Both the position numbers and the translations under genes were made by a program. DNA of 64,000 nt, taken from contig CM074863.1 in assembly GCA_037501455.1 (NCBI GenBank), forward strand, positions 61,175,501 through 61,239,500. Direction: 5' to 3'. Positions 1 to 64,000 of the stretch are shown here, one piece after another. Within the stretch, counting starts at the first letter, position 1; each line of letters starts with the position of its first letter. Source of the stretch: Lantana camara (Eukaryota; Streptophyta; Magnoliopsida; Lamiales; Verbenaceae). The notes under the pieces were generated by a model. That model worked only from the letters and a program-made list of their open reading frames with translations. It ran no database searches and was not told the DNA's origin.

Positions 1-225
1 ATTAACTACTATCACTGCTAATCGAATAATGAACCTAAAGGGTCACACACAAATGCCAGAACACTAGGGTTATGGTAGGATGTTAATATGACTAACGAAG
101 GATCAAATTGTTGATCAAAATAGAGATTGGAACACGTGGGCATTGCCACGTGTCAAGGACACGTGACTGCAACGTGTCACGCGTAGCCTGCGTGGTTGCC
201 ATGTGTCATGCACACATGGCACGTA
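1..225. mobile_element. left part of copia-like LTR remnant with three hairpins
   Basis: No coding potential is seen. The sequence continues at 3324, because the solo LTR at 226-3318 splits it (duplication ACGTA at 221-225 and 3319-3323). It holds three back-to-back inverted repeats: 132-153 (8-bp arms ACACGTGG/CCACGTGT), 158-178 (7-bp arms GACACGT/ACGTGTC) and 198-220 (9-bp arms GCCATGTGT/ACACATGGC). Assignment to a copia-type LTR rests on the style of the right-hand part (see 3324-4067) and is an inference; the left end lies outside the window. Confidence 0.4.
221..225. repeat. target-site duplication ACGTA (left copy; right copy 3319-3323)
   Basis: The identical five bases directly abut both ends of the solo LTR. 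Confidence 0.85.
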
Positions 226-3200
226 TGTAGCACCCCAAACAGAAGGCCCCACATCCCTTGTACTATGACCCAAACCCGATTACGAAATGGGAAGTCCGTA
301 CCCGAATCCGAATCACAGCGAACGGGAGACCACTCACACCCTATGCTAGGCGGGAGCTAGAACCTCGAAACCAAGGAAACAAATCCCACAAGATAAAAGC
401 ATGTGTGGAAGCAAAACATAATGCCAATCACAATATAAGCAGCCGGTGACGGGTTCAACTAACATAGATGCCTATTCCCGAAAATTCAAACATAAATCAT
501 AAATCATAAACCGTTCATACATGTTTCAATATGAATTAATCAAATTACAAAGCGCGTGTAGAAAGACTCTGACTTAACTACAGAACTTGACCGACATAAA
601 ATCCCGCCTAGCACTCCAAAACCTGCAAAAGAACTGAAAACAAAGCCGGGTTCAACCTATAGGAGACTGGTGGATATAAAACAAGGCATACTATATTTAT
701 ATTTCAGAATGTAAACACCCTCACGTGCAAGCTATAATCCTGTGCGAGGTTTTAAAACATTTCCCCAAGTGGGGTGAAAACAAAGGATAACAACACTCGG
801 GATTACAACGATCAATTTCATTCATTCATTAAAAATCATGCGGTCATTTCGTGAGCCCGGCGAGAGAGCGAATTCTCCAACCTCCACCTCGTGTGTGCAT
901 TTAATCACTCATTCGTTCATTCATTAGTGATCATACCACAGTCATTCATTCATTCGTTCATTCATTCATTCGTTCATTAGCAATCATACATAATCATTAA
1001 CATTCATAAACGTAAACACTTACACCTTTTTCCTCCGGGCGGTGGATGGGTTAGCAAGACCCGGCCACCTCATTCATTGACCAAAAGGGGTTACATGACT
1101 CCCCAGATGGTGTTTAGTGTCCATTCCTCGCTAACTCCTAACGAGGTCCAGTTACGCTGTCATTGTTTGTTGGGACTAATGCACGGGGATCACCGTCAGC
1201 CCGAGCTTCCCCGGATAGCCACGTACACATAGTCCCAGGCCCCATTAAACATTGTGTTCACTGATCTCGCCAAAACATTGGGTAAGGGTTCATGAAAGAA
1301 AGGCTTACGTTTGAAATCATTTACTCGAGAAAAGACTTTATATATGTAGTAAATACATTTTGGCTTCAAACTTTGCACGTTGATTTATATAGGGTCGTTT
1401 TAGCTACTAGAAGAGAAACCCACCTTTACACCTTACCGACCAATACCAAGAAGAAAACAAGAGGACTTGAAAGTGTCCTAAGAACCCGGCACGTCTCCAC
1501 CTTGGAGAAACTGTATAAGAAACGACATGGTGTATACGTGAGACTCAAGACTCCAAATTAACCATATATGATGACGCACGACAATGTAATGAATACGGTA
1601 TAAAAGCATAAGAGATGATATTATATCATGAAAACGTTCATGTGCACAATTAATAGTTTAAAGACATATAACCAAGTCATTCATTCATTTCAAGAGGTAT
1701 TCATATCCGTTCGAGTTCATAACTTCCATATTTCATATCAAATAAATCTGAGAAATTCAAATAACGGTCATAACATATGGTATAACATGTATACATATCA
1801 TACAAGCCTTAAAATAAGAGTTACATAAGCAATTAGGGTTCACATTGAGAGCAAAGATCCATGCATGCGCATATGAGGAGCAATGATGACACCTTGAGGT
1901 ATAACTCGGAAAATATTCCACGAAAAATCATGAAACTTCATAACACACAAGGTAACACATTATAAAACATGTTAGTATCTCAAAAAAGTTATAAAAGAGG
2001 TGGAGGAAGATCAAACGAGCGAAGAAAAATGGAATCGGAGTAACAAAAACAGGCTGGACAGAATCCACCCCCATGGATTTCTTCAAAGCCAAAAATCCAC
2101 CCTCGCGGATTTTTTGTTCGAGCCCACAACACAGCAGCAGCAGGGTACTTACGCGGGAGTAGCCAAAACTCTACAAGAGCATCTTAAAACTCAACCAAAC
2201 ATACACAACACCAAGCTAAAACATTAAGATAAGTTAAATTATCAAGAATTCAAGTAATTCATACCAAGAAATGGATTAACCCAAGCCAAACCATGCAATA
2301 CATGCAAAGAGATGAGATCAAAACCAATTCCTCCAAAATCATTAATGGCCATGCATTCGATATTCAACCACCAAGCAAAATAAGTCCATACTAACATAAT
2401 ACATGCTTTAGGATCATTTATTACTCATGCAACTCAAAGAAAATGCAAGGAACCAAGATTGGATCTCCAAAATTCATGAAACCCTTACTATTCATCATAT
2501 ATATCAATTCTAATTCAAAACATGGTAAAATCATGCAATATTGGACTTGAAAGAACCACAAGGAGATACACATATCAAAAATGGACTTACCTTTAAATTG
2601 GAGGAGAAAAGGTAAGGAGATGAGCTCAAATCTCCAAGGTTCGAATAGTTCTCTTCTTCTTTTCTTCTTGTTGGCTGAAAATGTGGGTTGTAAAGGGGAA
2701 GGGATCTCGGTTTTGGGGCTGAAAAGGGGTGAGAGAGAGTGTGCAAGTGGGGTTAGGTCTTTGGGTAGGGTCTAGGTGTGTTATTTTAGGTCCGTAGCTT
2801 AGGTAGGGTCATGAATGGTCGTTTTAGGAGCGAGATGCTCTTTCTGGTTGAAATTTGGGAATCTAAATGATCTTAGAAAAATATTAGGTTTGTTCCATCG
2901 GATCCGAATCGTTGATACGAGTCCAATGGAGGTGACGAAACTCGATTCCGAGTTCCCGAGCTCAAGATATCACATACGGAACCAACGGTGCGGTAATTGC
3001 TCGTTAGCCCCCGTTTTGGTTCCAAAACTCAAAATAAATTCAAAACTCAAACAAAAGAATCCGGAAACATAAAACGAGTAAAAAGATGATCATAATACAA
3101 ATAATTCACTCATACCAAGTTTTCACGAAAAACGAAAATCAAATCGAATAGAAACGACACTCAAACACAATCACATAGGCATAAACGTTTCAAGAATTCA

Positions 3201-3318
3201 TTTTCAAAATTAAACTAACAAGAGAAATAATAGTTGAAATTATACCAGATTAATTTAATTACACATATTGATAAACATATACGTCATACTTGAATAGCGG
3301 AAAAACTGGGGCGTTAGA
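226..3318 (-). mobile_element. solo LTR of Ty3/gypsy type (3093 bp)
   Basis: Read on the + strand it opens TGTAGCACCCC and closes GGGGCGTTAGA. That is the reverse complement of an LTR of the TGTAACGCCCC...GGTGCTACA type seen elsewhere in this window, with one decayed terminal base (G for C at 3317). A perfect 5-bp duplication ACGTA flanks it at 221-225 and 3319-3323, and there is no primer site or internal region, so it is a solo LTR left by LTR-LTR recombination. It contains ATTC-rich simple repeats near 820-980 and two 18-nt interrupted palindromes at 2062-2079 and 2094-2111. Short open frames inside (for example 1292-1561 and 2815-3072) match nothing I recognise. Confidence 0.85.
905..975. 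repeat. ATTC tetranucleotide-rich tract
   Basis: ATTCATTCATTCGTTC-type repeats, interrupted by ATTAG, inside the solo LTR. Similar shorter runs begin near 820. Confidence 0.7.
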
Positions 3319-3323
3319 ACGTA

Positions 3324-4067
3324 CGTGATTCCATTTGTGTAATTATATTACACGTGAATTATATTAAATTATAATTAATTAATTTTAATCTTTTAGTTAA
3401 TTATTAAATTAATTGTTAAGACTATTCTCAAATTGACTTAACCCAATAAATAATTAATTAGGAATTAATTAATTTATTGAATATTGACTTTTTAACTTAG
3501 AGAAGGTTGAAAAGTCAAACTTCCTATTGTAGGAGAGGGAAGGTTATTCTTGCAAGACTTGGAGAACAAGTTGGGAACTTATTCTTCCAATTAAATTATA
3601 ATTAATTAGTTAATTAGTGAGCAAGAAAATAAAAGTCCTCTAGGCTTAGAGAAGCCCTAATAGGTTCGAACCCCACTACTATTTATACTAGAGGAGGTGC
3701 TTCTCTTAATCTTTAGACCAACACACAAGAAGTGTTATGTTTTTGAGAAAAATAAAAGAAAAGTTTTCAAAGTAAAATGTCCTAGCCTAACACAAGCCAT
3801 AGAACTAGCATTCTCACTCGGTTGATCGTGTTCTAGGAGTGGTGTGGATATGCTTTGGAGGGATTCTAATTTGGAGTCTAATTCAAAGGCCGTTCGAGGG
3901 ATTTCGCTTGAAGGGTGTTCGTTAGGCGGTAACGACATCACTAGAAAGCTTCTACCTTTGTAAGTTTCTAAACCACCCTACGATAAAATACGAAAATTTT
4001 AAGATAACAAATGAACTTTTGGAAAATTTTAAACTTTCCGCTGCGCATACTCTGATGTTTTCCAACA
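3324..4067. mobile_element. right part of copia-like LTR remnant
   Basis: AT-rich sequence with many AATTAATT runs. It ends in a tract containing CTTTCCGCTGCGCAT and TTTTCCAACA, a style I associate with the 3' ends of plant copia LTRs. There is no primer site after 4067, so if it is an LTR it is solo or truncated. Sequence 3661-3760 reads like a transcribed leader (ACTATTTATACTAG, then leader-like sequence). No gene is visible. Confidence 0.4.
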
Positions 4068-4135
4068 ATATCATATTTCATTCTTACGTAACTTAACTCG
4101 CTCAGAACATAACATAACGTAACGTACCTTATCGA
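4068..4135. other. short flank into which the CACTA element inserted
   Basis: This 68-bp stretch ends in CGA, the three-base duplication repeated at 42681-42683. Its continuation is therefore at 42684. No gene. Confidence 0.6.
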
Positions 4136-4740
4136 CACTGCAAAAATCTACCCGAAAATCGACGGGCATAAACCGATGGGATTCTAAGAAATCCCATTGG
4201 AATTCCGTCGGTACAAATGAATACCGACGGCAATCCGACGGTATCCTGATGACAGTTGAGGCGTTGGATAAACCATCGTCGGAATATTAATTTCGATGGG
4301 AGCGGTCTTTGGAATCCCGTCGGTTATGCAATTCCGACATCCTTCCGACGGCGTTTCGACAGACGTGTGCTTAGACGATTTTGGACACACTCCGACGGGG
4401 TAGTCCGTCGGTTAACCGTCGTGGTCCGCACAACGACATTCCGATGGCTTTGCCACGGTATGACACGTTGGAATATTCCAATGGGTATTCTTGATAAGGG
4501 TATCCCGACGGGATGTATCCCGTCGGTTTGCCGTCGCTATCTGATTCCGACGGCTTTCCGACTGGATCTATTCGTTGGAGTCTTTAGATCCTAATTTGTA
4601 ATGTTTTAGAAAACCGACGGATATGGACATCGGTTTTTCGTTGGATATTCCGACGGAATGCTTGTTGGTTTTTCCTTGGTGTTTATTATTAAACCGTTAC
4701 GTTTACTGACGGATTTCCGATGGGATTCCGTCGGAATTTT
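4136..4740. repeat. CACTA left subterminal repeat zone
   Basis: About 600 bp holding many copies of a CCGACGG core in both orientations (for example CCGTCGG near 4206, 4318 and 4406; CCGACGG near 4224, 4345 and 4614), with decayed forms such as CCGATGG. In the En/Spm family such subterminal arrays bind the element's own TNPA-type protein. That binding is family knowledge, not shown here. Confidence 0.8.
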
Positions 4741-5099
4741 TTAAAATAAAATCGTGTTTCTGCTTTTTTATTTTTAATCCCATTCTCAAAAGCACCAAAA
4801 TGCATCAAATATATGAAACGAAGCATCCAAATAAATGAAAGCTGTTGTAATTCCATAAGTATTCCAGAATATGAAACCATTCATAACCAAACATATGAAA
4901 CCAAGCATTACCAAACAATGTTTTAAAGTCATAAGTACTTAAAATGTGTTCGTAGAATCAGAGAATGTAAATCATCAAACAATATCACCTCAACTTTACC
5001 GTACATTGAAGAAATGTAAATTAGAATTTCGAATTAATAGATCAGTTCCGATTAGGATTGTAGGTTGCCAGGAAAAGCAATACATAGAGGTGCTAGTAC

Positions 5100-5720
5100 A
5101 AGTGATTTAAGCTACTTTGAGTTCCTTGCCTACACCCGTTTCAGCGATAAACAACAACAAACAGGTATAAACAGCAACTTACATAACAAGTTGGAACCCA
5201 TTTCAGAGGAAAAAATCCCAAAAACATAAACTTTCTGCCAAAAACATAAAAACATAGCCGATCTAACAACATTGCTGCCAACAATAGCACCAAAACAGGC
5301 AAAAAAGCAACCTTCAGAGATATTTCTGTACCCATTTCAGACACCATTTCTTACACACCATGTCCACGCCCATTTCAGACCAGAAAATACAAAAAATATC
5401 AACTTTCAAAGCATTTCTGAACCCATTTCTACCTAAAAGAAAAAAACTTATGCACTTTAACACCATTGCTGCTAAAAACAACACTAAAACAACTAAAAAA
5501 ACGGTAACTTTCGCACTGTTATTGCATTATTTTTGGGGAAAAAAAAGAAAACACAGTAACATCCACACCATTTCTTCCCATAATGGCCAAAAACGGCCAC
5601 TATCAAACCGTTTATGCACCCATGTCTGCCCAAAAAGTCAGAATGCAGCACATTTCACACATTTTCTACGTAAAATAGTAAGAAACCGCAAAACACAACA
5701 AATTTGACCACCATTTGTGC
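5100..5720. repeat. degenerate internal repeats, 3' flank of the second CACTA gene
   Basis: Recurrent ACCCATTTC(A/T)G-like and CACCATT(T/G)CT-like blocks alternate with A-rich spacers (near 5195, 5330, 5370, 5428, 5460, 5565). The periods are irregular. The open frame at 5360-5707 is a by-product of this low-complexity composition. Confidence 0.45.
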
Positions 5721-5842
5721 CGCAACTTTCACGCCCATCTTTATTACCTCAAGTATATGAAGAGTTAACTAACTAACTGCAGCAAAAACATCGACCAAGT
5801 TCAATTATAATTGCAGTGCAAATTACACAAATATACATGTAC

Positions 5843-6415
5843 CTTCGTCATCATCAGCTGTTGCATCGTACTCGTCATCATCCGTCCGATCAGGCATAAA
5901 TTTTCCCTTGCCTTGCGTTTGATTGTCGCGAGCACTTGTTGCAAGGTACCTAGCACCTGCTTCTGGGATTGTTTGATCTCTTTAATTTCATCCTTCACTT
6001 CTTTAATCTCACTGTCTTCCCGTGGGAAAACTTGACTTGGGCGATAAGATGACGACCCTGCACTAGAAGCCACCGTCGGAGAGGTCTTTGCCAAATGATT
6101 CAATCCAGTGACCCTCAATTTCTTGTTTGGACCCCCTTGTGCCTGAGACAATAACATAAAATCATTCAATTGAACGTAACGTGGATCCTTAAGCACCAGT
6201 CACGCCTCCTCCGCACGGGCTTTCTGGTACCTCAACTATTTATGAAAATTCATAACAACATATGAATTATATATCAAAAATTGCTTATGTAGAAGTTACA
6301 ACGAAAACTATACAACGAACCTCGTATTGAATACACTCATCTTCAGTGTGCATTTCTGAGATTAACTTCTCTCTATCGTCGACCTTCACAAATGTGTAGC
6401 GGTAAACGCTCCCCG
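5843..6415 (-). pseudogene. 3' exons of second CACTA gene (Transposase_24/En-Spm-associated protein), separated from the rest by the LARD array
   Basis: Two reverse-strand exons are visible. The first, 6415-6321, is the downstream half of an exon cut by the retrotransposon array; it ends at a GT donor (6320-6319). The second, 6235-5843, starts after a TAG acceptor. It encodes a conserved segment (KDPRYVQLNDF, LLSQAQGG) and an acidic/lysine-rich coiled-coil-like stretch (EIKEVKDEIKEIKQ), then a GT donor at 5842-5841. An in-frame TGA at 6202-6200 interrupts it where I would expect a tryptophan. The layout resembles the C-terminal half of plant Ptta/En-Spm transposase-associated proteins. The rest of the gene lies 26 kb away at 32898-35800. 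Confidence 0.7.
6411..6415. repeat. target-site duplication CCCCG of the LARD array (right copy 32898-32902)
   Basis: Identical pentanucleotides abut the first base of LTR 1 and the last base of LTR 4. Seven LTR/internal segments in a row therefore share a single insertion footprint. Confidence 0.9.
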
Positions 6416-8283
6416 TGTAACGCCCCAGTTTTTCAGTTTAAAATAATGTGACGTATTTGTTTATAAATTGCGCGATTTAGTTATTTAATTATATGGTTAA
6501 TTGTTTATAAATGTTTATATTTGATTCAAACTATAAACTATTTCTATTTTAATTTAATTCATTTTATTTTACTTTGATATTTAGTGTTTAATTTCTTAAT
6601 TGAGGTTTCACGTTACCTTAACTGTTTCGGTAATTTCTTTAATTAATTACAACATGTTATTAGTTTGTTTAATTTATTTAATATGGAATTTAAGTTTAGT
6701 AATTTATTCATAACTATATGAATTCGTTCATGCGCATGAGTGTTCTATTTGTGCTTCGTTCATATATGTAATGATATCGGATTGGTATGGAAATTTAGTA
6801 TGTCGTAAATATGTGTGTTATGAACATGTCTCTATGCTCAGTTTATGTTTTCGGATTCATTTGACGTGTTTACGAATTTATTTTGATTTTTGGAACCAAG
6901 TCGGGGGCTAACGAGAAATTAGCGCACCCTTGGTTCCGTGCGTGATATCTTGAGCTCGGGAATTCGGATTCGAATTCCGACACCTCTGTTGCCTTCGTAT
7001 CGACGATTCGGAGACAATGGAACAAGCCTCATACCTTTTTGAAATCATTAAGACCTCCGAAATCCAACCGTAACGGACAACTCGTGCAAGAAGAGCTCCT
7101 TTTGTTGACTAGTCTTCATGGTGGGACCCCATTACACCCCTTAACCTAACCATACCTTAACCATGACTTATCCACCTTGAGTTAAGCCCCTTTCTCTTCC
7201 CTTTTGCTCTGAAAACCGAACCACACATCTCCATTTTCAGCTGGAACTGATCGAGAGAAAGAGAGAGGAGAAAGGAAGAGAAAAACCTTGGCCCTTTGTG
7301 ATTTTGAGCTCAAATCACCATCTTCCTTCACCAAAACTTCAAGGTATGAATATTTATGTCTTCTCTACTCAATTATGCTTGATTTCATCTATTTAAAACA
7401 TGATTTGGATCAGATTTGATTAGGGTTTGAATTATGAGATTGGTATGAACTTTTAGGGGTTTTTGCTCTTGTGACCTATATGTTTGTGTGGCTGAATTTC
7501 TTGCTTATATGTGATCATATGAACTTGTTTCTTGGCTTATTTCTTTCCTAACTGATAGTATAGGATGTTAGGAGGATTTCATCTCTTGACCCTTTTATGA
7601 AATTATGAGATTTGGAGCTCCAAACTTGATGTTCAAACTGTTTCCCCTGTTTTCGAACTGCTGTGTGAAATATGGTGTTGTTGCTTGATCAAATGGTCTC
7701 CATTTCGGGTGAAATTGCATGGATCTTATGTACACTCATTGTTCTATATGTTAGCATTCATGTTTCAAGTTTTTGGATCCATTTTAAGCCTCAAAACCGC
7801 AAGACATGGCCTGTTCTTATGCATGATCTTTGACAGAATTGTTGCTGTTGTGTTTGGTAACTTGTTGGTCATTCTAATGTGCTTTAAATTGTACCATTTT
7901 GCATATATATGATTTATATTAGTTGTTTGGTATGTTAGAATGCATTCCCCAAAGTTTCAGATCCAAATTTAAGCCCTAAGTACTTGATCAAGGCATGATA
8001 GAATCATTAGGGCTCATATGTCCGATTGTAGCGACCCAGTTTTGTTTCACGGTTTCGATGATCTTAACGTGTGATTTAGCTTTTGCACTCTAAATGAAAA
8101 ATGTTCATAACATGCCAAATATGTTGCATATTAAGTTTCAGAGCATTTGGAGTTCATTTGGTATGCCTTTGGATTGAGTTTGTTTGAGTTCAGTTTTGCC
8201 GGTTAGGTCTTGCATGCGCCTCAAATTCTGTACCGTGACACCCCCGTGTCTCATTTACTCATAAGAGGGAGACACGGGCGTGT

Positions 8284-8288
8284 CACAC
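8284..8288. repeat. target-site duplication CACAC (right copy 9044-9048)
   Basis: The other three LTRs have the empty site, a single CACAC followed by CTTCTGGG, so both boundaries of the insertion are exact. Confidence 0.9.
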
Positions 8289-9043
8289 TGATGTGAATCA
8301 TGATGAACCGCGGCCATATCTTGTCCCAAATGAAGAGCTGGACCGATCCACAACTCAAGGAGATAGCATACAAAAGGAACAAAGTTATGGTGGTCCAATT
8401 ACAAGAGCTCGGGCCAAAATTATCCAAGAGGAAGTTGGAAATCTCTTAAACCAATTTGCTCAAACTGGACTCCAACCTTCAAGATGGGCTGCTGAACCAA
8501 ATTCAGAATACTTCAATGTTTTTATGTCCAATTTCTGAAGTCCAAAGTGTGGAAATGATGTAATTTGGCCCTAAGCCTATTATAGTATTATTTGGGCCTT
8601 TATTTTATCATTATTTAGCTGCATATTAGTTTATTTAAGCCCACTTTTGTAAGCCTTCATGGCAAGTGGCGGGAATAGCTTGTGGCCTTTAGTATTCTAG
8701 TGTCTCTTAGGTTTCCATGCATGCATCTTTATATTCAGCATTGTAACTTGTTTTTCTTTCAATCAAGAAGTAAAATTATTGAATTTTCATTCAAGTGAGA
8801 TTTTTCTCTCAAGTTCTTTGCTGAACGACATTAGGGTTTCAAACCCCTTTCCCGGATAACGTTATTTCTCGACTCCTTATAGTCGACGGGGTGCGTTACT
8901 TACAATCTGATAGTGTTGGTTCTTTGCTCAATATAGCAAACGGGTCACACTCCTCTTATTTTCAACCTTGAATTGGACGATCAGATTCAAGAACTCCAAG
9001 TATTGATATAGGGTTTCACGGCAAGTACGTGGAGTTCGTATCA
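8289..9043 (+). mobile_element. solo LTR (755 bp) carrying a retroelement polyprotein tail
   Basis: Starts TGATGTGAATCATG, ends GTTCGTATCA, with 5-bp duplication CACAC. It is absent from LTRs 2-4. Its first 250 bases stay open and encode a tail with GGPITRARAKIIQEE, a motif I associate with the C-terminal end of plant gypsy gag-pol polyproteins. In the parent element the coding region thus apparently ran into the 3' LTR (inference). A related copy (817 bp) is at 45896-46712. A TATATTCAGC-to-leader stretch near 8730 may be its promoter. Confidence 0.85.
8293..8538 (+). pseudogene. polyprotein C-terminal tail inside solo LTR
   Basis: An 81-codon frame beginning MNHDEPRPYLVPNEE. The recognisable part is YGGPITRARAKIIQEEVGNL. 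No protease, RT or integrase precedes it here, so it is only the LTR-embedded end of a lost polyprotein. The same tail, diverged, is in the element at 45896 (near 46010-46075: GPITRSRSKRMQEEVQSLL). I treat it as a relic, not a gene. Confidence 0.55.
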
Positions 9044-10066
9044 CACACCTTCTGGGCAGTTCTGTACTGAGCCACGCCCGTGGCTCAGTTGGGCTAGGGT
9101 TGGTGACACCCCCGTGTCACTTCCCATGCGCAGTCTTCGTTACTTCCTCTTCGGTTTTTGATTTGTTTCCCCTCCTTAATGATTTTATCTCCTTTCGTGT
9201 TGAACTATGAACTTGTTTGGCTAGGTGTTAGGAGTATTATGGTGCAATTTCATGATATTTGGATGAGGTTTAAAGTATGCTTTTAGTGAATTGCTATGAC
9301 GTGGCTTGAATACTTCTATATGAAATATTAAGTACATTCTTGCATTCTTTTGATGTCTTAAGTGATGTTCTTGGCCTTTTTGTGTATCATACTCAATGTA
9401 AACATGTTTGAAGGTATAATATGATTATGGTTCTAAGATTTTGTAAGATATTGCTAAGAATTATGAAGGATATGAAATAAATGAGTATGATACCTTCATT
9501 TCTTGAAAGTATTTGAATGAATGGCTTGTTATATGCCTTAATCGCATTAATAGTGCACATGAACGTTTTTATGATATAACATGATCATATATGCATTCAT
9601 TCATATTCACTTCATTGCCGTGCGTCATATATGGTTCATTGAAGTCTCGAGTCTCACGAACACGTCTTGTGGTCTTTTGTACAGTTTATCTCCAGGGTGG
9701 AGAGCTTTTGATTGTTCAGGCACTTGGTGCTCGATCCTTGTTTCATCACGGTTCAGGTGAGGGTGGTTTTTGTTTTAGCTATGTAACAAACCCTACAACC
9801 CTTATGTGAAAAGCTTTGGCCAAAACCTTATGACTATACATATATGATTTTCAAATGAAGTTATCGAGTAAATCCTTCTGAATTATGCGTATGAGCGTAT
9901 AACTTAAAAATGGTTTTGTAATGAGGCTATGCTCCAAACCGTGTGTCTTCATGCTAGCTACGGAATAGGATGACACGGAGAGGTACGTATATAGCATATG
10001 CCGAATTACACGGTAAGGTATGATTTCTTATAGTATGTATTGATCGAGTAAACCCTTTTCAAAAGA

Positions 10067-10155
10067 TTTATGAATTATGATATGTACTTATGAATTATGA
10101 TATGTATTTATGAATTATGTTATGTACTTATGAATTATGTTATGTACTTATGAAT
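10067..10155 (+). repeat. 20-bp tandem repeat, copy number variable among LTRs
   Basis: Four copies of TTATGAATTATGNTATGTAY in LTR 1 and LTR 3 (24481-24572), three in LTR 2 (17285-17355) and LTR 4 (31699-31770). This accounts for the 20-bp length difference between LTRs. Confidence 0.85.
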
Positions 10156-11291
10156 TGAAATGTTTTGGCGAGTCACATTTCTGATTTATGACTTCTGATT
10201 TAACGGGCCCCGGGACTTAGTATATGTGGCTAACCGAGGAAGCAAGGGCTGACGGGGATCCCATATACTAGTCCCAACCAACTACGGTGATACCGGCCCT
10301 CGCTAGGAGGTTTAGCGGGGAATGGGAGCTGAGTGCCTTTGGGGAATTCATGTACCCCCATTGGCCCATGTATAAACCGGTGGCCGGGTCTTGCAAGCCC
10401 GTCCACCACCTGGAGGAAGAAGGTTGGTTAGGATTTATGCCTCTTCTTATGTATATGTTTTGATAGAATTATGCACCGTGCGGGAAAGCCGGAACACGGA
10501 TTGCCCAAACGCTATGATTTATGATATATGGTCTGCATGTATTATGATATATTGCATGAACACCTAATCAACATATTATTGATATTTGTCGTACACGGTC
10601 GGAGTTCGGTTGGAGATTGTGCACGCTCACTCGCCGAGCCTTATAATTATGTATGATTTATGAAGGGAATGAATTTAATATGAATTAGTCGTAAAAGTCG
10701 AGCATTGTCTATCTATTTTCTTGTCCCTTTCGGGAACTAAATTCAAATAAAACCTTGCTCGGGATTTATGACTTGCATGTGCATGTTCTATATATTTATG
10801 TATCGCTCCTGCTCACTCAGTCTTCTAGAGACTGACCCTCTCCCTCCCCAACACTTTAGTGTGCAGGTTTGGCTTTGGAATTTCGGGCTAGGCGGAGATG
10901 TTTGGAGTCTTTAAGTGGTCGAGTTAAGTTAGGAGAGTCCCTGCACTCGTTTATGTATTGGAATTATGTATGATTCGTTCTTTTATATCATGAACTTGTA
11001 TAATTATGTAACTATTATTGAAACGTTGTTGCTGAGTTTTGCTATTGAATTAAAAGAGGCCTGAAGAGCCCAAATTCTGCTTATGGTTGGTATACTTGAA
11101 CTTTGGTTTTGCTATGCATCGTACTTTGGTTGTTATTGCAGGGTCTAGCTCCGCCTGGCTTAGGAAGGTTTTTATGTTTGTCTCCTGTTCGCTATGGTTT
11201 GATATGGGTGCGGATTAGCTGTTTCGTTACTCGTGTTGAGCCATAGTGCGGGGGATGTGGTGCCTCACGTGCGGGGTGCTACATCCTTAAG

Positions 11292-11303
11292 TGGTATCAG
11301 AGC
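11292..11303 (+). other. primer-binding site (initiator tRNA-Met)
   Basis: TGGTATCAGAGC, complementary to the 3' end of plant initiator tRNA-Met, eight bases after the LTR end. Copies lie at 18490-18501 and 25708-25719. Confidence 0.92.
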
Positions 11304-14187
11304 CCGGTTGCAAAACCGGTGTTCTAGTGTCGTGTGTGAGACAGTCTAGGTCGTACGGCTTAGGGACTATATGACAATGTGTGCATTGCATTGATCTTGA
11401 ACATGAATTTGGCTTTCCTTTTTGAATTTCGTTGGACTATCTGTTGCATTTACATAAGGATCCTTGCAATAATTGTTGAAAATGTGTCATGAGCATGCAC
11501 TAATCGCATGCATCCATTCTTGAAATGAGTTATGATTTCCAGCTTATAAAGATGATATCAAACCACGGCCAAGTTCTAGGACAAAGAAGATTGATTGCAA
11601 ACCTTTTTGAGACATGGAAGATGGGTAGGATACTTTGGGAAGATTGAATCTAGAGATGCGATGGCAGGGAGACATTTGGTGAAATCGGAATAGGAGTTAA
11701 TCATGGGATTGTTGAGATTCAAAAGACTAACTTATGAGAATCGGCTACTTGGAGTGCATTAATTGGATTCAACAGGATCTTTCAACCTAAGGAATGAATT
11801 AAACAAAGCCTTGAAGACATTTTGGTCTCGGATTTGGATCATGGAATAGGTACTAGTCATTAAGAGGAGTAGAGACAACAGGGGTCCGGTAGAGGTTATG
11901 CATCAAGGTTCTACAAAGAAGGACTTCGAACTAAGCCTAGTGATTAGAAGTCGGGTTTTAGAAGGCAAGCATTGGGTAAACACAAATAGAGGGAAGGTGG
12001 TGATATTGAGAACAGGATTTGAGTTCATTTTTCCAAATCCAAGCTGAATTGTCATGCTGTGAGGTTAAATTGGAAGATATGGAGCAACAAATGGAAACGG
12101 GAAAGAAAGGAAACCATGCGCTCAAGTATAAGCAATTGGAGGTGAATTAAATTCACAAAAGATAAGCGCGGAATTCTTGATCGAGGTGACGATTAGAAGT
12201 AAAGGTCGAATTTCGAGGAGAAGTTTGGATACTAACTCTGTGGACGTGGAAGAATTAAGGATTAAGAAATTGCAATCTCGGATAGTGGAAGATACAAGTG
12301 ATGCAAAAGAGACTCATGGAAAACTTGAAGACCGTGGGAAAGGCAAGGGATAATCACCGAGTCAAAGTAACCTCGGGATTTGAGGAACGAGGAAAAGCTA
12401 CCGAGCTAACTACTTACCATCTTGGTGACAGGTTCCAAAACATTCATAGCACGTGCATCATATTTTGCATTAATTATTTATTCTTTTGACCTTATGTTAT
12501 CCTTGCATTTCTAATTGGTTTCGTTGCGCTAATGTATTGTATAATTGCTTGATGTAAACGTGACTCATGCATTGTCATTTTAACCCAACATGCATTTTAG
12601 TGTTTACTTGATAGGAAGTCTTTTCGCCTTAACTATCAAGTATCAATTCAACCGAGCCGCATCTGAGTTATGAGGAAGAGAAATAATAGGATGACATTAG
12701 AAGGAAGGTGAATTTGGGAAATAAGAACTTCTAGTAAAGGATAGGTTAACGGAAACAAGAATTCAGAAGGAGAAGTGAGACTAGAGTTCCGGACAAAATT
12801 AAGAAAGGAGTTTCGGATATCAAGAGAACTAGGGAAGGAGTTGAAAGGTCAAATCCTTGATTTCTATATCAGTTAAACTTCACCTAATGGGATTTACTCA
12901 TCAAGAACTTCGATAAAAGAAGAATCAATAGAGTTCAACCGGGAGAGCAAATTTTAAGGGGGAGAGCACGACCGAGAGAGAAAATGGAAGATGGAAGTAA
13001 TGCTCGAATAAATATGTCAATAGCAACAACGGGGATGCAAGTTAAGGAGAATCCGGAAATCCTAATGGTGGCCATTGGAAATGAATAAGAGGACGGTAAT
13101 GGTTAAGTTGTTAAGAGAGAAGTGACGATGCCAAATTCGGGGAAAGACTTTTCGAGATATGAAGAAGAAAGTTTACTGAACGACTCTATGCCTGGAATTC
13201 CGAATTGGGAGTGATGAAATTATATGGGAGTTTCTGTGACCTCCTAAGATGGAATTAACTAAAGGAAAATTTGGATCAATCTATTATATGAGGGGATGTT
13301 GTCGACCAAGATTTATTTAGTAGAAGTATTAAGGGATCCGAGACAACATTATTAAGTTATCGGTTCTATCAAAGGTGATCCGGAAGGAAATCCACGCAGA
13401 AACCAAACCGGAAAAGATGATCATTGGAAGACTTACATCAAACTTCAAAACGCATCAGGAACGTTTTATCTTCGATTCAAGAAATGTGGAGCTAGATGCC
13501 AAATATAACCTTAAGGGGTCAAAGAGTATGAATAGGTAACATGAACGGAAAAGGGAAAAGGATTCGTGTTAAGGTAGATCCTAATGACGAATACCCCAAG
13601 GTAGGGATTGAATCGTCAAGGTTGTCAGGAGTAGTTATCCTTGAGGGTATTCTAAACTCCGATATGGGTAAGCTAGTAGCTATGGACCTAACTTCGAGGC
13701 GGGTGGTCCAAGGGTATTCGGGAAGTCAAATTCGGTTAATTCAAAAGAGTTGGTTGGGCGAATGAGGATTGAGGGAAATGGTGAAGACTGGAAACAGTAC
13801 AAGTCGGAACGGATCTAAGAATATGATCCTTAAAAGGATTCATCAATCGCTTCACCGGAGAACCCTGAAGAGGTTCAAGACAAGCTGGGCACTGAACTAC
13901 ATTCAGGACAGAGCATACCTTGGACAACGACAATTCACAACTTAAATTTTTGCAACTACGGTGAACGGTACTTATAGCATTCATGATACATGCATCCATG
14001 CAAATTTAACCTACGTAATTTCTATGCTAGGTGTTTTAATCTTGTATGGTGGCAAATTACTTGGAGCATTTGAAAATCAATGTGGGCGACACTTACTACT
14101 TGCGTTGGGTGCCTTAAGTGATTTTAAATTTGGTTTTTGCGTGAGTTGCTTGGGAGTATTGGAGACTTCCTTGCTTTATTTTCGGTT

Positions 14188-14348
14188 AAGAGACGGGGAT
14201 TCTCTTATTTTTGTTTGAGAGACGGGGTACTCTCTTTGTTTGCGAGAGACGGGGTTCTCTCATTGTTGTTGGAGAGACGGGGTTCTCTCATTGTTGCTCG
14301 AGAGACGGGGCTCTCTCCTTGTTGTTTGTGAGAGATGGGGAATCTCTC
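14188..14348 (+). repeat. six-unit hairpin array GAGAGAC-GGGG-(N)TCTCTC
   Basis: Six units start at 14188, 14217, 14244, 14272, 14300 and 14330, a spacing of 27-30 bp. Each is an inverted repeat around a GGGG centre, for example GAGAGACGGGGTTCTCTC. The array ends 47 bp before the polypurine tract. Copies are at 21386-21546 and 28604-28764 in the other internal regions. Confidence 0.9.
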
Positions 14349-14395
14349 ATTGTTTGTTTTCAAGCGTGCTTTGAATCCGAGGACGGATTCTTTTT

Positions 14396-14407
14396 AAGGG
14401 GGAGAGA
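14396..14407 (+). other. polypurine tract of LARD unit 1
   Basis: AAGGGGGAGAGA, one base from the start of LTR 2 at 14409. This is the expected plus-strand priming site. Repeated before LTR 3 and LTR 4. Confidence 0.85.
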
Positions 14408-14408
14408 T

Positions 14409-17400
14409 TGTAACGCCCCAGTTTTTCAGTTTAAAATAATGTGACGTATTTGTTTATAAATTTTAATTATATGGTTAATTGTTTATAAATGTTTATATTT
14501 GATTCAAACTATAAACTATTTCTATTTTAATTTAATTCATTTTATTTTACTTTGATATTTAGTGTTTAATTTCTTAATTGAGGTTTCACGTTACCTTAAC
14601 TGTTTCGGTAATTTCTTTAATTAATTACAACATGTTATTAGTTTGTTTAATTTATTTAATATGGAATTTAAGTTTAGTAATTTATTCATAACTATATGAA
14701 TTCGTTCATGCGCATGAGTGTTCTATTTGTGCTTCGTTCATATATGTAATGATATCGGATTGGTATGGAAATTTAGTATGTCGTAAATATGTGTGTTATG
14801 AACATGTCTCTATGCTCGGTTTATGTTTTCGGATTCATTTGACGTGTTTACGAATTTATTTTGATTTTTGGAACCAAGTCGGGGGCTAACGAGAAATTAG
14901 CGCACCCTTGGTTCCGTGCGTGATATCTTGAGCTCGGGAATTCGGATTCGAATTCCGACACCTCTGTTGCCTTCGTATCGACGATTCGGAGACAATGGAA
15001 CAAGCCTCATACCTTTTTGAAATCATTAAGACCTCCGAAATCCAACCGTAACGGACAACTCGTGCAAGAAGAGCTCCTTTTGTTGACTAGTCTTCATGGT
15101 GGGACCCCATTACACCCCTTAACCTAACCATACCTTAACCATGACTTATCCACCTTGAGTTAAGCCCCTTTCTCTTCCCTTTTGCTCTGAAAACCGAACC
15201 ACACATCTCCATTTTCAGCTGGAACTGATCGAGAGAAAGAGAGAGGAGAAAGGAAGAGAAAAACCTTGGCCCTTTGTGATTTTGAGCTCAAATCACCATC
15301 TTCCTTCACCAAAACTTCAAGGTATGAATATTTATGTCTTCTCTACTCAATTATGCTTGATTTCATCTATTTAAAACATGATTTGGATCAGATTTGATTA
15401 GGGTTTGAATTATGAGATTGGTATGAACTTTTAGGGGTTTTTGCTCTTGTGACCTATATGTTTGTGTGGCTGAATTTCTTGCTTATATGTGATCATATGA
15501 ACTTGTTTCTTGGCTTATTTCTTTCCTAACTGATAGTATAGGATGTTAGGAGGATTTCATCTCTTGACCCTTTTATGAAATTATGAGATTTGGAGCTCCA
15601 AACTTGATGTTCAAACTGTTTCCCCTGTTTTCGAACTGCTGTGTGAAATATGGTGTTGTTGCTTGATCAAATGGTCTCCATTTCGGGTGAAATTGCATGG
15701 ATCTTATGTACACTCATTGTTCTATATGTTAGCATTCATGTTTCAAGTTTTTGGATCCATTTTAAGCCTCAAAACCGCAAGACATGGCCTGTTCTTATGC
15801 ATGATCTTTGACAGAATTGTTGCTGTTGTGTTTGGTAACTTGTTGGTCATTCTAATGTGCTTTAAATTGTACCATTTTGCATATATATGATGTATATTAG
15901 TTGTTTGGTATGTTAGCATGCATTCCCCAAAGTTTCAGATCCAAATTTAAGCCCTAAGTACTTGATCAAGGCATGATAGAATCATTAGGGCTCATATGTC
16001 CGATTGTAGCGACCCAGTTTTGTTTCACGGTTTCGATGATCTTAACGTGTGATTTAGCTTTTGCACTCTAAATGAAAAATGTTCATAACATGCCAAATAT
16101 GTTGCATATTAAGTTTCAGAGCATTTGGAGTTCATTTGGTATGCCTTTGGATTGAGTTTGTTTGAGTTCAGTTTTGCCGGTTAGGTCTTGCATGCGCCTC
16201 AAATTCTGTACCGTGACACCCCCGTGTCTCATTTACTCATAAGAGGGAGACACGGGCGTGTCACACCTTCTGGGCAGTTCTGTACTGAGCCACGCCCGTG
16301 GCTCAGTTGGGCTAGGGTTGGTGACACCCCCGTGTCACTTCCCATGCGCAGTCTTCGTTACTTCCTCTTCGGTTTTTGATTTGTTTCCCCTCCTTAATGA
16401 TTTTATCTCCTTTCGTGTTGAACTATGAACTTGTTTGGCTAGGTGTTAGGAGTATTATGGTGCAATTTCATGATATTTGGATGAGGTTTAAAGTATGCTT
16501 TTAGTGAATTGCTATGACGTGGCTTGAATACTTCTATATGAAATATTAAGTACATTCTTGCATTCTTTTGATGTCTTAAGTGATGTTCTTGGCCTTTTTG
16601 TGTATCATACTCAATGTAAACATGTTTGAAGGTATAATATGATTATGGTTCTAAGATTTTGTAAGATATTGCTAAGAATTATGAAGGATATGAAATAAAT
16701 GAGTATGATACCTTCATTTCTTGAAAGTATTTGAATGAATGGCTTGTTATATGCCTTAATCGCATTAATAGTGCACATGAACGTTTTTATGATATAACAT
16801 GATCATATATGCATTCATTCATATTCACTTCATTGCCGTGCGTCATATATGGTTCATTGAAGTCTCGAGTCTCACGAACACGTCTTGTGGTCTTTTGTAC
16901 AGTTTATCTCCAGGGTGGAGAGCTTTTGATTGTTCAGGCACTTGGTGCTCGATCCTTGTTTCATCACGGTTCAGGTGAGGGTGGTTTTTGTTTTAGCTAT
17001 GTAACAAACCCTACAACCCTTATGTGAAAAGCTTTGGCCAAAACCTTATGACTATACATATATGATTTTCAAATGAAGTCATCGAGTAAATCCTTCTGAA
17101 TTATGCGTATGAGCGTATAACTTAAAAATGGTTTTGTAATGAGGCTATGCTCCAAACCATGTGTCTTCATGCTAGCTACGGAATAGGATGACACGGAGAG
17201 GTACGTATATAGCATATGCCGAATTACACGGTAAGGTATGATTTCTTATAGTATGTATTGATCGAGTAAACCCTTTTCAAAAGATTTATGAATTATGATA
17301 TGTACTTATGAATTATGATATGTATTTATGAATTATGTTATGTACTTATGAATTGAAATGTTTTGGCGAGTCACATTTCTGATTTATGACTTCTGATTTA

Positions 17401-18481
17401 ACGGGCCCCGGGACTTAGTATATGTGGCTAACCGAGGAAGCAAGGGCTGACGGGGATCCCATATACTAGTCCCAACCAACTACGGTGATACCGGCCCTCG
17501 CTAGGAGGTTTAGCGGGGAATGGGAGCTGAGTGCCTTTGGGGAATTCATGTACCCCCATTGGCCCATGTATAAACCGGTGGCCGGGTCTTGCAAGCCCGT
17601 CCACCACCTGGAGGAAGAAGGTTGGTTAGGATTTATGCCTCTTCTTATGTATATGTTTTGATAGAATTATGCACCGTGCGGGAAAGCCGGAACACGGATT
17701 GCCCAAACGCTATGATTTATGATATATGGTCTGCATGTATTATGATATATTGCATGAACACCTAATCAACATATTATTGATATTTGTCGTACACGGTCGG
17801 AGTTCGGTTGGAGATTGTGCACGCTCACTCGCCGGGCCTTATAATTATGTATGATTTATGAAGGGAATGAATTTAATATGAATTAGTCGTAAAAGTCGAG
17901 CATTGTCTATCTATTTTCTTGTCCCTTTCGGGAACTAAATTCAAATAAAACCTTGCTCGGGATTTATGACTTGCATGTGCATGTTCTATATATTTATGTA
18001 TCGCTCCTGCTCACTCAGTCTTCTAGAGACTGACCCCCTCCCTCCCCAACACTTTAGTGTGCAGGTTTGGCTTTGGAATTTCGGGCTAGGCGGAGATGTT
18101 TGGAGTCTTTAAGTGGTCGAGTTAAGTTAGGAGAGTCCCTGCACTCGTTTATGTATTGGAATTATGTATGATTCGTTCTTTTATATCATGAACTTGTATA
18201 ATTATGTAACTATTATTGAAACGTTGTTGCTGAGTTTTGCTATTGAATTAAAAGAGGCCTGAAGAGCCCAAATTCTGCTTATGGTTGGTATACTTGAACT
18301 TTGGTTTTGCTATGCATCGTACTTTGGTTGTTATTGCAGGGTCTAGCTCCGCCTGGCTTAGGAAGGTTTTTATGTTTGTCTCCCGTTCGCTATGGTTTGA
18401 TATGGGTGCGGATTAGCTGTTTCGTTACTCGTGTTGAGCCATAGTGCGGGGGATGTGGTGCCTCACGTGCGGGGTGCTACA
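14409..18481 (+). mobile_element. LARD array LTR 2 (4073 bp)
   Basis: TGTAACGCCCC...GGTGCTACA. It shares the 15-bp gap of LTRs 3-4 but has the LTR-1-like variants CACCTCTGTTGCC and CTTATTTCTTTCC in its first half and three copies of the 20-bp repeat. Private variants include GAAGTCATCGAG, AAACCATGTGTC and CGCCGGGCC. Confidence 0.93.
16213..16338 (+). repeat. cluster of four 18-nt 7-4-7 palindromes in LTR 2
   Basis: Units at 16213-16230 (GTGACAC-CCCC-GTGTCTC), 16247-16264 (GAGACAC-GGGC-GTGTCAC), 16287-16304 (GAGCCAC-GCCC-GTGGCTC) and 16321-16338 (GTGACAC-CCCC-GTGTCAC). The same cluster is in LTR 3 (about 23411-23536) and LTR 4 (about 30629-30754). In LTR 1 it is split by the solo LTR at 8289. 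Confidence 0.9.
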
Positions 18482-21400
18482 TCCTTAAGTGGTATCAGAG
18501 CCCGGTTGCAAAACCGGTGTTCTAGTGTCGTGTGTGAGACAGTCTAGGTCGTACGGCTTAGGGACTATATGACAATGTGTGCATTGCATTGATCTTGAAC
18601 ATGAATTTGGCTTTCCTTTTTGAATTTCGTTGGACTATCTGTTGCATTTACATAAGGATCCTTGCAATAATTGTTGAAAATGTGTCATGAGCATGCACTA
18701 ATCGCATGCATCCATTCTTGAAATGAGTTATGATTTCCAGCTTATAAAGATGATATCAAACCACGGCCAAGTTCTAGGACAAAGAAGATTGATTGCAAAC
18801 CTTTTTGAGACATGGAAGATGGGTAGGATACTTTGGGAAGATTGAATCTAGAGATGCGATGGCAGGGAGACATTTGGTGAAATCGGAATAGGAGTTAATC
18901 ATGGGATTGTTGAGATTCAAAAGACTAACTTATGAGAATCGGCTACTTGGAGTGCATTAATTGGATTCAACAGGATCTTTCAACCTAAGGAATGAATTAA
19001 ACAAAGCCTTGAAGACATTTTGGTCTCGGATTTGGATCATGGAATAGGTACTAGTCATTAAGAGGAGTAGAGACAACAGGGGTCCGGTAGAGGTTATGCA
19101 TCAAGGTTCTACAAAGAAGGACTTCGAACTAAGCCTAGTGATTAGAAGTCGGGTTTTAGAAGGCAAGCATTGGGTAAACACAAATAGAGGGAAGGTGGTG
19201 ATATTGAGAACAGGATTTGAGTTCATTTTTCCAAATCCAAGCTGAATTGTCATGCTGTGAGGTTAAATTGGAAGATATGGAGCAACAAATGGAAACGGGA
19301 AAGAAAGGAAACCATGCGCTCAAGTATAAGCAATTGGAGGTGAATTAAATTCACAAAAGATAAGCGCGGAATTCTTGATCGAGGTGACGATTAGAAGTAA
19401 AGGTCGAATTTCGAGGAGAAGTTTGGATACTAACTCTGTGGACGTGGAAGAATTAAGGATTAAGAAATTGCAATCTCGGATAGTGGAAGATACAAGTGAT
19501 GCAAAAGAGACTCATGGAAAACTTGAAGACCGTGGGAAAGGCAAGGGATAATCACCGAGTCAAAGTAACCTCGGGATTTGAGGAACGAGGAAAAGCTACC
19601 GAGCTAACTACTTACCATCTTGGTGACAGGTTCCAAAACATTCATAGCACGTGCATCATATTTTGCATTAATTATTTATTCTTTTGACCTTATGTTATCC
19701 TTGCATTTCTAATTGGTTTCGTTGCGCTAATGTATTGTATAATTGCTTGATGTAAACGTGACTCATGCATTGTCATTTTAACCCAACATGCATTTTAGTG
19801 TTTACTTGATAGGAAGTCTTTTCGCCTCAACTATCAAGTATCAATTCAACCGAGCCGCATCTGAGTTATGAGGAAGAGAAATAATAGGATGACATTAGAA
19901 GGAAGGTGAATTTGGGAAATAAGAACTTCTAGTAAAGGATAGGTTAACGGAAACAAGAATTCAGAAGGAGAAGTGAGACTAGAGTTCCGGACAAAATTAA
20001 GAAAGGAGTTTCGGATATCAAGAGAACTAGGGAAGGAGTTGAAAGGTCAAATCCTTGATTTCTATATCAGTTAAACTTCACCTAATGGGATTTACTCATC
20101 AAGAACTTCGATAAAAGAAGAATCAATAGAGTTCAACCGGGAGAGCAAATTTTAAGGGGGAGAGCACGACCGAGAGAGAAAATGGAAGATGGAAGTAATG
20201 CTCGAATAAATATGTCAATAGCAACAACGGGGATGCAAGTTAAGGAGAATCCGGAAATCCTAATGGTGGCCATTGGAAATGAATAAGAGGACGGTAATGG
20301 TTAAGTTGTTAAGAGAGAAGTGACGATGCCAAATTCGGGGAAAGACTTTTCGAGATATGAAGAAGAAAGTTTACTGAACGACTCTATGCCTGGAATTCCG
20401 AATTGGGAGTGATGAAATTATATGGGAGTTTCTGTGACCTCCTAAGATGGAATTAACTAAAGGAAAATTTGGATCAATCTATTATATGAGGGGATGTTGT
20501 CGACCAAGATTTATTTAGTAGAAGTATTAAGGGATCCGAGACAACATTATTAAGTTATCGGTTCTATCAAAGGTGATCCGGAAGGAAATCCACGCAGAAA
20601 CCAAACCGGAAAAGATGATCATTGGAAGATTTACATCAAACTTCAAAACGCATCAGGAACGTTTTATCTTCGATTCAAGAAATGTGGAGCTAGATGCCAA
20701 ATATAACCTTAAGGGGTCAAAGAGTATGAATAGGTAACATGAACGGAAAATGGAAAAGGATTCGTGTTAAGGTAGATCCTAATGACGAATACCCCAAGGT
20801 AGGGATTGAATCGTCAAGGTTGTCAGGAGTAGTTATCCTTGAGGGTATTCTAAACTCCGATATGGGTAAGCTAGTAGCTATGGACCTAACTTCGAGGCGG
20901 GTGGTCCAAGGGTATTCGGGAAGTCAAATTCGGTTAATTCAAAAGAGTTGGTTGGGCGAATGAGGATTGAGGGAAATGGTGAAGACTGGAAACAGTACAA
21001 GTCGGAACGGATCTAAGAATATGATCCTTAAAAGGATTCATCAATCGCTTCACCGGAGAACCCTGAAGAGGTTCAAGACAAGCTGGGCACTGAACTACAT
21101 TCAGGACAGAGCATACCTTGGACAACGACAATTCACAACTTAAATTTTTGCAACTACGGTGAACGGTACTTATAGCATTCATGATACATGCATCCATGCA
21201 AATTTAACCTACGTAATTTCTATGCTAGGTGTTTTAATCTTGTATGGTGGCAAATTACTTGGAGCATTTGAAAATCAATGTGGGCGACACTTACTACTTG
21301 CGTTGGGTGCCTTAAGTGATTTTAAATTTGGTTTTTGCGTGAGTTGCTTGGGAGTATTGGAGACTTCCTTGCTTTATTTTCGGTTAAGAGACGGGGATTC

Positions 21401-21606
21401 TCTTATTTTTGTTTGAGAGACGGGGTACTCTCTTTGTTTGCGAGAGACGGGGTTCTCTCATTGTTGTTGGAGAGACGGGGTTCTCTCATTGTTGCTCGAG
21501 AGACGGGGCTCTCTCCTTGTTGTTTGTGAGAGACGGGGAATCTCTCATTGTTTGTTTTCAAGCGTGCTTTGAATCCGAGGACGGATTCTTTTTAAGGGGG
21601 AGAGAT
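18482..21606 (+). mobile_element. LARD internal region 2 (3125 bp, non-coding)
   Basis: Same length and content as internal region 1: primer site 18490-18501, hairpin array 21386-21546, polypurine tract just before 21607. Private variants include GAAGATTTACATC near 20630 and AAAATGGAAAAGG near 20747. No coding motif. Confidence 0.9.
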
Positions 21607-24600
21607 TGTAACGCCCCAGTTTTTCAGTTTAAAATAATGTGACGTATTTGTTTATAAATTTTAATTATATGGTTAATTGTTTATAAATGTTTATATTTGA
21701 TTCAAACTATAAACTATTTCTATTTTAATTTAATTCATTTTATTTTACTTTGATATTTAGTGTTTAATTTCTTAATTGAGGTTTCACGTTACCTTAACTG
21801 TTTCGGTAATTTCTTTAATTAATTACAACATGTTATTAGTTTGTTTAATTTATTTAATATGGAATTTAAGTTTAGTAATTTATTCATAACTATATGAATT
21901 CGTTCATGCGCATGAGTGTTCTATTTGTGCTTCGTTCATATATGTAATGATATCGGATTGGTATGGAAATTTAGTATGTCGTAAATATGTGTGTTATGAA
22001 CATGTCTCTATGCTCGGTTTATGTTTTCGGATTCATTTGACGTGTTTACGAATTTATTTTGATTTTTGGAACCAAGTCGGGGGCTAACGAGAAATTAGCG
22101 CACCCTTGGTTCCGTGCGTGATATCTTGAGCTCGGGAATTCGGATTCGAATTCCGACACCTCCGTTGCCTTCGTATCGACGATTCGGAGACAATGGAACA
22201 AGCCTCATACCTTTTTGAAATCATTAAGACCTCCGAAATCCAACCGTAACGGACAACTCGTGCAAGAAGAGCTCCTTTTGTTGACTAGTCTTCATGGTGG
22301 GACCCCATTACACCCCTTAACCTAACCATACCTTAACCATGACTTATCCACCTTGAGTTAAGCCCCTTTCTCTTCCCTTTTGCTCTGAAAACCGAACCAC
22401 ACATCTCCATTTTCAGCTGGAACTGATCGAGAGAAAGAGAGAGGAGAAAGGAAGAGAAAAACCTTGGCCCTTTGTGATTTTGAGCTCAAATCACCATCTT
22501 CCTTCACCAAAACTTCAAGGTATGAATATTTATGTCTTCTCTACTCAATTATGCTTGATTTCATCTATTTAAAACATGATTTGGATCAGATTTGATTAGG
22601 GTTTGAATTATGAGATTGGTATGAACTTTTAGGGGTTTTTGCTCTTGTGACCTATATGTTTGTGTGGCTGAATTTCTTGCTTATATGTGATCATATGAAC
22701 TTGTTTCTTGGCTTATTTATTTCCTAACTGATAGTATAGGATGTTAGGAGGATTTCATCTCTTGACCCTTTTATGAAATTATGAGATTTGGAGCTCCAAA
22801 CTTGATGTTCAAACTGTTTCCCCTGTTTTCGAACTGCTGTGTGAAATATGGTGTTGTTGCTTGATCAAATGGTCTCCATTTCGGGTGAAATTGCATGGAT
22901 CTTATGTACACTCATTGTTCTATATGTTAGCATTCATGTTTCAAGTTTTTGGATCCATTTTAAGCCTCAAAACCGCAAGACATGGCCTGTTCTTATGCAT
23001 GATCTTTGACAGAATTGTTGCTGTTGTGTTTGGTAACTTGTTGGTCATTCTAATGTGCTTTAAATTGTACCATTTTGCATATATATGATGTATATTAGTT
23101 GTTTGGTATGTTAGCATGCATTCCCCAAAGTTTCAGATCCAAATTTAAGCCCTAAGTACTTGATCAAGGCATGATAGAATCATTAGGGCTCATATGTCCG
23201 ATTGTAGCGACCCAGTTTTGTTTCACGGTTTCGATGATCTTAACGTGTGATTTAGCTTTTGCACTCTAAATGAAAAATGTTCATAACATGCCAAATATGT
23301 TGCATATTAAGTTTCAGAGCATTTGGAGTTCATTTGGTATGCCTTTGGATTGAGTTTGTTTGAGTTCAGTTTTGCCGGTTAGGTCTTGCATGCGCCTCAA
23401 ATTCTGTACCGTGACACCCCCGTGTCTCATTTACTCATAAGAGGGAGACACGGGCGTGTCACACCTTCTGGGCAGTTCTGTACTGAGCCACGCCCGTGGC
23501 TCAGTTGGGCTAGGGTTGGTGACACCCCCGTGTCACTTCCCATGCGCAGTCTTCGTTACTTCCTCTTCGGTTTTTGATTTGTTTCCCCTCCTTAATGATT
23601 TTATCTCCTTTCGTGTTGAACTATGAACTTGTTTGGCTAGGTGTTAGGAGTATTATGGTGCAATTTCATGATATTTGGATGAGGTTTAAAGTATGCTTTT
23701 AGTGAATTGCTATGACGTGGCTTGAATACTTCTATATGAAATATTAAGTACATTCTTGCATTCTTTTGATGTCTTAAGTGATGTTCTTGGCCTTTTTGTG
23801 TATCATACTCAATGTAAACATGTTTGAAGGTATAATATGATTATGGTTCTAAGATTTTGTAAGATATTGCTAAGAATTATGAAGGATATGAAATAAATGA
23901 GTATGATACCTTCATTTCTTGAAAGTATTTGAATGAATGGCTTGTTATATGCCTTAATCGCATTAATAGTGCACATGAACGTTTTTATGATATAACATGA
24001 TCATATATGCATTCATTCATATTCACTTCATTGCCGTGCGTCATATATGGTTCATTGAAGTCTCGAGTCTCACGAACACGTCTTGTGGTCTTTTGTACAG
24101 TTTATCTCCAGGGTGGAGAGCTTTTGATTGTTCAGGCACTTGGTGCTCGATCCTTGTTTCATCACGGTTCAGGTGAGGGTGGTTTTTGTTTTAGCTATGT
24201 AACAAACCCTACAACCCTTATGTGAAAAGCTTTGGCCAAAACCTTATGACTATACATATATGATTTTCAAATGAAGTTATCGAGTAAATCCTTCTGAATT
24301 ATGCGTATGAGCGTATAACTTAAAAATGGTTTTGTAATGAGGCTATGCTCCAAACCGTGTGTCTTCATGCTAGCTACGGAATAGGATGACACGGAGAGGT
24401 ACGTATATAGCATATGCCGAATTACACGGTAAGGTATGATTTCTTATAGTATGTATTGATCGAGTAAACCCTTTTCAAAAGATTTATGAATTATGATATG
24501 TACTTATGAATTATGATATGTATTTATGAATTATGTTATGTACTTATGAATTATGTTATGTACTTATGAATTGAAATGTTTTGGCGAGTCACATTTCTGA

Positions 24601-25699
24601 TTTATGACTTCTGATTTAACGGGCCCCGGGACTTAGTATATGTGGCTAACCGAGGAAGCAAGGGCTGACGGGGATCCCATATACTAGTCCCAACCAACTA
24701 CGGTGATACCGGCCCTCGCTAGGAGGTTTAGCGGGGAATGGGAGCTGAGTGCCTTTGGGGAATTCATGTACCCCCATTGGCCCATGTATAAACCGGTGGC
24801 CGGGTCTTGCAAGCCCGTCCACCACCTGGAGGAAGAAGGTTGGTTAGGATTTATGCCTCTTCTTATGTATATGTTTTGATAGAATTATGCACCGTGCGGG
24901 AAAGCCGGAACACGGATTGCCCAAACGCTATGATTTATGATATATGGTCTGCATGTATTATGATATATTGCATGAACACCTAATCAACATATTATTGATA
25001 TTTGTCGTACACGGTCGGAGTTCGGTTGGAGATTGTGCACGCTCACTCGCCGAGCCTTATAATTATGTATGATTTATGAAGGGAATGAATTTAATATGAA
25101 TTAGTCGTAAAAGTCGAGCATTGTCTATCTATTTTCTTGTCCCTTTCGGGAACTAAATTCAAATAAAACCTTGCTCGGGATTTATGACTTGCATGTGCAT
25201 GTTCTATATATTTATGTATCGCTCCTGCTCACTCAGTCTTCTAGAGACTGACCCTCTCCCTCCCCAACACTTTAGTGTGCAGGTTTGGCTTTGGAATTTC
25301 GGGCTAGGCGGAGATGTTTGGAGTCTTTAAGTGGTCGAGTTAAGTTAGGAGAGTCCCTGCACTCGTTTATGTATTGGAATTATGTATGATTCGTTCTTTT
25401 ATATCATGAACTTGTATAATTATGTAACTATTATTGAAACGTTGTTGCTGAGTTTTGCTATTGAATTAAAAGAGGCCTGAAGAGCCCAAATTCTGCTTAT
25501 GGTTGGTATACTTGAACTTTGGTTTTGCTATGCATCGTACTTTGGTTGTTATTGCAGGGTCTAGCTCCGCCTGGCTTAGGAAGGTTTTTATGTTTGTCTC
25601 CCGTTCGCTATGGTTTGATATGGGTGCGGATTAGCTGTTTCGTTACTCGTGTTGAGCCATAGTGCGGGGGATGTGGTGCCTCACGTGCGGGGTGCTACA
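21607..25699 (+). mobile_element. LARD array LTR 3 (4093 bp)
   Basis: TGTAACGCCCC...GGTGCTACA. It carries the first-half variants CACCTCCGTTGCC and CTTATTTATTTCC, shared only with LTR 4, but four copies of the 20-bp repeat in its second half, shared with LTR 1. This mosaic is best explained by recombination within the array. Confidence 0.93.
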
Positions 25700-28600
25700 T
25701 CCTTAAGTGGTATCAGAGCCCGGTTGCAAAACCGGTGTTCTAGTGTCGTGTGTGAGACAGTCTAGGTCGTACGGCTTAGGGACTATATGACAATGTGTGC
25801 ATTGCATTGATCTTGAACATGAATTTGGCTTTCCTTTTTGAATTTCGTTGGACTATCTGTTGCATTTACATAAGGATCCTTGCAATAATTGTTGAAAATG
25901 TGTCATGAGCATGCACTAATCTCATGCATCCATTCTTGAAATGAGTTATGATTTCCAGCTTATAAAGATGATATCAAACCACGGCCAAGTTCTAGGACAA
26001 AGAAGATTGATTGCAAACCTTTTTGAGACATGGAAGATGGGTAGGATACTTTGGGAAGATTGAATCTAGAGATGCGATGGCAGGGAGACATTTGGTGAAA
26101 TCGGAATAGGAGTTAATCATGGGATTGTTGAGATTCAAAAGACTAACTTATGAGAATCGGCTACTTGGAGTGCATTAATTGGATTCAACAGGATCTTTCA
26201 ACCTAAGGAATGAATTAAACAAAGCCTTGAAGACATTTTGGTCTCGGATTTGGATCATGGAATAGGTACTAGTCATTAAGAGGAGTAGAGACAACAGGGG
26301 TCCGGTAGAGGTTATGCATCAAGGTTCTACAAAGAAGGACTTCGAACTAAGCCTAGTGATTAGAAGTCGGGTTTTAGAAGGCAAGCATTGGGTAAACACA
26401 AATAGAGGGAAGGTGGTGATATTGAGAACAGGATTTGAGTTCATTTTTCCAAATCCAAGCTGAATTGTCATGCTGTGAGGTTAAATTGGAAGATATGGAG
26501 CAACAAATGGAAACGGGAAAGAAAGGAAACCATGCGCTCAAGTATAAGCAATTGGAGGTGAATTAAATTCACAAAAGATAAGCGCGGAATTCTTGATCGA
26601 GGTGACGATTAGAAGTAAAGGTCGAATTTCGAGGAGAAGTTTGGATACTAACTCTGTGGACGTGGAAGAATTAAGGATTAAGAAATTGCAATCTCGGATA
26701 GTGGAAGATACAAGTGATGCAAAAGAGACTCATGGAAAACTTGAAGACCGTGGGAAAGGCAAGGGATAATCACCGAGTCAAAGTAACCTCGGGATTTGAG
26801 GAACGAGGAAAAGCTACCGAGCTAACTACTTACCATCTTGGTGACAGGTTCCAAAACATTCATAGCACGTGCATCATATTTTGCATTGATTATTTATTCT
26901 TTTGACCTTATGTTATCCTTGCATTTCTAATTGGTTTCGTTGCGCTAATGTATTGTATAATTGCTTGATGTAAACGTGACTCATGCATTGTCATTTTAAC
27001 CCAACATGCATTTTAGTGTTTACTTGATAGGAAGTCTTTTCGCCTCAACTATCAAGTATCAATTCAACCGAGCCGCATCTGAGTTATGAGGAAGAGAAAT
27101 AATAGGATGACATTAGAAGGAAGGTGAATTTGGGAAATAAGAACTTCTAGTAAAGGATAGGTTAACGGAAACAAGAATTCAGAAGGAGAAGTGAGACTAG
27201 AGTTCCGGACAAAATTAAGAAAGGAGTTTCGGATATCAAGAGAACTATGGAAGGAGTTGAAAGGTCAAATCCTTGATTTCTATATCAGTTAAACTTCACC
27301 TAATGGGATTTACTCATCAAGAACTTCGATAAAAGAAGAATCAATAGAGTTCAACCGGGAGAGCAAATTTTAAGGGGGAGAGCACGACCGAGAGAGAAAA
27401 TGGAAGATGGAAGTAATGCTCGAATAAATATGTCAATAGCAACAACGGGGATGCAAGTTAAGGAGAATCCGGAAATCCTAATGGTGGCCATTGGAAATGA
27501 ATAAGAGGACGGTAATGGTTAAGTTGTTAAGAGAGAAGTGACGATGCCAAATTCGGGGAAAGACTTTTCGAGATATGAAGAAGAAAGTTTACTGAACGAC
27601 TCTATGCCTGGAATTCCGAATTGGGAGTGATGAAATTATATGGGAGTTTCTGTGACCTCCTAAGATGGAATTAACTAAAGGAAAATTTGGATCAATCTAT
27701 TATATGAGGGGATGTTGTCGACCAAGATTTATTTAGTAGAAGTATTAAGGGATCCGAGACAACATTATTAAGTTATCGGTTCTATCAAAGGTGATCCGGA
27801 AGGAAATCCACGCAGAAACCAAACCGGAAAAGATGATCATTGGAAGACTTACATCAAACTTCAAAACGCATCAGGAACGTTTTATCTTCGATTCAAGAAA
27901 TGTGGAGCTAGATGCCAAATATAACCTTAAGGGGTCAAAGAGTATGAATAGGTAACATGAATGGAAAAGGGAAAAGGATTCGTGTTAAGGTAGATCCTAA
28001 TGACGAATACCCCAAGGTAGGGATTGAATCGTCAAGGTTGTCAGGAGTAGTTATCCTTGAGGGTATTCTAAACTCCGATATGGGTAAGCTAGTAGCTATG
28101 GACCTAACTTCGAGGCGGGTGGTCCAAGGGTATTCGGGAAGTCAAATTCGGTTAATTCAAAAGAGTTGGTTGGGCGAATGAGGATTGAGGGAAATGGTGA
28201 AGACTGGAAACAGTACAAGTCGGAACGGATCTAAGAATATGATCCTTACAAGGATTCATCAATCGCTTCACCGGAGAACCCTGAAGAGGTTCAAGACAAG
28301 CTGGGCACTGAACTACATTCAGGACAGAGCATACCTTGGACAACGACAATTCACAACTTAAATTTTTGCAACTACGGTGAACGGTACTTATAGCATTCAT
28401 GATACATGCATCCATGCAAATTTAACCTACGTAATTTCTATGCTAGGTGTTTTAATCTTGTATGGTGGCAAATTACTTGGAGCATTTGAAAATCAATGTG
28501 GGCGACACTTACTACTTGCGTTGGGTGCCTTAAGTGATTTTAAATTTGGTTTTTGCGTGAGTTGCTTGGGAGTATTGGAGACTTCCTTACTTTATTTTCG

Positions 28601-28824
28601 GTTAAGAGACGGGGATTCTCTTATTTTTGTTTGAGAGACGGGGTACTCTCTTTGTTTGCGAGAGACGGGGTTCTCTCATTGTTGTTGGAGAGACGGGGTT
28701 CTCTCATTGTTGCTCGAGAGACGGGGCTCTCTCCTTGTTGTTTGTGAGAGACGGGGAATCTCTCATTGTTTGTTTTCAAGCGTGCTTTGAATCCGAGGAC
28801 GGATTCTTTTTAAGGGGGAGAGAT
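25700..28824 (+). mobile_element. LARD internal region 3 (3125 bp, non-coding)
   Basis: Same layout as regions 1 and 2 (primer site 25708-25719, hairpin array 28604-28764). It has the most private variants, including AATCTCATGCATCC near 25920, GCATTGATTATTT near 26886, AGAACTATGGAAGG near 27243 and a C in TACAAGGATTC near 28250. Confidence 0.9.
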
Positions 28825-31800
28825 TGTAACGCCCCAGTTTTTCAGTTTAAAATAATGTGACGTATTTGTTTATAAATTTTAATTATATGGTTAATTGTTT
28901 ATAAATGTTTATATTTGATTCAAACTATAAACTATTTCTATTTTAATTTAATTCATTTTATTTTACTTTGATATTTAGTGTTTAATTTCTTAATTGAGGT
29001 TTCACGTTACCTTAACTGTTTCGGTAATTTCTTTAATTAATTACAACATGTTATTAGTTTGTTTAATTTATTTAATATGGAATTTAAGTTTAGTAATTTA
29101 TTCATAACTATATGAATTCGTTCATGCGCATGAGTGTTCTATTTGTGCTTCGTTCATATATGTAATGATATCGGATTGGTATGGAAATTTAGTATGTCGT
29201 AAATATGTGTGTTATGAACATGTCTCTATGCTCGGTTTATGTTTTCGGATTCATTTGACGTGTTTACGAATTTATTTTGATTTTTGGAACCAAGTCGGGG
29301 GCTAACGAGAAATTAGCGCACCCTTGGTTCCGTGCGTGATATCTTGAGCTCGGGAATTCGGATTCGAATTCCGACACCTCCGTTGCCTTCGTATCGACGA
29401 TTCGGAGACAATGGAACAAGCCTCATACCTTTTTGAAATCATTAAGACCTCCGAAATCCAACCGTAACGGACAACTCGTGCAAGAAGAGCTCCTTTTGTT
29501 GACTAGTCTTCATGGTGGGACCCCATTACACCCCTTAACCTAACCATACCTTAACCATGACTTATCCACCTTGAGTTAAGCCCCTTTCTCTTCCCTTTTG
29601 CTCTGAAAACCGAACCACACATCTCCATTTTCAGCTGGAACTGATCGAGAGAAAGAGAGAGGAGAAAGGAAGAGAAAAACCTTGGCCCTTTGTGATTTTG
29701 AGCTCAAATCACCATCTTCCTTCACCAAAACTTCAAGGTATGAATATTTATGTCTTCTCTACTCAATTATGCTTGATTTCATCTATTTAAAACATGATTT
29801 GGATCAGATTTGATTAGGGTTTGAATTATGAGATTGGTATGAACTTTTAGGGGTTTTTGCTCTTGTGACCTATATGTTTGTGTGGCTGAATTTCTTGCTT
29901 ATATGTGATCATATGAACTTGTTTCTTGGCTTATTTATTTCCTAACTGATAGTATAGGATGTTAGGAGGATTTCATCTCTTGACCCTTTTATGAAATTAT
30001 GAGATTTGGAGCTCCAAACTTGATGTTCAAACTGTTTCCCCTGTTTTCGAACTGCTGTGTGAAATATGGTGTTGTTGCTTGATCAAATGGTCTCCATTTC
30101 GGGTGAAATTGCATGGATCTTATGTACACTCATTGTTCTATATGTTAGCATTCATGTTTCAAGTTTTTGGATCCATTTTAAGCCTCAAAACCGCAAGACA
30201 TGGCCTGTTCTTATGCATGATCTTTGACAGAATTGTTGCTGTTGTGTTTGGTAACTTGTTGGTCATTCTAATGTGCTTTAAATTGTACCATTTTGCATAT
30301 ATATGATGTATATTAGTTTTTTGGTATGTTAGCATGCATTCCCCAAAGTTTCAGATCCAAATTTAAGCCCTAAGTACTTGATCAAGGCATGATAGAATCA
30401 TTAGGGCTCATATGTCCGATTGTAGCGACCCAGTTTTGTTTCACGGTTTCGATGATCTTAACGTGTGATTTAGCTTTTGAACTCTAAATGAAAAATGTTC
30501 ATAACATGCCAAATATGTTGCATATTAAGTTTCAGAGCATTTGGAGTTCATTTGGTATGCCTTTGGATTGAGTTTGTTTGAGTTCAGTTTTGCCGGTTAG
30601 GTCTTGCATGCGCCTCAAATTCTGTACCGTGACACCCCCGTGTCTCATTTACTCATAAGAGGGAGACACGGGCGTGTCACACCTTCTGGGCAGTTCTGTA
30701 CTGAGCCACGCCCGTGGCTCAGTTGGGCTAGGGTTGGTGACACCCCCGTGTCACTTCCCATGCGCAGTCTTCGTTACTTCCTCTTCGGTTTTTGATTTGT
30801 TTCCCCTCCTTAATGATTTTATCTCCTTTCGTGTTGAACTATGAACTTGTTTGGCTAGGTGTTAGGAGTATTATGGTGCAATTTCATGATATTTGGATGA
30901 GGTTTAAAGTATGCTTTTAGTGAATTGCTATGACGTGGCTTGAATACTTCTATATGAAATATTAAGTACATTCTTGCATTCTTTTGATGTCTTAAGTGAT
31001 GTTCTTGGCCTTTTTGTGTATCATACTCAATGTAAACATGTTTGAAGGTATAATATGATTATGGTTCTAAGATTTTGTAAGATATTGCTAAGAATTATGA
31101 AGGATATGAAATAAATGAGTATGATACCTTCATTTCTTGAAAGTATTTGAATGAATGGCTTGTTATATGCCTTAATCGCATTAATAGTGCACATGAACGT
31201 TTTTATGATATAACATGATCATATATGCATTCATTCATATTCACTTCATTGCCGTGCGTCATATATGGTTCATTGAAGTCTCGAGTCTCACGAACACGTC
31301 TTGTGGTCTTTTGTACAGTTTATCTCCAGGGTGGAGAGCTTTTGATTGTTCAGGCACTTGGTGCTCGATCCTTGTTTCATCACGGTTCAGGTGAGGGTGG
31401 TTTTTGTTTTAGCTATGTAACAAACCCTACAACCCTTATGTGAAAAGCTTTGGCCAAAACCTTATGACTATACATATATGATTTTCAAATGAAGTTATCG
31501 AGTAAATCCTTCTGAATTATGCGTATGAGCGTATAACTTAAAAATGGTTTTGTAATGAGGCTATGCTCCAAACCGTGTGTCTTCATGCTAGCTACGGAAT
31601 AGGATGACACGGAGAGGTACGTATATAGCATATGCCGAATTACACGGTAAGGTATGATTTCTTATAGTATGTATTGATCGAGTAAACCCTTTTCAAAAGA
31701 TTTATGAATTATGATATGTACTTATGAATTATGATATGTATTTATGAATTATGTTATGTACTTATGAATTGAAATGTTTTGGCGAGTCACATTTCTGATT

Positions 31801-32897
31801 TATGACTTCTGATTTAACGGGCCCCGGGACTTAGTATATGTGGCTAACCGAGGAAGCAAGGGCTGACGGGGATCCCATATACTAGTCCCAACCAACTACG
31901 GTGATACCGGCCCTCGCTAGGAGGTTTAGCGGGGAATGGGAGCTGAGTGCCTTTGGGGAATTCATGTACCCCCATTGGCCCATGTATAAACCGGTGGCCG
32001 GGTCTTGCAAGCCCGTCCACCACCTGGAGGAAGAAGGTTGGTTAGGATTTATGCCTCTTCTTATGTATATGTTTTGATAGAATTATGCACCGTGCGGGAA
32101 AGCCGGAACACGGATTGCCCAAACGCTATGATTTATGATATATGGTCTGCATGTATTATGATATATTGCATGAACACCTAATCAACATATTATTGATATT
32201 TGTCGTACACGGTCGGAGTTCGGTTGGAGATTGTGCACGCTCACTCGCCGAGCCTTATAATTATGTATGATTTATGAAGGGAATGAATTTAATATGAATT
32301 AGTCGTAAAAGTCGAGCATTGTCTATCTATTTTCTTGTCCCTTTCGGGAACTAAATTCAAATAAAACCTTGCTCGGGATTTATGACTTGCATGTGCATGT
32401 TCTATATATTTATGTATCGCTCCTGCTCACTCAGTCTTCTAGAGACTGACCCTCTCCCTCCCCAACACTTTAGTGTGCAGGTTTGGCTTTGGAATTTCGG
32501 GCTAGGCGGAGATGTTTGGAGTCTTTAAGTGGTCGAGTTAAGTTAGGAGAGTCCCTGCACTCGTTTATGTATTGGAATTATGTATGATTCGTTCTTTTAT
32601 ATCATGAACTTGTATAATTATGTAACTATTATTGAAACGTTGTTGCTGAGTTTTGCTATTGAATTAAAAGAGGCCTGAAGAGCCCAAATTCTGCTTATGG
32701 TTGGTATACTTGAACTTTGGTTTTGCTATGCATCGTACTTTGGTTGTTATTGCAGGGTCTAGCTCCGCCTGGCTTAGGAAGGTTTTTATGTTTGTCTCCC
32801 GTTCGCTATGGTTTGATATGGGTGCGGATTAGCTGTTTCGTTACTCGTGTTGAGCCATAGTGCGGGGGATGTGGTGCCTCACGTGCGGGGTGCTACA
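28825..32897 (+). mobile_element. LARD array LTR 4 (4073 bp)
   Basis: Ends GGGGTGCTACA at 32897, followed by the right CCCCG duplication (32898-32902). Private variants include TAGTTTTTTGGT near 30316 and GCTTTTGAACTC near 30478. Confidence 0.93.
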
Positions 32898-32930
32898 CCC
32901 CGTGTCCAGTTTTTGGCCCGTAGCAGCTTC
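32898..32930 (-). pseudogene. upstream half of the interrupted exon of the second CACTA gene
   Basis: On the reverse strand a CTGACAG acceptor precedes GAAGCTGCTACGG, and the frame then runs into the CCCCG duplication. The same frame continues at 6415 on the other side of the array, giving one exon of about 123 bp once one copy of the duplication is discounted. The phase is kept, which shows the retrotransposon landed in coding sequence. The joined product is not written out. Confidence 0.65.
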
Positions 32931-33028
32931 CTGTCAGTACAAAGGTCATTAATCCACTTCATTACACAATCTGTAAACTTAATTTATTGCTACCAATATA
33001 AGATTCATGATCTAGAAGTATATACATT

Positions 33029-33061
<33 letters not shown>

Positions 33062-34871
33062 GTATATATGCACGAAAGCATATACTTTCACAGGTTTATC
33101 AAGATCATTTAGTATATATATTCACCCGTATGCAGTAAAAATATTGTGCAAGACTGATCTTCATAACTAGTACTGAGCAACACCCTATGCAGTACACATT
33201 TTCTCCATGTGTGTGCATTTATCAAATAATTTTGGCATTACCTTTGTGATGATGAAACAAAGAAAGCAGGAGGAAATAGTTCGAATTTACATACTTCAGC
33301 CGCTCAAGAAATAAAGAGCGCCAATTATACTTAAATACGTTGTAGCTATTATAAACTATCCTTCACAACCAAACATGTCCTAACAAAGAAAGAAAGAAAG
33401 GTTATTTTTCGGAATTAGAAATGGAGCAACATCTGCAATGATCCAAACAACCCGAAAATGATCCAAACAATCAGAAATATGTATATTTACAGGTGCATTT
33501 CAGTTTAAGCTGCATTTCAGTTTACATAAATAAGTATATTCACAGGTACAATTAGAGGGAGCATAACTTAATAGAAAATATAGAAAGAGAATCACGGTAA
33601 TACACTTTTTTACTATAAAAGGTACACTAAAAGTGTATACATTCATAGATTATATATACGCACAAATATGTATATTCACAGGTACATTTTGGTTTAAGCT
33701 GCATTTCAGTTTATAAGTTTACACATACATTTTAGTTTAAGATACATTTTAGTTTACAAGTTTACCTATACAGTTCAGTTTACAAGTTTAAATGAACATA
33801 TATGAATTAAGTTTACAAGTTTACATATACATTTCAGTTTAGGGTGCATTTCAATTTATAAGATTGGTGTAAATTCAGCTGTAACCAAAAGGAAAAACTC
33901 AAAAACTAGAGAGAAAGAGTAGCCTGTTGAGAGCACATTTGAGTTGTTTTCATAAAGAATCTTATAGTTTTTAATAACTTGGACAAATAAAGCTTTAATT
34001 GCTGAAATTGTTAAGTATTGTGCCAAACATAGTGAAATAGAAAGGAGCATTGCATACTTATACACTAACCTATTCTCAGATTTGAATTTCAAAAAACGCA
34101 TATAAAATAGTAACGTATTTATAGTACAGAACTCGCCACCCCAGACTGACATACTCTGTAATAGAAAAATAGAGGAAGATAGAAGTAAACTCCAAGCAAT
34201 CAGTCTATATCTGGAACGAAAATGAAAAATAATCTAGCGCATATGAGATGACTGACAAGCAGAATGAACCTAGTCAGCACTAACCTTACACAATTTACAA
34301 TTAATGGAAAACATAATCCAGTTCCATTGAAAAGTACAAAGCTTCTCACATACTTGTCATGATAACTCGCACTCGACTAAGTTTAGATCTACTTACAGCA
34401 GAACTGTAAACAGAATGACTCACTATAAATTTCAAAGACAAGAGCACTGGGGTTGAAAGAAAATGATTAATATTCTGGTGGTTATATTATGATTGACAAG
34501 CACAATGAACCTAGTCAAGAAAAAGTTGGTTTGTACCACTAACATATCAGAATATTATCAGCAGATATAAATAAACCCGAGCCTACAGTGAAATTTACCA
34601 TAAATCTAAAGTCCCAAAGTAACATCAAGATTCAGCTGAGCAAATCACCATACTTAGAAATCTCCAAGAACTCCACCTTCAAGCATTATCCCTTTCAAAA
34701 TTCAAACCCATATCAATTTCTTAAGTTACAGCATCCCCAAAGCTATAGAATGAAAATTATGACTCAATTTGTGTCACAAAATCTGTTTATGAAAAATCAG
34801 GTATGAACAGTCTTACATTCTATCAATGCCTGATTTTTTATTCACAGACTTAAACTGCTGCGAATATGTAC
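32931..34871 (-). other. intron of the second CACTA gene with simple repeats
   Basis: No coding motif. It holds a CA/TA microsatellite at about 33030-33065. At about 33480-33860 there is a field of diverged repeats built on CATTTCAGTTTA and TTTACAAGTTTACATATACA. The remainder is AT-rich. The open frame at 33856-34152 on the reverse strand is not recognised. Confidence 0.5.
33480..33860. repeat. diverged minisatellite, CATTTCAGTTTA core
   Basis: The core or close variants recur near 33497, 33518, 33685, 33707, 33730, 33747, 33773, 33828 and 33847, joined by AAGTTTACAT-like links. The period is irregular. Confidence 0.6.
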
Positions 34872-35150
34872 CTTCTTTTTGATAATCGTGTGGACACTCT
34901 GAGACCCTCTGGTATACGTTGACGTACCCACTGTAGATGCTCTGTTTGGTTTATTCCTTTGACAAATGGTTTGGTAATCTTCAGTGTCCCACTTCTCACG
35001 CAAAGCATTGTACACCTCCTCCAGCATCCACTCGGGCTTTTTACCGTTTTTTCTAGTGTCGTGATAGATGCCTCTCATCCATTCACCCATTTTCTCTATG
35101 AAATAGCCGTACATGTGTGCTTCTGCTTCAGGCTCCCAGTATACAAATTT
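34872..35150 (-). pseudogene. conserved exon of second CACTA gene (Transposase_24-like)
   Basis: Starts after a TTTACAG acceptor and ends at a GT donor (34871-34870). The 93 codons contain KFVYWEPEAEAHMYGYF, WMLEEVYNALREKW and, near the end, NRASTVGTSTYTRGSQSVH, the pattern of the conserved block in plant En/Spm-associated (Ptta/Transposase_24) proteins, which are thought to bind element DNA or assist TNP2. The frame is intact in this exon. It is followed by the interrupted exon at 32898-32930 and preceded by 35217-35343. Confidence 0.7.
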
Positions 35151-35216
35151 CTGTAAAAAAAAGACCTTTTATTTTATGTGTTAAAAATTGAAATACGTTA
35201 AAACTATCATGTTTAC

Positions 35217-35343
35217 CTTCCAATCGTCAAACCAACTGTCCCTCACTGGCTGAGGAACATGACTCCGTTTATGATATGGTCTTGTAAGCCGACTTTTAAG
35301 GACGTGGGTAATGGTATTAGTTCCGTCTTTGTTGTCATGATAG
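35217..35343 (-). pseudogene. internal exon of second CACTA gene
   Basis: Bounded by a GGCAG acceptor (35344-35348) and a GT donor (35216-35215). The roughly 42 codons include NTITHVLKSRLTRPYH and DSWFDDWK, which lead naturally into the exon at 35150-34872. No stop in frame. Confidence 0.55.
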
Positions 35344-35423
35344 CTGCCAAAATATCAATTTAGAATCTATAAGAACCTTTCATAGCAAAACATAATTAAA
35401 CCACTTATTATCATAAATATCAG

Positions 35424-35800
35424 TTACGCTCTCTTTCCAACCGGTATTAATAGCTTTTTACCATAGGAAGCAACATTGGTGGGATCAGATGTCGTTCTTT
35501 GCATGTCTGAACCAAGGACTCCCTGGTTGGACTCACTGGGCGTCCCTTCGAGTATATGTGGATCAGTTGTGGCTGGGACATGTGTGGGTGTAGCTGACGG
35601 GTCCGGTGTATGAAATATGGAGGTCGTGGGTGACTCAGTATTTTCGTGAATGTGTTGTTGTGTAGGAGAAGTTTCTGGCAGGTGGGTAACAGGAGAGTCT
35701 AGAGAGTGCATCAGTCGAATACCTCTACCCTACCTTTATTAGCACTCCTAGCACGCAACGCCTTATTCGGAATCCGCGTTGTTGGTCCATCTGCAATGAT
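35424..35800 (-). pseudogene. 5' region of second CACTA gene
   Basis: A serine/threonine/proline-rich frame of 95 codons (35711-35424: PVTHLPETSPTQQHIHE...), preceded in another frame by a basic segment (TTRIPNKALRARSANKGR, 35795-35740) that ends in TGA. A frameshift between the two is likely. Low-complexity linkers of this kind are common in the N-terminal half of these proteins. The true start is not clear. Confidence 0.45.
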
Positions 35801-35888
35801 ATGTAAAAGAAGTTGTTAAAACGTGGATTATAAAAATGAAATCAACTATGTAAGATCAATATAGAAAAGTCGTACATATATTACCATA

Positions 35889-38800
35889 TCAGTCACTACC
35901 ACTATGATCATCATCAGATTCTTCATCAAACGTATTAATATTAGCCTCAACAATATCATGTAAGTTATTATTTAGGTCGGCTAAGGGCTCGAGCACATCA
36001 TCTGTTTCTATTGTTTTTATAATTACTTGGTCATCGTTTTGGTATGCAACCTCAAGCAATTCACCCAACTCTACAATTCCTCGTGGTTTGGCTTTAATTA
36101 TAGCATACCAATGAAGCTTATCTTTCATTCGACCAGGATATAGAACTTAATAAACTTGACGGGCTAGTTGTGCATAAATGAAAGGATCATACTTCTTGTA
36201 TCTTCCCGTAGCTTTTACCTCAACGATCGAGCTCTGTGGATTACCTATACGGGTACCCCGCCTTGGAGTGGGATCAAACCATTCGCATTTAAACAAGACA
36301 ACCCGCTTTAATGGAGAACCTGGATATTCTAGTTCAATGATCTTTTCCAACGTCCCATAATAATCGTCTTCTATGTTTGCTGCATCCAAACATCCTCTAA
36401 CCCAAACTCCAAAATTCATTGTTTTTCTCCCCTGACCCTAAGACTTGGTGTGGAATTTAAAATCGTTGACAAAATACATTTGAAATATCCTAACTTTAGT
36501 ATTCGGGCCCCAAGATAAGTGTTACAAAAAAGGGTCACCGATTCCATTATCGGGGTTTTGTACCTATTCAATGTAATTATGATGTTGAAGTAATTGACGA
36601 CAAAATTTTATTCTAAAGCTTAGCATTTGTAATTGTAAACTTACATGACTATTGAACCAACAAACGAAGTTCTTTTTGATGTTGTCGCTATTATCACCAT
36701 CTTCCGTGCCACTCCGCGTGTTGAATTCGCTTAATGGTTAGTTGTCAGGTTAGTAAATTGATTACATTTAAGTACGTACTAATTAATTATCTTTCTTACT
36801 TGTAATGGGGATTGACCTCGTTACAATTTAGTAGAACATGAAGGCAAGCTACACTATACTCCTTCGTAGTGGTGTTATGTCGTTCTTTAATTGTACCAGA
36901 TCCACGTCCTGGTTTATTGAAAATGGATAATTCTGATACAATTGATTCATCATCATCCCCCCCTCTCTCCCCCCCCCCCCCGCGGTCATTTCTACCAACC
37001 CTTGTCCGTATGGAACAAACTTCGAGTTCGAAATAGAATGAGAAAAAGCTTGGGGTCTCACGGCGTAGATAAGCTTGACAAATTTGACCCCTCCACTTTC
37101 GCTTTGTTTTTCACGGTCCTCTTAATTTTCCCTAAGAACCTAATCACCTATATTACAAATGGTAGGTATGATTATTTAAATATACATAATTTAAATATTT
37201 CTTGGAAAGTTTATTTGAGGTGTTCAATTTACCTTTCGAATGGATACATTCATCTAAATTGCATTGGGCCACCATTTCGAGCCTCCTCGATCAAAAGAAT
37301 AGGCAGATGTTTCAGCACGTCAAAAAAAGACGGTGGGAATACCCTCTCAAGTTTGCAAAGAATGATAGGAATTTTTTTTCCATTTGGTCAAGATCTTCAA
37401 CTTGTAGAGTACTTGAACATAAATCCTTGAAAATTTTGCTCAAGTCCGCTAATGGTTTCCAAATATCGTCAGGCAATTCTTTGAATGCAATCGGTGACAA
37501 CTGCTCCATAAAAATATGGCAGTCATGACTCTTCATTCCATGTATCTTTGCCGATTGAACGCACCTCCCCAAATTTGAGGAATAACCATCAGGTATACGA
37601 AGTTGTTTTATCCAATCACAAATTATCCGTTTTTGCACAACAGCATATTTAGCCTTCGGCTTTACCCACCGCCCATCACCTGCAGAGGTTAATTCTAGTT
37701 CAGGCTGTCTACACAGCTCTTGCATATCTAACCTTGCATTTACATTATCATTTGTCTTAGTTGGGAAATCCATAACCATGTTGAAGTTATTATCGAAAAT
37801 ATTCTTCTCGATATGCATCACGTGTAAATTATGGCGTATCAAATGATCCTTCCAATAGGGAAATTCCCAGAAGATACTTTGTTTCTTCCAGTTATGAGAC
37901 TCACCGCACCCCGAGATTTTTGGATTTTTGGGATGATCCGTTACTTTTGGGAACCCTTCAACTTGTTCCCACAATTCATGTCCATTCAACATTCGTGGTG
38001 GAGGATCATATTCAGTTCGGTTTCTCTTGAAATTGACTCTGTTATTTATGTACGGATGATTTATGTCAAGAAACATTCGATGACAATCAAACCAACTAAA
38101 TTTTCTTCCATTTTGCAAGTAAGTTGCCTTACTTTCCCCCATGCAATACGGACATGCTAATCTACCATGAGTGCTCCAACCAGAAAGCATTGCATACGCC
38201 GGAAAGTCGTTGATAGTCCACATTAGTGCAGCTTTCGTGCAAAAATTTTGCTTCATAGAGGCATCATACTTGGACACACCGACTTCCCACAACTCTTTCA
38301 GCTCGTCAATTAATGATTGTAAATACACATCAATGTTCTGTTTCGGATTACTAGGCCCAGGAATGATACATGTCAAGAACAAATAGGGTATCGTCATACA
38401 CATTTCCGGGGGAAGGTTATACAGTGTCACAATGATAGGCCAACATGAATATGATGCGGCTAATTGCGAATTTGGAGTAAACCCATCAGCGCATAATGCA
38501 AGTCTAACATTCCTAGGGTCACTTGCAAACTCAAGAAAAGTCTAGTCAAAATGTTTCCATGCTTTTCCATCAGATGGATGAGACATTGTCCCTTCTGGAC
38601 ATTTATTCCTTGCATGCCATGTCATGTGTGTTGCCGAGCTCATTGATGCGTATAGCCATTTTAGCCTTGGAATTAGAGGAAGATAGTGCATTATGGAGAC
38701 AGGTGTGAATTTTCTCGATCCTCCTTGACCTTCTTTTTCCCCATAGAGAGCCACACCACAAAATTTACATTCCGTTAAGCCTACATCATCCTTGTTATTA

Positions 38801-39515
38801 TCATACACCCTTTCACACAACAGTCGATCTTTATACTCTCTAATCTTAATTTGTGAACAAGTTTTTTGGCTTCGTAAAAGTTCCTAGGCACACTATGACC
38901 CGGTGGGCATATATCTGACATTAATTGTATAAATTCATCGACGAGGTCGTGTGTTGCATTGTAATCATTTTGGATACTCAATATCCTAGCTGCAAGAGAC
39001 AAGGGTGAATGTTTATCGCACCCATCCCATACAGGTTTGTTAAATTAATTTAATAGATCGTAGAAGTTTTGTGTCTCCGGGTTAGGTGTCTCACTGTGAT
39101 CTGACATTCCACCAACATCTTGCATGGCTACATCAAAACACCTATCTCTGTATCGACCTAAAGGATCTACATTGGTTTCATGATTTTGACTGATAGGGGC
39201 ACCTAGATCAATAGACGGTATAGCAATCCCATGATCAATATGCGGCGCTTCCTCACCATGATCAGTCCAGTACCAATAGTGAGGTTTGAACCCATTGGCG
39301 TATAAATGGCGTCTCAAATCATCAGGTTTCAGCAAGTCATACTTCCTTATGTATTTCTTGCAAGGACAATGTATGACCCATTCTCTGATAAATGGCTCTA
39401 ACTTACTTACATACTCAATGAATGTCTCGATCCCTTGAACGTATTCTACCCTAAAATCACCCCGTTAAGGATTGGTACGATTATACATCCAAAGTCTGTG
39501 AGGAGGAATATCCAT
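35889..39515 (-). pseudogene. TNP2-type CACTA transposase, decayed
   Basis: Likely start is ATG at 39515-39513 (MDIPPHRLWMYNR). A stop follows within 20 codons (NP-stop-RGD), then long homologous stretches. 39335-39045 has KPHYWYWTDHGEE. 39002-38781 ends in an IDCCVKGCM motif. 38820-38542 has LTECKFCGVALYG, PRLKWLYAS and HPSDGKAWKHFD. The best part is 38430-37312 (372 codons: NLPPEMCMTIPYLFLTCIIP, MWTINDFPAYAMLSGWST, ACPYCMG, the Transposase_21 core). A frameshift near 37330 leads to FPPSFFD, and a TGA replaces the usual tryptophan before MYPFER. Further exons near 36590-37140 precede 36419-36147 (IELEYPGSPLKRVVLFKCEW, the DUF4216 region) and 36128-35889. The role in the family is to cut and move the element from its CACTA ends. 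At least five lesions make this copy non-functional. Confidence 0.88.
36969..36981. repeat. C13 homopolymer inside TNP2 relic
   Basis: Thirteen cytosines (G on the coding strand) in a TNP2 exon, flanked by CTCTC. It destroys the frame locally. Confidence 0.85.
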
Positions 39516-41854
39516 GATCTACAATTAGATTAAATTTAATAGATTAGAAATGATATATTTTGGTAAGGATAATAATGTTAATACTATAATCTTCGTCAAC
39601 ATTGAATCTGTAATAATTGTATTATAGCTGGTAGTATACCGAGCCGTAGTTGTAAATATGTGTTGTATTCGGTAGCCCAAAAAATAAGTATGTTAACAAG
39701 GAGGTTATTATAATTTTAAAAAACCGAAACAAGGTCTCATATAAGGGAGGTTCTACTAGTTTTCAAAAGCTGAAACACATCCTCTTATAGGGGAGGTTCT
39801 TATAATTTTCTCAAGTTGAAACAAATTGTCATATAAGGGTGGTTCTTGTAATTTTTCAAAAGCTGAAACAAAGCATATAAGGGAGGTTATTGTAATATTC
39901 ATTAGCTGAATACAGTTGGTACAAAAGGAGGCATATTTCATACATCAAAGCTACATTTAACAAAGATATCAAACTGCATATATGGTTGTATGAAAATTGG
40001 AATTACATACATCAAAGATGCATATATCAAATTGATGAAAGTGAAATTCAATTTGAGGAACATACTATTTTCTGCATATAACCAACACAAATAGCCAACT
40101 TCCATGTTTTCAACAAAATGCATAGCACTAACTGATATTCATTAAAAATTATCCACATTCGGGCAGGCAGTTTGGTGCTTATTTTAACCAATACATCTTT
40201 CAAGAAAGCTAACCAAGGATGTTTGATTGCTTTTCGACACTTCGGTATTACTTAAGGCTGACATATTCAGTCGAACTTAAGTAGATAATACATACTTTAG
40301 GTACATTTTATTCAAAATATACATCAGTTTACTTATGGCTATTAATCTGAGTCCCTATTAAGGACTTAGGACATACTTTTTCCAAATATAAGTACATATA
40401 ATCATCAGTATTACTATATCCTGTTTTATGCACCTTATATACGTACTATTTATATACCTTAAGTAAATTTACATAAAACAAACAGTTTACCAAAGGACCA
40501 AGTATTGTGTCTAAATTTAGGTTTTATAACTTCATTTAGAAATATTTTAATGCAAAAAACAACAGTATTACATAAGGATGTTATACAATTTATGGAAGAG
40601 TTTTTTAAAACTATAACACAGAGTCTAGATGAATGTTATCTTATCCAGTTAATATAAGGCTGTTTTATTCAGACTAAATTAAGGTTTTAGATATAATCGT
40701 AATATCATACAAAATTTCAGAAGCGTCTAAGTGCTTAGAGTCACAAAACAATATGTAAGCTTATGCCTTACGAAGAAAGGCAGATTGTAATTGTTCAGTT
40801 CTCATTACTTTTTGTTTTATTATCTCTATGTGTCAGAAATGTATACTTTAAGGTTTCGAAACCTTTACAATATCAACACTTAACAACATGAGAATATCAA
40901 AAGATAACTAAGTCATAATAAATTAATCAAGCCACAACATACTATGTCCAACTTAATCTTTTGCATAACCGTTCAATCTTTAGTACAACATACATTTGTA
41001 TACCTTTAATCAAATTTCATATCCAATTAAACACAACAAGTTCACATTCCCAAAATGGTGCAAATAACAAAAACTGTTTTCATTTAAAGAAAACAGAATG
41101 TTGGAGATCTTACTTGTTTCAAATTCAGAACAACCCAGAAGTATGGTGCAACAACTTGATCACTCCCTCCGCCTACAACTGGTTGCTTTTGTAATAGGAG
41201 ATCAGATTCAAGAGGAAATTAAAGCATAATTAGGTTCATTACAGCTCCAGTAACGGGACCATTACAGCTATTTTAATCAAATTCAAGAACAAATTAAGGC
41301 CTTATTACACAAATCAGATTTCTCAACTCAGTAGAAAAAAGAAAGCCCAGAGTATAAAAACTGAATCTTTACCTCAATTTCTCAACGCAGTAATTGAAAT
41401 TCAAGTTTCTTTCTCGATATACAGTGGTTACGCGGCTGTTAGGGACAAGACAACAAAATACAAAGCATGAGATTAATATAAGAAAGCAATCCTAAATCAT
41501 TAGCTTCCAAAACAAAAAATTCCCAAAACCCTACCAGGTATCGAAACGAAGCTCACATGAAGACAATGATAATCGTACTTACCGGGTATTGAATACGGTG
41601 TCAGATACCCTAGGTCTCTCCTCTCAGCACCAGGTATCTGCTTTCGCAATGCAACCCTAACCCTATCCACCACAGAGGGTGCTTCCGTCGGAAAACAACT
41701 ACAAATTTGGTCGGGTTCAGAAATACAACACTTCCCCCAAACTTTAATTCTTAAAATCACTGCAACGAAACATCATCGAATTCATGGGAAAAAGGAAAAA
41801 TAATAGAAAAATAAAAAGAATCAAAACAGCTAGCGGTGGTTACAGAGCGCTCAC
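39516..41854. other. 5' non-coding region of the CACTA transposase gene
   Basis: AT-rich with no recognisable gene. Notable content is the roughly 50-bp tandem repeat at about 39695-39930. The rest may be a leader intron (see 41855-42022). The open frame at 41500-41760 on the reverse strand is not recognised. Confidence 0.5.
39695..39930. repeat. tandem repeat of about 50 bp, five diverged copies
   Basis: Each copy has TATAAGGGAGGTTCT, then TTTTCAAAAGCTGAAACA. Copies begin near 39698, 39743, 39790, 39838 and 39882. It lies 180-420 bp upstream of the TNP2 start. Confidence 0.75.
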
Positions 41855-42022
41855 CTGTTTGCAATCCTCCCCAAGAATGGTGAATACACCTCCGCCGCTG
41901 CTAGCCCCAGTCGCCACCGTAAAACTTCGACGGAGAGTTCAACCCTTGAAAATCGCCGACACCTTCAATTCTTTCAACACTTCTGGTTTCGAACAGCTCC
42001 AAATTCAGCTCCAAGTTGTTTA
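41855..42022 (-). other. possible leader exon of the CACTA transposase gene
   Basis: This is more GC-rich than its surroundings and ends on the reverse strand in GATTGCAAACAG followed by a GTGAGC donor (41854-41849). The position, next to the right subterminal zone, fits the transcription start region of a CACTA element. No TATA box was fixed. Inference only. Confidence 0.35.
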
Positions 42023-42159
42023 GTTGAGCAATTGGAGAAATGGAGATTTGTTAGGAAAAAGGGGAAACTCAGCCAATGGGGCTTCTTCAGATTGAAATCT
42101 GAGGGTTTTTTCAAACATCGTTTAGATAAAGCAAGATCTGAAATTTTTTTACTAAAATT

Positions 42160-42680
42160 TCCGACGGTACTCCGACGGCACCAGACCGTCGGTCATCAAA
42201 TAATAATTAATATAAAAAATCGACGGACAAGGCCCTTCGGTATACCGTCACTTCATTAAACACGATGATGAAAAACCGACAGCCCAACGCCGTTGGTATG
42301 ACATTACCAAAAATAAACACCTTACCGACGGGAAAGCGACGGCTACGTCCCGTTGGTATATTTAGCATCACAAAATTTTTCCACTTCCGATGGTAAACTG
42401 ACGAAAATATACCGTCGGTTCATATGGCGTGTAGCCCGCGCGAAAAAATCCAAGGACAGTCCAACGGATTGCCCGTTGGAAAAATTGGCGCTTTTTTTTT
42501 GGTGAGCCCGCCAACAAATTGCAATGCCTCATCGACGAGATTCTGACGGCATGTCCGTTGAAGGATGTCTTTTGTGTATGTCAGTAAAGCCGTTGGTATG
42601 CCATCGGAATATCCGACGGAAAATCGACGGCCTGTCCCGTCGAAATTTTCCCGTCGGTTTTCGGGCAATTTCTTGTAGTG
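42160..42680. repeat. CACTA right subterminal repeat zone and inverted end
   Basis: CCGACGG/CCGTCGG cores and decayed forms (near 42161, 42171, 42187, 42413, 42613, 42649), ending in TTTCTTGTAGTG at 42680. Mirrors the zone at 4136-4740. Confidence 0.8.
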
Positions 42681-42683
42681 CGA

Positions 42684-43332
42684 CTATACTTTACGTTGCA
42701 ACTTGGCATATCCTTTAAATGTACCCCCCCCCCCCCCCCCCCCCGCATGTCATCCCAATTCATATCATGTTGAGGTAGTCCATAACTTGTGTGAAGTAAA
42801 CGGTTTGGAGCATAGCCTCGTTGCAAAATATTTTAAACTTACATACGCTTATACTTATTGTTTTCAAAACCCAAAACCATTAAACAACGCCATAAACTTA
42901 TGTTATCAACACATATCTATTATATAAACAAAATAGTATAGTCGCATGCGGGTTTGAAAATGAGCACATAAGGTTGTGGGTTGCATTAGCTAAAAGAAAA
43001 CAAACCTAAACCTCACCTTTACCGAAAAGGACTTGCAAAAGATTGTTGACGACTGAGAAAGAGCTAAATGTTGGATCCGACACCTCCCAAAGCGGACTCT
43101 GAGACAAAACATAAACTAAAGGCTTAGACTCGATCATGAACTAAGTAGACACACGACGATACAAATGAATGCAATTGGTGCAAATAAATGTCATACGGTA
43201 GCACTTAAACATTCCCATAGGTATTTCACGTTTACACCATGAATTTTATACCATAAAAACCATAAAACATATCACAAAACATCATATTATAAGTTATTAG
43301 CATGTTAGGATCATAATCGGGGTGGATAAATA
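42684..43332 (-). mobile_element. gypsy LTR fragment, reverse oriented
   Basis: Continues the flank at 4068-4135 across the CACTA insertion. Read in reverse it parallels the mid part of the LARD LTR: GAGGCTATGCTCCAAACC near 42805-42825, and a GTGAGG...TTTTAGCTAATGCAAC-like block near 42975-43020 that matches the LARD LTR context around 9755-9800. A C21 run lies near its left end. No gene. Confidence 0.6.
42724..42744. repeat. C21 homopolymer
   Basis: Twenty-one consecutive cytosines, 44 bp outside the CACTA right end. Confidence 0.9.
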
Positions 43333-43559
43333 TGACACCCCGTTTCTTTAGCAAGCCAGGTATGACGTCACGAGAGGGTTTACCGATGTTTTAATTTCCT
43401 TTTTGAATTAATTTGAACGTTGAATTAATTGTTTAAGTGATCTCTATGCCCTAATTGCTTAAATTTCATGTTTTAACTCCCGTATTTAACTTCTATTACT
43501 TGAATTTAATTCCCGAACTTCGTGACGTGATATACTTGAATTATATGTTTTATGAACTC
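43333..43559 (+). mobile_element. 5' end fragment of a gypsy LTR, truncated by element at 43560
   Basis: Starts TGACACCCCGTTTCTTTAGC and shares TATGACGTCACGAGA and the following AT-rich stretch with the LTR start at 60310. Only 227 bp remain before the next LTR begins. The missing right-hand part is not found after 54179. Confidence 0.65.
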
Positions 43560-44953
43560 TGTAGCACCCGGAACGCTAGGCACCACATCCCCCGCACTAT
43601 AGCCCCGATCCACATATGAAATGGACAATCCATACATGAATCAAAGCTATAGAGAACGGGAGACAATAAAATGACACAAGGCTAGGCGGGTACCCTCAAT
43701 TGCAAAAAACCAAACCAACCATCAGAGTAAATAAAAGCGGAAGCAATAACATTCATTAAATACTTATAGGTACCGTATTTATTTATTTACTAATAGGTAC
43801 CAACAATTACACTATCAGTACAATATCATCTCCAAAATAGGTAACAAGGCATGATACAAAATATCCCAAGTAGCTATACATGATCAAAATGTGGGAATGA
43901 AGTGTGCTAGACCCAAATTTAAAGACAACTAGACTCTAAATTCCCGCCTAGCACGCCCTGCAAAACAACTGAAAAGTTGAGGTGTCAGTCCAACACAGAC
44001 TGAGCGAGGGGTATAAATAAATATAAGCGCACAAACATGCAAGTCATAATCTCGGGTAATAATTTTTGGAAAACAATACAATTTAATAGAATAAAAGGAA
44101 TACTATCGCCCGAGGTTACAACTAATTCAATTTCAATTTAACCAATTCAATACAATCAATTTGTGGCCCGGCGAGTGGGGCAATTCTCCAACCTTACACC
44201 GACTGTGTACAATCTATCAATCAATTACTTATTAGGTGATTAAGTGATCAAGCAATCTATTACTGTGCACAATTAGCAGTTTCAATGGCACCTTCTTCCT
44301 CCGGGTGATGGTGGGATTGCAAGGCCCCACCATCCAATCAATCTGGGCAGAGGGTACATGAATCCCTAAGCCCGGAATTCCTTCCTCCCCTAATCTCCTA
44401 GGGGGTTCAGGGTTCATCCCAATTTGGTGAGGATAGCTCTCGAGTTACCCGTCAGCCCATGCTTTCCCGGTTGGCTCGAGCCACTACCCTCGGGCCCACA
44501 GTGCAATACAATACTCGCCAAAACAATCAATCAATCCATCAATAATTCGATAAATCCTTTGAAAACCAATCTCATTTGAAAACTATAATATATAGATAGG
44601 TTTTGGCTTAAAATTTCACATAGGGTTATACGGGTCCTATGTATCTAAAATTAAACCTCACGTGAACGACCCAAAAACAACCAAGGAAACAGCTCACGGG
44701 GCCTGCTCCTCGTCACCAGGAAGCTGGTCTGTGCAAGAAAGACAAATGTCCGTGAAACACTACTCCAAATGTACCAAACATGACGAACGGCGAAAATGCA
44801 ACGAGATGACGGGAAAAATACAATGTACCAGGAAAATATTGCGTTTCGACATGTATTCCGTCATATAATAGCAATTAGGGGTCAAAGAAGCCGTCAGAAC
44901 GAGGGGCTAAAAATGCAATTTTATGCAGTGAATTTTGAGCACTTTCTGGAGTC

Positions 44954-45184
44954 TGGGAACGGCCGTTCCGGCTTCCCTTTGAAAATGGGAAGGGCCGTTC
45001 CCATGGCCCTCAGAAACGCGCCAGCGTTTTTTTTTTTAAAAAAGGGATAACGTTTTAGCTGGGAACGGCCCTTCCGGCACACAGGCTAAAATGGGAACGG
45101 CCGTTCCCAATCTCGCTGGCCTGACTCAGAATCATGGGAACGGCCGTTCCAGTTTTAAACTGGGGTTGGGAATGGCCGTTCCCA
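44954..45184. repeat. six palindromes TGGGAAC-GGCC-GTTCCCA in LTR
   Basis: Six 18-nt units, three near-perfect, all with a GGCC centre and TGGGAA-type arms. Variants such as CTTCCGG and GTTCCAG break one arm. The first is at 44954-44971 and the last at 45167-45184. The same six are in the partner LTR at 52367-52597. Confidence 0.9.
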
Positions 45185-45895
45185 AAATACGTGAGCAGCT
45201 GATGAAGAACAGAAACAGAGCAGCAATGGAGTAACAACAATCAACCACCAAAAATGGCTTCAAGCCAAGATGTAATGCATATATTTGATGCAATAAATAT
45301 ACTAGCTTACATATAATCAATAACAATTCATTTAAACACTCATTTCCCATGTTAGATCATCAATAATCATTCATTCAAAACCCATATCAACCCTCATGCT
45401 CCCAGTCCATAAAACTCAAGATATATGCACCAAACTTAAGCTTAATGATCACAAACATATTTCCAACAACAAATACACAATTTAACAAATCCAATACCGA
45501 GCCCTATTTATGCCATATTTCAAGAAAATCATCAAAGTCCCAAAATTACCTCAATTGCATGATATGGAAGCTAAGAAGAAGAAATGATGATGATGATGCT
45601 TCTATGTCCACAAATCTCACAAAAATTAACTTGAATGATGAAATCTCCCTCTTATCTTGCTAGGGTTGGTCTCGGTTGAGCAAGGAAGAAAATGGAGCAA
45701 AGAAGAAATGTTTGTATGAAATGGGAATGTAATGGTACGTGGATGCTGCTAATGAAAGGGGAAGAGATGGCCAATTTTCAATTGAGTCCTTCCACTTATT
45801 AAATCATGCAATTAAGTCCATAAAAGAATTAAATCCCATTCGGGCAAAATAATTCACATTGCAATCACGTTCAATTTATGCGATAAATATGATAT

Positions 45896-46712
45896 TGATA
45901 GGAATCAGGATGATGTGAATCATAAGACAAGGCCACACTTTGGTCCAACAAGGCCACACTTTGATCCAAATGATGATATGATTACAACTCAAGATGAACC
46001 AAGTTATGTTGGACCTATCACAAGGTCACGGTCCAAAAGAATGCAAGAAGAAGTTCAATCTCTTTTGATCCAAATAACTCAAGATTAGCTCCAAGAAGAC
46101 AAGTATTCAGCTGGACCCAATCCACCTTGTTTCAATGTCTTAGTGATAGAATTTTAAGCCCAAATTGTGTTAAGTTTATTGTAATTTGGCCCTGAACAAT
46201 ATATTATACTTTGGGCCATCTTTTTATTTATTTTGCATGCATTTAGATTAGGTTAAGCTCATTTTATTCAGCCTACAAGAAAAGTGACGGGATTAGCTTG
46301 TCTCTTTGAATACTGAATTGTCTCTTAGAATTCCCATGATGCATCTTTATATTCCAGCCTTGTAGTTCGAAATATTCAGTCAAAAAATGAATGAATTGTG
46401 ATTCAAGTGAGTTATACTCACAAGTTCTTAGTTAAACGACATCGGAGTTTCAAACCTCCACCGGATAATGTCATTTCCCGACTCATTATAGTCGACGGGG
46501 TGCATTACTTATCAAATTTGATAGTGTTGGTTCCTTGCTCATTATAGCAAACGGGTCACACTCCTATAATTCAAATCTGATAGTGTTGGTTCCTTGCTCA
46601 TTATAGGAAACGGGTCACACTCCTCTATTTTAACCTTGAAGTGGACGATCGAAAATCAAGAACTCCAAGTATTGGTATAGGGTTTCACGGAAAGTACGTG
46701 GAGTTCGTATCA
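45896..46712 (+). mobile_element. solo LTR (817 bp), second copy of the family at 8289
   Basis: Starts TGATAGGAATCAGGATGATG, ends GTTCGTATCA, with duplication GATAT at 45891-45895 and 46713-46717. The partner LTR has the empty site. It carries the same GPITRSRSK-type coding tail near 46010-46075. It is 62 bp longer than the copy at 8289, which is accounted for by a direct duplication near 46509-46620 of a block containing GATAGTGTTGGTTCCTTGCT. Confidence 0.85.
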
Positions 46713-46871
46713 GATATGATATGAATATTCAATAAAATACATAGAATATAATTTTATAAAATTATGTCATGCTATGGAAAATTAAAGAAATGAGCAATTA
46801 ATAATTAAAATCTAACTCTCAAACGCACACGTGTCGATCATACCTGAATTGCCGAAAGCTGGGGCGTTACA

Positions 46872-46891
46872 ATCCTCCCTCCTTAAAAGAA
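46872..46891 (-). other. polypurine tract of reverse gypsy element
   Basis: On the reverse strand TTCTTTTAAGGAGGGAGGAT directly precedes the LTR start TGTAACGCC. An equal tract at 53463-53482 adjoins the other LTR. Confidence 0.8.
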
Positions 46892-46905
46892 TCTGGTCCC
46901 CAGAT

Positions 46906-48349
46906 TCACTGATCGGAAGGGAACAACTCTGGATGGAACTGTCTCATCTTGTCTTCGGTCTCCCACGTGGCTTCTTCGGTCTTATCACTTCTCCAAAGAA
47001 CCTTAACCATGGGAATCTTCCGGTTCCTTAATTCCTGAAACTTCTTATCCAATATCTTAACCGGTTGCTGAACAAAGGTCAGACTCGATTCCAATTCCAC
47101 TTCTTCAACGGGAATGATCTCGGTTTCATCGGGGTAGTATTTCCTCAACTGAGACACGTGAAATACATTATGAATCCCCGTGAGGCTCGGTGGTAGGTCC
47201 AATCTGTAAGCAACTTCTCCAACTCTTTCCAAAATCTCATAAGGACCTAAATAACGAGGTTTAAGCTTACCTCCTTTCCCAATCCGAGCAAACCCTTTTC
47301 GTGGAGACGCCTTCAAGAATACCCGGTCTCCAACCTCAAACTCGAGATCTCTTCTGCGACGATCGGCGTAGCTTTTCTGTCTGTCCTGAGCTGCTTTCAT
47401 CCGTTGTTTTATTAATTGGACTTTCTCAATCATAGTTTCAACGACCTTGGAAGGTTTTTCCAACTTTCACCTTTCTTAACACCTTACTGTTTAGTCCATC
47501 TCCACTCCTCCAGGTCAAAGAACAATGGAGAACGACACTTCCTACCATAACTTAGCTCATACGGCGCCATTCCAATCGAAGCCTGAAAACTGTTGTTGTA
47601 CGCAAACTCAATCAAAGGTAGCTGATCAAGCCAAGAAGACTAAAAATCCAAAGAACAAGCTCGAAGCAAATCCTCGAGAAATCTTGTTAATCTCTCGGAC
47701 TGACCATCCGCTGAGGATGAAAAGCTGTACTAAACTGGAGCTTCGTACCTAAAACCTCTTGCAATTCACGCCACAACTTCGAAGTGAACCGTGGATCTCT
47801 GTCTGAAACTATACTAACCGGAATCCCGTGAAGTCTAACAATCTCCCGGTTATAAAGCTCGGCTAGCTTGCGAATCTTATACGACATCCGAACCGGCAGA
47901 AAATGTGCAGACTTCATCAAACTGTCCAAAATCACCCAAATCCCATCGAATCCACCTTTCACTTTAGGTAATCCGGACACGAAATCCATCGTCACCTGTT
48001 CCCACTTCCACTCAGGAATAGGTAACGGCTGAAGAAGACCTCCCGGTTTCTGATGCTCGGCCTTCACTTTCTGACAAGTGAGACAATGCCTCACAAACTC
48101 GGCCACATCTTTCTTCAATCCACGCCACCAATAATATTGCCTTAAGTCCTTATACATCTTGTTTCCTCCGGGGTGGATAGAATAAGCCGATCTGTGAGCT
48201 TCCTCGAGCAAAACCCGTTTCAACTCTTCGGGCACAACCACTCGGTTCTTGAAACGAAGAAGACCGGTTTCATCGAACCCGAATGGACACTCCGGATCAG
48301 CTCTTGCCTTAGCTACCAATTTCTGAACTTCCACATCCGGGTTCCTTCA
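46906..48349 (-). pseudogene. integrase region of gypsy pol, broken
   Basis: 48334-47687 gives the zinc-binding N-terminus (HRSAYSIHPGG, then CLTCQKVKAEH) and the catalytic core with its first two acidic residues (VTMDFVSGLP; IVSDRDPRFTS). A one-base loss after FHPQ near 47697 removes the frame before the third acidic residue. A stop near 47640 and a further one-base loss near 47457 follow. 47463-46906 holds the GPY/F-type C-terminal region (LGPYEILERVGEVAYRLDLP) and a chromodomain-like end (VKVLWRSDKTEEATWE). That end, with LTRs of about 2.5 kb, suggests the Del/Tekay group of chromoviruses (inference). The fragment at 53497-54162 is more intact over the same stretch. Confidence 0.88.
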
Positions 48350-49419
48350 AATAACACCCTGTCAATCCAGAACTCACACTTGCTGAATTTGGCAAATAAC
48401 TGATGTTCCTTCAAAGTCCTCAATACCAACTGAAGGTGTCTTGCATGCTCCTCGGCAGACTTCGAGAAAACCAGGATATCATCAATAAAAATAACCACAA
48501 ACTTATCCAGAAAAGGCCTGAAAATCCTGTGCATCATATCCATAAAAGCTGCTGGGGCATTGGTCAAACCAAACGGCATCACAACAAACTCATAATGCCC
48601 ATACCGAGTGTTAAATCCTGTCTTAGAAATATCCCCTGCTCGGATTCGTAACTGGTAGTATCCTCGTCTCAAATCCAATTTCGAGTAGACTTTCGATCCC
48701 TGAAGTATGTCAAACAACTCCTCGATATGTGGAAGAGGATACTTGTTCTTGATCGTCATCCGGTTCAACTCCCTATAGTCTATACACATTCTCAAGGTTC
48801 CGTCCTTCTTCTTTACAAACAAAACCGGTGCACCCCAGGGAGAAGAACTCGGTCTAATATACCCAATCTCCAACAATGCATCAAGTTGAGTCTTCAGCTC
48901 TTTCAACTCGGCCAGAGCCATACGATACGGAGTCTTGGAGTACGGCTCTGCATTCGGGTACAAATCAACCACAAACTCAATTTCCCGTTCTGGAGGTAAA
49001 GAATCCAATTCCTCAGGAAAGACCTCAGGAAACTCCTTCACTACTTCCGTTTCTTCCAACTTACTTTGATCCTTGGGCTTGTTGAGAATATAAGCAATGA
49101 AACCCGTGGCTCCCTCTCGAACCAACTTATGAGCTTCAGAAAAAGAAAGTAGAGGCACAGTCTTGGAACTCCAACCCACTACCAAATCTGATCCCAACTG
49201 AACCCTCTTTGCCCTGCAATCAACTGTGGCAGAATGTCTGTACAACCAATCCATGCCCAAAATGGATCCATAGCAAGTCATCGGCAGCTCAATGAAGTCT
49301 GATAAGAAAACTCGGCCCTCGATGCTCACCGGAACCTCTCTGAACACCCGATCAGATTCTAAACTACCACCAAACGGAGTACTAACCACATAACATGCAG
49401 AAGAGCGAGTAACAGGCAA
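48313..49419 (-). pseudogene. protease end and reverse transcriptase of gypsy pol, RNase H deleted
   Basis: The frame opens in the last part of the aspartic protease ([19 protein letters not shown]) and continues into a well-kept RT: ASP-linker [14 protein letters not shown], then [33 protein letters not shown] (first catalytic Asp), [11 protein letters not shown] and [11 protein letters not shown] (the FIDD active site). It ends abruptly after CEFWIDRV: the connection and RNase H domains that should follow are missing and integrase-side sequence ([15 protein letters not shown]) begins almost at once near 48349. A deletion of several hundred bases to about 1 kb is inferred from family layout. 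The frame upstream (gag-protease) is offset by one, near 49419. Confidence 0.9.
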
Positions 49420-50714
49420 GGCAAAGAAACAGATATAGTACTCGAAAGAAAGGAGTGAGTAGCTCCCGGATCAAACAAGGTATGAATGTTCGTGCCATGT
49501 ATGCAAACGGTACCTTCAACTACCGCGGCTGGATCAATATCAGCATCCTGCTGCTCACCCTCCAAAGCATAAGTACGAGCCCTGATCAGTGGTCTCGGTG
49601 CTCCAGGTCGTGGCATCCTGCGATCTGGACAGCCATCTACCATATGCTCGTCGCTCCCACAAAGTAGGCATAAACCCAGACGCCTCCTGCAGTTCTCATA
49701 AACGTGTGTCCTCTGTCCACAGAAGGTACAAGCAGGCCTCTCGGGTGGTGGTGGCAAAGCTGGAGCAACTGGAGCTCGAATCACTGGTCCTGCTGGTCGG
49801 GGCTTCTTCCCTGGGCCCTGTAGAGCTGGTGGTGAAGAAGAATAAACCATCGGCCTCTTGCCTGAAGCAGAACCCGAACCTGAACCCTTATACCCTGATC
49901 CGACACCTCTGATACCCGATCTAGAACCTCTGAATCCCGATCCTGACCCTGAGCCCGAACCTGAGCCTGAACGATAAGTAGACCGCCTCGCATTCACCGA
50001 ATCCTCAACTAACAAGGCCTTCTTAGTAGCCTTCACCCACGTGCTCGTGTTAACCGCCTCAATCGCTGCCTGAATATCCGGTCTAAGGCCCTGAACAAAC
50101 TGCATCGCCTTATGGAAATCATCACTCGCTATATTAGGAGCATAGCAGGACAATCTCTCAAACTCGGCGATATACTCTGAGACCGACCTGCTTCCTTGCT
50201 TGAGCTCTGTAAATTCTTTCAATCTTCGAGTGCGAGAAGATGGAGGAATGAACTTGTTTCTGAACTCTCTAACAAACACTTCCCAGTTCACTTCCTCGCC
50301 TGCCACCTCTAACACTATCCGAGCACTCTCCCACCAAGAATAGACCTCACCCTGAATCAAAGAAATGGTACAACGGACCTTCTCCCGGGACTCACAAGGA
50401 ATGAGCTCCCAAACTCTCTCAATCTCCCTAAGCCACTGGTCGGCCTGAATATCATTTCCTTTATAAAACTTGGGAGGATGCTGGTTCTGAAACTCCCTAA
50501 AAACAGCTGATATCTGTGCCCCTGGCTGTGGTGGTGGAACTGGCGGTGCTGGAGGAACATAATCCCGGACTCTCTGATCAATAAGACCCACCACGGCGTT
50601 CATAAAATCCTGTGGCTGAGCCTGAGGAGGTGGAGGTGGTGATCTCTCCCGGTGATGATAACGATGATGTCGATGTCTAGGAGAACGATCACGATGATGT
50701 CTATCGCGAGCCAT
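49359..50714 (-). pseudogene. Gag and N-terminal protease of gypsy element
   Basis: 451 codons starting MARDRHHRDRSPRHRHH, a basic N-terminus. The capsid-like retrotransposon gag domain lies at about residues 80-240 (PKFYKGNDIQADQWL, LKQGSRSVSEYIAEFERL). A Gly-Ser-rich linker follows (249-285), then two zinc knuckles: CTFCGQRTHVYENC (327-340) and CLLCGSDEHMVDGC (347-360). The protease starts at about 400 with [10 protein letters not shown] (Asp413), where most relatives have a Ser in place of Pro. The frame then drifts into a meaningless tail after about 425, because of a one-base shift to the frame at 49419. Gag itself looks intact. The start is 260 bases inside the LTR boundary, a normal spacing after the primer site. 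Confidence 0.88.
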
Positions 50715-50954
50715 CCTGAAATCAAGTCACTATTGTGCATGTTCGATTAGTAATGCCAATGTGTGCAAATAATTCAAGACTACACATAAGTTATAAAGTT
50801 CGAACAATTCACCAAATTCAAGTAAGTCCAAAGAGGTCAAGTAGGTTCAAATATATCAAATAACGATGCAAGACTCTCAAATTGACAATTAGTTCCTATG
50901 CCGTGCGACCTAGACTCACAAGACACGACACTAGAGACCCGGTTTTGCAACCGG

Positions 50955-50966
50955 GCTCTGATACCA
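50955..50966 (-). other. primer-binding site (initiator tRNA-Met) of reverse gypsy element
   Basis: Reads TGGTATCAGAGC on the reverse strand, eight bases inside the LTR end at 50975. Confidence 0.92.
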
Positions 50967-50974
50967 CCGTAGGA

Positions 50975-53462
50975 TGTAGCACCCGGAACGCTAGGCACCA
51001 CATCCCCCGCACTATAGTCCCGATCCACATATGAAATGGACAATCCATACATGAATCAAAGCTATAGCGAACGGGAGACAATAAAATGACACAAGGCTAG
51101 GCGGGTACCCTCAATTGCAAAAAACCAAACCAACCATCAGAGTAAATAAAAGCGGAAGCAATAACATTCATTAAATACTTATAGGTACCGTATTTATTTA
51201 TTTACTAATAGGTACCAACAATTACACTATCAATACAATATCATCTCCAAAATAGGTAACAAGGCATGATACAAAATATCCCAAGTAGCTATACATGATC
51301 AAAATGTGGGAATGAAGTGTGCTAGACCCAAATTTAAAGACAACTAGACTCTAAATTCCCGCCTACCACGCCCTGCAAAACAACTGAAAAGTTGAGGTGT
51401 CAGTCCAACACAGACTGAGCGAGGGGTATAAATAAATATAAGGGCACAAACATGCAAGTCATAATCTCGGGTAATAATTTTTGGAAAACAATACAATTTA
51501 ATAGAATAAAAGGAATACTATCACCCGAGGTTACAACTAATTCAATTTCAATTTAACCAATTCAATACAATCAATTTGTGGCCCGGCGAGTGGGGCAATT
51601 CTCCAACCTTACACCGACTGTGTAATCAATCAATCAATTACTTATTAGGTGATTAAGTGATCAAGCAATCTATTACTGTGCACAATTAGCAGTTTCAATG
51701 GCACCTTCTTCCTCCGGGTGATGGTGGGATTGCAAGGCCCCACCATCCAATCAATCTGGGCAGAGGTAACATGAATCCCTAAGCCCGGAATTCCTTCCTC
51801 CCCTAATCTCCTAGGGGATTCAGGGTTCATCCTAATTTGGTGAGGATAGCTCTCGAGTTACCCGTCAGCCCATGCTTTCGCGGTTGGCTCGAGCCACTAC
51901 CCTCGGGCCCACAGTACAATACAATACTCGCCAAAACAATCAATCAATCCATCAATAATTCGATAAATCCTTTGAAAACCAATCTCATTTGAAAACTATA
52001 ATATATAGATAGGTTTTGGCTTAAAATTTCACATAGGGTTATACGGGTCCTATGTATCTAAAATTAAACCTCACCTGAACGACCCAAAAACAACTAAGGA
52101 AACAGCTCACGGGGCCTGCTCCTCGTCACCAGGAAGCTGGTCTGTGCAAGAAAGACAAATGTCCGTGAAACACGACTCAAAATGTACCAAATATGACGAA
52201 TGGCGGAAATGCAACGAGATGATGGGAAAAATACAATGTACCAGGAAAATATTGCGTTTCGACATGTATTCAGTCATATAATAGCAATTAGGGGTCAAAG
52301 AAGCCGTCAGAACGAGGGGCTAAAAATGCAATTTTATGCAGTGAATTTTGAGCACTTTCTGGAGTCTGGGAACGGCCGTTCCGGCTTCCCTTTGAAAATG
52401 GGAAGGGCCGTTCCCATGGCCCTCAGAAACGCGTCAGCGTTTTTTTTTTTTTTAAAGGGAAAACGTTTTAGCTGGGAACGACCCTTCCGGCACACAGGCC
52501 AAAATGGGAACGGCCGTTCCCAGTCTCGCTGGCCTGACTCAGAATCATGGGAACGGCCGTTCCAGTTTTAAACTGGGGTTGGGAATGGCCGTTCCCAAAA
52601 TACGTGAGCAGCTGAAGAAGAACAGAAACAAAGCAGCAATGGAGTAACAACAATCAACCACCAAAAATGGCTTCAAGCCAAGATGTAATGCATATATTTG
52701 ATGCAATAAATATACTAGCTTACATATAATCAATAACAATTCATTTAAACACTCATTTCCCATGTTAGATCATCAATAATCATTCATTCAAAACCCATAT
52801 CAACAATCATGCTCCAAGTCCATAAAACTCAAGATATATGCACCAAACTTAAGCTTAATGATCACAAACATATTTCCAACAACAAATACACAATTTAACA
52901 AATCCAATACCGAGCCCTATTTATGCCATATTTCAAGAAAATAATCAAAGTCCCAAAATTACCTCAATTGCAAGAAATGGAAGCCAAGAAGAAGAAATGA
53001 TGATGATGATGCTTCTATGTCCACAAATCCCACAAAAATTAACTTGAATGATGAAATCTCCCTCTTATCTTGCTAGGGTTGGTCTCGGTTGAGCAAGGAA
53101 GAAAATGGAGCAAAGAAGAAATGTTTGTATGAAATGGGAATGTAATGGTACGTGGATGCTGCTAATGAAAGGGGAAGAGATGGCCAATTTTCAATTGAGT
53201 CCTTCCACTTATTAAGTCATGTAATTAAGTCCATAAAAGAATTAAATCCCATTCGGGAAAAATAATTCACATTGCAATCACGTTCAATTTATGCGATAAA
53301 TATGATATGATATGAATATTCAATAAAATACATAGAATATAATTTTATAAAATTATGTCATGCTATGGAAAATTAAAGAAATGAGCAATTAATAATTAAA
53401 ATCTAACTCTCAAACGCACACGTGTCGATCATACCTGAATTGCCGAAAGCTGGGGCGTTACA
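50975..53462 (-). mobile_element. gypsy element, shared 5' LTR (2488 bp)
   Basis: Same termini as 43560-46871 and nearly identical without the nested solo LTR. It is flanked on its left by primer site and gag and on its right by another pol 3' end. It is therefore the LTR shared between two tandem units, not a simple outer LTR. Confidence 0.92.
52367..52597. repeat. six palindromes TGGGAAC-GGCC-GTTCCCA, second LTR
   Basis: Same six units as at 44954-45184, with a few single-base differences (for example GGGAACGACCCTTCC in the third). Confidence 0.9.
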
Positions 53463-54179
53463 ATCCTCCCTCCTTAAAAGAATCTAGTCCCCAGATTCAC
53501 TGATCGGAAGGGAACAACTCTGGATGGAACCGTCTCATCTTGTCTTTGGTCTCCCACGTGGCTTCTTCAGTCTTATCACTTCTCCAAAGAACCTTAACCA
53601 TGAGAATCTTCCGGTTCCTTAATTCCTGAAACTTCTTATCCAATTTCTTAACCGGTTGCTGAACAAAGGTCAGACTCGGTTCCAATTCCACTTCTTCAAC
53701 TGGAATGATCTCGGTTTCATCGGGGTAGTATTTCCTCAACTGAGACATGTGAAATACATTATGAATCCCCGTGAGGCTCGGTGGTAGGTCCAATCTGTAA
53801 GCAACTTCTCCAACTCTTTCCAAAATCTCATAAGGACCTAAATAACGAGGTTTAAGCTTACCTCCTTTCCCAATCCGAGCAAACCCTTTTCGTGGAGAAG
53901 CCTTCAAGAATACCCGGTCTCCAACCTCAAACTCGAGTTCTCTTCTGCGACGATCGGCGTAGCTTTTCTGTCTGTCCTGAGCTGCTTTCATCCGTTGTTT
54001 TCTTAATTGGACTTTCTCAATCATAGTTTCAACGGCCTTGGAAGGTTTTTCCAACTTTTCACCTTTCTTAACACCTTCCTGTTTAGTCCATCTCCACTCT
54101 TCCAGGTCAAAGAACAACGGAGAACGACACTTCCTACCATAAAGTAGCTCATACGGTGCCATTCCAATCGAAGCCTGAA
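53463..54179 (-). pseudogene. truncated second internal region: integrase C-terminus
   Basis: A second copy of the pol 3' end, adjoining the outer side of the right LTR. The 221-codon frame 54162-53497 starts MAPYELLYGRKCRSPLFFD and runs unbroken through GPYEILERVG to the chromodomain-like end (VKVLWRSDKTEEATWE). The copy at 46906 has a one-base deletion and other changes in the same stretch. Homology stops at 54179 and unrelated AT-rich sequence with an A-run begins, so the outer unit lost the rest of its internal region and its own 5' LTR. Confidence 0.88.
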
Positions 54180-54576
54180 ATAATTGAAAATGAAAATATA
54201 CATTTTATATTTTCATATGAACTCCAAAAAAAAAAAAAAAATGAAAATGAAAAGAATAATTGACCTTCCCTTGTGTGCATATCTACCAAGTGAAATATAA
54301 GATCAAGGCATAAATTAGCTAAAAGAATCCTTTATTTTACATTTATAAAAATTAAATACAGGGCAGATAAAAATTAAAATCAAGAATTCAAAATACCCAA
54401 TTTCAATCAAACAGAAGGCATTGATTAAGCAACTACCATCTTTATTACCTCCCAACAACACAGATACTACACTGTAGGTCCCCTCCGAGTCTGATATTTC
54501 CTCACAGTTACAAACATTTCTCACTTCAAATATTCTGCAACACATTTTCACTTTCTCAAAATATAGCAAAGCAACA
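54180..54576. other. upstream region of the subtilase pseudogene
   Basis: Starts at the gypsy truncation point. It has an A16-17 run at about 54225-54241 and AT-rich DNA. The last bases before the start codon (CAAAATATAGCAAAGCAACA) look like a short leader. No clear TATA box was fixed. The reverse open frame 54315-54569 is not recognised. Confidence 0.5.
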
Positions 54577-56885
54577 ATGGCGGAAATCCCACTAGTTAAA
54601 TGGAAGCTTAACCTGCTTCTTCTTCTTTTCTCAAGCTACGTTGCTACAACTACAATTGAGAGGAAGAAAACATACATAATATACATGGATAAATGGGCAA
54701 AGCCACATCAATTTACAGACCATAAGGAATGGTATTCATCCATGGTGAAATCGGCACTATCATCGAGAACCGAGAAGGTGGCAGATAACGCAGGAGGTGA
54801 AGATCGAATAATCTACAATTACCAGACCACTTTCCACGGCATTGCTGCTCAGCTAACAGAAAAAGAAATAGAGAGAATCAAACGACTAGATGGAGTAATG
54901 ACTGTTTTTCCTGAAACTGTTTACCATCTTCACACCACGAGAAGCCCGTTATTCCTCGGACTCGAACGTGAGGACAGCACCAGTGCGCTTTCGGACAAGA
55001 TTTCCAACTCCGCCGTTGTGGTCGGAGTTTTAGATACCGGGATATGGCCAGAGAGCCCGAGTTTCAATGACTCGGGCATGACTCGGACACCGACTCACTG
55101 GAAAGGGGCCTGTGAAACAGGCCGGGGCTTTGGGAAGCATCATTGTAACAAAAAGATAGTGGGTGCAAGAGTTTTTTACAGGGGCTATGAGGCGGCGTCG
55201 GGAAAAATCAACGAGCAAGAAGAGTTCAAATCACCGAGAGATCAAGACGGGCATGGAACTCACACGGCAGCGACGGTCACTGGTTCGCCAGTACATGGGG
55301 CTAATCTTTTGGGTTATGCTTATGGAACAGCGCGTGGGATGGCTATTGGAGCAAGAGTAGCGGCTTACAAAGTTTGCTGGACTGGTGGCTGTTTCAGCTC
55401 TGATATTCTCTCTGCTGTAGATCAGGCTGTCGCCAACGGTGTTAATGTTCTGTCAATCTCGTTAGGCGGGGCGTTTCGTCGTATTATCGTGATAGTTTAT
55501 CTATTGGCGCTTTTGGGGCCATGGAAATGGGTGTTTTCGTTTCTTGCTCTGGCGGGAACGGCGGCCCAGATCCAATCAGTCTCACAAAGGTCTCGCCGTG
55601 GGTGACCACAGTCGGTGCTAGCACCATGGACAGAGATTTTCCGGCGACTATTAAGCTCGGCACTGGTAAATATGTCACCGGAGCTTCATTATACAGAGGC
55701 CAGAGAAATTTTGACGCAAACAGACAGTACCCATTAATCTACCGTGGAAGCAACTCCAACAATCTCACGCCAAGCTCGATGTGCTTAGAAGGAACCCTCG
55801 ACTGCCGCTCCGTCGCCGGGAAAATCGTGATATGCGACCGTGGTATCGCTGCGAACGGCGTTGGCGGAGTTGGCGTGATTCTGTCCAACACCGCTGCGAA
55901 CGGCGAAGAGCTCGTTGCCGACTGTCATCTCCCCTCGGGGGTGGCAGTGGGCGAGACAACCGGAAAAATGATAAAACACTATTCAACAAGTAGAAACGCC
56001 ACCGCAACACTAGCGTTTCTAAGCACCAAGCTAAAAATTCGGCCGTCTCCGGTGGTGGCAGCTTTTTCATCAAGAGGCCCAAACATACTCTCCCTCGAGA
56101 CCTTAAAACCAGACATGGTAGCGCCTGGTGTGAACATTCTCGCCGCTTGGATCAGAGAATTAGGGGCGTCAAGTTTGCTGACCGATCACCGCCGCACGAA
56201 GTTCAATATCTTGTCCCGAACATCAATATCTTATCCCCATGTGAGTGGTATCGCCACTTTAATCAAATCGAGGCACCCAGATTGGAGCCCCGCCGCCATT
56301 AAATCTGCTTTAATGACGACAGATTATGTCCACGACAACACTCAAAAGCCTTTGTGAGACGCTTCATCTGCGACACCTTCGACTCCGTATGATCACGGCT
56401 CCGGCCATATAAATCCTATGAAAGCCCTCGACCCCGGCTTGATCTACGATATTACCCCTCAAGATTACTTTGACTTTCTCTGTTCTCAGGGGCTGACATC
56501 ATCGGAGCTGGTGGTTTTCACGAAATTCGCTAACAGAACCTGCCGGAAATCTTTTGCTAGCCACGGCGACTTGAATTACCCGGCGATTTCGGTTGTTTTG
56601 CCGGAGAAGGGAAATAGAACGGTTTTGGTTCTTCATAGGACGGTTACTAATGTTGGTAATCCTGTTTCGAGTTACCATATTGCGGTGTCACAGTTTAAGG
56701 GTGTGTTTGTTAAGGTTGAGCCTGAGAGATTGGATTTCACCAAGGAGCGCAAGAGGATGACTTATAAGATCACTTTTTCGACCAGGTCTAGACAAACAGC
56801 ACCTGAGTTTGGAGCAATAATATGGAGGGATGGAGTGCATAGAGTGAGAAGCCCTATTATAGTAACTTGGCTACCACCGTTGTAA
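54577..56885 (+). pseudogene. subtilisin-like serine protease (SBT1.3-like), two inactivating lesions
   Basis: Intronless, with sequence matching about 770 residues. Residues 1-25 form a signal peptide (LNLLLLLFSSYVAT), about 32-116 an I9 propeptide, then a catalytic domain with Asp153 (VLDTGIWPES) and His226 (DGHGTHTAA). The frame breaks at residue 297: a G-run at 55468-55471 has one G too few, and the frame resumes one phase over with the oxyanion Asn (SGGNGGP). The serine motif at 56217-56237 reads RTSISYPHVSG where the family has GTSMSCPHVSG: the Ser is kept but three neighbours are changed. A TGA at 56355-56357 interrupts before DASSATPSTPYDHGSGHINP. The fibronectin-III-like C-terminus then runs to WLPPL at 56885. 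The PA-like segment lies about 55690-55990. Wording close to Arabidopsis SBT1.3 is from memory. The family acts in the cell wall after secretion. Confidence 0.9.
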
Positions 56886-57082
56886 TATCATGCTGGCAGA
56901 GTAATAAGGAGATTTTTATGTCAAGATCTCAATGCTTTTAATTAGCTCATTTGTTTCGTTTTTTGTTTTTAATGATTGATGAAATGTTGTTTTCTTGTTC
57001 TTTTACCAATCTCGCAATGCTTAATTATCGGATTGCATACGGGATCTTCTGCTCCAATTGGTGCTTCATCTCCTGCTCCACT
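56886..57082 (+). other. 3' flank of subtilase pseudogene
   Basis: AT-rich. Contains AATGATTGATGAAATG but no definite polyadenylation signal. No gene. Confidence 0.4.
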
Positions 57083-57971
57083 TAGGGGCGAACAAAAAAC
57101 CCGAACCGAACCGAAACCGAAACCGAAACCGAACCGAGATTAACCGAATCGAACCGAGGGGTTCGATTTCGGTTTCGATTATTATTTTTTAAAACTTCGG
57201 TTTTGGTAAAATCCGAAAACCGAACATACACCCTTTAGTTTAACCTTTTTTGATTTTTATGCCTTTTTGACGATTTTGTGATTTTTCCCAAATTCACATT
57301 CACACTCCATTTCACTTTTCACTTCCACATAGACCTTTTAAAGCCAAGCCCTAGGTTCCAGTTTTCACTTTTCTTTTCAGCCACCAAGACACGCGGCCGC
57401 CACCTCCCACCAAGGTCCAAGACGACGACGCCGCCAACACCACAATCGGTTCGCCTTGCTTTAGATGCCGTCGCCGCCTCTACTGCCCGAAGCACCCAAT
57501 TTTCCGATAAGCCCTCGTCTAGTCTTCCCTTTCTTTTCTAATTTTCTTTTGAAATCTATGAGGATTTGTGGGATTTATTCGATGAAGATTCAAAACTTTG
57601 ATTTGTTAATGAAGATCAATTTTTTTTTTCTTGAATTTGTGCATAACTTTTCCAAGTTTCTTAATTTGTTGATTTGTAGAACTTTGGTTTGATGACTTAT
57701 TTATGTTGTAAAACTATTTTGCTGTTTTAGATTTTTTTTTTTTTTTTTTTTTTTTAGTTTTTCAGCCTTTTCTTTTTTTTTTTTTTTTTCTAAACATGAG
57801 TTCTTCTTTTTCGGTAAATAACCGAAACCGAACCGAAAAAATTCGATTTTTAGCGAACCGAAATCAAGGCTCATCGGTTCGGTAAATGGTTAGGTAAAAT
57901 CAAAAACCGAAAATTCGGTTAATCGAATCGATTTACCGAATTTTCGATTTTTAACCGAATGAACACCCATA
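57083..57971. mobile_element. candidate non-autonomous hAT-like element rich in AACCGAA
   Basis: The left end has AGGGGCGAAC then repeated CCGAACCGAAACCGAA. The right end mirrors it (GGTAAATAACCGAAACC near 57813, ending AACCGAATGAACACCCAT). The outermost bases TAGGGGCG and, reversed, TATGGGTG resemble hAT-type ends, and AACCGAA-rich subterminal DNA is common in such plant repeats. No 8-bp target duplication was found. The middle has a GC-rich leader-like tract (57395-57500) and T-runs at about 57730-57790. Small open frames here are not recognised. Confidence 0.4.
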
Positions 57972-58260
57972 GGGAAAACAAAGTGCCCGGGAAATTCTCC
58001 AACATTGGCACTTCTTTTTATCAAAACAATTTTTCTGCCATATGTCTCTAGGACTGCACCATCGCTAAGAGGATTTTTCTTTTTCTTTTTATCAAAACAA
58101 TGTTGCTACTGACTTGAATGTGTAAGTGGTCTTTTATATACTAATGAGATCTTAATAAGTATTAGATGGTATAATCTCTCAAAAATTAAATAAAAGATTA
58201 ACATGATTCTTATAAGTTGATGGAGTTAATTAATAAGTATTAGAACAATTATTTCGTTTT
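57972..58260. other. no gene seen
   Basis: AT-rich sequence with a short duplication of TTTTTATCAAAACAAT (57996-58032 and 58087-58103). Nothing else recognised. Confidence 0.5.
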
Positions 58261-58332
58261 TGGAGATGCGAGGAATCGAACCCTATTCCTCTCACCGACA
58301 AAGTGAGGCTCTACCAATTGAGCTACATCCCC
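58261..58332 (-). tRNA. tRNA-Ala-like sequence, decaying
   Basis: On the reverse strand, 72 nt with acceptor arms GGGGATG/CATCTCC plus A, including a G3-U70 pair, the alanine identity mark. The D-arm is TAGCTCAATTGGTAGAGC and the anticodon stem CTCAC/GTGAG. The loop TTTGTCG would give TGT by position, not an Ala anticodon, and the base after it is C where a purine is expected. One base is missing between D and anticodon arms, and the T-stem (TAGGG/CCTCG) has a mismatch and wobbles. The D-arm and A/B box positions are good. Best read as a tRNA pseudogene or the head of a tRNA-derived repeat. Confidence 0.6.
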
Positions 58333-58907
58333 GTAACTTGGAAATACAATAACATATTTCAAATGATAAGAAAACTAAAAGATGAGCAAACAAGTCTAGT
58401 TCCCAACAATAATACAAGATAAAAAAACTCAAAAAGTAGCAAGTAGCACAATAACTAGCACCAACTTCTGGAACCTTTCCAATTGTGAGCCCTATAGATA
58501 CACACACAAATGGGAACCTATATTTCACATCTTTTCATAACTGTAAGCTCAATATGGATCATAGTTTTTTTATAAATTTTCCAGACCAATTCGAACCGAC
58601 CCCCATCAACAGCCCTAGTGTTTCTTGTTTGTTGGCTAATCTATTTCATAAGGAATAATAACGTGAAACCTCCACATTCAAGCATCTGAAACACAAAGCG
58701 AATTTTGAAAATCGTAGCAAATATCAATGTCTAAAACACACAGAGATGTAAAGCCACGTATAAATTAGGGAATGTTGGCAACCCGACTCGATTTAGTTAC
58801 TCAATTTTACCACTTTATACGTAGTATTAGTGACAGAGTCGGAGCTGTTCAACTGCTCGTGATTCCCTTCACCTCAGGGGTCCCGACTCCGCCACCCGAC
58901 ACGAACA

Positions 58908-58908
<1 letters not shown>
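58333..58908. other. no gene seen
   Basis: AT-rich. A short reverse open frame (58528-58292) ends in the tRNA-like sequence and is not a gene. Confidence 0.45.

Positions 58909-58951
<43 letters not shown>
58909..58951. repeat. (AC)n(AT)n microsatellite
   Basis: About fifteen AC units followed by six AT units, 30 bases downstream (on the reverse strand) of the pirin exon donor, hence inside its former intron. Confidence 0.9.
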
Positions 58952-58986
58952 AAGAAGAAGAAAGAAATATAGCAATGCAGGTATAC

Positions 58987-59372
58987 CTGGAGCATGTAGG
59001 TGACAGTCTCAAATCCTCTATGTGGGTGATCAAGAAATCCAGCAGGACCAGACACGGTCAAACACCAACGACCAATATATATACACTCATAAAACTTCAA
59101 TTAATGTTAGCCTTCCAACACATAAATGAAAAGAAATGAAAATTACAGAGACACCCGGCCAGAGAATTCATCAAGAACCAGAAAGGGATCAAAGTATTTC
59201 AGCTCAAACTTGCACCAGACCATCAAGAATTCATAAATTCTTTACTTCAAATCAAACCTTATTTTCTCCTAAAAAAGAAGAGAAAAAAGAATTAATAACT
59301 CCTAATGCTTCTTTTGACAACAGCACTAACGCCCTCGCATTCAGGCCTTGCGATTAACTTTCTTACAACAGG
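58987..59372 (-). pseudogene. pirin-like protein, two exon remnants
   Basis: Reverse strand. The first block, 59372-59298, encodes RPVVRKLIARPECEGVSAVV then KRSIRS and runs into TAA at 59294-59292. This fits the start of plant pirins, although no donor is visible after it. The second block, about 59054-58987, encodes GPAGFLDHPHRGFETVTYML plus Q and ends at a clean GT donor (58986-58985). DHPHRGFETVTYM is the pirin signature around the metal-binding histidines of the N-terminal cupin. The intervening pirin segment (…DPFL-DEF… in relatives) and all later exons are missing from the window. Pirins are nuclear iron-binding cupin proteins; the plant one was found as a G-protein partner. This is a fragment, not a working gene. 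Confidence 0.65.
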
Positions 59373-60063
59373 CCTCGAAGAAACTTAATGTTGGAGATTG
59401 GAGAGGAAGAGCCTCAATTTGGGATTGGGTATTTGCTCTGTTTTGGGGAATAAACTGAACGATTGAGAATTTGGATGAATTTTTGATGAAGAATTGAATT
59501 CTACGAGAGAAAGAAAATGTCCACCGACAGAAAGAAAATGAACATTCGGATTTGAAAAGATATTTTTGACGATATCTTAAGAATATCTAAAAATATTTTT
59601 TTCTTCACTAAAGGAGAGTTTTCTGGCTTTTTCTTAAATAATATATTATTTTTATTATTAAGTAATATTACACGTGTCGTACCTTTGATAAGTGGAACAG
59701 GAGATGAAACACTAATTGGAGCAGAAGATCCCGTCCACATCACAACTTAAAAATTCTCAATTGAAGAAGACAATTGACGGGATTGATTTAAAGGGAAAAT
59801 TACAAAATTGGGTACACCAACTCACTCAATTAAGCATTTTTTATACTCTAAATTTTTCGATGGCAAAATAATCTCACAAGTACCAAAAAAATGGAAAAAA
59901 AGTCGAAATTTCACCGGAAATACTAAAACCCGACCCATTTGTACACGTAACCTGTTTACATGTAATTTTATATGGTATGGCCAAATCAGGCTAGCCATGT
60001 TAAATACCACTCCTTTTGTGGCATTTTTCAAAAAAATTTGAAAAATAATAAATAATTACACTT

Positions 60064-60095
<32 letters not shown>

Positions 60096-60309
60096 CATTT
60101 ACTATAAAATATACATAAAATAAAAATTAACTTTACCCAATAATAAAGAAAAAATATAATGATTTATGAAAATTATTAAAATATTTTAATTTATATATAT
60201 TCAAAAAAAAAAAAAAAAAGATATAAAATGAAATCAAAATAAAAAAAATAAAAAGAAAAATAATCTTTTTTTTGCACCCCAACCTTTGGGGTGTTTTGCA
60301 CTTTAGTTG
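59373..60309. other. no gene seen; AT-rich with simple repeats
   Basis: Contains a (TA)n run at about 60065-60090, an A-run near 60203-60220 and otherwise AT-rich DNA. The open frames on both strands at 59808-60041 are mirror by-products of composition. Confidence 0.5.
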
Positions 60310-61003
60310 TGACAACCCATTTCTTTGGCAAGGCAGATATGACGTCACGAGAAACTTTATTTACGTTTTAATGTTCTTTTAATTTAATTTATGCGCTAAA
60401 TCACTCGTTTAAGTGATTTATTTGCTCTATGTGTTTAAATTGATATGTAATTCTTCGTACTTAATTGTTTTTACATGATTTCGATGCTGAACTTGTCAAT
60501 TATGTGAAACTAAATGAAACACATGACTTATGAATGTAATAATATGATTTTAGATGTCTCGTGATTTATTTAAAATTAGGGTTGGACCTAATTGCACTTT
60601 TATTTAAATTTTGGGGCTTATTTGTAAATAGGTCGAACTTAAGACCTTTTTGGCTATTTTGAGCTCGAAAATTCGGATTCGAATTCCGACACCACCATTG
60701 GATTCGTTTCGATGATTCGAGTACAACAGAATAAGCCATTTTTTTTTCTAAGCTCGTTTGAATCCCTTAAGTCTTGAATTTCGACCTGAACGGACCGATT
60801 ATCGAACCGAACCACTCTTGGACCAAACCGGCCGGTTCTTTCATTTCTTAACCTAAGAAAATGGGCCACGTTTCCTCATTTTTTCCCTCATACACGTTCC
60901 ATACTCAGCACAAGGAAGCAAGAAAAGAGAAACAAGAACACACCCTCAACTCTTGGCATTTTGAGCTCATTTCTCTTCATTTCTTCTATCAATCTTTAAG
61001 GTA

Positions 61004-61483
61004 CGTAGCACTCGTATCGATAGGCACTACATCCCCCGTACCAAGTATCCAATCCACATATGAAACAAAAATCCATACATGAACTAAACACATGGCGAAC
61101 GGGTGACAATAAAAGAACCTTAGCTAAGCGGGGCTAACCCTTGAACCAACAATCAATTAAAGGGAAATGTAACAAGTAATAAGCTGAAGTAGTAATATCG
61201 AACTAAGTAGTGAGCGAAATATATGGCATGGCCACCAGGGCCTACAATTCAAGTCAACTCCAAAAGTAGCAATATACAATCCTAAAATATAGGTATGCAA
61301 CAAAACAACAAATGCTCAAGCTAGGCTACAAAATAAAGACTCGACCGGCTCTATTTCCCTGCCTAGCAAGAACCTGTAAAAACTAAAAGTGAGGAGGGGT
61401 CAATTTATGAAGACTGAGTGAGGGGTATATATATATATAAATCATGTAGCATGCAACTTGTAATCTCGAGTATAGTTTTAACT
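61004..61483 (-). mobile_element. inverted LTR-end fragment of the same family
   Basis: On the + strand it reads GTAGCACTCGTATCGATAGG then CACTACATCCCCC, the reverse complement of the LTR end at 62680-62719 (diverged). It also contains the CATATGAAAC and GCTAAGCGGGG blocks found in the other reverse LTRs. The right boundary is approximate. It may be a separate truncated LTR insertion or an inversion inside this LTR. Confidence 0.55.
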
Positions 61484-61536
61484 GTGAGGTTTGGTTTGGT
61501 ACGAGAGAGCACGATTTACCTTTCCTTGCATGAATT

Positions 61537-61914
61537 GGGGGCAATTACATTTAGGTCCCCTGAGGTTTGCCTAATTACAAATTAGTCCCTCTTGTTTTGA
61601 AAATTACATATTAACACCTATAAATACTATCTCAATTGAGGTCCCTTGACGCCGTTAGTATTCCGTTAATTTTGACATTTGAATTTTCAAAAAATATTAC
61701 AAAAAAAAATCCCTGAACTATGAATTTTCTTACAAAACGACCCCTTAACTAAATCACATCAACAATGTAGTCCTGTCAAAATTAACGGAACCCTAACGGC
61801 GTCCAGGGACCTCAATTGAAACAGTATTTATAGGGGTTAATATGTAATTTCCAAAATAAGAGGGACTGATTTGTAATTAGGGCAAACCTCAGGGGGACCT
61901 AGATGTAATTTCCC
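61537..61914. mobile_element. palindromic foldback element with long inverted repeats
   Basis: The left arm (GGGCAATTACATTTAGGTCC... to about 61675) is mirrored by the right arm (from about 61777 to ...GACCTAGATGTAATTTCCC), each roughly 130-140 bp. They share GGTTTGCC(C)TAATTAC, TATAAATACT and GGTCCCTTGACGCCGTTAG. Long inverted arms with no coding sequence suggest a Mutator-like foldback element (inference). TTGCATGAA on the left and TTATGTGAA on the right could be a decayed 9-bp duplication (six of nine match, the rest are transitions). Confidence 0.7.
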
Positions 61915-62727
61915 TTATGTGAAATTATGCCTTAATTTGATAGCCGTTTTATGCTTATGTGAAATATATGATTTGCATGATATATGTGGTTTCATGATAT
62001 GATAATTTTGTGCTCGTATTAGTGTTATTGAGTTTTGATAGCATGCCTTGTGATTAAACGAAATAATGTGCTTATTTGGACACTAAAGAGTAAGTTAGGG
62101 ACAATCTGGTAAATTTAAATTTTTAGCCTAGAAACTGGATAGAAGTTAATAAATTTGGTTAGAAAATTCGACTGCGAGTTTGTGGGCATTTGAACCACTT
62201 AATTCGGAGTTCGGATGAAGAAGTTATGACCATTTTACTAAAACAGAACGAAAGTCAACCATTTCTAAGGCAATTGTTGACCTGCGACCCAATTTCAATT
62301 CTGATCCAATTTGAGACCCAATTTCACTTAAACTAGCTCCAATTGACCTGCTCCGTGATCCTATTCAACTTACCCAAGTTATCGAATTAGACCCTAAACA
62401 CCTAAGTTCATTTAACGTAATTTTCAAGATTCTAACATATTCTCTCAACACTTCCTCCCATAAGCTATTCATATTCTCTCAAGAACACCAAGAACACTTC
62501 AAGTCCTTTTCAAAAGACAAGATTGAAGATTAAAGCTGGAGATTCAAGACTAAAGAATGAGTTCATTCCTTTGATTTCTAGCTCCTGAGGTAAGGTTATG
62601 TGTTCATTTTATCTTGTCACGCGCTCGCCACGTGTTTGACTCATGTATGGACTTCCATTTCATACGTGGATTGGACTCATGGTGTGGGGGTTGTGGTGCC
62701 TATCGATGCAGGTGCTACATCCTAAAG

Positions 62728-62739
62728 TGGTATCAGAGC
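62728..62739 (+). other. primer-binding site (initiator tRNA-Met)
   Basis: TGGTATCAGAGC eight bases after the LTR end at 62719. Confidence 0.92.
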
Positions 62740-62937
62740 ATGGGTTGGAAAACCGGGCTCTTGAGTCGTGTCTTGTCGGTTTAGATCGTACGTTTTAGGA
62801 ACTACTTGTCAATTTGGAAGTCTTGCATTACTATGTGACTATTTCTTGACTTAATTGTTACACATTAATTGACGCATCTTGATTGCACTTCATGGATATT
62901 GTCTAACCGGCACATATTTCTTAATGTTTAATTATAG

Positions 62938-64000
62938 ATGCCCCATGGTCCACCCGTACATAGGGATAGGAGATCTCCCTCACCTCCTTGACATCAACAA
63001 CAACGACAACCGCCTCACATGAATATGGAAAATTTTATGGAGGTCGTGTATAATTATGTTGAGCAAAGGAGGGCTCAAGCTCCACTGCCACCCCCATAAC
63101 CAGTTCAACCGCCACCACCACCACTGCCGATTAGGGATTCTCATGGGATTTTTCTCAATTATGATCCTCCAAGATTTGCGGGTACCACGGATGATGCCAT
63201 GGCGGAAGATTGGTTGTCCCGTTTGGAAAGGATATATAATTTTCGCCAATTCACCCCGCTCGAGCGAGCTCAATTTGCCATTTTTCAACTTGATGGAGAA
63301 GCATTTGATTAGTGGGAAAGGACCCAAGAGAAATTAGAGGTTGCAGGAGAAAAACTGACATGGTGTGTTTTCAAGAGAGAGTTTCAAGAGGCCTTTGGTC
63401 CCGAGGTTGTTCGAGAAATAAAAGAGCAAGAATTTATGGATTTAAATCAAGGGAGCCGGACGGTAGCCCAATACCTGGCCGCGTTCAATAGAATTGGGAA
63501 ATATGCTCAACAAATTACCCTTGATGAGAAGAAGAAGGCGAGGAAATTCATATCCGGATTGAGGGAGGATCAAAGACATGGACAAGCCGGGCACAACTTT
63601 GAGTCATTTGTTAATACCATCCAACGTGCCCTTGTTCATGAGGAAGAATATAAGAAGAAGGACCCCGTCCCTAGGTCACATCAACCCTGACAAGGTTCGG
63701 GATCCGGTTCGAAGAGGCCCGCTTATCCGGTGGCTCTACCTATCAAAGTTCCATTTGCTAAGGTTCCAGGCTAGCTTTACCACCACCTCCTGCACCTCTA
63801 CCGCCGCATCAATCCAAGCCGTGCACTCATTGTGGTGGCCGTACTCATACTTGGGAGACTTGCCATCGTCTCATTGGGGCTTGCTTCATTTTTGGGTTGA
63901 TGGATCATCAAAAGGCCGGGTGCACTCAGTTTAGAGGGGGATCAAACGGATGGCAGAGACAATTGGTTCAGGCTCGAGCGTATGCTATTGATGGCAAGAA
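62938..64000 (+). pseudogene. Gag of forward gypsy element, decayed, runs off the window
   Basis: Start ATG at 62938 (MPHGPPVHRDRRSPSPP), then TGA at 62989, TAA near 63099, TAG near 63310 and TGA near 63688, all in one frame. The gag domain between them is clear: PPRFAGTTDDAMAEDWLSRL, FAIFQLDGEAFD, MDLNQGSRTVAQYLAAFNRI. A frameshift near 63770 leads to a zinc knuckle CTHCGGRTHTWETC at 63822 on. In the second knuckle (CFIFGLMDHQKAGC) the second cysteine is Phe. The protease and later domains lie beyond the window end. Same layout as the Gag at 50714-49359, but a different family. Confidence 0.85.

What the first reader, a model, noticed from the sequence alone, without database searches (positions are those of the whole stretch)
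6411..32902. Four-LTR, three-internal tandem retrotransposon array with one target duplication
LTR-int-LTR-int-LTR-int-LTR is continuous: internal regions are all 3125 bp, unit periods are 7198 and 7218 bp, and the only 5-bp duplication (CCCCG) is at the two outer ends. One insertion therefore grew in place, most simply by unequal crossing-over between LTRs. Copies differ by only a handful of private changes, so growth was recent.
Basis: seen in the sequence. Interest (0 to 1): 0.8.

Follow-up and report, generated by a model that had tools for sequence, protein, structure and literature searches.

The report
Retrotransposon that multiplied in place
A plant jumping gene that landed once now sits as three copies in a row sharing four end repeats, and small sequence differences suggest that the extra copies arose by misaligned exchange after landing; arrays of this kind are already known in plants.

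Summary
Window 6411-32902 is LTR-int-LTR-int-LTR-int-LTR: three 3125-bp internal regions and one 5-bp target duplication (CCCCG) at the outer ends. The unit is non-coding as far as tested, with ~4.1-kb LTRs, primer site and polypurine tract: a LARD-like element of a flowering plant.

Two of 12 LTR SNP sites split LTR1,2 from LTR3,4. The outer LTRs are not the closest pair. LTR3 looks like a chimera of LTR4's 5' part and LTR1's 3' part, as unequal crossing-over predicts. Two crossovers plus one recurrent 20-bp repeat change explain the LTR markers, in either of two orders; internal regions and LTR SNPs disagree on which. Conversion within a pre-formed concatemer is not excluded. Internal divergence is not below outer-LTR divergence, so growth is not shown to be later than insertion. 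Mis-assembly was untestable.

Tandem LTR retrotransposons of this anatomy are described in rice, Arabidopsis, almond and cotton (PMC11899658), mechanism left open. This is a new member of a known kind whose markers bear on that question.

The parts
6411..6415 (.). Left target-site duplication CCCCG
6416..11283 (+). LTR1 (4868 bp with insertion; TGTAACGCC...GTGCTACA)
6469..6483 (+). 15 bp present in LTR1 only (placement may shift by a base)
   Evidence: coordinates derived from alignment columns
8284..8288 (.). Duplication CACAC left of the nested insertion (right copy 9044-9048)
8289..9043 (+). 755-bp solo-LTR-like insertion (TGATGTG...TCGTATCA) in LTR1 only; relative at 45896-46712
10068..10156 (+). 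20-bp tandem repeat, 4.4 copies in LTR1 (LTR3 24484-24572 has 4.4; LTR2 17286-17354 and LTR4 31702-31770 have 3.5)
11284..14408 (+). int1, 3125 bp, no recognised protein; ends in a polypurine tract
11292..11303 (+). Primer binding site TGGTATCAGAGC (initiator-Met type, recalled); also 18490 and 25708
14409..18481 (+). LTR2, 4073 bp; 4 private SNPs
18482..21606 (+). int2, 3125 bp; 2 private SNPs
21607..25699 (+). LTR3, 4093 bp; no private SNP; read as chimera of the LTR4-type 5' part and LTR1-type 3' part
25700..28824 (+). int3, 3125 bp; 6 private SNPs
28825..32897 (+). LTR4, 4073 bp; 2 private SNPs
32898..32902 (.). Right target-site duplication CCCCG

Best explanation
One non-autonomous (LARD-like) Ty3/gypsy-type element inserted once, giving LTR-int-LTR flanked by CCCCG. 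The two LTRs then picked up differences. A misaligned exchange between the 3' LTR of one copy and the 5' LTR of its sister chromatid or homologue gave LTR-int-LTR-int-LTR with a chimeric middle LTR (3'-LTR-type 5' part, 5'-LTR-type 3' part). A second such exchange added the third unit. One event made LTR3 (crossover after SNP 1128 and, if the 20-bp repeat is informative, before it), the other made LTR2 (crossover between the 15-bp site and SNP 572); which came first is unresolved. At some point LTR2 lost one 20-bp repeat unit, LTR1 received a solo-LTR-like insertion, and private SNPs built up. Shown: the anatomy, the single target duplication, the variant pattern. Inferred: the exchanges, crossing-over rather than conversion, and the presence of the array in the plant.
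For: Single outer duplication and seamless inner junctions. 2 of 12 LTR SNP sites split LTR1,2 from LTR3,4. At site 572 both relatives in the window that align there as LTR carry the LTR3/4 state, so LTR1/2 share the derived state (two more rows of that alignment were pol sequence, showed C and A there, and were disregarded). LTR1 and LTR4 differ by 8 SNPs, a 15-bp and a 20-bp length difference and the insertion, while LTR3-LTR4 differ by 2 SNPs and the 20 bp. Taking LTR1 and LTR4 as parental types, the LTR states are reached in 2 unequal crossovers if the 20-bp repeat is set aside (4 paths, 2 orders). With it kept, 4 are needed for intermediates of at most 4 LTRs, and none is found within 3 for intermediates of up to 6. 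Setting aside any one of the other 3 markers gave no solution within 3 events. In a four-tip star with CpG- and CHG-weighted mutation, two sites with the same 2:2 partition arose in 0.0395% of 200,000 runs, and at least one 2:2 site in 5.1%.
Against: The model was fitted after seeing the pattern; only four LTR markers carry it, and one (20-bp repeat) needs a recurrent change. Site 572 is a CpG, prone to repeated mutation; the polarity of 1128 and of the 15 bp is unknown. One conversion tract would also give both 2:2 SNPs. The copies disagree on order: internal regions make units 1 and 2 the closest (4 differences versus 8 and 8), but LTR1-LTR2 differ by 8 SNPs, more than LTR1-LTR3 (6) or LTR3-LTR4 (2) (8 versus 2, p=0.11). 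int1-int3 divergence (8/3125) is not below outer-LTR divergence (8/4073). LTR3-LTR4 (2/4073) is lower than int3-int1 (8/3125; uncorrected p=0.025), so plain crossovers without later homogenisation fit poorly. Star-like internal divergence (2, 2, 6 private) is not rejected (p=0.20).
Confidence: 0.57

Rival explanations
1. The element integrated already as a concatemer (template switching in reverse transcription, or read-through transcription of a one-LTR circle), and later conversion between neighbouring LTRs spread a few SNPs.
For: One target duplication fits equally well. Internal divergence is as high as outer-LTR divergence. Internal SNPs are all private (10 of 10) and a star is not rejected. 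PMC11899658 (section 13) leaves both routes open; PMC1950507 (part 1 of 2) proposes template switching.
Against: PMC1950507 expects outer LTRs to be alike because they come from one reverse transcription. Here LTR1-LTR4 is tied for the most divergent pair, and at 572, 1128 and the 20-bp repeat each outer state recurs in an inner LTR. It needs at least one extra conversion event.
Confidence: 0.25
2. Homologous recombination of one-LTR circular DNA of the same family into an LTR of a resident single element.
For: Gives the same anatomy with one target duplication (established retroelement biology; inference). int3 is the most divergent internal copy.
Against: int3 differs by only 8/3125 from its neighbours, so a foreign copy is not needed; no dispersed copies could be compared (genome search did not complete).
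Confidence: 0.08
3. Assembly artefact: allelic or dispersed copies were strung together.
For: Aligned bases of the copies are at least 99.7% identical over units of 7.2 kb, a hard case for assembly; no reads were available.
Against: Each unit has its own variants in LTR or internal region, and the outer flanks carry a matching 5-bp duplication; assemblers more often collapse than expand repeats (general knowledge).
Confidence: 0.1

Closest known systems
Tandem LTR-RT structures of rice, Arabidopsis, almond and cotton (Morales-Diaz et al. 2025, PMC11899658; abstract, results and discussion read)
   Same: Alternating LTR and internal regions, starting and ending in an LTR, inner LTRs shared, 5-bp duplication at the outer ends (perfect in 10 of its 28 curated rice tandems), mostly gypsy in rice.
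   Different: Three units here against two in the two rice loci described in detail. All 28 curated rice tandems encode retrotransposon domains; this unit has none detected. Here shared LTR variants bear on the mechanism, which that paper could not resolve.
Complex LTR retrotransposon insertions by template switching (Sabot and Schulman 2007, PMC1950507; part 1 of 2 read)
   Same: Shared inner LTR, flanking duplication from one integration.
   Different: Outer LTRs here are not the most similar pair.
LARD elements such as Sukkula (described in passages of PMC7215508; original paper recalled, not read)
   Same: Long LTRs (recalled), internal domain without protein coding.
   Different: No sequence relation to a named LARD was tested.
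Tandem TRIM arrays: Cassandra (PMC7215508, passages) and maize Wukong (PMC4528315, search listing)
   Same: Head-to-tail non-autonomous LTR elements, unequal crossing-over proposed.
   Different: TRIMs have short LTRs and almost no internal domain; this unit is 7.2 kb.

Membership tests
Tandem LTR-retrotransposon | LTR and internal regions alternate, beginning and ending in an LTR | tested here: met
Tandem LTR-retrotransposon | Perfect 5-bp duplication at the outer ends and none at inner junctions | tested here: met
Tandem LTR-retrotransposon | Present in the genome (spanning reads) | not testable with these tools
   no reads held
LARD | Long LTRs (about 4 kb) with primer site and polypurine tract | tested here: met
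LARD | Internal region encodes no retrotransposon protein | tested here: met
   No ORF of 120 aa or more; longest stop-to-stop stretch 90 aa, below the mean of 109 in 200 single-base shuffles; four gag/pol ORFs of the neighbouring element gave no tblastn hit better than E=0.7; 9 of the 10 int1 fragments printed (30 of at least 45 aa exist) gave no Pfam match at cut-off, two had chance-level matches (E 0.1 and 0.065)
LARD | Many dispersed, structurally uniform copies | not tested
   The genome search own did not complete five times
Template-switch complex element | Outer LTRs most alike | tested here: not met
   LTR1-4 8 SNPs, LTR3-4 2 SNPs
Ty3/gypsy (chromovirus, Tekay-like) | Own pol with chromodomain integrase | tested here: not met
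   No pol found in the unit. Link is indirect: shared LTR start, polypurine tract, LTR end and primer-site region with the coding element at 43560-54180, whose chromodomain match (23.8 bits) is under Pfam's cut-off of 25.1

The most novel reading that the evidence does not exclude
The array keeps a readable record of stepwise in-place growth: inner LTRs are chimeras with crossover points in different places, which separates unequal crossing-over from pre-formed concatemer insertion, the point left open for plant tandem LTR-RTs. A damaged second tandem of a related coding family lies on the other strand in the same window, so this lineage or this region may be prone to such growth.
Probability: 0.33. 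Interest if true: 0.5.

Novelty: new member of a known kind. Interest (0 to 1): 0.35.

Why it matters
How tandem LTR retrotransposons form was left open in the 2025 survey (PMC11899658, discussion). With ~4.1-kb LTRs and a few shared variants, this array gives locus-specific predictions: 2- and 3-LTR alleles with named marker states should exist in relatives if it grew in place. It would also show that a non-coding element, which cannot move by itself, can gain copies through host recombination.

Tried and rejected
Nested insertion of separate elements: rejected, since no inner target duplications or split LTRs exist except the 755-bp insertion in LTR1. Recombination of two neighbouring insertions: disfavoured, since the outer flanks share one duplication (criterion from PMC1950507). 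Crossing-over alone without recurrent change: possible but needs 4 events. Order of the two crossovers: first written down as 'LTR3 first' from the internal regions; a later enumeration showed that both orders fit the LTR markers and the LTR SNP counts favour the other, so it is left open and confidence in the best explanation was lowered from 0.60 to 0.57 (novel reading 0.35 to 0.33, concatemer rival 0.22 to 0.25). Coding capacity of the internal region: none found. Using relatives in the window to polarise variants: worked for 572 (two relatives) and 425 (one), not for 1128 or the 15 bp. Species: one protein search with the neighbouring subtilase gave 426 matches, 120 listed; the best named ones are flowering plants (Dillenia 73% over 87% of the query, Salix), lower rows include conifers, a clubmoss and unnamed records; species not determined. 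Searching the genome for dispersed copies: not completed. Paper search gave 0 papers.

The star simulation used 15 mutation events; the 12 observed sites would need 14, so it is slightly generous to the rival. Ages at recalled rates of 1.3e-8 and 0.7e-8 run from 19 to 183 thousand years over all pairs and are indicative only.

Full report
Anatomy. Self-BLAST and exact end motifs show LTR1 6416-11283, int1 11284-14408, LTR2 14409-18481, int2 18482-21606, LTR3 21607-25699, int3 25700-28824 and LTR4 28825-32897, bounded by CCCCG at 6411-6415 and 32898-32902. LTRs run TGTAACGCC...GTGCTACA. Each internal region starts TCCTTAAG followed by TGGTATCAGAGC (an initiator-Met-type primer site; name recalled) and ends in AAGGGGGAGAGAT, directly followed by the next LTR. 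No target-like bases sit at the 6 inner junctions.

LTR1 holds a 755-bp insertion, 8289-9043, with CACAC on both sides; LTR2-4 show the empty site. It begins TG, ends CA, and a relative (blastn pieces of 74.6% and 92.2%) lies at 45896-46712 in an LTR of another element, flanked by GATAT. I read both as solo LTRs of another family (inference). LTR1 also has 15 bases that the other three lack.

Element type. The LTRs are about 4.1 kb and the internal region 3125 bp. No ORF of 120 aa or more lies in the array; the longest stop-free stretch of int1 is 90 aa, below the mean of 109 aa in 200 single-base shuffles. Four gag, protease-RT and integrase ORFs of the nearby coding element find nothing in int1 better than E=0.7. 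Nine of the ten int1 fragments printed (of 30 of at least 45 aa) were searched in Pfam: nothing at cut-off, two chance-level matches. The element is therefore LARD-like. It shares its LTR start, polypurine tract, LTR end and primer-site region with a Ty3/gypsy element on the other strand (43560-54180): a 141-column match at 85% over the LTR end and primer site, and 65% over the first 273 bases of int1. That element carries gag, RVP, RVT_1 and integrase matches and a chromodomain match below cut-off. Such a relative could have supplied the proteins in trans (inference).

Variants. Of 12 LTR SNP sites, 10 are private (LTR1 4, LTR2 4, LTR3 0, LTR4 2). Sites 572 and 1128 (alignment columns) are T,C in LTR1 and LTR2 and C,A in LTR3 and LTR4. 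A 20-bp repeat unit is present in LTR1 and LTR3 and absent in LTR2 and LTR4. Of 10 internal SNP sites all are private (int1 2, int2 2, int3 6). At 572 two diverged relatives in the window have C, so T in LTR1 and LTR2 is derived; two further rows of that alignment turned out to be pol sequence (C and A there) and were disregarded. Site 572 is a CpG, which makes repeated mutation more likely there; 1128 is a C/A difference outside CpG.

Mechanism. If LTR1 and LTR4 keep the parental 5' and 3' types, an unequal crossover makes an inner LTR with a 3'-LTR-type 5' part and a 5'-LTR-type 3' part. LTR3 has exactly this: no 15 bp, C572, A1128, then the long repeat. LTR2 fits another event with the crossover between the 15-bp site and 572, plus loss of one repeat unit. 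A search over crossovers gives a minimum of 2 with the repeat set aside and 4 with it kept (intermediates of at most 4 LTRs); setting aside any one of the other three markers gave no solution within 3 events. Allowing intermediates of up to 6 LTRs changes neither the 2-event paths nor the absence of a 3-event solution. The model was built after seeing the pattern.

Order of events. Four 2-event paths exist, in two orders: LTR3 made first or LTR2 made first. Internal regions favour copying of unit 1 last (int1-int2 4 differences, versus 8 and 8). LTR SNPs point the other way (LTR1-LTR2 8, LTR3-LTR4 2; p=0.11). I leave the order open.

Against a pre-formed concatemer. One reverse transcription makes both outer LTRs alike, which is the published criterion (PMC1950507, part 1 of 2 read). 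Here the outer pair is tied for the most divergent (8 SNPs), and three markers separate the outer LTRs while each state recurs in an inner LTR. Recurrent mutation on a star gives two sites with the same 2:2 partition in 0.0395% of 200,000 simulated cases, and at least one 2:2 site in 5.1%. A single conversion tract could still do it, so the concatemer is disfavoured, not excluded.

Against simple late growth. int1-int3 divergence (8/3125) is not smaller than that of the outer LTRs (8/4073; p=0.62), the internal star is not rejected (p=0.20), and LTR3-LTR4 is closer than int3-int1 would suggest (uncorrected p=0.025). The simplest reading is growth soon after insertion plus some LTR homogenisation (inference). 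'Recent' is true for the whole locus, not for the growth in particular.

Known context. Morales-Diaz et al. 2025 (PMC11899658; abstract, results and discussion) describe this anatomy in rice, Arabidopsis, almond and cotton, argue for single insertions, and leave open whether tandems form during retrotransposition or by recombination afterwards. Tandem arrays of non-coding TRIM elements are also known (PMC7215508, passages; PMC4528315, search listing). The array is thus a new member of a known kind; its value is in the informative markers. Two paper searches aimed at this anatomy and its mechanism listed only PMC11899658 and, PMC12786077 (listing only).

A second tandem remnant. On the minus strand, pol 3' end (54180-53463), LTR (53462-50975), internal region (50974-46872) and LTR (46871-43560) follow one another. 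The stretch upstream of the first LTR matches the 3' end of the main internal region (97.35% over 717 aligned bases) and is joined to the LTR by the same polypurine-tract junction; the two LTRs are 98.27% identical over 2488 aligned bases. It looks like a broken tandem of a related coding family (inference; no target duplication could be tested at its broken end).

Limits. No reads, no other accession and no dispersed copies could be examined; the genome search was unanswered five times. The host is a flowering plant judging by the best named relatives of its subtilase; the species is unknown.

Noticed in passing
43560-54180 (minus strand): Related Ty3/gypsy element with gag-pol split over several ORFs, preceded by the 3' end of a second internal region joined to its 5' LTR at a polypurine tract: a probable truncated tandem LTR retrotransposon.
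   Followed up: partly
45896-46712: 817-bp TG...CA insertion flanked by GATAT inside the 3' LTR of that element; relative of the insertion at 8289-9043.
   Followed up: partly
226-3487 (minus strand): Old, diverged relative of the array's LTR (about 62% in three long pieces) in the left flank.
   Followed up: partly
60155-64000: Another related LTR (pieces at 60155-60795 and 62607-62719) followed by a primer site at 62728; the element would run off the window.
   Followed up: partly
14189-14354, 21387-21552, 28605-28770: 28-bp minisatellite (5.8 copies) shortly upstream of the polypurine tract in each internal region.
   Followed up: no
37312-38430 (minus strand): Transposase_21 (tnp2) fragment.
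   Followed up: no
54577-56885 (+): Subtilisin-like protease gene spread over three ORFs, next to the truncated end of the second tandem.
   Followed up: no
58261-58332 (minus strand): tRNA match to Rfam RF00005 (42.1 bits).
   Followed up: no
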